A stretch of DNA of 64,000 nt. Source: Branchiostoma lanceolatum (lineage: Eukaryota > Chordata > Leptocardii > Amphioxiformes > Branchiostomatidae). Below, piece by piece: positions 1 to 64,000 of the stretch. The first letter of the stretch is position 1; the number at the start of each line of letters is the position of its first letter. The stretch lies in NCBI RefSeq assembly GCF_035083965.1, contig NC_089728.1:18167955-18231954 (forward strand), written 5' to 3'. The notes under the pieces are model-generated. The model made no database searches, was not told where the DNA came from, and was given only the letters and a program-made list of their open reading frames with translations. The position numbers and the translations under genes are program-made.

Positions 1-1362
1 TTGGTTGTCTCTGTCGTCTTAATATTTTCTCGGTACCCCCTGTCCTGTCCAGATCTCCTTGGTACCCCCTTGTCCAGATTTCCTTAGTACCCCCAGTCTT
101 GTCCAGATTTCCTTGGTTGCCCCATGTAGTCTTCATATTTCCTTGGTGCCCTCTGTCTTGTACATAATTCCTTGGTACCCCCTTTCGTGTCCTGATTTCC
201 TTGGTTCCTCCTGTCTTGTCCAGATGTTCTTGGTACCCCCTGTCGTCTCCAGATTTCCTGGTACCCCTGTCGTGTCAAGATTTCCTTGGTTCCCCCTGTC
301 TTATCCAGATTCTTTTGGTTCCCCCTGTCGTGCCCATATGCCCTTGGTTCCTCCTGTCGTCTCCATTTTTCCTTGGTATCCCCTGTCGTGTCCAGATTTC
401 CTTGGTACCTTTAGGCCTGTCGTGTCCGGATGTCATTGGTACACTCTGTCTTGTCCAGATTTCTTTGGTACCCTTAGGCCTGTCGTGTCCGGATGTCATT
501 GGTACCCTCTGTCTTGTCCAGATTTCTTTGGTACCCCCTGTCTTGTCCACATGTCCTAGGTCCCCCTTCTTCTTGTCTCCAGATTTTCTTTGTATCCCTG
601 TCGTGTCTAGATTTTCTTGGTACCCATGTCGTGTCAAGATGTCCTTGGTAACCAATGTCTTGTCCAGATTTGTTTGGTTCCCCCGGTCGTCTCCAGATTT
701 CCTTGATACCCCTGTGGTCTTCAGATTTCCTTGCTACCTTCCTGACTTGTCCAGATTCCCTTGGTACCCCATGTCGTCTACAAATTTCCTTGGTACCCCC
801 TGTCGTGTCCAGATATCCTTGGTACCCCATGCCGTGTCCAGATTTCCTTGGTACCCACTGTCTTGTCCAGATATCCTTTGTACCCCCTGTATTGCCAGAT
901 TTTCTTGCTTTCCCCCCGTCGTCTCCAGATTTTCTTGTTTCCCCTTGTCTTGTCCAGATTTCCTCGGTTCCTTGTGTTGTCTCCAGACTTCCTTGGTACC
1001 CCCTGCCTTGCCCAGATTTCCTTGGTAACCCCCGCCTTGTCCAGATTTCCTTGGTACTCGCTGTTGTGTCAAGATTTCCTTGTAACCCCCTGTCGTCTCC
1101 AGATGTCCTTGGTACCCCCTGTCTTGTCCAGATTTTCTTGGTTCCCCCCGCCGTGCCCAGAAGTCATTGGTTCCCCCTGTCTTGTCCAGATTTTCCTTAG
1201 TTGGTACCCCCTGTCTTATCCAGATTTCCTTGGTTCCCCCTGTCGTGTCCAGATTTCCTAGGTTACCCCTTTCGTGCCCAGATGTCATTGGTTCCCCCTG
1301 CCTGTTCCCAGATTTCCTTTGGATCGTCCTGTCGTCTCCAGATTTTGTTGGTTCTCTATGCC
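1..1362. repeat. 29-bp minisatellite array 1
   Basis: Tandem units of about 29 bp (28-30), built on TTCCTTGGTACCCCCTGTC followed by GTGTCCAGA. The second half varies among GTCTTGTCC, GTCGTGTCC and GTCGTCTCC. About 46 units run to the edge of the window. Because 29 is not a multiple of 3 and the unit has no stop in any frame, long open frames appear on both strands; their Val-Pro-Pro/Phe-Leu/Cys-Pro-Asp pattern is only the translated repeat. I see no gene here. Confidence 0.93.
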
Positions 1363-1765
1363 AAGAACACGTCTACCTCACGCGTTAGAGCTGCCACTAA
1401 GATATTAAGGACGCACAAAGTAATACGTACGTTTGTTACATAAAGGTACTCGAAAGGTTGAGTGGGTTACATGCTATTACTACTAGTACAGAGGCAACCA
1501 TGTGCGCTAGTACTGTGTTGTTTCCACCCCACATAACACATAATATAGACGCTAAGAGTAAGACACAAACAACACAGGAGACTGATGCCCCCCCCTCCGT
1601 ACACTGGGTGTATTTTGTATGCATTTCGCTAGAGGGTGCAACTGAATATGTGTCTAATAGTTTGTGAATTGGGGGGGGGGGGGTCTAAATAGCTTGATGT
1701 GGTAGACATGCCTGGTACACAGGCCAGCTAGACAGGCCAGGTAGACAGCCCAGCCTCAGCCTTTT
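1363..1765. repeat. Composite repeat, block B copy 1
   Basis: Begins AAGAACACGTCTACCTCACG, runs through a stretch with GTGGGTTACA and ACACAAACAACACAGG, and ends in a short CAGGCCAGCTAGACAGGCCA-type repeat just before minisatellite array 2. The same block recurs near 3541, 7349 and 9184 in the same order and orientation. A run of about 12 G lies near 1671. No coding signal. Confidence 0.85.
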
Positions 1766-1990
1766 GTTTAAACTCCCTGTCGTGTCCAGAATTCCTTTTA
1801 ACCCTCTTTCGTGTCCAGATTTTCTTGGTACCCCCTGTCGTGTCCAGAGTTCTTTTCAACCTCCTGTCGTCTTCATATTTCCTTGGTTCCCCTTGTCGTC
1901 TCCATATTTCCTTGGTACCCCCTGTCTTGTCCAGATTTCCTTGGTTCTCCCTGTCGTGCCCAGATGTCCTTGGATCCCCACGCTCGTACC
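1764..1990. repeat. 29-bp minisatellite array 2
   Basis: About eight units of the same 29-bp family as array 1, starting with diverged units (GAATTCCTTTTAACCC) directly after block B. The same diverged units start the arrays at 3985, 7700 and 9645, so the junction is inherited and was not formed anew each time. Confidence 0.88.
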
Positions 1991-2407
1991 CAGCGCCGTG
2001 AAGAAGCCATAGGTTTAAATCGTGGGCTTAGAATTATGTCACATCAACTGCCAATCAAGCTCAACAAAATAAACTTCTGGAATTCACAGCTGTCGTTTTT
2101 GTTTTGTTTTGTGCCTTTCTTGTTCCTCCGCGCGTAGTTGTGTACACCAGTACGTAACGGGGGACCTTCTACACTGGTAGTTAACCGTTATTTCTTCTAA
2201 CTAAACACGTTTGAAACAAGACGAAAGTTCGCCATCTTGGGGGGTAAAATGTTGCTCAAGTGTGTTATGTTATAAGAAACAGAGATTTACAAAGTAGCTT
2301 ATCGTTGGCGCTGTTAGGGTGTTAAGATTACCTCTCTACATTGCGCTCGGAGGGGAGTTATGTCACGGACCCTACTTTGCCACGGGAGGGAGTTTGGACA
2401 TTCTCCC
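1991..2407. other. Non-coding sequence between repeat blocks
   Basis: AT-rich and then mixed sequence with no match to blocks B or C that I can see and no credible coding exon. It separates array 2 from the 163-bp duplication. In the other copies, block C follows the minisatellite almost directly, so about 780 bp from here to 2766 is probably an insertion in this copy. Confidence 0.5.
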
Positions 2408-2732
2408 GCGGCAAAACACTCGTCCCCAGGACAGTTTGAGTTTCCCAGCATGCGTTGCGCACACAAACTGCGTTCTCTTTCCCAGGACACAGAGAAACGC
2501 ACACACGCTAATGCGCCCCCACGCGCCCCGCTATGCCCAGGCCCGGGTCTAATTAGGGGAAAGAAAGGACGCGGCAAAACACTCGTCCCCAGGACAGTTT
2601 GAGTTTCCCAGCATGCGTTGCGCACACAAACTGCGTTCTCTTTCCCAGGACACAGAGAAACGCACACAAGCTAATGCGCCCCCACGCGCCCGCTATGCCC
2701 AGGCCAGGGTCTAATTAGGGGAAAGAAAGGAC
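2408..2732. repeat. 163-bp tandem duplication
   Basis: Two adjacent near-identical copies, 2408-2570 and 2571-2732, each starting GCGGCAAAACACTCGTCCCC and ending AATTAGGGGAAAGAAAGGAC. The second has a one-base deletion in the C-rich part and a few substitutions. GC-rich, with no supported coding function. Confidence 0.93.
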
Positions 2733-2766
2733 GCTGTGGAGGAGCGTGTTGGATCCCCATATATAC

Positions 2767-3540
2767 ATGTCGTCTCCGCGTATAATTATGTTGGTCTGTT
2801 GCCAGATCCGTAGAAATAGTTTTCCACCTAATTGATAAAAAATCAGAGAGTGTACTTCCAAACCCAACTCTCACTATAAATCAAAGCAGATTCTAATAAA
2901 AGGAAAAAAAAGAGAAGGTGCTATCTATTGTTTTGCAGGATCAGGCCACACAGTAGGATTGTTCGTGTTCATAACCCGTGATTCAACAAAGCTTTAATAG
3001 TCAACCATTGCCTTGAGGGATAACCCCTCACTAGATTGTTCGTGTTCACAACGTGTGACATAAAATGTTTCTTGAAACTGACGCCAGTCTGACATCTCAA
3101 GGCTATTTTGATCGTTCCCACCACGCGAAAGCCAGATATTTTGTGTGAAGTCAACAAGAACACGTTTTATAACATCCCATTTACTACTCAAATTAGGAAG
3201 AAAAGCGTTTCCAAAAATCTGTTATGAATCGCTCTTTCTCATCAATTATAGTATATGGTGTCCTATTTTACAACGACGCTCAAATCTTGTCTTTTACAAG
3301 ATGTCCTGAAATGCCCGAGCTGGCAACGAGCCAAAAAAATGAACTATGACGTCGACATTGCTAGAGCCCGTTCAAGTTTTCACCGACACCAGCACGACGC
3401 TCGCCAGAAGCACGCCCAACTTTTTATTAGTCGGGCGGAATACTGACGACGGTCGTCCGATTATTGTAACTTAAAGCCCGAGTTCGAGGACGCCGGGCGA
3501 GTTCAATTCTTATTTTGCGACGGTGGCTTAATGACGGCTT
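2767..3540. repeat. Composite repeat, block C copy 1
   Basis: Starts in GTCGTCTCCGCGTATAAT and continues through GATAAAAAATCAGAGAGTGT, AGGATTGTTCGTGTTCATAA and TATTAGTCGGGCGGAATACT, ending directly at block B copy 2. It matches 4509-4985, 6583-7348 and, for its 3' part, 8831-9183. The short reverse open frames seen here recur in the other copies with stops and indels, so I treat them as non-coding. Confidence 0.85.
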
Positions 3541-3985
3541 TCAAGAACACGTCTACCTCACGCGTTAGAGCTGCCAATGAGTTATTAAGGACGCACAAAG
3601 CAATACCAAATGCTATATGTACGTTTGTTACAACATAAAGGTCATCGAAAGGTTGAGTGGGTTACACGCTATTACTACTAGTACAGCGGCAACCATGTAC
3701 AGGTACTGTGCTGTTTCGGCTGCATATAACGCATATATATAGACGCTAAAAGTAAGACACAAACAACACAGGCAATAATACAGTAGCCAGATCCCTCCCC
3801 CCTCCCCATCCGTACACTGGGTGTTGTTTGCATGCATTCCACTAGAGGGTGCAACTGTATATGTGTCTTACAGTATGTGAATTGGGGTGTGTGTGATCTG
3901 AGTAGCCTGATGTGGTAGACATGTAAGGTACACAGGCCAGCTGGACAAGCCAATTAGACAGCCCAGCCTCAGCCTTTTCCTCAAA
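3541..3985. repeat. Composite repeat, block B copy 2
   Basis: Second copy of block B, beginning TCAAGAACACGTCTACCTCA and ending CCCAGCCTCAGCCTTTTCCT. It is followed at once by the diverged first minisatellite units, as in copies 1, 3 and 4. Confidence 0.87.
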
Positions 3986-4508
3986 CTCCTTGTCGTGTCC
4001 AGATTTCTTTTTAACCCTCTTTCGTCTACAATTTTCTTGATACCCCCTATCGTCTCCAGATTTCCTTGATCTTCCTTGGTACCCCCTGTCGTGTCCAGAT
4101 TTCCTTGGTTCTCCCTGTCGTGTCCACATTTCCTTGGTACCCCCTGTCGGCTCCAGAGTTTCATGATTTGTCATGATTTCCTTGGTACCCCCTGTCTTGT
4201 CCAGATTTCATTGGTTACCCCTGTCGTCTCCAGATTTCCTTGGTACCCCTGTCTTGTCCAGATGTCCTTGGTTCCCTTTGTTGTTCCCAAATGTTATTGG
4301 TCCCCCATGCCGTCTTTAGAATACCTTGGTTCCTCCTTTCGTCCCAAGATTTTCTTGGTTCCCCCTGTCTTGTCCAGATTTCTTTGGTTCCCCCTGTCTT
4401 GTCCAGATTTCTTTGGTTCCCCCTGTCTTGTCCAGATTTCCTCGGTACCCCCTGTCTTGTCTAGATGTCACTGTTTCGCCCTGCCGTGCCCAGATGTCCT
4501 TGGATCCC
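3985..4508. repeat. 29-bp minisatellite array 3
   Basis: About 18 units of the 29-bp family between block B and block C. The last units change to GTGCCCAGATGTCCTTGGAT, the same exit variant as in arrays 2 and 4. Confidence 0.9.
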
Positions 4509-4985
4509 CATGTCGACTCCGCGTAAAATCATGTTGGCCTGTTTCCAGATCCGTAGTAATAGCTTTCCACCTAGTTGATAAAAATCAGAGAGTGTCTTCT
4601 AAACGCAGCTCTCGTTTAAAATCAAAGCAGATTCTAACCGAAGCAGAAGAATAAAAAGAACATCCTATCTATTCTTTTGCAAGGTCAGGCAACACAGTAG
4701 GATTGTTCGTGTTCATAACCCGTGACTCAACAAAGCTTAGTCAACTTTTGCCTTGCGGGATAACCACTCTCTAGATTGTTCATGTTCACAACATGTGACA
4801 TAAAATGTTCCTTAAAACTGACGCCAGTCATCTCATGGCTATTCCTATCGGTCCCACCAGATGTTTTTGTGAAGTCAACAAGTACACGTTTTATAACATC
4901 CCATTTACTACTCAAATAAGGAAGAAAAGCGTTTCGAAAAATCTGTTATAACTTTCTCATCTGTTATTGTATAGAATTATAGAAC
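4509..4985. repeat. Composite repeat, block C copy 2, interrupted
   Basis: Block C again (TGTCGACTCCGCGTAAAATC onward). It is cut near 4975 by a LINE. A remnant of the continuation, ATGTGGCGTCCTATTTTAC, reappears at about 6086-6104 on the far side, matching block C copies 3 and 4 at their 'tatatggcg...tcctattttac' position. Confidence 0.82.
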
Positions 4986-6084
4986 TTTATTGCACGACAA
5001 TTGTACATGGTAACGTTACAAAGTATGGCAAGAATTATAATACAAACATAATACAAAGTAGAAGTATAGAATAAAACTTAAGGTCTCATTCCTGTATTAC
5101 TCCGAGTCCGTGCCCCAAAAAATGAGCGGCTGCATGAACGTGTGTCTATATCGGTGGGAAAATTTCCTTTTAGCTAGCCCAGCTGATCTCAAGCGTCAAA
5201 CTGATGAAAGCTTGTTTGTAACTGAAGAAATTAGCAGGCAGCCGCGCGCGAGGTCGGAGGTACACAGCCCGGGCATCGTGTGTAATGCGGTCATGAGCTT
5301 GCAGCTGGAAAGTGGCTTTATGGGTGTTTAGCCAAGTGCAGTTTGTAATTGCTATAAAAAGAGATTGTATGTAGTGAAAATGTTGTCAATTTTTTTACAT
5401 TATCCAGAGTAAATGTTCTCAACATGGAACGAAAAACATTGACATATTTTCTATATCTTCATTACGAACGCGCCTTTGTAAAACACGTATTATAATATGT
5501 AATCCTATGGGGCGAAAAAACTCATGAATGAGACCTGAACATCCTAGTTAATAATACAATACAATAAGGGCTAGCATACATTTTGATATAGCGTAACAGT
5601 TATGATCGAGTTGGTTTAATCATTAGTTTCGGTATTTTTTCCTAATGTGAAAGCAGTCGTTAAGATATCTACCTATTTTCGTATTGTGGGGATTGTTGCA
5701 TTTAAATATATACTCAAAACGGTCGGTAGTATCGATACTCTTAAAATTTGTACTTGTTTTGAGAAATGTGAATAACTTATAACGTAAAACATCATATCTA
5801 GAGCATTCCATGACAAAGTGAAATTCATCTTCAATTTCCATTGGACAATATGGGCAAAACCTTTGGTCAGGGGCTATGTTGTAATACTTGCCCGTCTCTA
5901 TTTTTAACTTATGACTACTGATTCTTAACTGAGTTATCGCTTTACGAATTTCAACGTTATTCATATCATCAAGATATTTTTCTTGTTCATAACGGTTTTT
6001 TGATTTGTTGAGAAAAGACAATTTTGAATTACTTCTAATACGGCTAAACCACTCTTGTATATGTGTGTCTTGTAGCCGGGAGCA
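4970..6084 (-). mobile_element. 3' end of a non-LTR retrotransposon (LINE)
   Basis: A reverse-strand open frame at 5623-6021 encodes 132 residues of the type found at the C-terminal end of LINE polyproteins. It has the motif RISSHKLKIETGKY, a Cys/His cluster (CPYC, then HFVMEC) and SRYDVLRYKLF. A non-coding tail follows, with AATAAA on the minus strand at about 4986-4991 next to the element's 3' end. The 5' part of the element, including the reverse transcriptase core, is missing, so this is a 5'-truncated dead copy. It interrupts block C of the composite repeat and is therefore younger than it. The exact family (CR1/L2-like or other) cannot be told from this fragment. Confidence 0.8.
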
Positions 6085-6107
6085 TATGTGGCGTCCTATT
6101 TTACTAG

Positions 6108-6267
6108 CCTCTACCCGGCTCCAGAGGCAGCTGGAAAGTGTAGAAATTGGCTAAATAGACAGAAAAAACATGCAAGAGGAGTTAGTCTGCTATAGGGGTA
6201 CAATTGGCCACTCTGGCCAACTGAACCCCTATAGCAGACTAACCCATCTTGCATGTTTTTTCTGTCA
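6108..6267. mobile_element. Foldback MITE, right end lost
   Basis: Starts CCTCTACCCGGCTCCAGAGG, then GTAGAAATTGGCTAAATAGA, the same left end as the complete element at 10905-11112. Inside, 6158-6266 is a near-perfect palindrome with arms beginning GACAGAAAAAACATGC and ending GCATGTTTTTTCTGTC. The right terminus is replaced by minisatellite. Non-autonomous, no coding capacity. Confidence 0.8.
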
Positions 6268-6582
6268 CTGTCGTCTCCAGATTTCCTTGATCCCTCTGTC
6301 GTCTCCAGATTTCCTCGGTTCCCCCGTCGTCTCGAGATTTCCTTGGTACCTCCTGTCCTGGTAGATTTCCTTGGTTCCCCATGTCGTCTCGAAATTTCCT
6401 TAGTACCCCCTGTCTTGTCCATATTCCCTTGGTACCCCCTTTCGTGTCCAGATTTACTTGGTTCCCCCTGTCGTCTCCATATTTCCTTGGTACCCCCTGT
6501 CGTGTCCAGATTTCCTTTGTAACCCCTGTCCTGTCCAGATTTCCTTTGTTCCCCCTTCCATGCCCAGATGTCCTTGGTTCCT
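6268..6582. repeat. 29-bp minisatellite array 4
   Basis: About 11 units of the 29-bp family, entered abruptly from the foldback element at 6266 rather than from block B, and leaving into block C copy 3. Confidence 0.9.
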
Positions 6583-7348
6583 GATGTCGTCTCCGCGTAT
6601 AATCAAGTTGGCCTGTTGCCAGATCCGTAGAAAACGTTTCCCACCTAGTTGATAAAAAAATCAGAGAGTGTTCTTCCAAACGCAGCTGTCGTTGCAAACC
6701 AAAGCAGATTCTAATCCAAGCAGAAGAATAAAAAGAAGATGCTATCGATATTGCAAGATCAGTCAACACAGTAGGATTGTTCGGGTTCACAACCCGTGAC
6801 TCAACAAAGCTTAGTCAACTTTTGCCTTGTGGGATAACCACTCACTAGATTCCTCGTGTTCACAACATTTGACATAAAATGTTCCTTCAAACTGACACCA
6901 AACTGACGTCTCAAGGCTATTGCGAACGTTCCCATCACACGAAAACCAGATCTTTTGCGTAAGGTCAACAAGAACACGTTTCATAACATCCCATTTACTA
7001 CTCAAATGCGGAAAAAAAAACGTCTAAAAAAATCTGTTAAAACTCATTCTCATCATTTATACTATATATGGCGTTAAAAAGTCCTATTTTACAACAACGA
7101 TCCAATATTTGACTTTTACAAGATGTTCTCAAATGCCCGAACTGGCAACGAGCCAAAAAAGTGAACTATAACGTCGACATTGCTAGAGCCCGTCCAAGTT
7201 TTTTTATCGACAACAGAACGACGCTCGCCCAAATCAAGCACGACGGAATACTGACGACGGTCGTCCGATTATTGAAACTTAAAGCCCGAGGTCGAGGACG
7301 CCGAGCGAGCGCAATTCTTATTTTGTGACGGGGGCTTAATGACAACTT
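6583..7348. repeat. Composite repeat, block C copy 3
   Basis: The most complete block C: GATGTCGTCTCCGCGTATAA through CTATATATGGCGTTAAAAAG, ACTGGCAACGAGCCAAAAAA and GACGACGGTCGTCCGATTAT. It joins block B copy 3 directly. Confidence 0.86.
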
Positions 7349-7700
7349 TCAAGAACACGTCTACCTCACGCGTTAGACCTATCATTGAGTTTACATACTA
7401 TTTCTACTAGTACATCGGCAACCATATACGCTAGTACTGTGCTGTTTCGACTGCATATAACGCATATCTAGACGCTAAGAGTAAGACACAAACAACACAG
7501 GCAATAATACAGTAGCCAGATGCCGCCTCCGTAAACGGGGTGTAGTTTGCATGCATTCTGCTAGAGGGTGCAACTGAATATGTGTCTAACAGCATGTGGC
7601 GATGTCAATGGGGGGATCTGAGTAGCCTGCCTGGTAGACATGCCAGGTACACAGGCCAGCTAGACAGGCCAAGTAGACAGCCCAGCAACAGCCCTTTCCG
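7349..7700. repeat. Composite repeat, block B copy 3
   Basis: Block B with an internal deletion: after CACGCGTTAGACCTATCATT it skips the segment that in copies 2 and 4 holds the GTACGTTTGTTACAACATAA stretch. It then resumes at the TACTATTTCTACTAGTACA part and ends in the GACAGGCCAAGTAGACAGCC motif. Confidence 0.84.
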
Positions 7701-8830
7701 CAAACTTCTTGTGGTGTCCAGAATCCCTTTTAACCCTTTTATCTGTCGTCTCCAGATTTTCTTGGTACCCCCTGTAATGTCCAGATTTCTTTTTAACCCC
7801 CTGTCGTCTACCGATTTCCTTGGCACCCCTGCCGCCTCCAGATTTTCTTGGTACCCCTGTCGTGTTCATATTAATTTTTAGCCCCCTGTCGTATCCAGAT
7901 TTCCTTAGTACCCCTGTCGTCTCAAAATTTTCTTGGTTCCCCTGTCGTCCCCAGATAATCTTGGTACCCTTGTCGTCGGTCCAAATTTTCTTAGTACCCC
8001 TGTCGTGTTCAGATTTCTTTTTATCTCCCTGTCGGCTCCAGATTTCCTTGGTTCTCCCTGTCGTTTTCAGATTTCCCTGGTTCCCCCCTGTCGTCCCCAG
8101 ATTTTCTTGGTACCCCCTGTTTTGTCCAGATTTCCTTGGTTCCCCCTATCGTCTCCAGATTTACTTGGTTGTCCCTGTCTTGTCCAGATTTCCTTGGTAC
8201 CCCCTGTCTTGTCCAGATTTCCTTGGTACCCCTGTCTTGTCCAGATTTCCTTGGTACCCCCTGTCTTGTCCAGGTTTCCATGGTTCCCCCTGTCGTCTCC
8301 ATACTTAATTGGTACCCCTGTTTTGTCCAGATTTCCTTGGTTGTCCCTGTCGTATCCAGATTTCCTTGGTAGCTCCTGTCTTGTCCAGATTTCCTTGGTA
8401 CCCCCTGTCGTTTCCAGATTTCCTTGGTACCCCGTCTTGTCAAGATTTCCTTGGTTCTCCCTGTCGTCTCCAGATTTCCTTGGTTCCCCCTATCGTCTCC
8501 ATACTTAATTGGTACCCCTGTCTTGTCCAGATTTCCTTGGTTGTCCCTGTCGTATCCAGATTTCCTTGGTAGCCCCTGTCTTGTCCAGATTTCCTTGGTA
8601 CCCCCTGCCGTTTCCAGATTTCCTTGGTACCCCTGTCTTGTCCAGATTTCCTTGGTTCTCACTGTCGTCTCCAGATTTCCTTGGTTCCCCTGACTTGTCC
8701 AAATTTCCTTGGTTCCCCAGCCTCGTCCAGATGTCCTTGGTTTACCCCTGTCGTCTCCAGATTTCTTTGTTTTCCCCAGTCTTGTCCAGATATCCTTGGT
8801 GCCCCATATCTTGTTCAGATTTCCTTGGTA
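7701..8830. repeat. 29-bp minisatellite array 5
   Basis: The second-longest array, about 39 units. A higher-order repeat of about 217 bp is visible: the segment around 8285-8500 recurs almost exactly at 8502-8700, including the odd unit CTCCATACTTAATTGGTACC. This suggests recent unequal exchange inside the array. Confidence 0.92.
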
Positions 8831-9183
8831 GAAAAGCGTCTCAAAAAATCTGTTAGAACTCATTTCCATCATTTATACTATATATGGCGTTAAAAAGTCC
8901 TATTTTACAACAACGATCCAATCTTTGACTTTTACAAGATGTCCTCAAATGCCCGAACTGGCAACGAGCCAAAAACGTGAACTGTAACGTCGACATTGCT
9001 AGAGCCCGTCCAAGTTTTCATCGACACCAGCACGACCCTCGCCCGAATTAAGCACGCCCAACTTTTTATTAGTCGGGCGGAATACTGACGACGGTCGTCC
9101 AATTATTGAAACTTAAAGCCCGAGGTCGAGGATGCCGGGCGAGCTCAATTCTTATTTTCTGACGGTGGCTTAATGACGTCTTT
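8831..9183. repeat. Composite repeat, 3' part of block C copy 4
   Basis: Only the last part of block C, entered directly from the minisatellite at GAAAAGCGTCTCAAAAAATC. The first 400 bp or so found in copy 3 are missing, so this unit arose by a deletion or by recombination between array and block C. Confidence 0.85.
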
Positions 9184-9645
9184 CAAGAACACGTCTACCT
9201 CACGCGTTAGAGTTGCCAATGAGTTATTAATGACGCACAAAGCAATACCATATGCTTTACGTACGTGTGTTACAACATAAAGGTCATCGAAAGGCTGAGT
9301 GGGTTATACGCTATTACTACTAGTATAGCGGCAACCATGTACGCTGGTACGTACGCTGTGCTGTTTCGACTGCATTTAACGCATACATATAGACGATAAG
9401 AGTAAGACACAAACAACACAGGCAATAATACAGTAGCCAGATCCCCCCCATCCGTACACTGGGTGTAGCATGCATGCATTCCACTAGAGGGTGCAACTAA
9501 ATATGTGTCTAACAGTAGGTGAATGGGTGGGAGGGGGGGGGCAATCTGGGTAGCTTGATGTGGTAGACATGCAAGGTACACAGGCCGGCTAGACACGCCA
9601 GGTAGACAGCCCAGCCTCAGCCTTTTCCTCAAACTCCCTGTCGTG
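9184..9645. repeat. Composite repeat, block B copy 4
   Basis: A complete block B (CAAGAACACGTCTACCTCAC to CCCAGCCTCAGCCTTTTCCT) with a poly-G run near 9533 where copy 1 has its longer G run. Confidence 0.87.
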
Positions 9646-10040
9646 TCCAGAATTCCTTTTAACCATCCGTCGTCTCCAGCTTTTCTTGGTACCCCCTATC
9701 GTCTCCAGATTTCCTTGGTACCCCCTGTCGTGTCTAGATTTCCTTGGCACCCCCTGTCGTGTCCAGATTTCCTTGGTACCCCCGGCCCCCGTTGAGTCCA
9801 GATTCCCTTGGTACCCCCTGTCTTGTCCAGATTTCCTTGGTACCCCCCGTTGTGTCCAGATTCCCTCGGTACCTTCTGTCGCGTAAAGATTTCCTTGGTA
9901 CCCCTGTCGTCTTCAGATTCCCTTGTTTACCTCCTGTCTTGTTCGATTCCCTTGGTGCCCCATGTCTTGTTCAGATTCCCTTGGTACCCCATGTCTTGCC
10001 CAGATTCCAGATTTTCTTGCTTGGTACCTCTTGATTTCTT
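9646..10040. repeat. 29-bp minisatellite array 6
   Basis: The last array of the composite region, about 13 units, ending near GCTTGGTACCTCTTGATTTC. Beyond it the composite repeat stops and the first intact gene begins about 750 bp downstream. Confidence 0.9.
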
Positions 10041-10791
10041 TTCCGACCCGTGTCGAATAGGGGGTTAGAGGATACCCCCTTCTATTTCTATATTGTCCAT
10101 ATCATCATCATTGCTTGTCGGTGTTTCTCTATCACCAGTCCAGTGCAGTTTCGTTGGCTTCTCGAAGGTCTGTGTCTTTGAGGTAGTTGAAAGTCTGAAG
10201 CTCTGCATCCGATGTTGTACAGTGATATTTGATATTGTTTTTTTTTATAATTGTAAACAAACGTTATTTTCCTTTTCCTTTCCCATGGGTGTTTTGTCGA
10301 TTTTTTTTTTCTGATGCACAAACAGTATGCTATCACCAATGATCTAATGGACTACTTTAGTCTTTTGACAATTCGTGAGAAGACTATCTAATGATCAAAT
10401 TGTACCAGCTGCTGCAATATCAAAAGCAATATGTCTATATGCTTCTTGCCCACAATCAGCCATCTTTGGATGTGTATTGCTGGATGTTTATTGAGGAATG
10501 TTGGGATGGTAACGAATCCCCCCCTGGAATCGATCTAATATTTGCCACAACGGCCTCGTTTTCATTCTATCATGTCCGCCGCGTGAGAAAGGTGTATTGT
10601 GTAGAAAGGTCTACTATCATATGGATGTTGAAAACTAATACATAGTAATATAATTATGGATGTTTATGCTATCACATAATGATTGCTTGTTGACAAATTG
10701 TACCTATTACCCAGAATCTAAGACATTGTTTATCCCGTGGCTACATTGTATCTCACGTGTGCTTCAGATTGTGAGAAAAAAAGAAGACGGA
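10041..10791. other. Presumed promoter and 5' region of the modular gene
   Basis: About 750 bp of ordinary-looking AT-rich sequence between the satellite region and the proposed start codon. Small open frames are short and unlike any module I recognise. A promoter must lie here or further upstream if the 10792 start is right, but I cannot place a TATA box or start site with confidence. Confidence 0.35.
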
Positions 10792-10876
10792 ATGAACATG
10801 CAAACTCTACTGGTCTGGAGGATGATGGTCGTGATGCTGATGCTACTGGAAAGAGTAGCACATGCATCTGCTGCCG
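10792..10876 (+). CDS. Exon 1: signal peptide
   Basis: ATG at 10792 opens a 28-residue sequence, [20 protein letters not shown] then RVAHASAA, with a hydrophobic core and small residues before a likely cleavage site. It ends at a strong donor (GTAAGT) in phase 1. In vitamin K-dependent protein genes the signal exon also ends in phase 1 before the propeptide/Gla exon, as here. An in-frame ATG lies upstream at 10660, but that extension is not signal-like, so I chose 10792. Confidence 0.65.
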
Positions 10877-13800
10877 GTAAGTCTCTTTTCCAAAAACATC
10901 CTAACCTCTACCAGGCTCCGCGGATGGCTGGAAAATAATAGAAATTGGCCAAATAGAGTGAATAGGCTAAGGGAGTCGGCTACGGAGAGATTGTCCAATA
11001 TGCCATCAGAGCGGCAAATGTACCTCTATAGCAGACTAACTCCTCTTGCATGTTGCTCAGCCTATTTGGCCTATTTCTATTTTTTCCAGCCGCATCTGGA
11101 GCCTGGTAGAGGCCATGTTCAAGTGTGTGTTTGGGGGGTCTAAAGGGTATCGCTGTTTTGCCTTTCAAGTGGGAAATAACATCCAGGTAGTAAGATACGC
11201 CAAAACTAGTTACTCAAGCAACTGGACAAAATTTTAAAACAGTCAGACGTTTCAGACAGCATCCGCTGTCTTTCGTCAGTGACTAACGATAGGACTGGAA
11301 AACCCAGGTTTTATACCAAAACTCTGAATAGAGTTACAACTAATAGCTACTGTTGTTTTAGTTCAGTAACTAAATGTTGTTCGTCCGGGGGTGGGGGTGG
11401 TGGTCATTACATTATCCCAAGTGCCTGAAAGTTCAACGCGTAGACCCCCTTTCCTGTTGAGGGCGGACGAACAACATTTAGTTACTGAACTAAAAGACCC
11501 TAAAACAACAGTAGCTAATTGAACTATTGGCATAAACCTTATCATCATCGCTGACTACTTGAAATTGAAACTTCTGGTCAGCAAAACGCCATTTAGTGAA
11601 GAACCTGACGACGGTGACACGAAATTTGCGTTCTTCATAAATATGATAATGATACAATACTTTCTAAACATATTACCACTTTTTGATGGTCCTCAATTGC
11701 GTTCTTGTCCTAGGGATAAGTGAGCGTGTTAAGGGCCACGGCACGTCACCGTTCATATCAGAAAAGGATGCCAATACCTTTTTGAAACCAAGTCATCGAT
11801 CCAAACGGTCTCCATCTGGAAGCCTGGTGGAAGAGTGTAGAGAAACATGCAATTATGAAGAATGGAGAGAGGTATATGACACCTTCACGGTAAGTGTGGT
11901 TATATGAATCATCTCTTCGATTATTATTTGTCACCAAGTAATTTCTGTATTTTGTATACCATCATGAACTTGATCAAACATTTTTTCCTGCCACTATAAG
12001 TTTGTTGACTTTCCTCCAATTTAATTGTTCGATATCCAGAAATGTGTGTAGAATCAATATGAAATCCGTGCAGTATCTTATAGCTATTAAACTTACCAGT
12101 ATCTTAAACTTACATGATTTTTTAACGCACTGTTCCAGAACGGCATACTTTACGAGTGTTCTTGTGAAACATTCCCATGTTCCGTCGGCCAAAGGTGTGC
12201 TCCAGCAACTCCGCCTTCCCCGCTACCAGGGCTCGACCCCAGATGGCGTAATTGTATCCCATTGCCAGGTTTGCGCATCTATTATTATGACCAGATCTGC
12301 AAGTTGAGGTAACGTCACTAAAACACCGTTTACACTTGTATCAAAGTTTGCCAATACGCAGCCGTACGCTAAAACGCTCGACATTTTTCGAATACATTGA
12401 TGTATGTGTGCCGCACACCTAGCGTACAAATAACGAAGTCAGTGCATCTATTGCGGATGAGATCCGCAACTCTATTTTTCTAGCTGCGAAAAGTTGCGTA
12501 TGCAGGCGCATGCTGATCATACTCCGGACGCAACCAGCTTATGACTACCGCATATGCATGTCTGACATACTTACGACGAATTAAAAAAAAGCGGATGCTT
12601 CCCACTGTTTTTATGATCAGTTCAGATTTCGTACGGTGAACATCAACACCTAGTCATCATCGCAGCTAGAAAAATAATGTTTCGCAACTCATACGCAATG
12701 GATGCGCTGAAGCCATTATTTGCCCGCTATGTGTGCGTCGTACATGTACGTCAATGTATAGCCCCTGTCACACTTGTGCGTATAAGCAATTCCGTGTGAG
12801 TTCAATATAAATTTTTCGCAATACGCTCAAAATATCAAATTGCATGGGACGGATTCAGTGCATCCATTGCGTATAAGACACGTATGATTTGCATATGAAA
12901 TGCGCAATACTATTGTACTTGCAACGAATAGCTGCGTATCAGGTGCGTATTCTGAGCGTATTTCGGACGCACACAACGTACGTCTGCCGACCGCATGCCT
13001 GATGCACTTCCGACTTATGCTAATTGCGAGCGTATTTAGTTGCATTGATATCAGTAGTTATTGTTACTGGAAGACGCCTTTACAACTGACGACAGGTAGG
13101 ACTTTCTTTATGTGTGTAACAGGGACATTAATGATTATTTGCATCGTGTTTTTACTATTTCAAGTTAGAATGTAGCATTTTATCATTTCATGTTTTACCT
13201 TTTACATCTTCTAGACGACGTGTGGCCATTTGTGCGTTTAGCCCATCTGGGCTGGAATATGCCATAAAGACTATTATTATCATTGAAAGTTATGTATACT
13301 ATTAAGGTTGTACTTGTTTCCTCTCTGCCCTTAACTAAATCAAATACCCGATCCGACCAATTAAATATTAAATCTGGAATGTACCCCGGATTTTTATCGA
13401 GTACGCTATGTGCACGCCATCCTTTCGCTATTTGTGCGATTGTCAAACGTTACTAATACGTACAATGCGCTGCCTGATCGCAAGACGAACGGCACTAGTC
13501 CGTGCCATATATTCTTATTCGCTATACGTTCGTTCATCGTGCGTTGTATCTGCGCTGCATGTATGCTATGTGTACGCTGCTCAGAGCTCGTGCCGCAAGA
13601 GAAGCGTATTGCCGCGTTTGAAGGGCGAACACATAAATTGACACGTACAAACCAGATATAATAGCTTAATAAAGACATAGCAAGCAGTGAGATATTCCCC
13701 GACAACTACATAGCACACCGTAAAGACAGACAACCTGGCCCTGGAGGTGGTGTGTTTTAGGTTGTGAGATCGTGCCGTAAGGGAAGCGTATTACCGCGTT

Positions 13801-16800
13801 TAAAGCGCAAACACAAAGCGCGCTCGTACCTTACTCGACCGATGTCGGACGTATACACTGCGTTCTTATAACGTCTGAGCTGCGAAACAGCGTTCGCACG
13901 AAAGTTTTCGGTAGTTTCAAAAATATCAGGCGTACTGGGCCCTACCTTGTGTGTGCCTGCGTACCTAAAACTTTCACAAAACGATTGAGATACGCGTTAG
14001 GTGCGTATTGTGGGCACGCCGGCGTATGACAAAAATGTTAATACGCAACTCACACGGACATGATATACGCACAAGTGTGACAGGGCCCTAAGTGGCGCTA
14101 GCAAAATGAATTGTATAACGCCACTTTGCCTTTGCCACTGTTATTCTTGAAAAAAAAAAAAAAAAAAAACACAGCGCGCTCGACCCTCACTCGACCGATG
14201 TCGGACGGATGCACTGCGTATTTATAACGTCTGAGCTGCGTAACAGCGTTCGCACGAAAGTTTTGGGTGGATCCAAAATTTTACAGCCGTACTGGACCGT
14301 ACTTTGCGTATGTCTGTGTACCTGAAACTTTCACAAAACGATTGAGATACCCATTAGGTGCGTATTGTGCATACGCCTGTGTATGAAAAAAAAAACATAC
14401 GCATCTCCCACAGACATAATATACGCACAAGAGTGACAAGGCCCTATTCGAAAAATATGAAGTTTCGAGCGTAGGGCTGCGTATTGACAAAATCTAATAC
14501 GTAACTCATACGGAATTGCAAATTAATAACGAATTCAGCGCATCCTTATACAGCGAATAGCTGCGTATCAGGTGCGTATGCTGAGCGTATTCCGGACGCA
14601 CGCAATATCTGCCGACCGCATTAATGACACACTTACGACTAATCCGCTGTCAAACTACACGACCTCGTCACCCCTCCAGATCCACAGCTACTGGACATTC
14701 ACTCAAGCCCCGGTTACACATAGCCGAGCATGGTCTCCCGAATCTCCCCTGACATGATTAGGAGTGATTCGGGAACTAGGTCGGCTGTAATCGGCTGGTG
14801 TTCGGCTTGGTCGGCTGGTGTTCTGCTGCGACAGCTGGTGTGTTACGCCTGATGGCGGTTATACCGGCTATATAGATACAGATATAGATACAGATACAGA
14901 CAGCCGAATGTTTTTAATACGTTAAAACATTTAAACTAGTCATCAGTGGTTATGACGTGGTTAAGGTTCTAAGTCAGCAGTAGAATTAGAACCTTAACCA
15001 AGTCATAACCACTGATGACTAGTTTCAAACCTATTATTATTAATGACTCACCACAAGGCCGTAGACAAATTTCTTCTAACTCATTTCCAACCAAAAGTGA
15101 CTGTTACCACATCGTGAGCAAATCACCCCAAACCTAAAAACGACCCAAAACAAAGAAAAATACTAAAAGCCTTATTAATGCTTACCATGATCCTAAAGGG
15201 GTATCAGAGAAAAGGCCAAGAGGTAATACAACAGTTTCAGAAAGAAATACATTTTTTTCTGATTGAAGTAAGAATGATCTGTGCTTCATAGTCTAAACAT
15301 CTAACAATTTCAGACGTGCAGGCACATGCATGGCGCCCCCGTGTCCTTTCCATCCAATATAGATTTACATCGTTGAAGCCTGCTTCCTCCTTCCATAAAG
15401 ATGGACTTGTCCTGCACCACCAAGTTAGCTCTATATCTAGCCTACACCTACGGAGCGATTGCCTCTCCCCTGCGCCAATAGAAATTCCGGCATAGTGATT
15501 TGTTTCCCGGAAGTGCACAAGGAAGGTTTGGGTAACTCATCACTGTCCCGTAGGAACATAGAGAGTGGTAGCGAGCAAGAGGTGTCCGTTGGGTAGTGAT
15601 CTTTAGCTAAACTTTATGCTTTGGTACCGATATCAATTAATGTACGTCTGGTACCGACGACTGCAGTTTTTCAGCCTCATGACGTTTTCCTAACCCTTTT
15701 CCAAACCAGGCTACACAATGTAAATAAGCGTCATGGTCAAATCTGTTTCGTCACTTTTTTCAGTTCGGATATGTTCTACTTCACCATCACTGTGGGATCC
15801 TGTGGGTACCTATATCCTGTTGGGGGTGGATGCTATGGTGTCGAGCGGGTAGTGAACTTTTGCTAATCTGTTTGATTTCTTACAGATGTCAACGCATGTA
15901 GGGCCGGCACCGACGACTGCATTTCTCAAGCCCCATGTACTAACTACCCTTTTCAAACCAAGTCTCTCAATGGAAATGAACGTCATGCCCAAATCTGTTT
16001 CATCATTCACTTCAGGTTGCTCCGCCCCACCAAGCATCTCCTACACCTCCAGGAGCGGATGTGCCTCCCCCTACACACACGGGGAGAGCTGTACCTACCG
16101 GTGCCAGTCTGGATACGCCCAAATCTCCGGTAGTACCACGAGGACCTGTTCTAGTGGAAGCTGGAGTGGGACCAACCTTGCCTGCGGTATGTATACAAAA
16201 TTGGTTTCGATCAGTGTCACGACAGTATTGACGTAATTTCCTTCGCCTGCCCGAAAATAAGCAACATCGACAATCAGGCAAAGCACGGAGATGGCAAGAA
16301 GGGATCATTACGAAAAAGAGAATCTTCAGAAGTATTTGCCAGTTTTTTTTCTCAGAATGTTTTGTGACCTGATATGGGGAAGCTTTAAAATGGACGTCTT
16401 CTCAGTTCTGCTCTGGCTGGAAGCTGTATATCGATAGTCTGTATAACGCAAACTACAGCTGTCCGGGGTTTTCTCTCGGTTACAGGGCGGCGAGCGGTCA
16501 CAGGAGGTTTGATTGAATTCAGGCTAGTATATCGAGACCTGCTGTCTACGGTGATCACTGTGTACACAGTCCCTTGAGTGAAGGCCATAGTTTGACTTTC
16601 CCCAAGCCTCGTGGCATTTTCTGTACCATTTTGAAATCAGGCTGCATAATAAAAATCAACGTCATGTTCATATCTGTTTCATTACTTTTCCAGTTCGTTT
16701 ATGCTCCCCTCCACCAACCCTCTCCTACACCACCAGGAGTGGTTGCTCTTCCCCCTACACACAAGGGGAGACCTGTACCTACCGGTGCAACTCTGGATAC

Positions 16801-19800
16801 ACCCGAGAGACCGGCAACACCGTGAGGACCTGTTCTAGTGGAAGTTGGAGTGGGACCAACCTGATTTGTGGTATGTTTTGAACGGTGGTATCTCAAAGTG
16901 TTGTAAGAAAACGAGATTATGGACGGCATTATCTTCGCCCGCCAAAAAGTAGGCAGTCTCGGCGATCGGCCAAGCACCGAGAAAAAAAGGTTATGCAAAA
17001 GAGAAGCATCTGAATCATTTGCCTCATTTCTGTCTGAGAAAGTTTTTAAGCGCCTTGCGATTTCACAGGAGGGGAGCGTTGAAAGAAATGCCCTCTTAGT
17101 ACTAGTCTGACAAAACCTGTTTATTGAGACCACCTGTCCACACCGATCATTTTTTGCTCAGTCCCTTGTACGCTCGCCTTGGGCAGATTTGAATGCATTA
17201 TGAAAAGCATTTCAAATATCGGCATGGAACTTGTGTAAGCCTACATTCCCATGCTATTCTTCAGATACATAGTCCTCGTCATTAATCATTTAGACAAAAG
17301 CACCATCTCACGATTTCGGGCGTCGATAAAGACAACTCTTTTCTGCACATAGAGAGGCGGTTTTTACTTCCCCTGCGCCAATTGGGCGATATGTACCTAA
17401 CGATTCCATCCTGGGTGTATAACATTCTGGAATGTTCAGGGAGTATTTTGATCAGTGTCATAATGGAACATAAGTCAGGCTGAGTATCTCTTCACTGTGA
17501 GAATCCGGCGAATCCTTGAAGGATCTCCGATTATGGTAGTGGTTGGGCTGTGATCGTTAGGGAGTGAACTTTAGCTAATCTCTATGCTTTTGTACAGATA
17601 TCAACAGATGTACGGCCGGTACCGACAACTGCAGTCCCCAAGCCTCATGACATATTCTCTACCTGCTCGAGCCTAGCTACTAAATGAAAATGAATGACAT
17701 GTCCAAATATTCTATCACTTTTTCAGGTGTATGCTCTGCCCCACCAAGCCTCTCCTACACCACCAGAAGCGGTTGTGCCTCCCCCTACTTACAAGGGGAG
17801 AGATGTACCTACCGGTGTAGCACTGGGTACTACACCGTCTCCGGCAGCACAATAAGGACCTGTTCTAGTGGACGCTGGAGTGGGACTAATCTAGTCTGTG
17901 GTATGTATATCACTGTGATATCTGGAAGTGATGTAAGACGGCATCATCAAAGATATTTTTTCGCCCGCCCGGAAGTAGGCAACGTTGTTGGCGATCAGGC
18001 AGCAGTGATATATGGAGAAAACATCAACATGAGAAAGAGAAACATTTAAAGCATTTCATATTACTTTAGAAGGACCCACTTTTCAGAATTTGTAAAGTGC
18101 TTTTGCGATCTGACATTCTAGTAGCATTAAAATGGGTGCTCTCTTAGCGTCTTTTTGCTCAGTGAATTGAGTGGTGGCCTTTTGCAGGCGTGACTCGCGT
18201 TTTGCCTCAGCTAAATTGCCATGCTAACTTTCGTGAAAATACAAAATTCAAGGCATTCAGCCTCAAGTTGAAAGCATGGCGGTAAAATGTTAACACTAAA
18301 GGGGTATCACAGAAGAGGCCAAGAGCTATGATACAACAGTATCAGAAATGAATACATTTTTTTCTGATTGAAGCAAGAATGAGCTGTGCTTCAATAATCT
18401 AAACATCTCATAGTTTCAGACGTCCAAGTACATGCATGGCACCCCCGTCTCATTTCCATCTCTAGCTAAATATAGATCGACATCGTGTTGAAGCCTGCTT
18501 CCTCCTTCCGAGCAGATGGATTTGTCCTGCACCACCAAGTTAGCTCTAGCCTACACCTACGGAAGCGGATGCCTCTTCCCCTGCGCTAATAGAAATTCCG
18601 GCATGTGCTGGAAGTGATTTGTGTCCCGGCAGGGCATAAGGAAGGTTTGGGTAACTCATCACTGTCCCATAGGAACATAGATAGTGTTGGCGAGAAGGAG
18701 GTGTCAGTTGGGTAGTGAACTTTTGCTAATCTTTATACTTTCCTACCGATATCAATTAATGTACGTCTGGTACCGACAACTGCAGTTCTTCAGCCTCATG
18801 ACGTTTTCCTAACCAATTCCAAACCAGACTACACAATGTAAATAAGCATCATGTGAAGATCTGTTTCGTCACTCTTTCAGTTCGGACATGTTCTACTTCA
18901 CCATCATTCTAAGAATCCCTGTGGGTACCTAGATCATGTTGGAGGGTGATAGGTGTCGGGCGGGGAGTGAACAGTAGCTAATCTGTATGATTTCTTACAG
19001 ATATCAACGAATGTACGTCAGGCACCATGTACCAACTGCCCTTTCAAAACAAGCTACATAATGCAAATGAACGTCATGCCAAATGTGTTTCATCATTCAC
19101 TTCAGGTTGCTCCACCCCACCTAGCATCTCCTACACCTCCAGGAGCGGTTGTGCCTCCCCCTACACACCAGGGGAGAGATGTACCTACAGCTGCATTTCT
19201 GGGTACTCCCCAGTCTCCGGTAGCACCACGAGGACCTGTTCTAGTGGAGGTTGGAGTGGGACCAATCTGGTCTGCGGTATGTATATAATAGTGGCATCTG
19301 GAAAGTTTGCGAGAAGTCCAGAGTTTCGACGACGATCATTTCGCCGACACGAAAGCTGGCAGCGTCTGTAATCAGGCTACCAGTGATGAAAAGAAAGATC
19401 ATCATGTAAATAAAGCATCTGAGCATTTGCCAAAGTCGAGAATATTGTTAGTGCTTTGCAATTTCACATTAGCGGAGCCTTGATTAACAAACGTGTTCTC
19501 AGTGTCGATCTGGGGGAAACCTGTGGATCGAGATGCCCTGTCTAAATGAACGAATTTTTGCCTATTCCCATGAATAGAAGCCTTAAGCGAGTTTCAATGT
19601 ACCGCAAGAAGCAAGTATAAGCATAGGATCTGCTTGAGCGCACACTACCATGCTATCTTCGTAAAAATTCAAGGTTCACATGCACGTCATTTAGCCTGCA
19701 AGTAAAAGCATAACGGTCGAAATTTAAGGGAAAGATTGAAAGATGAAGATTCCAGATGACATAAGAAAATCATTTATTTTTTCCCTTATTAAAGCATGAA

Positions 19801-22800
19801 TCAACTGTGTCAATAGGAGAGATGTGTACGTACTGATGCTGTCCCAGGTACAATGTCACAGCGCCTGAGCGGGGTGTAAAGTAGGCTGAGTACCCGGTCA
19901 TCACTGTATTACGGAATCCCTGTAGAAGCCTGGATAATGGTGGCGTGCGGGTGGTGTTTGGTGGGGAGCAAATGTTTATCTTATCTCTATGCTTTCAGTA
20001 CTAAATGTACTGATGGTACCGGCGATTACATTGCAGTCCCAATGCCTCGTGACGTTTTCTGCACCCTTTTCAAGCTTTGTTTATGGAAATGAACGCGTTG
20101 TCTAAAACTGTTTTATTTCTTTTTCAGGTCGTACATGTTCCTCCCCACCAACCCTCTCCTACACCACCAGGAGTGGTTGCTCTTCCCCCTACACACAAGG
20201 GGAGACCTGTACCTACCGGTGCAACTCTGGATACATCCGAGAGACCGGCAACACCGTGAGGACCTGTTCTAGTGGAAGTTGGAGTGGGACAAGTCTGGTT
20301 TGTGGTATGTATAGCACTGTGATATCTCAAAGTGTTGTGTGAAAGCGAAATTATGGACAGCATTATCTTCACCCGCCCGGAAGTAGGTAGTGTCGGCGGT
20401 CAGGCAAGCACCAAGGGAAAAAAGGGATCATCATGCGAAAGAGAAGCATCTGAATCATTTGCCGAATCATTTGCCTGTTTTTTTTTCTGGGTATGTTTTA
20501 GGCGCTTTGCGATTGTCACAGGTGGGGACCGTTAAAAGGAAAGCTGTCTTATTGCTGGTCCGACAAAAACCTGTCTATCGAGACCACTGTCCATGCCGAC
20601 CATTTTTTGCTCAGTCCCTTGTATGCTCGCCTTGGGAAGATATGACTGTACTATGTAAAGCATTTCAAATATCGGCATAGAACTTGCCGGAGCCTACATT
20701 CCCATGCTATCTTCAGATACATATTCCATATTAGATAAAAGGATGTCGACCGTCAAAAGGTCAGCAGAGTAAAAGGAGAAGAGTCAAGAGGCATCAGAAC
20801 ATCATTACATTTCCCCTGATTAAAAGCAAGAATCAATCGTATTTATCCATCCAAATATCTCACGCTTTTGAATGTTCATAAAAACAACCTTAGATCCTTT
20901 AGTTTCGAACTCCAGCTAAGGAAACCAATAAATACCGTGTTCAGCTCTGTTTCCTCATTTCAGAATGTTGGACTTGTCCTGAGCCGTCACGTTAATCCAC
21001 GCCTGCAAATAGAGAAGCGGTTGTTACTTCCCCTGCGCCAATTGGGCAATATGTACCTAACGGTGCCATCCTGGGTGTATAATATTCTGGAATGTTCAGG
21101 GAGTGTTTTGATCAGTGCCACAATGGGATATAAGACAGGCTGAGCATCTCTTCACTGCACGAATCCGGTGAATTCTTAAAGGAACTCCGATTATGGTAGG
21201 GGGTGGGCGGTGATCGTGAGGGAGGGAACTTTAGCTAATGTCTATGTTTTTGTACAGATAGCAACGGATTTGCGTCCGACACCAACTGCAGTCCTCAAGC
21301 CTCATGGCGATTTCTCTTCCCTCTCGAGCCTAGCTCCTGAATGAAAATGAACAACATACTTAACTCTATTTTATCACAGGTATATGCTCTGCCCCACCAA
21401 GCCTTTCCTACACCACTAGGAGCGGTTGTTCCTCCCCCTACACACAAGGGGAGAGATGTACCTACCGGTGTAGCACTGGGTACTCCACCGTCTCCGGCAG
21501 CACCACGAGGACCTGTTCTAGTGGAAGCTGGAGTGGGACTAATCTAGTCTGTGGTATGTATATCACTGTGATATCTGGAACTGATGTAAAACGACATCAT
21601 CAAAGGCATTTTTTCGCCCGCCCGGAAGTAGGCAACGTCCCTGTGGGAACCTAGATAACGTTGGACGGTGAGTGGTGTCAGGTGGGAAGTGAACTTTTGC
21701 TAATCTGTATGATTTCTTACAGATATCAACGAATGTACGACTGGCACCGACGACTTCAGTTCTCAAGCCACATGTACCAACTGCCCCTGTCAAACCAAGC
21801 TACACAATGAAAACTAGAGTTCCACGACCTCATACCTTCGCCAAATGATTTTAACCTTTATGACTGATGTATTAGGAGTGTTTCTCATCAATTATAAATC
21901 ATACCAGTTGATTGTCTTAAAATATAACATGTCCAAAGTATGAGCTTAACAAATTATGAGCTCAACAAAGAAGGTTATGCTAATATTTTTCAGTAATTAG
22001 GCAAATGAGGCCCTTATTAGCATAATTTGATTCAACGATGTTTACATTCACATAACGTCCTGATGCCAAAAAAAAGTATTGAATGTATGAAATTGCCGTC
22101 ATTTGCCAGTGTGGAATTAGAGAAGTTACTCATTAAGTATGCAAATTAGCCCATATTAGCATATTTTCTATCTATAAACATTTCTCTCCTCCTCAGTTAC
22201 AATTTGAATAGTCATATCATGGAATAAAGCGGATTTTTAAAGTTGCCTCATTAATTATGCAAATTAGAATCTGATTTGCATAATTATTGTCCAATCATAC
22301 TAAGCATCACACAAGCTATCTACATACCAAAAATAATGACCATCCATCAAGCCCATCTTGTTATAGTATTTCCTCATTAATTATACAAATGAGGTCTTCA
22401 TTTGCATAGTTCATATTAATTGATATTTATCTCTTCCTCAGTTACATATGTCACATGTTTCAGAGTCCTATCATGGAATTTGGTGGATGTATAAACTTTC
22501 CTCATTGATTATGCAAATTAGGTACTGATTTGCATAATAAGTATCTAATCATGTACATCTTCACTCAAGCTATCTATTTACCAAAAATCATTACCATCCA
22601 TCAAGCCCTTCTTGAGTTATTCCCTTTCAAAGTCAGACGCAAAACCTGCTCCTGCAGTTCCAAAAAGCCGCTAGGGGGCCCAAACCCACACCACTTACTC
22701 TCTGTCCAAAGATCTATCTACCACTCAAAAATAAGTTCCATAGCATGTCCAGAACACGAGATATCAAACCAGGAAGTTCCGCTGCAGTACCGTAAGAAGC

Positions 22801-25800
22801 CGCTAGAGGGCCCAAAATCTAATCGTTTTTAGGTCTCATCAAAACCTACCAACATACCAAATGCCAAGACAATCCATCAAGGCGTTCTTGAGTTATTCCG
22901 TGCCACTATAAACAGACAAACAAACGCTACCCTCTGCATAACCTTCTCGGCGAAGGTAATGAATGTCATGCCCAAATGTGTTTCATCTTTCACTTCAGGT
23001 TGCTCCACCCCACCTAGCATCTCCTACACCTCCAGAAGCGGTTGTGCCTCCCCCTACACACCAGGGGAGAGATGTACCTACAGCTGCATTTCTGGGTACT
23101 CCCCAGTCTCCGGTAGCACCACGAGGACCTGTTCTAGTGGAGGTTGGAGTGGGACCAATCTGGTCTGCGGTATGTATATAATAGTGGCATCTGGAAAGTT
23201 TGCGAGAAGTCCAGAGTTTCGACGACGATCATTTCGCCGACCCGAAAGCTGGCAGCGTCTGTAATCAGGCTACCAGTGATGAAAAGAAAGATCATCATGT
23301 AAATAAAGCATCTGAGCATTTGCCAAAGTCGAGAATATTGTTAGTGCTTTGCAATTTCACATTAGCGGAGCCTTGATTAACAAACGTGTTCTCAGTGTCG
23401 ATCTGGGGGAAACCTGTGGATCAAGATGCCCTGTCTAAATGGACGAATTTTTGCCTATTCCCATGAATAGAAGCCTTAAGCGAGTTTCAATGTACCGCAA
23501 GAAGCAAGTATAAGCATAGGATCTGCTTGAGCGCACACTACCATGCTATCTTCGTAAAAATTCAAGGTTCACATGCACGTCATTTAGCCTGCAAGTAAAA
23601 GCATAACGGTCGAAATTTAAGGGAAAGATTGAAAGATGAAGATTCCAGATGACATAAGAAAATCATTTATTTTTTCCCTTATTAAAGCATGAATCAACTG
23701 TGTCAATAGGAGAGATGTGTACGTACTGATGCTGTCCCAGGTACAATGTCACAGCGCCTGAGCGGGGTGTAAAGTAGGCTGAGTACCCGGTCATCACTGT
23801 ATTACGGAATCCCTGTAGAAGCCTGGATAATGGTGGCGTGCGGGTGGTGTTTGGTGGGGAGCAAATGTTTATCTTATCTCTATGCTTTCAGTACTAAATG
23901 TACTGATGGTACCGGCGATTACATTGCAGTCCCAATGCCTCGTGACGTTTTCTGCACCCTTTTCAAGCTTTGTTTATGGAAATGAACGCGTTGTCTAAAA
24001 CTGTTTTATTTCTTTTTCAGGTCGTACATGTTCCTCCCCACCAACCCTCTCCTACACCACCAGGAGTGGTTGCTCTTCCCCCTACACACAAGGGGAGACC
24101 TGTACCTACCGGTGCAACTCTGGATACATCCGAGAGACCGGCAACACCGTGAGGACCTGTTCTAGTGGAAGTTGGAGTGGGACAAGTCTGGTTTGTGGTA
24201 TGTATAGCACTGTGGTATCTCAAAGTGTTGTGTGAAAGCGAAATTATGGACAGCATTATCTTCGCCCGCCCGGAAGTAGGTAGTGTCGGCGGTCAGGCAA
24301 GCACCAAGGGAAAAAAGGGATCATCATGCGAAAGAGAAGCATCTGAATCATTTGCCGAATCATTTGCCTGTTTTTTTTCTGGGTATGTTTTAGGCGCTTT
24401 GCGATTGTCACAGGTGGGGACCGTTAAAAGGAAAGCTGTCTTATTGCTGGTCCGACAAAAACCTGTCTATCGAGACCACTGTCCATGCCGACCCTTTTTT
24501 GCTCAGTCCCTTGTATGCTCGCCTTGGGAAGATTTGACTGTACTATGTAAAGCATTTCAAATATCGGCATAGAACTTGCCGGAGCCTACATTCCCATGCT
24601 ATCTTCAGATACATATTCCATATTAGATAAAAGGATGTCGACCGTCAAATTAGGTCAGCAGAGTAAAAGGAGAAGAGTCAAGAGGCATCAGAACATCATT
24701 ACATTTCCCCTGATTAAAAGCAAGAATCAATCGTATTTATCCATCCAAATATCTCACGCTTTTGGATGTCCATAAAAACAACTCTAGATCCTTTAGTTTC
24801 GAACTCCAGCTAAGGAAACCAATAAATACCGTGTTCAGCTCTGTTTCCTCATTTCAGAATGTTGGACTTGTCCTGAGCCGTCACGTTAATCCACGCCTGC
24901 AAATAGAGAAGCGGTTGTTACTTCCCCTGCGCCAATTGGGCAATATGTACCTAACGGTGCCATCCTGGGTGTATAACATTCTGGAATGTTCAGGGAGTGT
25001 TTTGATCAGTGCCACAATGGGATATAAGAGGGTCTGCATGGGGGGGTCCTGGCAACGCTTAACGGTAAATTCAGGCCAGCCGATAACGCTTAACGGTAAA
25101 TTCAGGCCGGCCGATAACGCTTAACGGTAAATTCAGCATTTTTAGAACATGATGAGATACCCCTGAAGACGACGGTTTTTTTTGCCACTAGTCGTCCTTA
25201 TCTTGTGGCAAGAGACCTATTACGCTATGCCATTCTCGCACGCCTGCTCCGAATCCTTTAAATTCGACGGCGACAGGAAATTTCATGGTCACGATGACGT
25301 ACGAGCGCCGAAGGCGCGACGAAAATTTTGAAATCTTGACCCTCTGAAACGCTATTTCCTGCATTCTGAGGGGGGATTTTGCTGAAGAGTAAGCTAAGTT
25401 TTATGACATCTGTATTTGAAAAAAAAAATACAGAAGAGTTTCAGGTTGATTTTTGAGGGGCGTCACGCCCTCCAGACCTCGCCGGAGCTGCGACATGCTC
25501 CCGGGGAAAATTCTTGACACCGTACCCTGAAACGCTAGTTCTTGCATTTCGATGGGCAAATATTACTCGTAATGTAAGTTAAGTTTAATGATATTTCTGT
25601 TTGTGAAAAAATACAGAAGAGTTTCAGCTTGAGTTTTGGGGGTCGACGCCCTCCTGACAATATTTTTCGACGAAGGCCCGGCATGCACCCTGGGAAAATG
25701 TCAAAATCTTGAACCGCGAAACGCTTAATTTCCTGAATTTTGAGGAGAAAACTTTGCTAGTAGAGTGAAAAATAGAAGTGTTTCAGCTTGAAATTTTGTG

Positions 25801-28800
25801 GGGGCGCCCTACCGACAAATTTTCGCCGGAGCCGTGTGCTCTCTGGAGAAAATTTTGAAATCTTGACCCACTGAAATGCTTTTTCCTCTGTAACGAGGAA
25901 TTACTCAATAACGCTTAACGTTAAATTCAGGATGACAATTAACGCTTAACGAGGAATTAAAACGACCAGTAACGCTTCACGAGTAATATACCGATAACGC
26001 TTAACGGTAAATTCAGGGCGGCCGGTAACGATTAACGGTGAATTAAAATCGCTCGTAACGCTTCACGAAAAAGGGCATGCAGACCCTCATATAAGACAGG
26101 CTGAGCACCTCTTCACTGCACGAATCCGGTGAATTCTTAAAGGAACTCCGATTATGGTAGGGGGTGGGCGGTGATCGTGAGGGAGGGAACTTTAGCTAAT
26201 GTCTATGCTTTTGTACAGATAGCAACGGATTTGCGTCCGACACCAACTGCAGTCCTCAAGCCTCATGGCGATTTCTCTTCCCTCTCGAGCCTAGCTCCTG
26301 AATGAAAATGAACAACATACTTAACTCTATTTTATCACAGGTATATGCTCTGCCCCACCAAGCCTTTCCTACACCACTAGGAGCGGTTGTTCCTCCCCCT
26401 ACACACAAGGGGAGAGATGTACCTACCGGTGTAGCACTGGGTACTCCACCGTCTCCGGCAGCACCACGAGGACCTGTTCTAGTGGAAGCTGGAGTGGGAC
26501 TAATCTAGTCTGTGGTATGTATATCACTGTGATATCTGGAACTGATGTAAAACGACATCATCAAAGGCATTTTTTCGCCCGCCCGGAAGTAGGCAACGTC
26601 CCTGTGGGAACCTAGATAACGTTGGACGGTGAGTGGTGTCAGGTGGGAAGTGAACTTTTGCTAATCTGTATGATTTCTTACAGATATCAACGAATGTACG
26701 ACTGGCACCGACGACTTCAGTTCTCAAGCCACATGTACCAACTGCCCCTGTCAAACCAAGCTACACAATGAAAATGAATGTCATGCCCAAATGTGTTTCA
26801 TCTTTCACTTCAGGTTGCTCCACCCCACCTACCATCTCCTACACCTCCATACGCGGTTGTGCCTCCCCCTTCACACCAGGGGAGAGATGTACCTACAGCT
26901 GCATTTTTGGGTACTCCATAGTCTCCGGTTATACCACGAGGACCTGTTCTATTGGAGGCTGGAGTGGGACCAACCTGGTCTGCGGTATGTATATCATAGT
27001 GGCATCTGGGAAGTTTGCAAGAAGACCAGAGTTTAGACGACAACTATTTCGCTCATCCGAAAGCAGGAGGCGTCTGCAATCAGGCTATCGGCGATGAAAA
27101 GAAAGATCATCATATAAACAAAGCAGCTAAAACATTTGCCAAAGTCGAGATTCGAATATTGTAAGTGCTTTGCAATTTCACAATAGCGGAGCCTTGATTC
27201 AGGGAACGTCCTCTCAGTGTCGATATGGGGGAAACCTGAGGATCGAGATGCCCTGTCTATAGGAACGAATTTTAACTCAGTCCTATGAATTGATGCCTTA
27301 GGCGGGGTTCAATGTACCGCGAAAAGCAAGCATAAGCAAAGGTACTGTCTGAGCGCACATTACCATGCTATCTTCGTGAAATGCAAAGTTCACGTTATTT
27401 AGTAAAAACATGACATTCAAAATTCTAACAGAAAGATTAAAAGACGAAGAACCCAGATGGCATGAAAATCATTTCTTTCTTCCTTTATTAAAGCATGAAT
27501 CAATTGTGTCAATAGGAGAGATATGTACCTACCGATGCTGTCCCGGGTACAGTGTCACAGTGCGGTATAAAGTAGGCTGAGTACTCGGTCATCACTGTAT
27601 TACGGAATTCGTTCCTTTTTCACTGATTAAAGCATGAATCAACTGTTCTTCATAATCTAAACGCCTCACGATTTCAGACGATCATATACAGCCACCACAC
27701 AAAAATGAAAAAACAAACAACGAGGTCAAGCTAGCTTTCTACGGTTGGACTGTTCCTGCGCCACCTAGTTAGGTCTAGCCTGCACCTATACCTATAGCTA
27801 GGGAAACGGTATTCTCCAAGCAGAGGCTTCGATCGAGAGGGGTAGTTTTGTCCGGGATTTCTAACGAGAGGAGAGGGACGTTAGAAATCCCGGACAAAAC
27901 TACCCCTCTCGATTGAAGCCTCTGCTTGGAGAATAGCTTTTTCCCCTGTGCCAATAGGAGCAATATCTACCTATCGATGTTGTCCCGGGTACAAAAATTT
28001 TAGACTTGATTGTCTTATCAGTGTAACAGCGGGTATGAAGTCGGCTGAGCTACTGTATTGCGGAATCCCTGACCCTGTAGGAACCTGAATAATAGTGGTG
28101 GGCGGGTGTTGTTTGGTAGGGAGTAAACGTGTAGCTAATCTCTATGATTTCAGCAACAAATTTACTCCTAGGTTGCATTGCAGTCCACAAGCCTTTTGAA
28201 GTCCTCTGTAACATTTCCAAAGCAAGATACACACTAAAGATGAACGCCATGTCCGAATCTGTTTCATTACTATTTCAGTTCGTTTATGCTCCACCCCACC
28301 AACCCTCTCCAACACCATCAGAAGTGGCTGTTCCTCCCCCTACTCACCAGGGGAGAGATGTTACTACACGTGCCAGTTTGGATACGCCCAAGTCTCCGGC
28401 AGCACCACGAGGACCTGTTCTAGTGGAAGCTGGAGTGGGACTAATATGGTCTGTGGTATGTATCCTATCATGATCGTGAAAATGAAAGTTCAATATGAAT
28501 GCATGCATGGCAAAATACCGACATTAGTAGAAGAAAAAGAGACAAGAAGCATCGGAAATGCATGTTTTCCTGATTAAACCAGGAATCAACTGTTTTTCAG
28601 TTAAGCCTAGGTTACACATAGCCGAACATGGCTCCCGAACGCTAGCCGACTCAGGTCGGCGGTAGTTCGGGAGCATTTTGACCAGTTTTTGGGCCACGCC
28701 TATCTTTGGCGCCGAACATGCGCCGAAGATGCGCCGATCATCTCCTAACCAGTACATGAATTACTCCCGAATGGGCCCCGAATGCTTTCTAGCTTACTCC

Positions 28801-31800
28801 CAACCATCCCGACCTCTAGCCGCAGACTGCCGAATCTCTTCTGACTAAACCCCGACCGATTGCAGACCCTCTGACAAATTTAAATGGACATATTCAGCGA
28901 CTTTCAAAAGAGGGGTCATTTTTGGTTTTATTTAAAATAATCCATTCTATTATGTTGTTAACATCACCGAGAGATCGAGTTCGGATCATGGCTAGCTTTA
29001 ATACTGCTTTTAGTGTTCTTCTTTGTTTTTGGTCGTGTGAAGGTCGGGGGTGATTCGCCCACGTTCCGATTGTAGTCACTTGGTTGAGAATTAGTTAGCA
29101 GAGTTTTTTCTACGGCCTTGGGGTGAGTTATGAGTAGGTTGGAAACTAGTTGGGAGTAAGTCAGTAGTGTTTCTGGCGTGGTTAAGGTTCTAATTTTACT
29201 ACTGACTCAATCCCGAATACCAGCCGAGCACTAGCCGACCGCGCCGAACACCAGCCGAACACCAGCCGACCCATTTCAGACCCTCCGTCCAGAGCCGAAT
29301 GTTTTGAAATTTTCAAAACATTCGGCTGGCGCAGCCGAACACCAGCCGACTCAGCCGAACGCCAGCCGACTCAGCTGAACGCCAACCGAGCTAGCTCCCG
29401 AATCATTCCCGAATCACTCCAACCATGGTCGGGGGAGAGTCGGGAGGCCATGTTCGGCTATGTGTAACCTAGGCTTTATCGGCGTAGGTATCGACTGGGC
29501 GTACATTCCATGCTCCCGTGCAAATACAAAGTGTTATTTAGCCTTAGAATAGAATCAAAACAGTCAAACTGTCAGCACAGAAGAACAGACATTACACAGG
29601 AGTAACAGATGAAGAGCCAACATGTAAAGTTATCTGAAATATCTTAGAAAGTCTCACAACGGGGTATAAGAAATGTAATTTGCCTGTAGAAATCCCTGTA
29701 AACCTCGATTATGGCGCTGGTCTGGCCTCGATGATGGTGGCGTGTGAAAATTACCTGATCTTTATCCTGATGATGAACGAATGTATGGCAGGTACCCCGG
29801 TAAGTATAGTCCCCATGCCTTTTGGTGTTTTCGATACCCTTTTCAAACCAAGCTACACAATGAAAATGAACGCCATATCAAGTCTATTTGATTTTTTTTT
29901 CAGGTCGGATGTGCTCCGCCCCACCAACCATCTCCTATACCTCTCGAAGTGGTTGTTCCTCCCTCTACTTACCAGGGGAGACCTGTACCTACGGGTGCCA
30001 GTCTGGGTACTCCCGAGTCTCCGGCAGCACCTCCAGGACCTGCTCTAGTGGAAGCTGGAGTGGGAGCAATCTGGTCTGTCGTGGTATGTGTATCATTGTT
30101 GTATTTTGAAGTGTGGTACCTAGATAATGGACACTTTTTTTGCCCTCCCGGAAGTAGGCACCTGCACTGATCAGCCACGCAACGATGAGAAAAGATCAAA
30201 AGAAACATCAGAAGCATTTGATACTTTGTAGTTCATTCCTTTGTTAGCCATTATTTCAAGAGCCGACCTTGTAGAGAAACTATTAGTGTTTCTGTTGCCG
30301 GCTCCTAATCTGAAAAGATTGAGTAAGTTTCAAATGTTTCGCGATGTTACTTTAGGGGAGGCTTACGGGGAATTGCCTCACAATGCTTTTCTGGCACACT
30401 AGCACTGCGAGGGCGTCCCCTAGGCCTGTAAGGACCCCCCTAATATAATGCGGGATTGCAAATTACATGAAAATGTCAATGTCAGGGTGAAGGAGGTCAA
30501 TATTTCACCTGAAATACACCACCAATTTTCCCTGACCTATACCTACAGAATCGGTTGTTACTCTCTCTGCCCTAATAGGGAGAGATGTTCCTACCGGTGA
30601 CGTCCTGGGTACATGGCCATCATGTTCTGCGAGTATTTTGGTCAGTGTTACAGCGTGGTATAAAGAAAGTTGAGTGCCTCACCGCTTTAAAGAATCCATG
30701 TAAGAACACCGATGATAGAGGCTGGCTGATGCGGTTAGGTTGACAGTGAATTTTTGACTTAATTCTTTATACCTTTCTGCAGATATCAACCAATGTATGA
30801 CTGCAGTCCCCATGAATCATTACGTTGTCTTTTACCCTTTTCCAACCAAGCTACACAATGAAAACTGACGTCATGGCCCAATCTTTTTCATCACCTTTTT
30901 AGCTTCATGCTCCACCCCTCCAACCCTTGCCTACACCACCAGGAGCGGATGTTCCGCCCCTTACACACACGGAGAAAGCTGTACCTACGGATGCCAGTCT
31001 GGGTCCACCCAAGTCTCCGGCAGCACCGTGCGGACCTGTTCTAGTGGAAGCTGGAGTGGGACCAACCTGGTCTGCCGCGGTATGTATATCACTAACACTG
31101 TGGTATCTAGAAAACATTGACAAGGGAGGTATCTATAACATGTGTGTAATGGTTGTCTGCCATTAGAGGATTCTTAAAGGGGACGTCCTCTGAATACTTG
31201 TTCTGCAGCCGGCGGATACCAAAAGGTCAACAACATCGAAACCAATCTACAGCGACCACTGTTTTGCTCTGTCGTTTGATTGATTACCTTACTGTACAGC
31301 TAACATCATTCAAGTATTCCCATAGTTACAGCCAAATTTCCAATATCTTTGATAATCAACTGCGCTTCATAATTTCAACGTCTTACGATATCAGACGTCC
31401 ACAACGACACACACTATAAAACTGAACATCTTGCTTCCTCCTTCCATAAGGTTTGCCTTTTGCTGTGACATCAAAGTTAAACATCGCCTTCAAGTGGTTC
31501 TTCCTCTACCTATCCCAATGTTTAACTACCTACCGGTCCCGATCCTTTGTACATAAAATTCTTGAGTGCTCTTGGAGTATTCACAACGTGATAAAGGGAA
31601 GGTTGAGTACGTACCCATCAGTCTAAAAACCCCTGTAGAATATTCGATGCTGATGGTGGGCGGAAGGGGTTGATTTGGAGTGGTCACAGTGGTGCTAACC
31701 TTAGCTAATATTTACGTTTTTCTGCAGAACGAATGTATGGCCGACAACTGCAAGGTCCTCAAGCCTCCTGACATTTCCCAAACCAAGCTACACAATAAAA

Positions 31801-34800
31801 AAGAACGTCATGTCCATATCTGTTTTATCTCTTTTTCAGCTTCATGCCCCACCCCAACAAGTCTCTCCTACACCTCAAGAAGTGGCTGTTCCTCCCCCTA
31901 CATACACGGGGAGAGCTGTACCTACCGGTGCAACTCTGGGTACACCCAAGTCTCCGGCAGCACCACAAGGACCTGTTCTAGTGGTACCTGGAGTGGAAGC
32001 ACCCTGGTTTGCCGTGGTATGTATATCACTGTGGTATCTGGTAGTGATGTATAAAGACGAAATAGTGGACGGCTATTTCTTTCTAGCCCGCTCAAAAATA
32101 GGCAGCGTCGGCGATCAGGCAGACAGCGTGCCCATTACGTCATAATTGGTACTATCAATAAGGAACAATACGTAAGTCATCATCATCATTATAAAAGTTG
32201 TAAAAGTCATTCCACAAATTAAGTTGTAGAAATAGATAAGGTTGCAGAACTTCTTTCTTGATTTCGAACATTCAGGTGCTAGATATTATATTGCATTCGT
32301 TAAATCCTTATAACGTGAACAGTCACAAAACGTCTTTCCCAATGCTAATGTCTTTGCTTTCCAAACAAACAGATATCAACGAATGTACGTCTGGTGCCGA
32401 CAACTGCAGTCTGAAAGCCTCCTGTTCCAACACAGCTGGTGGTTTTACATGTGTCTGTAACTCAGGCTACAGCGGAAACGGCGTCATCTGCACTGGTGTG
32501 GAAGTGTACTATATTTTTGCCGCCTTTTCAACTTGTTGAATATTTCCTTTTCTTGTCTTTCCTTTGTACAGTTTGTTTCAAAATGCAATCTTGCTTTCGT
32601 AAAATTTTATCACAGTGACCAAATATCATTCTCAAAGACAATCTTATGTTTTTCTACAGATATCAACGAATGTACGTCTGGTACCGACAACTGCAGTCCC
32701 AAAGCCTCATGTACCAATACAGTTGGTGGCTTCACATGTGCCTGCAACTCAGGCTACAACGGAAACGGTGTCACCTGTACTGGTATGGATGCGTCCTTTT
32801 TGTTCTTGTTTACTTTCAAACAGTTTGGTTCTAGAGACACGTAACAGTGTGTTGAAAAGAACTACATGGTCAGAACCAAACTTTGTTAAACTAATGTTTT
32901 GGTCCTTCTATAGATATCAACGAATGTGCTGCCGGTACCGACAACTGCAGTCCACAAGCCTCCTGTACAAACACAGTCGGTGGCTTTATATGTGCCTGTA
33001 ACTCAGGCTACAGTGGCAACGGCGTCGTCTGTACTGGTAAGGAAGTATACCTTTCGTTCTTCTTCTTGCTTTATTTTCATACCGTTCGGTTCCAAAAATA
33101 ATGTGTCATAAAGAACGTTGGTCTGAGAAAAGCAATTGTTAAAGCTAATTCATAGGTGTTTCTATAGATATCAACGAATGTACGGCTGGTACCGACAACT
33201 GCAGTCCCAAAGCCATATGTTCCAACACAGCTGGTGGCTTCACATGTGCATGTATCTCAGGCTATAACGGTGACGGCGTCACCTGTACTGGTATGGAGGT
33301 TTACTTTATTCTTACCTTGTTATACAGTTTTAGTATTTTCTTTCGTTTTACACATTTTGGTACAAAATGCAATCATGTATTTGCAAAAGTTTCATCCAAG
33401 TAAAAACATTTATTCCTAAAGCCGATTTTTTTGCTTTCAAACAGATATCAACGAATGTACGTCTGGTACCGACAACTGCAGTGCCAAAGCCATATGTACC
33501 AACACAGTCGGTGGCTTCACGTGTGCATGTATCTCAGGCTACAACGGTGACGGCATCACCTGTACTGGTATGGATGTGTGCCTTTGCTATCATACTGTAT
33601 GGTTCTAGAGGTACGTAACCGTGTGTCATTGAGAACGTTAGTAAGAAAAAGGCAAGTTTAATAGCTAATTTTCATGTTTTTCTACAGATATCAACGAATG
33701 TGCTGACGGTACTGACAACTGCAGTCCCAAAGCCACCTGTGCCAATACAGCCGGTGGCTTCACATGTGACTGTGACTCAGGCTACAGCGGTGACGGCGTC
33801 ACCTGTACTGGTATGGAAGTGTGCCTTTACTATCATACTGTATGGTTCTAGATGTACGTATCCGTGTGTCATTGAGAACGTTGGTAATAGAAAAGGCACT
33901 TATAAATGCTAACTTTCATGCCTTTCTACAGATATCAACGAATGTGCTGCCGGTACCGACAACTGCAGTCCCAAAGCCACCTGTACCAACACTGCCGATG
34001 GCTTCATATGTGTCTGTAACTCAGGCTACAGCGGCAACGGTGTCACCTGTACTGGTATGGTTGAACAATTTATTTTTCTTCCTTGTTAATTTCTAATGGC
34101 TATGGCACGGTCTTAGTTTGGGCGGGTGCATGCCTAGACATTCATACCTGCCAGACACGCCAGCCCGACTCGTACACTTTCTTCTGTGGGCCCAAGATAC
34201 AAAATGCTCTACGGTTGCAAAATGTTGCAATGTAATTTGATATTTAACCGTGCAAACGATGTGCTAAACATATTTACAGTTTACCTAAACGTTTATGTAT
34301 TGCAATGAACTTGAATCTTAAAAAATGCCTTGCTTAAATTGCACAACAGTTCGTTGTCCCGGGGCGGGATAGTCGCAAAGCATGACGGTTTTTACTCTCA
34401 GCGAACGTACGATACGGGGGGTTTTACGAAAAGGCTGGGCTGTCTACCTAGCCTGGCTAGCTGACCTGTCTACCTGGCCTCTCTACCGCGTCAGGCTACT
34501 TAGTTACCCCAATTCATATCCCCAAAAATGGTCAGACACTTTCTCAGTTGCTTTAACGTATAAAAAAAGCTACACACATTGCAATAACATAAATTGAAGC
34601 TAACTTGAAAAACAGTTTATTACATATTAAACTTCACAAAACTGAATAAAACACAACATAGCACTTCATTTCAACCGATGACTAGTACCATTGTCCCAAA
34701 CTGTCTATCTGCACACGACCATGCAGTACCAGTGCAGGCTGACAGCTATTGTAGTCATTTCACAAACTATCCCTCCAAAATGAGGTCGCACGGCCAGCTT

Positions 34801-37800
34801 TTTAGAAGCTCTTGTTTCTATTTTATCTCTTCTTTCTGTTGTACATTTTTGCACAAGATGCAATCATGCATTTGTAAAGTAATCATCAAAGCAACAAAAC
34901 GCCATTCTCAAGGGTAAATTTTATGCTTTTCTACAGATACCAACGAATGTACGGATGGAACCGACAACTGCAGTCCCAAAGCCTCCTGTTCCAACACAGC
35001 TGGTGGCTTCACATGTGTCTGTAACTCAGGCTACAGCGGCAACGGTGTCTCTTGTACTGGTATGGATGCGTAGCTTTCGTTCTTGCTTTACTTTGAAATT
35101 GTCTTGTTCAAGAGGTACTTAATGATGATCGTGTGTCAAAAAGAACATTGGTAAGAATAAATGGCCTTTGTTAAAGCTAATTCCCAAGTGTTTAAACAGA
35201 TATCAACGAATGTACGGCTGATACCGACAACTGCAGCCCCAAAGCGACTTGTTCCAACACGGCTGGTGGCTTCACTTGCGCCTGTGGCTCAGGCTACAGC
35301 GGCAACGGCGTCACCTGTACTGGTATGGATGTGTACCTTTACTATCGTACTGTATGGTTTTAGAGTTAAGTAACCTTGTGTCATTGAGAACGTTGGTAAG
35401 AAGAAGGCAATTATAAAAGCTGAATTTCATGTTTCTCTACAGATATCAATGAATGTGCTGCCGGTACCGACAACTGCAGTCCCAAAGCCACCTGTGCAAA
35501 TACAGTTGGTGGCTTCACATGTGATTGTAACTCAGGCTACAGCGGCAACGGTGTCACTTGTACCGGTATGGAAGTGTGCCTTTACTATCATACTTTATGG
35601 TTTTAGAGGTAAGTAACCGTGTGTCATTGAGAACGTTAATGTTGGTAAGAAAAAAGCAATTATAAAAGCTAAATTTTATGTTTTCTGCAGACATCAACGA
35701 ATGTGCTGCCGGTACCGACAACTGCAGTCCCAAAGCCACCTGTGCCAATACAGCTGGTGGCTTCACATGTGCCTGCAACTCAGGCTACAGCGGCAACGGC
35801 GTCACCTGTACTGGTATGGATGTGTGCCTTAACTATATCATACTGTATGGTTCTAGAGATACGTAACCGTGTGTCAAAAAGAACGTTGGTTAGAATAAAT
35901 GGCCTTTGTTAAAGCTAATTCCTAGGTGTTTCTACAGATATCAACGAATGTACGGCTGGTACCGACAACTGCAGTCCCAAGGCCATATGTGACAACACAG
36001 CTGGTGGCTTCACATGTGCATGTAAATCAGGCTACAGCGGCAACGGCGTCACCTGTACTGGTATTGTGGTATACTTTATTTTGGCTTATTGTTAATTTTT
36101 AACAGTTTGTTTTAGTTCTATCATCTCTTTCTCTTGTCCATTTTTTCTCAAAATCATCATCAAAGCGAGGTAAGTAACCGTGTGTCATTGAGAACGTTGG
36201 TAAGAAGATTCAATTATAAAAGCTAAATTTTATGTTTTTCTACAGATATCAACGAATGTGCTGCCGGTACCGACAACTGCAGTCCCCGAGCCTCCTGTTC
36301 CAACACAGCTGGTGGCTTCACGTGTGACTGTGACTCAGGCTACAGCGGCAACGGTGTCACCTGTACTGGTATGGAAGTATACCTTTCGTTTTTTTTCTTG
36401 TTTTAATTCCATACAGTTTGGTTCTCGAAGTACGTAACCGTGTGTCGACAAGAACGTTGGTCAGAAAAAAATCCATTGTTAAAGCTAATTCATAGGTGTT
36501 TCTACAGATATCAACGAATGTACGGCTGGTACCGACAACTGCAGTCCCAAAGCCTCCTGTTCCAATACAGCTGGTAGCTTCACATGTGCCTGTGATTCAG
36601 GCTACAACGGCAACGGTGTCACCTGTACTGGTATTGAAGAGAACATTTTCTTCTTAATTCTTTAGTTTTCGTAAAATTCGATTCCTGATACGGTGTATCA
36701 TGATGCAGGCATACATATTGTAGGGACCTTTATTGCATGATTTCATTTCCAAAAGTCATTTCTAATTCCCGTGTCTTCGTACAGACATCGATGAATGTAT
36801 GGCTGGCACCGACAACTGCAGCACCCAAGCCTCCTGTTCCAACACAGCCGGTGGTTTTACCTGTGATTGTAACTCAGGCTACAGCGGTGACGGTTTCAAT
36901 TGCACTGGTATGGACGTGTACATTTCCTACTCGACACTCCTTGCATATACAGCGTGTTAACAGATTTTGATGCAGTTTTTTTCCGATTGTAAAATAAAGT
37001 ATCATAGACTATAAAACAACAGTTTGTTCAGTTTGCTTCAGTTAAAGGTAAATCAGACCATAGAACTAAATTCTAAAAAAATATTCTATTGCCTGAATTA
37101 AATTCTAATTCTCATGTGTTCCCACAGATATCGATGAATGTACGGCTGGCACCGACAACTGTAGCGCCCGAGCCTCCTGTTCCAACACAGCTGGTGGTTT
37201 TGATTGTGCCTGTAACTCAGGCTACAGTGGCGACGGTGTCACCTGTTCTGGTATGGAAGTCTTCATTAACCTTTACCTTCCTCAGGTTATGTTTTCAGTT
37301 TCGTCTGTGAATGTACCCTCATGACATTTGCTAGGACGGTTAGTGTCGGGGAGACAGTATTGTAGCGGAACCTCGTGAGGTCTCTTGTTAAGGAAGTGCT
37401 AATACTGTGTTCTGTTGCTAAAGATTGAGTGGTGGATAGCTTTTGTATGATGATTTTGCATGAAAGCTCCAAAAGTGTTATGCATTCACAATAAAGGTAT
37501 ACATTCATATCAATTTGGCAACTGTCTTATCATCCCTCAAATACATAGAAGACAATACGGTACCACTACTTCAAAGATGAATAAATGAGAGCAAATAAAC
37601 ATGACACTGATACGAAATTGCTTACCATTTTCCAGATGAAGATGAGTGTGCGGAAAACATCGACAACTGTGATGACAATGCTAACTGTACGAACACCCCC
37701 GGTTCCTTCAGTTGCACGTGTCATTCTGGTTACTTTGGAAATGGGACAGTCTGCACAGGTGAGAAAAGTTGAATATTTTGATACAACATTGACCAGGAAG

Positions 37801-40800
37801 ACCTGCCATCTGTTGAAGGCATCATAGAAGTTTCAAAAGTTCTAATATGAATGAACAATTGAAACGACTCGTGTATTGTCGTGCTATGTGTACTTCCCTG
37901 TAAACCTCTATATACACATTCTACTGTCATATATTCTGTTCTTTCCATTAACAGTAATGTGACGACCAGGAATGGAGACTGCAATTTGAAAACATGCACC
38001 GATGTTGCTAACTAAAAGAAATAAATCATAAATGATAACCGTAAAATGCTTCCCTTCCTGCCAACCTGCCTAAGAGCTTAAGTCAGAAACTTGCTCCTTG
38101 CCCCCCTCCGTTATGTATCTTATTGTTGGACGTTCCAAGGTCGAAGATTATGCAAGGTCGAAGGTCAAGTGTAATTCACGATCTGGTCTTTTCAGTGCCG
38201 GGGGGTGGGGGGATGCGGGGGCTGGCTTCCCGCGATCTGTGGTACGAAAAGCCCTGGTGGGATGCTTTGTAAACCTATGTTTGTGGCAGTCTCCTGCAGT
38301 GCATTCAATTGAGTAAAAACTTGACGAAGATTGTAATCACAAAATGGGAAGGTGTATCTAGCAACACTTTTTATAAACCACAGCAATTGCAGTTACAGCG
38401 GCCGAATTCGAAAGCACAGAAGTCCCAACGACCCCAACTCCGACCATTGTCACTACTGAGCCCCGTGATTTTATAAATGATTATATTATCTCCTTCCTAA
38501 TGTGAATTTGGCATTTGGCAGGTGTGGTGACTTAACTTATTACATGTCAGTGCATTAGTATGTATTTTTGTGTATTAAAGAACGATTTTTATAAATTACA
38601 GAAAACGCAGGGACAACCGCAGCGGCCGAAAGCACAGCAGCTCCAGCGACACCAGCTAGAATGATTGTAACTACTGAGTCAAGTAAGTTCACAAATGACC
38701 GACACATTTTTGCGACGAATCTGGCCGTATGGGGTCCAAACTGACCCCATTTTGCTTTGCCCCTAAATATATTTCTGGTGGATCTTATTGTAGTTATTGT
38801 GTACATCCTGTTTCATTAGTCTATGGAGAATATTTGGACAAGTTTTGGTGTTGATGATTAATGCTCATTATCATAATTTATGCAGAAAATGAGGAGAATC
38901 GCATTTTCCTTTAACCGTATATCTAGACTGGGGGGACTAAAAGTTCAGGCGCCAACTTTGACATCGTTTAACTGCCAAACGACGTGTTCTAGCACTACCA
39001 AACTTGGTGACTTTTCCCAAAATTTAGTTGGCAACACTTTCATGATAATAGTTTAAGTTTATCATTTTTCCTGTTGCCATGGCAACGGGTTTCTGACAGG
39101 CATTTTATACAAGAAGTCACTAATTTTTCAAGAACAATGATATTTCTCAGGTTTTCTTTCTCAACCACACTAGTTTTCCAACATGTATAACATCATATTC
39201 AATTAGATGTAACTTTCATGATTTATCATTCATAATTTATGCTAATTTGATGACGTAATCGCTCAAAATCCAACATGGCGGACAAGACGATTATTTCAGG
39301 TATAAACAGTCTTTTTGCCTTCAAATTCGTCACTACCTGGTATTTTCTTAACCAGAAACATTCAGATTAATGTTAACAGTCTCTTTCTTTTGTGATTTGG
39401 GGTCATAAATGGAAAAAAATGTATTTTAAGATTTCAAAATGGCCGATCCAAGATGGTAGCCTGAGTACCAGCCTTTTTAGCTTCCGTCCGCTACCCTAGC
39501 TCCGCTGCGCTACCCAAGCTCCGCGAGGAGCGGGGCTTGGGTAGCGTACGGAAGCTAAAAAGGTTGGCACTCAGGCTACCAAGATGGCGGATCCCAGGGA
39601 TCGCTAACAACACATGACGTCATTCTATGACGTCATTTTGACGTCAACGTAATCGCCATTGACGTTGTATGCCTTGGCATACCTTAAAATCAATAATACA
39701 CTCTATTTTGTTTAATAGCTTTCGATATTACGGGACTTTCCTATTTAGCCTATAAAATCACATCGATGACGTCATAAATACGTCATATTACGTCATAACG
39801 CCACTCAATTTACAGCAATTTTGAAACTTTACGTGAACATCACTCCATGCAAATTTGGTGAGGATGTATTATACCGTTTGGATGTTATAAGGAATTTCTT
39901 TCAAATTACGTAATAAACAATGCGAAATCATCTGGGGTCCGTTTGGACCCCAGCGGACAACACGCACACTTTAGAGTATAACTTCCGCAAAAATTGGCCA
40001 ATCCCGGTGAAAATTGCTCAGTAGTTGGAAGACATGTACATAAACAAACTCATAGAAGGATTTTTTTCTCCGTCGAAAAATGTTGATATGGCACACATTC
40101 AAACACGCCAAATGGACCCCATACGGTCGGATGAGGGTTAATGTGAATTTCGCATTTGATAGGAGTGGAGATCTTCACGATTATATACATTCAATGTTTT
40201 CTTTTTTATTAAATAACACTTTTTACAAACCACAGTAACCAAAGTGACAACGAAAGCGACCACAGCAGCTCCATCGACACCAACTCCAATGATTGTCACT
40301 ATTGAGCCGCGTGAGTTCAAAAAGATCTTAATATATAAAAGTTCATCGATGAATGCATATTTGATAGGAGTGGAGGCTTTATCAATTATGTTATTACTTG
40401 TATAGGAAGAATTCCAAACAAAGTCATTACCACATTTTTAATTGTCATAGAAGTGAGCCTGACCGCAGACTCTCAGCTGGCACGTGTTCCAGGCCTGTCT
40501 AACTTGATCTTCACCGACGTTGGGATAGATTACGTCTCGCTGTCATGGACGGCACCGACTGACCTCTTGATAACGGGATACCGGGTCCGGTATAAGCACA
40601 CAGGCGGCTCGCACAAAGACCTGCACCCCCCGCCCTCAGCCAACGACACCACGGCCACCGTACGGGGACTCTGGGCACAGACAGAATACACATTCACTGT
40701 CACTTCTTTTGGCGAGGACGATAGGAAGACCGGGGAAATCAGCGGGACACAGATAACAGGTTAGTCCCTAGATGTTGGATTTTAGATAGCGGAATAGGGT

Positions 40801-43800
40801 TGAAGAAAGCTGTATTGCATACCATTAGAAAAAATGGGAAAAGGAAATAATAGTTATTCTATTGTATACATCACGAGTTTAAACTGGTGGGATTCCATAT
40901 GCAATCAGAAGGTAAAGCGGCTCACTGCCATCAGTTAGAAGTTAAAAGTGAATGTTACATGGGACCAGAAGCAGGTAGAGTAATATATGATGTAACCTTA
41001 TAAACAGTATAAGTGCATAATTCCTTTGCTACAGCTGAAGTGGAGGTGAACGTCCTGTGTAGCCAGGAGCAGATGCAGTTGTCCCTCCCCAAAGCAGCCC
41101 TGCCAGGTGTGTCTGTGGACAATCTGCACCTGCTGGACGACACCTGCCGAGTTACAGAAAGTCCGACACATGTGACGGCACGAACTAGTCTTCAAGAGTG
41201 TGGGACCATTCAAAATGTGAGTATTACTATGATCTGCATGGTCTGGGATGGTTCCTCTCCCATCGATGTGATCATCCTTTCAAGCTTCTCAGGATACTGA
41301 TGCACTCGTTAACACTAACTCACTTAGGTCCCGTAACCTCAGTGGTCGTAGGGGCTTGATGCAACCCTACAAAAAATACAGATTCTGTATGCAAATGAGA
41401 GCGATTATCATACTCGTGTGAAATGCAAAATAGATAATTATGCTCTGCCATAGCTTTCTGCCGGAAGAAGTTTGCTTTAAACTTCCATTGAGTCACATAC
41501 ATAGCTCGTCACAGCAGCATTTTAGTTTCACCAGCATGATACGAATGAAAACAGTTCCCTAATCTGTAACTATTGAAATTCTTGTGTTGAGGGCTGTTCA
41601 ATACAGAATCATCCCGACCGAATCTTCTGTTCTTGGATCTAAATAGCACTTAATTTCTCTTATCTGTATCTACATTGCTGGTACAACCGCCCTTCGGCGT
41701 ATGTCTTACACTAGTGCAATTTCAGTTTCCCACAACAACCGAGAGTAGGCCAGGGCAAATCTTGACTGAATCGAACAGCTCTCGTGCATGTTTTGTTTGT
41801 GTTGGAAGAAATCTTGACTAGTGAACAAGTAATGCTATAGGTTGTTTTTTTGCTTACTTTATGTAGACTTCGGCACATGATAAACTCACCTTCATAAACG
41901 AGATCATCGCCAACCAAGTGACGTATGAAAATGGCGCTGTCAGAGGCACGACTTTCAGGAAACGGTTCCAGTGTGAGTTTATCCGCCAGTACGAAGTCTC
42001 ACAGGGAAAAGACATTCTGTACAATATCCCCTCCCCTCGGTAAGTGTTCCTGGTTAGGTCATCTGATTTTCCCTTGTCCTATTCCCATGTGACATCCTAA
42101 TTTCTTTCTGAGGCAATAGTCACATGTTGGTGCATTTTCCCTCACAGTGTGCAGATTGTGAATGCAAACAACAGCTTTACCTTTGAGATGCACATGTTTA
42201 CGTCCGCAGACTTCACCACTACCTACAAGTCCGATAACTTTCCTCTCCAGGTAGAAAAAGATCACTCTTTCCCTGTACTTATATTATGGTAAAACGCGAG
42301 TACATATCGATGCACTGCAGTAGAATACTAGTAATATGATCTGTCTCCGTGTTCTATCAGAATCACAACATCCACATTGGTTTCAACATGGTAAACATGG
42401 AACAATTAGAAACTTTCCTTTGTTGTTGTCTTAATATCGGTCCACCCATACCTCTTATTGTCGCCAGGTATTGCCATCTGACCGCATTCACTACGGTCTG
42501 AGCGTACAATCACCTCTGGGTAACATGGAGTTGTTTGCCCTGGACTGTGTCTCTACACCCACCATGGACCCTGACGACTCGCCAAAAGTCACCATCATTC
42601 AGGACGGGTTCGTGCCCCTGAACTGTTTTCCCCTTAAATTTGTCTTAGACCAATCTGCCTCTGCCTCTTTCATTGCAATCTTTGTGAAAATTCCAGACCC
42701 GTGGAGCGAACTGAATGTCACTACGATGTCTTTGTCCCCTCCAGGTGTGACATCGACCCCACCCTGACGAGGGACAGCACCCTTTCTACTGACATGGCAC
42801 TGTACTTTTCCATCGAAGCCTTTACCTTCCCAGACTCTGTTGACTCCAACCTGGTAAAAGAAATGGACCTATAAAGGTTGCTTTGGTGATGGATAATACG
42901 AGGTATTGGTGAGGTGGTGATGAGACTGATATGATCAGTTGAGGAACAGCGGAAGGATTGGTTTGGTGGTGGCCTGACATGTGAGGTTGCAGGGAGGATG
43001 AAGCCGTGACCTCGTGCAATGATTGATGGGACTGTGGTGAGGTTCTGGTGAGCCTGTGATGGTGGGTGTTGGTTGATCAGCCACATGTCAGATTATGCAT
43101 GAGTAGCTTCTAGATATGTCCTTCAATTGTTTACTTTCTTTAATCTTCACAAGGTACCTATACATCAATAATGTTCACTGCCTTAAACCTTTAGAACATT
43201 AATAAATACATGTCATCTGAAAGAGGACTTTTCTTTTGTAACGATATTCTATCATATAATGCCTTTTTTTGCAAATACATAGCTCTGTTTTGATGATTTT
43301 ACAAGCTGAGGCTGAAATATTCACACTGTCTTGACCAATTTCCTTGTTTATGTTGCATTAATTTACACACAAGCCTAATGGGATCTCCTGTACATGTAAA
43401 TGCCCAAATCGCCATGGTATCCAGAATGATAATGTGCAAGAACGCAGTGAAGAATATGGGATATTTTAGGAACCTGATCAATGCCTTATCTTACTTACTT
43501 CTCTACATAACAGGTGTATCTGCATTGCACCATGGTGGTCTGCCTGAAGGATGACCTGAACTCCAGGTGCAGGCAGGGCTGCATCTCCGCCAGGCGTCGC
43601 AGAGACGTGGGAGGAGACGGCCGGGTCCGACGCGACAGTAGCAATGACCTCCAGGAGTCTGTCACTCAAGGGCCATTCAGGATCCTCAGGGACCAAGACG
43701 CAGGTAAAGGATGCTTTCTAAGATGCGACTTTCTAATCAAATTATAGTGATATGATGGATGTTCCATGGCTCTCAAGTAAAATTACTTGCTAGCTTCAAC

Positions 43801-44731
43801 AACTGGTGATTCTAAGTACTTATGACATTTTTTTATGTTGATGAATTGCACTCTTGGTGATCTTCTACTTTGTTAGTTAAGAAAAAAAGGCATGTTGAGC
43901 CCAGATAGTACTTCCTTCACAGTAGTTTCAGAAGCTTCACTTTGAACTGTATATTGATGTAACAATAGCCTTACATAGAGACATAAATGATTTCTCATCT
44001 CTTAAGCGTCTTTCATGTATATATTTTATATTGCTGAGCTGAATTTCATTCTAGTTCTGTACATTGCTAATGAATTACTTTGTAATACAATACGATTAAA
44101 TCATTTATCAAACAGGTGCTATTCTACCTGCTGACACCTTTGAAATAACATACATTTTTAGATTGGGTAACCAGTGAGTTCTTGTTCTCTTTGATTCTGC
44201 ATGTAGATTCCAACATCCCCGTTGTTGGCGTGGCAGTCGGCGCGGTCGTGGGGCTGGCCGGTCTCCTGCTGCTCGTGGTCGCCGTGGTCCTGGTGAGGAG
44301 GAAGCGTGCCAAGGCGCAGGCTAAGGACTTTGTCGGTGAGTCAAGTAAGGTAGCGATATGGTAGTCTCAACCAGACTACTTCGGCTGTAGGCAGAACAAT
44401 TGAGGGGAGTTTAAGTTGGCCACCATAGGGTTTCATTTGCAGAATTTTACGATCTATGCCCCCGTAGGGAGGCCTGGAAGAGGCCGGAGATTTGGGATGG
44501 GCTACGTTGTCTGCTGAAATGACAAAGATATTGATTCAAAGGTTGAGTGTAGCCCTTCACATACTAGTAAACGCCTACGTTTTCTCCTCTTATTAAATAT
44601 CTTTTATCAATAAGAGTACGTTACACTGTTCAGCTCTAAGGACTAAGTTATTTTTGTTTGTTTGTTTTTCAGGTGTGGAAAACTACGCCTTTCAGGTCTT
44701 CGGAAAAGACAATTGCAAGACCAAAATCTAA
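10792..44731 (+). CDS. Gla-sushi-EGF-FN3-ZP transmembrane protein (gene model, 46 exons)
   Basis: Joining all exons listed below gives 6,552 bases, exactly 2,184 codons, with every junction in phase. Domain order: signal peptide; propeptide and shortened Gla domain; Cys-rich linker; 14 sushi domains with six cysteines each; 17 calcium-binding EGF domains; three Thr/Pro/Ala linker exons; one fibronectin III domain; a ZP domain over six exons; a polybasic processing site; a transmembrane helix; a tail of about 30 residues. From 16016 to 40759 every exon starts and ends in phase 1, which is why modules could be duplicated freely. Sushi, EGF and ZP modules are typical of extracellular matrix or surface proteins; ZP domains polymerise after cleavage at a basic site. 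The function is not known. The N-terminal three exons are the least certain, because 3.7 kb of repeats separate them from the first sushi exon and they could belong to a separate small gene. I recognise no single named orthologue. Confidence 0.7.
10905..11112. mobile_element. Complete foldback MITE in intron 1
   Basis: 208 bp with long terminal inverted repeats: the left arm starts CCTCTACCAGGCTCCGCGGA and the right arm ends GGAGCCTGGTAGAGG, pairing over roughly 50 bp (GGCCAAATAG against CTATTTGGCC). The right-hand interior shares CTATAGCAGACTAACTCCTC with the truncated element at 6108. It sits 28 bases after the exon 1 donor. No coding capacity. Confidence 0.82.
11344..11517. repeat. Imperfect inverted repeat in intron 1
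   Basis: Arms TAGCTACTGTTGTTTTAGTT..GTCC (11344-11386) and GGACGAACAACATTTAGTTA..TAGCTA (11465-11517) pair almost fully, around a loop with a GGGGGTGGGGGTGGTGG run. Upstream, 11220-11290 carries CAGACAGCATCCGCTGTC, itself a small palindrome. Likely the remnant of a foldback transposon. Confidence 0.75.
11714..11889 (+). CDS. Exon 2: propeptide and shortened Gla domain
   Basis: Phase 1 in, phase 0 out, the same pattern as the Gla exon of coagulation-factor genes. The propeptide keeps the carboxylase-recognition spacing F-x5-A-x3-L (in [12 protein letters not shown]) and ends at a furin-type RSKR. The following [14 protein letters not shown] and [11 protein letters not shown] match the core of Gla domains (cf. 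the family pattern LEREC-EE-C-YEEAREVF). Glutamates suitable for carboxylation are present. Two oddities: the domain lacks the usual stretch between the first Glu pair and the disulfide, and the loop is C-x3-C instead of C-x4-C. Such a domain would bind calcium and phospholipid if carboxylated, but the short form may not. An acceptor (TCCTAG) and donor (GTAAGT) are present. Confidence 0.65.
12139..12268 (+). CDS. Exon 3 (candidate): Cys-rich linker
   Basis: Found by looking for an exon that enters in phase 0 and leaves in phase 1, which is what is needed to join the Gla exon to the first sushi exon. After a good acceptor (ACTGTTCCAG) it reads [20 protein letters not shown], then [24 protein letters not shown], with five cysteines and no stop, ending at GTTTGC, a weaker donor. 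It is not an EGF or sushi domain and I do not recognise it. Joined to the first sushi exon it gives PLPG-CSAPP without a break. The call rests on phase and composition only. Confidence 0.45.
12430..12758. other. Intron sequence, transposon-like
   Basis: Rich in GCGTATGCAGGCGCATG-like CpG-containing words shared with the element that follows. It is probably a piece of a related DNA transposon. No exon seen. Confidence 0.4.
12759..14090. mobile_element. DNA transposon with CCTGTCACACTTGTGCGTAT termini
   Basis: About 1.33 kb bounded by inverted repeats: TAGCCCCTGTCACACTTGTG at the left and CACAAGTGTGACAGGGCCCT near the right end. Pairing continues through GTGCGTAT and GTGTGAGTT. The interior is full of GCGTAT/ATACGC words in both orientations and shows no transposase that I can recognise, so it is non-autonomous. 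Confidence 0.7.
14145..14450. mobile_element. Partial second copy of the 12759 transposon family
   Basis: After a run of about 20 A, sequence resembling the 13800-14090 part repeats (AACGTCTGAGCTGCGTAACA, GTATTGTGCATACGCC). It ends in ACGCACAAGAGTGACAAGGC CCTA, a diverged version of the right terminus. Confidence 0.6.
14700..15025. mobile_element. Partial GTTACACATAGCCGA element with a hairpin
   Basis: CCGGTTACACATAGCCGAGC at 14709 matches the terminus of the complete element at 28603-29476; the other end is missing here. Between 14933 and 15025 lies a near-perfect hairpin whose arms begin AAACTAGTCATCAGTGGTTA and end TAACCACTGATGACTAGTTT (39-base arms). A short GATATAGATACAGATACAGA run precedes it. 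Confidence 0.65.
15400..15500 (+). pseudogene. Decayed sushi exon
   Basis: CCTACACCTACGGAGCGATT and CCTCTCCCCTGCGCCAATAG resemble the middle of the live sushi exons (TCCTACACC..AGGAGCGG..TGCCTCCCCCTAC), but the frame is broken and the second half is missing. Not included in the gene model. Confidence 0.5.
15628..15690 (+). pseudogene. EGF half-exon relic
   Basis: CCGATATCAATTAATGTACG TCTGGTACCGACGACTGCAG matches the first half of the EGF exons, but the acceptor CAG has become CCG and the GAA codon is now a stop-bearing TAA. The second EGF half is absent. Confidence 0.7.
15887..15960 (+). pseudogene. EGF half-exon relic upstream of sushi 1
   Basis: A good acceptor (TTTCTTACAG) is followed by sequence encoding [20 protein letters not shown], the first half of a calcium-binding EGF. 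The match to EGF then ends and runs into the conserved intron leader that precedes sushi exons. No donor follows at the homologous place. It is open for a further 250 bases, but in a frame that disrupts the sushi domain. Confidence 0.65.
16016..16186 (+). CDS. Sushi exon 1 (57 codons)
   Basis: Phase 1-1, acceptor CACTTCAG, donor GTATGT. Encodes [15 protein letters not shown], then [15 protein letters not shown] and the hallmark SWSGTNLAC. Six cysteines against the usual four of CCP domains; the extra pair (SGC and ESC) is shared by every sushi exon here. First member of the 57-59-58 codon cycle. Confidence 0.9.
16694..16870 (+). CDS. Sushi exon 2 (59 codons)
   Basis: Phase 1-1, acceptor TTTTCCAG, donor GTATGT. 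Starts [17 protein letters not shown] and has the distinctive ETGNTVRTC in place of the commoner VSGSTTRTC. Closest relatives are sushi exons 5 and 8. Confidence 0.9.
17340..17460 (+). pseudogene. Decayed sushi exon
   Basis: GAGAGGCGGTTTTTACTTCC CCTGCGCCAATTGGGCGATA continues into CCATCCTGGGTGTATAACAT, a diverged sushi middle section without intact cysteine spacing. The better-preserved equivalents are at 20964 and 24857. Confidence 0.5.
17597..17660 (+). pseudogene. EGF half-exon relic upstream of sushi 3
   Basis: ACAG followed by ATATCAACAGATGTACGGCC GGTACCGACAACTGCAGTCC: the EGF start [14 protein letters not shown] (Glu lost), then a stop (TGA) where the second half should begin. Confidence 0.7.
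17727..17900 (+). CDS. Sushi exon 3 (58 codons)
   Basis: Phase 1-1, acceptor TTTTTCAG, donor [48 protein letters not shown]. Third member of the first length cycle; related to sushi exons 6 and 9. Confidence 0.9.
18510..18615 (+). pseudogene. Decayed sushi exon
   Basis: GTCCTGCACCACCAAGTTAG, then AGCCTACACCTACGGAAGCG GATGCCTCTTCCCCTGCGCT mirror the CP-P-SYT-SGC-SPY part of a sushi domain, with indels. The region 18290-18620 is itself a duplicate of 15190-15500. Confidence 0.5.
18748..18805 (+). pseudogene. EGF half-exon relic
   Basis: CCGATATCAATTAATGTACG TCTGGTACCGACAACTGCAG, with the same destroyed acceptor and TAA as the relic at 15628. The two lie in duplicated intron segments. Confidence 0.7.
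19001..19105 (+). pseudogene. EGF half-exon relic open into sushi 4
   Basis: Acceptor TTCTTACAG, then [13 protein letters not shown] one-base deletion in the leader (CATGCCAAATG instead of CATGCCCAAATG) makes this frame run without a stop straight into the sushi 4 reading frame (..[18 protein letters not shown]). Splicing at 19001 instead of 19106 would therefore give an in-frame extension of 35 codons. Most likely a relic, but a usable alternative exon is possible. Confidence 0.55.
19106..19276 (+). CDS. Sushi exon 4 (57 codons)
   Basis: Phase 1-1. [42 protein letters not shown]. Almost identical to sushi exon 7 including introns; starts the second three-exon cycle. Confidence 0.92.
19810..19870 (+). 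pseudogene. Decayed sushi exon fragment
   Basis: AATAGGAGAGATGTGTACGT ACTGATGCTGTCCCAGGTAC corresponds to [10 protein letters not shown] of a sushi domain with a stop (TGA) in it; the flanks are lost. Duplicated at 23710-23760. Confidence 0.5.
19996..20060 (+). pseudogene. EGF half-exon relic upstream of sushi 5
   Basis: GTACTAAATGTACTGATGGT ACCGGCGATTACATTGCAGT keeps the C-T-DGTGD-C spacing of the EGF first half but has lost the DIN-E start and has a one-base frame change before the second Cys. Confidence 0.6.
20128..20304 (+). CDS. Sushi exon 5 (59 codons)
   Basis: Phase 1-1. [43 protein letters not shown]. Pairs with sushi exon 8 from the large duplication; ETGNTV identifies it as the second member of its cycle. 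Confidence 0.92.
20964..21130 (+). pseudogene. Decayed sushi exon
   Basis: After a surviving acceptor (CTCATTTCAG), GAGAAGCGGTTGTTACTTCC CCTGCGCCAATTGGGCAATA and CTAACGGTGCCATCCTGGGT follow the SGC-SPY-G-TY-C-GY path of a sushi domain. Cysteine codons are lost and the frame is shifted. Duplicated at 24857. Confidence 0.6.
21258..21310 (+). pseudogene. EGF half-exon relic upstream of sushi 6
   Basis: TGTACAG, then ATAGCAACGGATTTGCGTCC GACACCAACTGCAGTCCTCA: the EGF start reduced to [13 protein letters not shown], with the first cysteine gone. Copied at 26219. Confidence 0.65.
21380..21553 (+). CDS. Sushi exon 6 (58 codons)
   Basis: Phase 1-1. [42 protein letters not shown]. Its twin is sushi exon 9, in whose upstream intron a transposon has landed. 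Confidence 0.92.
21721..21790 (+). pseudogene. EGF half-exon relic upstream of sushi 7
   Basis: Acceptor TTCTTACAG, then [20 protein letters not shown], where the second cysteine has become Phe. The intron leader that should follow is interrupted at 21814 by an insertion, so this relic is now 1.2 kb from its sushi exon. Confidence 0.7.
21814..22957. mobile_element. 1.14-kb insertion between relic and sushi 7
   Basis: Absent from the paralogous position before sushi 10, where CACAATGAAAATGAATGTCA is uninterrupted. Here CACAATGAAAA is followed by CTAGAGTTCCACGACCTCAT and the sequence resumes after TTCTCGGCGAAGGT. The ends carry short inverted ACCTTCGCC / GGCGAAGGT. The interior is AT-rich with repeated CATTAATTATGCAAATTAG and a duplicated CCGCTAGGGGGCCCAAA motif. 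Only about 2 bp (AA) is repeated at the edges. No transposase seen. Confidence 0.75.
22999..23169 (+). CDS. Sushi exon 7 (57 codons)
   Basis: Phase 1-1. Encodes the same residues as sushi exon 4 over the whole domain as far as I can compare. First exon of the duplicated block that continues to about 26769. Confidence 0.92.
23710..23760 (+). pseudogene. Decayed sushi exon fragment (duplicate)
   Basis: Same sequence as 19810-19870, carried along in the large duplication. Confidence 0.5.
23889..23953 (+). pseudogene. EGF half-exon relic upstream of sushi 8
   Basis: Duplicate of the relic at 19996 with no visible change. Confidence 0.6.
24021..24197 (+). CDS. Sushi exon 8 (59 codons)
   Basis: Phase 1-1. 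Identical in translation to sushi exon 5 ([25 protein letters not shown]). Confidence 0.92.
24857..25015 (+). pseudogene. Decayed sushi exon (duplicate)
   Basis: Copy of the relic at 20964. The transposon at 25028 landed just downstream of it. Confidence 0.6.
25028..26088. mobile_element. Non-autonomous DNA transposon with target-site duplication
   Basis: 1,061 bp with 13-bp perfect inverted termini, GAGGGTCTGCATG and CATGCAGACCCTC, flanked by the direct repeat ATATAA (25022-25027 and 26089-26094). The empty site survives in the paralogous intron at about 21128 (GGGATATAAGACAGG), which proves the insertion. The subterminal regions contain several copies of AACGCTTAACGGTAAATTCA. The interior has repeated GAAACGCT and CAGAAGAGTTTCAG words but no transposase. 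Confidence 0.92.
26219..26272 (+). pseudogene. EGF half-exon relic upstream of sushi 9
   Basis: Duplicate of the relic at 21258 (ATAGCAACGGATTTGCGTCC). Confidence 0.65.
26341..26514 (+). CDS. Sushi exon 9 (58 codons)
   Basis: Phase 1-1. Same translation as sushi exon 6. Acceptor TTTTATCACAG, donor GTATGT. Confidence 0.92.
26682..26765 (+). pseudogene. EGF half-exon relic upstream of sushi 10
   Basis: Duplicate of the relic at 21721 ([20 protein letters not shown]). The leader to the sushi exon is intact here, so this copy shows the pre-insertion state of 21814. Confidence 0.7.
26814..26984 (+). CDS. Sushi exon 10 (57 codons)
   Basis: Phase 1-1. [51 protein letters not shown]. Clearly related to exons 4 and 7 but with more replacements (RSG to IRG, SSGG to SIGG). 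Opens the fourth cycle. Confidence 0.9.
27510..27565 (+). pseudogene. Decayed sushi exon fragment
   Basis: GAGAGATATGTACCTACCGA TGCTGTCCCGGGTACAGTGT follows GE-CTYRC-GYSV of a sushi domain with frame damage. Homologous to 19810 and 23710. Confidence 0.5.
27745..28030 (+). pseudogene. Decayed sushi exon split by a hairpin insertion
   Basis: ACTGTTCCTGCGCCACCTAG and, after the hairpin at 27801-27945, CCCCTGTGCCAATAGGAGCA, ATCTACCTATCGATGTTGTC CCGGGTAC. The two halves of a degenerate sushi exon are separated by a foldback insertion. Confidence 0.5.
27801..27945. repeat. Long hairpin
   Basis: Arms of about 65 bases, GGTATTCTCCAAGCAGAGGC..CTAACG (to 27865) and CGTTAG..GCCTCTGCTTGGAGAATA (from 27879), pair with very few mismatches around a 13-base purine loop. 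It looks like a recent foldback insertion. Confidence 0.85.
28279..28455 (+). CDS. Sushi exon 11 (59 codons)
   Basis: Phase 1-1, acceptor CTATTTCAG, donor [49 protein letters not shown]. Same length class and RLCS start as sushi exon 2, but with VSGST in place of ETGNT. Confidence 0.9.
28603..29476. mobile_element. DNA transposon with AAGCCTAGGTTACACATAGC termini
   Basis: 874 bp with perfect 30-bp inverted ends: AAGCCTAGGTTACACATAGC CGAACATGGC and its complement ending CCTAGGCTT. The interior is a mosaic of CAGCCGAACACCAGCCGAC and its reverse complement (CGGCTGG), giving further self-pairing (CATTCGGCT near 29300). No transposase. A truncated relative lies at 14700. Confidence 0.9.
29770..29835 (+). 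pseudogene. EGF half-exon relic upstream of sushi 12
   Basis: GATGATGAACGAATGTATGG CAGGTACCCCGGTAAGTATA keeps NECMAGT, but the acceptor and DI are lost and the DNCS part has become a donor-like GTAAGTAT. Confidence 0.6.
29904..30083 (+). CDS. Sushi exon 12 (60 codons)
   Basis: Phase 1-1, acceptor TTTTTTTTCAG, donor [51 protein letters not shown]. The longest sushi exon. It ends in Cys-Arg before the split Gly, a change it shares with exons 13 and 14. Confidence 0.9.
30535..30655 (+). pseudogene. Decayed sushi exon
   Basis: CTGACCTATACCTACAGAAT CGGTTGTTACTCTCTCTGCC and GGGAGAGATGTTCCTACCGG TGACG follow the sushi pattern, with a TGA replacing the fourth cysteine. Confidence 0.6.
30782..30815 (+). 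pseudogene. EGF half-exon relic upstream of sushi 13
   Basis: CTGCAG, then ATATCAACCAATGTATGACT GCAGTCC: the EGF start with its middle (GTDN) deleted and a TGA in frame. Confidence 0.65.
30903..31079 (+). CDS. Sushi exon 13 (59 codons)
   Basis: Phase 1-1, acceptor CCTTTTTAG, donor [57 protein letters not shown]. The otherwise invariant Gly-Tyr after the fourth Cys is Gly-Ser here. Confidence 0.9.
31440..31595 (+). pseudogene. Decayed sushi exon
   Basis: After CTTCCTCCTTCCATAAGGTT, the words AAGTGGTTCTTCCTCTACCT and CTACCTACCGGTCCCGATCC echo SGC-SPY and TYRC-, with cysteine codons lost. Confidence 0.45.
31726..31785 (+). pseudogene. EGF half-exon relic upstream of sushi 14
   Basis: TCTGCAG, then [41 protein letters not shown], an EGF start without DI and without the GT of AGTDN. 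Confidence 0.65.
31840..32016 (+). CDS. Sushi exon 14 (59 codons)
   Basis: Phase 1-1, acceptor CTTTTTCAG, donor [48 protein letters not shown]. The last sushi domain. Its split Gly codon becomes the Asp of DIN in the next (EGF) exon. Confidence 0.92.
32373..32495 (+). CDS. EGF exon 1 (41 codons)
   Basis: Phase 1-1 with donor [39 protein letters not shown]. It has the calcium-binding DINEC start and the C-x-N-x4-F-x-C hydroxylation pattern; all following EGF exons keep both unless noted. First of 17 exons of exactly 123 bp. Confidence 0.95.
32660..32782 (+). CDS. EGF exon 2
   Basis: [37 protein letters not shown]. Acceptor TTTCTACAG, donor GTATGG, which is used by nearly all the EGF exons that follow. 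Confidence 0.95.
32914..33036 (+). CDS. EGF exon 3
   Basis: [36 protein letters not shown]. Acceptor CTTCTATAG; donor GTAAGG, the closest to consensus of the array. Confidence 0.95.
33168..33290 (+). CDS. EGF exon 4
   Basis: [33 protein letters not shown]. The ISGYNGDG ending is shared only with exon 5, pointing to a local duplication. Confidence 0.95.
33445..33567 (+). CDS. EGF exon 5
   Basis: [36 protein letters not shown]. Acceptor TTTCAAACAG differs from its neighbours' TTTCTACAG. Confidence 0.95.
33688..33810 (+). CDS. EGF exon 6
   Basis: [33 protein letters not shown], with extra acidic residues in the second half. Confidence 0.95.
33932..34054 (+). CDS. EGF exon 7
   Basis: [30 protein letters not shown]. 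The usual Gly-Gly-Phe turn is Asp-Gly-Phe here. A long repeat-containing intron follows. Confidence 0.95.
34100..34620. repeat. Repeat insertion in intron after EGF 7, related to block B
   Basis: On the minus strand, roughly 34550-34425 reads ..CAACTGAGAAAGTGTCTGAC..GAATTGGGG..AGTAGCCTGACGCGGTAGAG..CCAGGTAGACAGGTCAGCTA..GTAGACAGCCCAGCC. This follows the end of block B of the 1-10 kb composite repeat in the same order, with divergence. No minisatellite units follow. Confidence 0.65.
34937..35059 (+). CDS. EGF exon 8
   Basis: [36 protein letters not shown]. The only EGF of the set with DTN in place of DIN/DID. Confidence 0.94.
35200..35322 (+). CDS. EGF exon 9
   Basis: [33 protein letters not shown]. 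Acceptor GTTTAAACAG has a poor pyrimidine tract. Confidence 0.94.
35443..35565 (+). CDS. EGF exon 10
   Basis: [33 protein letters not shown]. Its flanking introns match those of exons 6 and 11 (GTGTGCCTTTACTATCATAC). Confidence 0.95.
35691..35813 (+). CDS. EGF exon 11
   Basis: [37 protein letters not shown]. Close to the array consensus. Confidence 0.95.
35938..36060 (+). CDS. EGF exon 12
   Basis: [33 protein letters not shown]. Donor GTATTG. The intron before it matches the one before exon 9 (GAATAAATGGCCTTTGTTAA). Confidence 0.95.
36246..36368 (+). CDS. EGF exon 13
   Basis: [33 protein letters not shown]. Confidence 0.95.
36508..36630 (+). CDS. EGF exon 14
   Basis: [34 protein letters not shown]. 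Gly-Ser-Phe replaces Gly-Gly-Phe. Donor GTATTG. Confidence 0.95.
36785..36907 (+). CDS. EGF exon 15
   Basis: [36 protein letters not shown]. From here the start is DIDEC, the commoner form in fibrillin-type EGFs, and introns no longer resemble those of exons 2-14. Confidence 0.95.
37128..37250 (+). CDS. EGF exon 16
   Basis: [33 protein letters not shown]. Acceptor TTCCCACAG. Confidence 0.95.
37636..37758 (+). CDS. EGF exon 17
   Basis: [34 protein letters not shown]. Same 123-bp length but clearly the most diverged; probably the oldest EGF module, next to the conserved FN3-ZP part. Confidence 0.95.
38393..38464 (+). CDS. Linker exon 1 (Thr/Pro-rich)
   Basis: Phase 1-1, 72 bp: [23 protein letters not shown]. 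Acceptor AATTGCAG (an alternative at 38383 would add three residues), donor GTGATT. The composition suggests an O-glycosylated stalk. Confidence 0.6.
38602..38682 (+). CDS. Linker exon 2 (Thr/Ala-rich)
   Basis: Phase 1-1, 81 bp: [26 protein letters not shown]. Donor GTAAGT. Shares the ending MIVTTE and the AAEST/TPxP pattern with the other two linker exons, so the three are duplicates. Confidence 0.7.
38725..40126. mobile_element. Probable DNA transposon in the linker intron
   Basis: CCGTATGGGGTCCA (38725-38738) and TGGACCCCATACGG (40113-40126) are perfect inverted ends of a 1.4-kb AT-rich block that contains further GGGTCCGTTTGGACCCC palindromes and the hairpin at 39455-39580. No coding sequence. 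Target duplication not identified. Confidence 0.55.
39455..39580. repeat. Nested hairpin
   Basis: Arms GGTAGCCTGAGTACCAGCCT..CTTCCGT and ACGGAAG..AGGTTGGCACTCAGGCTACC pair over about 33 bases and continue through GCTACCCTAGCTCCGC / GCGGGGCTTGGGTAGC. A foldback insertion nested inside the larger element. Confidence 0.82.
40236..40310 (+). CDS. Linker exon 3 (Thr/Pro-rich)
   Basis: Phase 1-1, 75 bp: [24 protein letters not shown]. Acceptor AACCACAG, donor GTGAGT. The MIVTIEP ending parallels linker exons 1 and 2. Confidence 0.7.
40451..40759 (+). CDS. Fibronectin type III exon
   Basis: One 309-bp exon, phase 1-1, holds a whole FN3 domain: start [21 protein letters not shown], then [23 protein letters not shown] and a closing [10 protein letters not shown]. 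The conserved Trp of strand B, the Tyr-x-Val-x-Tyr of strand C and the Leu/Tyr of strands E-F are all present. FN3 domains next to a ZP domain occur in other extracellular proteins. Confidence 0.92.
41035..41216 (+). CDS. ZP domain exon 1 (ZP-N)
   Basis: Phase 1 in, phase 0 out, donor [26 protein letters not shown] opens the ZP-N half (V-C-x5-M), followed by DDTCRV and LQECGT, matching the first three conserved ZP cysteines. After the long run of phase-1 module exons, the ZP domain is split by introns of mixed phase. Confidence 0.92.
41867..42039 (+). CDS. ZP domain exon 2
   Basis: Phase 0 in, phase 2 out, donor [19 protein letters not shown] and [13 protein letters not shown] carry the ZP-N core strand (Y/F-x-N) and the fourth cysteine. 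Confidence 0.9.
42148..42250 (+). CDS. ZP domain exon 3
   Basis: Phase 2 in, phase 0 out. [33 protein letters not shown]: the linker into ZP-C (F-x-M-x-L-F pattern). Confidence 0.88.
42468..42607 (+). CDS. ZP domain exon 4 (ZP-C)
   Basis: Phase 0 in, phase 2 out. [22 protein letters not shown] then VTIIQDG, the usual C-x-A-TP ... L-I-x-D-G-C-P section. The donor GTTCGT is poor, but it restores DG-C with the next exon, as the family requires. Reading on instead reaches a stop at 42764. Confidence 0.85.
42745..42853 (+). CDS. ZP domain exon 5
   Basis: Phase 2 in, phase 0 out. [20 protein letters not shown] then [10 protein letters not shown], the F-x-F-E-A-F-x-F motif of ZP-C domains. Confidence 0.9.
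43514..43703 (+). CDS. ZP domain exon 6 and polybasic site
   Basis: Phase 0 in, phase 1 out. [21 protein letters not shown] complete the ZP-C cysteines. ISARRRRD follows, a furin-type consensus cleavage site just after the ZP domain, and a second basic cluster GRVRRDSSN. Cleavage there normally releases ZP proteins for polymerisation (family knowledge). Confidence 0.92.
44207..44335 (+). CDS. Transmembrane exon
   Basis: Phase 1-1. [20 protein letters not shown] followed by [15 protein letters not shown]: one hydrophobic helix with small-residue (GxxxG-like) spacing and a stop-transfer RRKRAK, making this a type I membrane protein. Confidence 0.93.
44673..44731 (+). CDS. Last exon: cytoplasmic tail and stop
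   Basis: Acceptor TTGTTTTTCAG, phase 1. [18 protein letters not shown] then TAA at 44729-44731. NYAF and the C-terminal KTKI are the only signal-like features of a very short tail. No obvious AATAAA lies in the next few hundred bases. Confidence 0.85.
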
Positions 44732-46380
44732 GGCTACTACCAGGCCTAAGTAGATATTATTCCTCCATGTAGCCTTCAACTATTTCAATCTGTAAACATT
44801 TAGCAATGCTACCTAACCTTCTCCTCCTGCCTCAAACATAACAACCAATACAAAATTGGAACTGAATGTATCAGTAGGGGGGAGAAGGTTAGTCAGCCCT
44901 TAGTATCAGCTCTTCAATTGAACAAAGCTATCACCTATTAGCTGCCCTTTTGTAAGAGGAGTTTGTTATGACCTGAAAAATTGAGGGAAAGAGTCAGATT
45001 TCATCTTGAAATTTCGAAATAACTCTCTAAATCTCAACACGTCTTTATTGACTGTATGAACTTTTGTCAATCAAGCCTCTATTTATTCTTATTCATCAAT
45101 CTATAACATAGATGTTTCAGTACAAAATCTATACGTAACTACAGCTTACCTTTCCGATATGATAACAAACATATGAACTTAATTTCGCTTGGATTTTCCG
45201 CTATTTTGCTGCATGATATTACACATATACAGGCATATATTAATCATATTACAACGTAGATAGGAGTGCTGACAACAGTGAACCTGGAAAGTACGACCAA
45301 CATGTAGGGATCTTTGTTTACTACTGATACAATCCAAAAGAAAATCTTCTTGTTTCAAGTATATCTTGTCAACCACAGTATCCAGGGGAAGTACTTTTGA
45401 GAGTTTCTTTCAGCGACTAAGATGTTTTTAGGCTATGAGAAAACTTATACCTGCAACATGTAACGAATGAAACACCTTGGGAATTACCATTTTCCAAAAC
45501 GTTATTGATAAAAGCATTGTTTTTATGAAGACAAATTCATTCAGAATTGGTGAACTAGATTCGTGACACATCGCAAAGAAAAAAAGGTCAACAACATCCA
45601 AATGATGGAAGGAATATAAAAGTAAAGAAACATTTGATGCAGAATATAGGTACACAGAGCCAGATTTTCAGCAGCCCACTAATCCTTCACACTAAAAAAT
45701 ATATGGTTTTGAACTATTGATTTCACAAAAGAATGACTACGGCTTTGCAAGACAAGTATCAAACATAATGACCCGTCCGTTGTATGACATCATCCCCTTT
45801 AGACAGTAGGGCCTATAGAGCATAAGTGAAGGTAACTGTTGTCAGCCAATAAAAACAAAAAAAAAGTTATATATCATTATACCATAAAAATACCATTCCT
45901 GCAGAACACAATGTGACAGACATAGTGGCCAACATGTTGCCAACATGTTACACGAAAAATGCAATTAAGATAGTCTTTTTAACCACGCAGCTTCAAATTT
46001 ATAACATTTAACAGTAATTTGGACATTAATAATGACTTCAACCATTCTAAAATGTCAATGCAATCTGTATTTTTTTCAAACCTTCAAAACATAAAACGAA
46101 AAAAATAAAGTTGCATTAAGGAACCTAGAAATGATATTAGTAACAGTTAAAATTGAAACGACAAAGCAACCATGAAACAAAGCAAAGCTTAAGGCATCTT
46201 AAGATTTGATTGGTACACATTAAATTGCTAATAGATGGCAGCTCCTGGCCCTCATGATCACGAATGATAATTTTTGCAGTTTATTTCAAACTCAATTTTC
46301 CCTGCAAAATCAGACATTTTGTAAGTCTTAGAGTAAAGTCATACATTAAGTTGGCCATTGTGTCTGTAAACAACCATCGT
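44732..46380. other. 3' UTR and intergenic sequence
   Basis: AT-rich. An AATAAA at about 46105 is far downstream; the true polyadenylation site is uncertain. No coding exon recognised on either strand. Confidence 0.4.
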
Positions 46381-46382
46381 AA

Positions 46383-46430
46383 TGTAATGTAACGTAACGT
46401 AACGTAACGTAACGTAACGTAACGTAAGGA
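46383..46430. repeat. (GTAAC)n microsatellite
   Basis: About seven uninterrupted GTAAC units preceded by two diverged GTAAT units. Confidence 0.95.
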
Positions 46431-47599
46431 ACGATGCTACAAATGACACGATCTGGGAAAGCTTTTGGAAAGCCTCTGAATGGCTGTTACACATTGTGGA
46501 TTAGATCAATTTATCACACGTATCACTGGTGATTCTAATTTCAATCTCTGAGTATAACTTGTCACTATATCTAAAGCTGCTCCACCCTCTCTCTACACTA
46601 TTTGTCCACTCCCTTCCCCCATTCTTCCGGATCCCCTCCTCTTCTGCCTCTCTTTTCCGTTCTTTTCCTACCACCACCCTTCTTCCTCTTACTCATACTC
46701 GGTGTATATCCTATATATATATATATTATAAGTGTTTTTATAATATCAATTTTGCTCGTTGACCAATATGCAAACGACAATTGACAGTTATATATCTAGT
46801 AGCACCTACGAGTTGAATAGTGTTGTACTTTATGTGAAAGCTTTATTGAGCTTCTAGTTGAGGCAAACCTGAGGCGTGCGATTTCCTTTTATCAACAAGA
46901 GTTGTGGCAAGTTGACATCGTGGTGTAAGCAATAGAAATGCAGCATTTTGTAAAATTAGAGATACCGTATGTGTTTGTATCATATGTCTTCTACTCTGCT
47001 AATACACAAAACTAGAAATTACAGTTACTAGTATATACATGTATCTCAGAGCACCTATGAATAGTAAAGTGTTGTATTTTATATGGGAACTATATTGGAC
47101 TTTTAGTAGATACAAACTTGAGGCAGGTGATTTCCTTTTCTCAACAATTAGCTTTGCCTAGTTGATATGGTGTATGCAGTAGAAATGCAGCATTTGTAAA
47201 AGGAGAGAAGTTATGACATGATCAATTAATTCATACAGCATAGATTGAGAAATTTTATTATGGTGCACGAGCAGGTGAGAGGCAATGTAACATGTTGATG
47301 AAGATATTGCTTATTCAATACGTAAAGCTCATGACTCAAGCAGTTTGTGCAAACAAGTAAAGAAGTGAACATCAGGCAATTTTGAGATTACATACGTACA
47401 GCTGTATGTGCTGAACGTTAAGATCATGGTTTGACTGTACCGAAATGACTGATTTGTACATCTTCTTCAGCTAAAGAATTGCATTGTATACTCACATATC
47501 ATCTAAGTTCTTTTTAGCAATAAATCTGCAGGTTTGGTATAAATCAATGTGTCCGTGCTATTCATGTGTTTATCTGCTTATTATAGTTTGTTCATTTCT
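46431..47599. other. Intergenic, nothing recognised
   Basis: AT-rich, with a CCTCTCTCT-type pyrimidine stretch near 46580-46690 and a short (TA)n at 46710-46726. Two diverged segments around 46800-46960 and 47040-47200 resemble each other (GAGCACCTATGAATAGT, TTGAGGCAGGTGATTTCCTT), a decayed tandem duplication of roughly 240 bp. Confidence 0.45.
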
Positions 47600-48500
47600 A
47601 CAGAAAAGCCCCCCTCCCCACCCTACTCCTTTTCAGTTACCACACGGCCCTAGGCGGCCGACAGCACCCCCTTCCCTCCCATGGCTACAGTACCGGGACC
47701 GAAGCAGGTAGATAGCAAAAACTACCCCGTACCCGTGGCTACTTGACAGACCTAGCTGGACGGACAAAAGCACAAGCCCATCACCGGCCCCAGGGCTTCT
47801 ACGAACCTCGCCAGGAAAACACCCCACCCCCGCCCCTTCACTCCTACGCCCATGCCTACTGTACGGACCTAGCTAGGCAAAAACATTCCCTCCCCTCATG
47901 TCATGAGTACCGTACCGCCCAAGCTAGGCAAACACCCCCTACCCCCATGCCTAATATGGGTACCTACCTAGGCACTCCCCCCGAATGCTTACTGTTAGTT
48001 AGGTTAACACCCCCCCTCCCCTGCTTACTATACTGCATGGACCCAGACAATCCTTCCTCCCCCATACCCACTGCGTGGATCTAGCCAGGCGAGAGCACGC
48101 AGCCAACCGGGCCAACCCCCTTACCTACTGTAGGACCTAGCCTCTGGTAAACACACAGTCACCACCCCCCCCGCCATGCCTACTGTGACGTACCTAGATA
48201 GGCAGAGAACCCTCCCTCCCCAAATACCTACTGTAAGGACCTAGACCCCCCCCCTCCATGCAGCTATAGGGACCTAAGCTTAAGGCAAACACATCCCCTC
48301 CCCATGCCTATGAACGGACCTAGCTAGGCAGACACACAAACCCTTCCCAATAGCCACTGGGCAGACCTACCTATTACGTACACAAAAGCAAACACAACAA
48401 CCCTCACCCAATGGCTACTGTACGAACCTAACCCTGGCCAAAAGAATGGGTCCTCTCCACTCAACCATATTGCTACTATTGGCCTAGCTATGCAAACTCT
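47600..48500. repeat. Degenerate C-rich tandem repeat
   Basis: Repeated cores CCTACTGTACGGACCTAGCT and AGGCAAACACCCCCTCCCC alternate with a period of about 45-60 bp over some 900 bp, much more decayed than the 29-bp satellite. The open frames here are by-products of the repeat. Confidence 0.7.
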
Positions 48501-50283
48501 TGGTGTTTTCCCCGTGTTTTGCGGCATTAGAGACAAACACTAGGAGACATTAAAAAAAAAGGACCCCATATCTTCTTGGAGATTACATTCCGGCTATGTG
48601 TGACCTTTGACACGAAACTTACTCGGGACACGACATGAATCCCGACAAGCTGAATACTTCCCGAAACACTTCAATATATTCTGGTCTTGGATAGTAGAAA
48701 TCCCTTGACTTTGAGACGCAACATTGCCACTGCTATTTACATAAAACGACATTTTTTTTATTATAAATTGAACTTTACAATCATGATGAAATGAGCCAGT
48801 TCCCTCTTCTTTAAGGGCAGAGATAACGAAAGGATGGGCATGGGAAATTCTCACAGTTACACATCCCAACGTGCAACAACTAACTAGGATAGATAAAACG
48901 GACAAGGCGCCTTAACATAGTGTAAAACATGTAACAGTACTAGATTACTTTAATCGGTGATAAATTCACACTATGCATAAAGCAAACGTTTGAAAAGTTT
49001 GCAAATCAGAGTCACATATGCGGCACCATATCCATATTTGGTTACGTGTTTGTTTTTCTAGGTTGACGGTACTTATATATTTTCGTTGTTTTAAACTAAC
49101 GGAAACGTCACACTTATCTCAGCCTCGGTAGAGAGCAGACGTGTGGAACAACACTCTCTTTATTGTCACACATCGATTCGAATCGTAAGTTGCTTCAATT
49201 CGTTTGTACAATTTCTTAAACACGTACAGATCGATAGCTAATACTTTTAAATAGCTTCAAATTTAAATATCAGTCAAGGACTGCACACTTGATATCGAAT
49301 AGGGGGTGTTGTTGAGTGCTCAGATTGAGTTTGCCATGTAAGCTTGAATATTTATGTACCGTGGTGGGAGGGTGGTACTTCCACCGCTGCCACCAGTGTA
49401 TAGATCAATAGATGTGAACTATCTGCTTGTCTGGTCAGAACTGCTGTGGACAGACTTGAGATCTTTCCCTTCGTTGATTCATAATCAGTTACTGATGTGG
49501 CGTGGTTCTGTCATAGGACCACATGTAGACAGTACTAGACATCTCCCTGTTTTGTTTTTGTTCAAAGAAGAATCAAATACTTGAACAAAGACAAGTGGCG
49601 GCCAACTCAAGTTATGCACAACTTACATTATAGACGCCACTTGTACCGTAAAGTATGAAAAATAAGATGTTTGACAACACACTAAAACATGAATAACAGG
49701 AAAAAATATTTGACGTGAGTCTCCCTGTTGTCATCAGCTAAAACATATGGCAACATTCAAATGTGCTCCCAACAGTTGTACCGGTCGACATGTCCGATTT
49801 GTTTGTCCGGTGTAAATATCATGTAGTTTCTTGGGGGGGGGGGGGGCTCGTTGCGTTCCTTTCGAAATATGTTTCACTTGCGCAAACTTAGGCTCGAAGC
49901 GATTGAGAATACAAGCAATCATAAAATGATTGTGATTCGAATAGTTACTTGCCTTACTTATCATCTGTTGCCATTCTCAAAACAGTATAAAAGTTTTCAG
50001 TCATTTCCCTTCTTACGATTTATGTATAGATCATCACTTCAGAATGTGAAATATATTTCAGAAATTCACACGGAGTCAAAGGCCAGTCTATAATAGTGCA
50101 TGGCACGTAACGTTACGGCTGCACGTAAGATTCCGCCATTTTGATCAATGACTATCATATGACACAAGTAGGCACTATATTTTTAACTCATTGCAGTGAG
50201 TTTTGGTACAGGAAATATACTACCACACACTATCTGAGCCACGTTTATTGTTTGATTTTGGTCACCCTCTATGTTTTTAATAT
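48501..50283. other. Intergenic, nothing recognised
   Basis: Mixed AT-rich sequence with a run of about 12 G near 49834-49846. No exon with convincing splice sites or domain similarity seen. Confidence 0.4.
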
Positions 50284-50494
50284 CCTGGGAGCCCAGTCTA
50301 TGGCAGGGCCGCCAGCGATTTTCTTCGGCGGCCCGAGACAGTCAGCCCTCCCGAGTAGCCTGGGCTAGAACTCCCCCGGTGCGCTAATTACGGTATCGGC
50401 GGGCTTGGAGCTCTGGGCCGCCCAAGGAATTGGCGAGAAGGAACCGGCTAAAAGGAACTGGCTAAAAGGCCCGATGAACTGTCTGGTTCCCAGG
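50284..50494. mobile_element. Probable GC-rich MITE
   Basis: CCTGGGAGCCCAGTCTATGG at the left and GAACTGTCTGGTTCCCAGG at the right are imperfect inverted ends of a GC-rich 210-bp block standing out from AT-rich flanks. It contains GGCCGCC / GGCGGCC and a doubled GGCTAAAAGG. Confidence 0.6.
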
Positions 50495-50629
50495 GTACGT
50501 TTTGAAGGAAATACGTACAGGGATTTTTCGCAATATGTTCATAGCTGTTAAAGAAATTTGTTGTGTTTTTCTGCATACAAAAAAATTATATTTAGATCTT
50601 ATCATACAATTTACAGGAGCGTCGACAGG

Positions 50630-50708
50630 ATGGAACGGTTTGCGGGTAAATGGTGTCTGTCTAGTTTGGAATTTGAGAAGATGAAGGCACTGTACATGGC
50701 CAAATGGG
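50630..50708 (+). CDS. FABP-like exon 1
   Basis: ATG at 50630; MERFAGKWCLSS, KMKALYMAKW; ends in phase 1 at GTATGT. The GKW motif and MKAL are the best evidence for the calycin call. Confidence 0.65.
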
Positions 50709-53700
50709 GTATGTATCTATGTATCTATATATGCCATTTTCTGTTTTCATAACAAATACATAGCTACAACAACATACATGTTGAAATGTACACAGTAACT
50801 TCTCTGTAGTTGGTATTTTTTCGTAGGGTACATGTTTGTACTATGATATAGGTGTCGTATTACTTACTGTAAATTATCGGTCCCACAGATTCATTTTGAT
50901 TAAGATTAAGAAATCGATGTTTTCTTCAAAGGTAGATCTGAGGCTGATATGGACAAGGAAAAAGAACAGTGGATGAAGACGTACATGAAAGTGGCAGAAG
51001 ACGGCACCAACTGGAAGGTTTATTTGTTTCTTTATTTTTTTATTCGTGCGTTTATTCGTGAGCCCTCCCACACACTAGAAATATCATCAACACTACAATA
51101 CATAACATTACAAAATCAACCATATCTACAATTAGTATAGAATGCAGGTCATCAAATAGCAAAGCAAAATCCGGATGATGATATACAATGATAGAAAATA
51201 ATATAACGTCTTGAAGCAATAACTTAGTTCGGTCCTGAAGCAAAACAGGAGCTACACCCACAATAAGCGGTCCAGGTATATGGGGAATCAAGGCTGTAGT
51301 GTGCGTTGAATCTGTTGCAGAGGACATACAAAGTATATATGAACTTGTTGGTGACTTAGATTCTTATAACAATGCAGCAATCAGACAAGTCATTGAGCTA
51401 TGATTAGAATAATTGTTCCCTATCAAAATAATAAAGATGTATGGACAGATAGCAGGTTTCAACAATGAGCACATGTTGTGTTACAGTGTTTAAAGTGGAG
51501 TCATTACGACCAATGACGTAATGTAGTTCTCGTAGAACTTGGGAAGAAACACATACGCCTCAGTTTGGGTTCGTTATGGAGTCAAATGTTTTGAAATTAT
51601 TATAGATTTATTGAAAAAATTCTGTAACAGCAAATACGTGGGCATGTTTACTATTTTAGGAAGAAAACAATCATGCTCACAGCGAAACTTCGACCCGTAT
51701 CACAGTAGTCTGTTCCCACTGGCGCCATCTTTAATCATCATTTTTGCCGCCTGGCCGTCAAACCACAAACCTTTCGATTTTGTCAGCCACGCGCCTGCTT
51801 CGTATCACTTGCATATGGGCATTTTGACCACTAGATGAACAAAAGTTTGCTGGAAATAATCATGCCCACACTTGGTATTGTTAAAATGTGCTATGTACGG
51901 ACAATTGAGATTGACTACAGGTACGCATATGAATAGGACGGTTCGTGGCAAAAGCCACAGGGGGGGAGATAGAAAGGTAAACATTACTGCGGTCCGCCTG
52001 TATAAGCGTAAACCAATCACGGACAGTTGCCAGTGGTGATAAGCGTGATTGGCATGTTATAATCATCAATATTCATGCCCCACAAGTGGGAATTTTTGGA
52101 CCGGTTTTTGACCATCGTGATGTAATGCTCAAATCAGCACTGAAAAGCATCCGACTCAGTTCTGGCGGCGCAGCTCCAATGTTCATCGAAGAATGAATCT
52201 ATTAGTTTCGGCACGGTGACGATATCGATAAATGTCCAAAACAGCTTGTGGAGTCCCCCGTCTCGATTTAAGGATGGGGTAATGGTTCAATTTTTTTTAC
52301 TTTGATGATAATCTGTTTTTTTTTCTAGTATGGCAATGTACCACAGGGAGATAGAGCCTTTACGTTTTACAATGAAGAAATGTCCAATTTGCTTGTGGAG
52401 TCCACCGTCTCGATTTTAGGATGGGTTATTGGTTCATTTTTTTACTTTGATGATAATCTGTTTGTTTTTTCTAGTATGGCAATGTACCACAGGGAGATAG
52501 AGCCTTTACGTTTGACAAGACAGATCAAACGTGCAAGCTCTTCAGAACTCCAAGCTCATTCCTTCAGGTAAAAACAAACATTTTGTAGTGATATCAAATT
52601 CCTACAGGTATATATAATAATGGCAACCATTTGTAAAGATGATATAAAATTCACTCTCAATTTCTTGGCAGCAACTAGAATAGGTAATCGGGATACAATT
52701 GCTTTACTACTCTCAAAAGAAATAACATTACACTGCTTGGCCTGTAGTGACGAAGGGAGATGACAAATATCTCAATATAATTTGCCGTTTTTCTCGTTGC
52801 ACATTGTTTATGTTCTTGATGTTGTCTCAGAGCACCTTTGAGATGACGGGTGACGGAGCAATGACTATACACAGTCGTGGCACTTTCAAGATGATCTTCA
52901 AGATAACTGGGTACCAGATGAAGCTCGTAAGTAACTATACATGTAGCTGTGTATCGTCGTCTTGGTCTGTAGTTGTTTGCAACACTCTTGTAACACACAA
53001 TCTGTTTCCAGTTGGTAGTATATCTAATGTTGTTCTGCATGTGACGATGTTAAATTTCTAGACTTGCATGGCCTCTTCTTCTTCTTCTTCTTCTACGATA
53101 CTGCTCAGCCCGCCTTTCGGCGGATTATTAGCAGCTACGCGTTAGTAACAAGTACGTGCAAACAGAGGGTAGAAAGGGGGGGTAGACAAGGACATGTGCA
53201 AGAACTGGACAAGTGAACTTTTAGTTTAATGTTGCATTTAACAATAGTTTAATGTTCGTAGAAAGCTGATTTACCGTGCACCCTATATTCGAATTATACC
53301 ATGCCACTATCTATTTCATGGGTTTATATTTCAACCCTTTGTGGACGACAGTGATAATTTTAGGCGGTACACTCTGCCTTCTAGATCTGATAACATTAGA
53401 CGGTAGAGATAACGAAATGATAACAGCCATAAGGACCGTGATTAGAACAATAGAAAAACTATAGTCTTCTGCTAACAAGACAACATGATCAGTCTTCCTA
53501 TGTGTTTTATCGTACAGAACAACAGTTGGATCTAAAACATTGGCGCAGCCCTAAACAATTGCAGCAAAATCTTGCCATGATTGTACTTAATAGGAGCAAT
53601 TGTCTGTAAGGATCAAACAATGGTGGCAGGGGTCAAAAATCGATTTGGCTCATATTTTTCACAGTGATATTACTTGGTCCACAACCCCTCAAAATAGCAT

Positions 53701-53958
53701 TCTTTTAGACCAAAACTCCTTGTTGTCATGGTAACGGGCGAATCAAGTTTCCTAGCAATTTTCCCCTAATTTTTTTCACCTCAAAAACGCACTTTATAAC
53801 ATTAGCACTGCAACACATTTTAACGTATCGTTGAAACAAAACAAGATCTTTTAAAATGGTAGACTGCTAACTACTATGTTATGCTTTGTCAACAGACACA
53901 TTCCATGGATGAATTCAGTTATGACACTGTGTACACGAAATGTACATGTCCAGAGTAA
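50630..53958 (+). CDS. Fatty-acid-binding-protein-like small protein (gene model, 5 exons)
   Basis: Coding exons 50630-50708, 50932-51017, 52475-52567, 52831-52926 and 53896-53958 join in phase (1, 0, 0, 0) to 417 bases, 138 residues plus TAA. The start MERFAGKWCLSS then EFEKMKALYM follows the FABP/calycin opening (F-x-GKW-x-L-x-S ... MKALG). The rest (YGNVPQGDRAFTFD, STFEMTGDGAMTI) alternates short strands as expected of a beta-barrel but does not match a FABP that I know. It ends in an unusual KCTCPE. Length is close to the roughly 130 residues of the family. FABPs carry lipids in the cytosol; if this were a lipocalin, a signal peptide would be expected, and none is seen from the ATG at 50630. 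A 5' untranslated exon may lie upstream (TTTACAG at 50616). AATAAA at 54171 is a plausible polyadenylation signal. Confidence 0.6.
50932..51017 (+). CDS. FABP-like exon 2
   Basis: Phase 1 in, phase 0 out. RSEADMDKEKEQWMKTYMKV then AEDGTNWK: strongly charged, predicted helical. Acceptor CTTCAAAG, donor GTTTAT (weak). Shorter than the second exon of vertebrate FABP genes. Confidence 0.6.
52329..52380 (+). pseudogene. Partial duplicate of FABP-like exon 3
   Basis: TTTTTCTAG, then TATGGCAATGTACCACAGGG AGATAGAGCCTTTACGTTTT: the first 39 or so bases of exon 3 together with its upstream intron are repeated about 146 bp before the real exon. The copy then departs into ACAATGAAGAAATGTCC and has no donor at the homologous place. 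Confidence 0.85.
52475..52567 (+). CDS. FABP-like exon 3
   Basis: Phase 0-0, 31 codons: YGNVPQGDRAFTFDKTDQTC then KLFRTPSSFLQ. Acceptor TTTTTTCTAG, donor GTAAAA. Confidence 0.7.
52831..52926 (+). CDS. FABP-like exon 4
   Basis: Phase 0-0, 32 codons: STFEMTGDGAMTIHSRGTFK then MIFKITGYQMKL, alternating hydrophobic residues as in consecutive beta strands. Acceptor TTGTCTCAG, donor GTAAGT. Confidence 0.7.
53896..53958 (+). CDS. FABP-like exon 5
   Basis: Phase 0, THSMDEFSYDTVYTKCTCPE then TAA. A Cys-x-Cys at the very C-terminus is unusual for intracellular lipid-binding proteins. Confidence 0.65.
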   Translation, partial: THSMDEFSYDTVYTKCTCPE

Positions 53959-54170
53959 GAAACTATCAGTATCAGTTCAACAATCGACAAAAGTCTGGAA
54001 TGCAGTCCGACTGTGGCTTCTCTTAAGTGACATGTTTTGTCTTCGCTCTGTTTAAGGTAGAATTCTCTTATGTTTCGCTTCGCTCGTGCGTCAATCGTAG
54101 AGAATCAAATTGTACAACTGTCCTGTTAGCAATGCCTGATGTGAAACAAGTTTATTTAAAACACATGGAA

Positions 54171-54176
54171 AATAAA
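54171..54176 (+). terminator. Candidate polyadenylation signal (FABP-like gene)
   Basis: AATAAA 213 bases after the stop codon of the + strand gene. About 30 bases further on, TTTATT at 54204 reads AATAAA on the minus strand and could serve the converging kinase gene. Confidence 0.45.
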
Positions 54177-55034
54177 TTGAAATATCATGATGATAGTATC
54201 ACATTTATTTATATCATATGCACATGAGCTACGCTTCATGGAAGCAGGTGATTGTATGATTTTTTCGAGCCTTTGTAATTTACAATATTACATCCGGAAA
54301 TAATGATTTTTGATTATTTTGTCAGATATCGTAAGTGACAATAGTCAGAAGTTGTATGTACTTTGTCATGGCAAACTGCACCGACTATTGTACAATCGTT
54401 GGGCAGAAGATTAGTTTTGAAAATATGCAAGCAACCTCAAGTTAAAAATGATAAAAATGGCAATGCATTCCAATATGTATAATATTACATACTTAATACA
54501 GCAACGGTTGTATATGTGATCCATAGCGTTTAAGCAATATGCAACGACATCTATTCGAAAATATACGTTACACAAAACCTAGAAATCTTTGCGTGTAATG
54601 TTAGATTGTATGCCCATTGCTGTCTACAAATACAGTGTGGGAAGTGAAAACCACGTGGTCAATGCTAATGCCATACAGTGCTAAGTATAACGTTCACCCC
54701 CAAATAAGTCATGGTATTATATGGCATTAAGTTTCAGAAGAAGTAAGAAGCAAAAAAGTGCTTCAACCTTCTCCCTGCTGCCTAACTCTGTAAGCAATAG
54801 AGAATGTTGTGCTACACAGCTACTCAGTGTACAAAAGGTTAAAACTACCAAACTCTTAAAACTGGCAGTGATTTGACACATGAGAAACGTACATTTGTAA
54901 CAACATGCAAAGATAAAATGGCTTTTCTTCCATTCGACATTCCTGATGTGTTATGTACAGTGTTGTTTGGTGACTTGATTATGTCATGTACCAACGTTTA
55001 CAGAAAGCATTATCAATAGTTACACCCATTGTAA

Positions 55035-64000
<8,966 letters not shown>

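Follow-up and report, generated by a model that had tools for sequence, protein, structure and literature searches.

A Lancelet Locus That May Join a Divergent Gla Module to a Sushi/EGF/FN3/ZP Membrane Protein

This lancelet locus raises the question of whether a Gla-like part (10792-12268) and the sushi, EGF, FN3 and ZP modules encoded from 16016 onward belong to one gene or to two. Both parts are on the + strand of the window, which is the whole stretch of DNA analyzed (64 kb). As a matter of judgement and not of computation, we lean slightly toward one shared transcript and protein at 10792-44731.

The exon chain rebuilt from the sequence remains in phase from 10792 to 44731 and contains a single stop, at its very end. 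The first version of the chain counted 47 exons and, with the stop, 2,197 codons. One 10-residue exon at 42361-42390 was dropped as probably false; the ZP-C domain scores 87.2 bits without it and 77.3 bits with it. After this correction, the model comprises 46 exons and 2,187 codons including the stop. The initial annotation proposed 46 exons joined in phase to exactly 2,184 codons; its in-phase chain and exon number agree with ours, but its codon total does not. Among the 44 internal exons, 36 are in phase 1-1.

The downstream part starts with 14 sushi (CCP) exons at 16016-32016, one domain each, all in phase 1-1 and all with six Cys (14/14). In the first three of these exons, which were scanned, Pfam Sushi matched three stretches (87 bits against a cut-off of 20.7, E 1.1e-24). 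Their best PDB match is complement factor H, and no selectin is found in the best 60 of 83 rows. Seventeen calcium-binding EGF exons of 123 bp follow at 32373-37758, also in phase 1-1. All 17 fit the cbEGF consensus D-x-[DN]-E-C...C-x-[DN]-x4-[FY]-x-C-x-C, and the first two, which were scanned, match Pfam EGF_CA with an E of 1.4e-22. Three Thr/Ser/Pro-rich exons (38384-38464, 38602-38682 and 40236-40310), the first with a weak donor, likely encode an O-glycosylated stalk. An FN3 domain exon is at 40451-40759 (Pfam fn3, E 3.3e-10). The ZP module, with 10 Cys, is encoded by six exons (41035-41216, 41867-42039, 42148-42250, 42468-42607, 42745-42853 and 43514-43703). ZP-N scores 47.4 bits against a cut-off of 24.7 (E 2.5e-12), and the score of ZP-C given above compares with a cut-off of 24.6 (E 1.3e-24). 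The closest PDB structures of the module are GP2 and uromodulin. Two furin-type sites, RRRR and RVRR, lie after ZP-C, followed by a single C-terminal transmembrane segment. Its exon (44207-44335) contains the hydrophobicity maximum of the protein (2.97 over 19 residues). The terminal exon (44673-44731), present in the exon chain and in both gene-finder runs described below, encodes a short cytoplasmic tail and the stop. Sushi, EGF_CA, fn3, ZP-N and ZP-C thus exceed their Pfam cut-offs, and Gla is below; the scans were run outside the + strand of 44.7-64 kb and the minus strand of 1-10.6 kb and 16-44.7 kb.

A single membrane-protein gene is the best reading of the sushi, EGF, FN3 and ZP parts, since the blocks are joined by short introns that keep phase 1. 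They are 356 bp from sushi to EGF, 625 bp from EGF to the Thr-rich exons, 140 bp from there to FN3 and 275 bp from FN3 to ZP. The longest intron in the downstream part is 2,143 bp. The proposal in the initial annotation that these four module types form a single membrane protein is therefore upheld. A gene finder that started from generic settings and took its own output as training, with no exons supplied, recovered 14/14 sushi exons, 17/17 EGF exons and the terminal exon. It found the FN3 part only partially, one of the six ZP exons exactly (42745-42853) and the last ZP exon in part. It also read 41959-42052 in the wrong frame, started the gene with a false exon (15771) and included an EGF remnant (21723). 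When the gene finder was trained on the downstream exons, which makes the result partly circular, the Thr-rich, FN3, ZP, transmembrane and terminal exons were all exact.

The sushi/EGF/ZP receptor has grown by tandem duplication. Over all pairs, pS is higher than pN in both arrays, at 0.297 and 0.135 for the sushi exons, and 0.388 and 0.124 for the EGF exons. Among the ten sushi pairs given individually, one is reversed (S7-S10, dN 0.084 and dS 0.075) and two are identical. A block of three sushi exons is duplicated with 99.1-99.7% DNA identity including introns (19066-21135 and 22958-25029; 21128-21813 and 26089-26774). It is either a very recent tandem duplication or an assembly or haplotype artefact; in the latter case, the actual number of sushi modules is lower by three. 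Half EGF exons are observed in introns ahead of sushi exons, at 15581-15681, 15837-15937, 17555-17723, 21671-21813 and 26632-26802. They suggest descent from an EGF-sushi repeat unit in which the EGF exon has since decayed. The first two, upstream of sushi 1, were considered as exons and rejected, as the second half of the EGF domain is missing from both; where the gene finder did include one, it had to take a poor donor (-2.6).

The Gla-like part consists of three exons. Exon 1 (10792-10876) contains the start codon and a signal peptide and ends in phase 1 with the donor ccg/gtaagt. The signal-peptide scan scored hydrophobicity by a crude rule instead of a trained predictor, and was relaxed since a stricter version missed this exon. 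Its 12 hits on the + strand fall at 5 places, and exon 1 has the top hydrophobic core and donor among them. Exon 2 (11714-11889, phase 1 in and 0 out) encodes a carboxylase-docking propeptide, a furin-type site RSKR and the Gla-like domain. In F9 and F10, the propeptide-Gla exon is likewise flanked by phases 1 and then 0. Exon 3 (12139-12268) encodes a Cys-rich segment, which alone matches no Pfam family, and ends in phase 1 with the donor CAG/gtttgc.

The propeptide motif FI-x4-AN-x2-L (that is, F-x5-AN-x2-L) has the same spacing as factor X (FIRREQANNIL). In the cryo-EM structure of GGCX with factor IX, according to the available text, docking contacts include F31 and L41, ten residues apart (PMC12589487), and exon 2 matches this F-to-L distance. 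The propeptide pattern occurs three times where 0.78 are expected, and is therefore telling only through its place just before the Gla core. The core pattern E-x2-[ERK]-E-x-C-x6-[EDR], from PROSITE, has one six-frame match in the window, at 11830, with 0.067 expected from 60 windows simulated by a first-order Markov model. The full PROSITE pattern has no match in the joined protein; it fails at its last element, an aromatic pair [FYA]-[YW] 10-11 residues later. The string ANTFL was considered as the start of the Gla domain, by comparison with ANSFL of factor X, and rejected, as its spacing fits the propeptide and RSKR comes next.

The signal peptide, docking propeptide and Gla core are shared with the vitamin K-dependent Gla proteins (factor X, factor IX, protein S/Gas6 and PRRG). 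Unlike in these proteins, the Pfam score is below the cut-off, the two cysteines of the core are separated by three residues instead of four, about six Glu are present in the core, and no protease, kringle or LamG part is seen. The omega-loop, by which Gla domains insert into or bind membranes, is also missing: on inspection of the factor X alignment by eye, SPSGSLV lies between RSKR and the core EEC, where factor X has the longer ANSFLEEMKKGHLER. Pfam Gla (PF00594) gave 19.5 and 20.8 bits, the latter with an E of 0.00046, against a cut-off of 27. Pfam UCMA gave 12.8 bits against 27.6, and NCBIfam had no match in the region. The Gla part is probably a divergent relative of the clotting-factor Gla modules. 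The identification of a Gla domain in the initial annotation thus holds as probable homology, helped by the propeptide, which was not part of that annotation, but at a score under the threshold and with parts of the canonical domain missing. The carboxylated, calcium-dependent head that it envisaged is plausible from the docking motif.

In our estimation, it is very unlikely that the Gla-like stretch resembles a Gla domain only by chance, or is what remains of a dead one, beside an ordinary sushi/EGF/ZP membrane protein. Such an origin would agree with the score under the curated cut-off, with the weak PDB match (factor X, E 0.0063) and with the presence of a single copy, which leaves none to compare for selection. 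The silence of the gene finder on the Gla exons at realistic penalties points the same way: neither the self-trained nor the downstream-trained run predicted them, and a lenient run on 10300-15000 alone made no prediction. An over-permissive run contained 11714-11889 and 12139-12268 with the same borders, amid exons called everywhere on both strands; its penalties were too low, and it was excluded from the evidence. Against chance or decay, a single open chain, well spliced, carries first the signal peptide, then the propeptide motif and then the Gla core, the core motif is as rare as stated above, and the factor X alignment, the best in PDB, spans the propeptide, the Gla domain and the start of EGF1. 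A more serious possibility, which we nevertheless hold to be somewhat doubtful, is that the locus contains two neighboring genes, one for a small Gla protein that is secreted and another for the sushi/EGF/FN3/ZP membrane protein. The former would consist of 10792-10876, 11714-11889 and a terminal exon 12139-12312, giving 144 residues with six Cys after the Gla core, and the latter would have its own first exon somewhere between 12.3 and 16 kb. Exon 3 has five Cys if spliced at 12268 and an even six if read to the in-frame stop at 12310, which favors two genes. The gap between the parts is large and filled with repeats, the gene finder did not join the Gla exons to sushi 1, and an ATTAAA is found at 12580. 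However, the four AATAAA/ATTAAA hexamers in 12313-16015 are near the rate of the + strand (63 in 64 kb). A signal-peptide-like first exon at 13002-13095 (+ strand) has a donor score of 3.6, but its ATG is inside a local repeat. The signal-peptide scan of the gap gave no other rival, and no convincing one.

What ties the two parts together is the in-phase donor at 12268. It scores 0.3 with the generic matrix and 1.4 with the retrained one, below 30 of the 33 model donors listed; in an ORF of this kind, chance alone would yield 0.16 in-phase donors as good as this one. The donors at 12194 (2.9 generic and 2.0 retrained) and 12308 (2.3 and 0.8) are in phase 2 and do not fit sushi 1. Between exon 3 and sushi 1, no additional exon that keeps the frame from any of these three donors was found when acceptor and donor were each required to score at least 1.5 under the retrained matrices (0 candidates). 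That Gla and ZP occur in one protein, as the initial annotation proposed, is a tentative reading: it rests on a single intron of 3,747 bp with a middling donor. This intron is the longest of the model and exceeds the log mean of the others by 2.5 SD. In favor of the join, a ZP membrane protein needs a signal peptide, and the ZP gene has no recognizable one if exons 1-3 are taken away. A missing signal peptide has been taken as a sign of a truncated gene model, as stated in the available part of one report (PMC3927609).

The joining intron itself (12269-16015) is repeat-rich. Pfam scans of its three + frames and of the minus strand of 10600-15999 (all three frames) gave no domain. Much of the gap, at 12392-14643, is taken up by short repeats, both direct and inverted, that have motifs of the GCGTA type and are probably the remains of mobile elements. 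Matches to other places in the window cover 62% of 12313-16015. The last 823 bp (15193-16015) are 82% identical to part of the intron between sushi 3 and sushi 4 and hold EGF remnants; therefore, the DNA of the exon array extends further upstream than sushi 1, which favors neither one gene nor two.

Among known proteins, uromodulin and GP2, the ZP proteins of kidney tubule and of pancreas and gut, have the closest solved ZP modules. The locus has furin-type sites and a membrane anchor after ZP-C as they do, and uromodulin also has EGF-type modules before ZP. In contrast to them, the locus has 17 cbEGF and 14 sushi modules and a transmembrane helix instead of a GPI anchor; we know of no sushi array or Gla domain in UMOD or GP2. 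The long tandem sushi array resembles complement factor H and CR1, here with one exon per module. Sushi modules usually have four cysteines, whereas all 14 here have six, as the sushi domains of selectins do. The two additional cysteines probably pair in a further disulfide that lies between the first and second canonical Cys. The amphioxus egg-coat proteins BbZP1-5 are also cephalochordate ZP proteins. In the available text on them, BbZP1 has a transmembrane segment, BbZP1, 3 and 4 have a furin site, BbZP2-5 have LDLa and vWFA domains, and EGF is reported in none of the five (PMC3543715). The present gene shares both the transmembrane segment and the furin-type sites, but differs in having EGF, sushi, FN3 and possibly Gla.

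If there is one gene at 10792-44731, its product would be a type I membrane precursor. The module order, the in-phase chain, the identity of the sushi, EGF, FN3 and ZP modules and the docking motif are read directly from the DNA. From the N-terminus, the precursor would contain the signal peptide, the propeptide, a short Gla-like domain with a Cys-rich tail, 14 sushi, 17 cbEGF, the Thr-rich stalk, FN3, ZP, the furin-type sites and the transmembrane segment. In the ER, gamma-glutamyl carboxylase would bind the propeptide and modify some of the few Glu, and furin would cut the propeptide off at RSKR. Cleavage at RRRR/RVRR would free the ectodomain, which may form polymers by means of ZP, like uromodulin. 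From such a filament, a calcium-stiffened sushi/EGF arm would stand out, tipped by the Gla module. Because the membrane-insertion loop is lacking, binding to phosphatidylserine is unlikely, and the tip would more likely hold calcium-bridged ligands such as mineral, glycans or other proteins. By analogy with uromodulin and GP2, our best guess is that the protein likely serves in a coat, secreted or surface-bound, over a wet epithelium of the gut, pharynx or skin, where it would trap particles or microbes.

The initial annotation stated that no described protein combines Gla and ZP, and this is borne out as far as the matches listed in the open-licence literature go, among which there is none. 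The available parts of papers on Mgp/Bgp, on Gla proteins of Ciona and cnidarians and on Gas6/protein S contain nothing on a lancelet Gla-ZP protein, and one of them, in the text available, reports no Mgp/Bgp-like sequence in amphioxus data (PMC8006282). The accessible text of a study on lancelets describes extreme exon shuffling biased to 1-1 phase exons, with new domain pairs gained at an estimated rate of more than 10 per million years (PMC4284660). Since new domain pairs made from 1-1 phase exons are known there, a new combination in a lancelet is expected in kind, which tempers the surprise. If the join is real, a vitamin K-type carboxylation module and a ZP module of the filament-forming type would occur together in a described protein for the first time, as far as the listed matches in the open-licence literature show. 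Vitamin K-dependent modification would then reach a polymeric surface coat, and this in an animal that presumably lacks vertebrate clotting; the gene would also be a clear case of the 1-1-biased shuffling described in that text. Taken as a whole, the proposal of a lancelet vitamin K-dependent filament protein, made by 1-1 phase exon shuffling, with a loop-less Gla tip on the sushi/cbEGF arm of a ZP polymer, and bringing gamma-carboxylation together with ZP matrices in a setting other than clotting and bone, is tentative, and we place it a little short of even. Even if there are two genes, the locus contains a divergent Gla protein that has kept the docking motif and a long sushi/EGF/ZP receptor.

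Elsewhere in the window, a partial receptor tyrosine kinase gene with Ig domains is observed on the minus strand at about 58000-64000, where it is cut by the window end. In the best 60 of 143 PDB rows for its kinase part, the top row is an EGFR entry, with no single stretch passing alone, followed mostly by FGFR1-3 and some RET. Upstream of the 10792-44731 gene, arrays of a 29-bp minisatellite (CTGTCGTGTCCAGATTTCCTTGGTACCCC and phase variants) are found at 24-1352, 1775-1973, 4072-4515, 6268-6594, 7743-8830 and 9636-10006.
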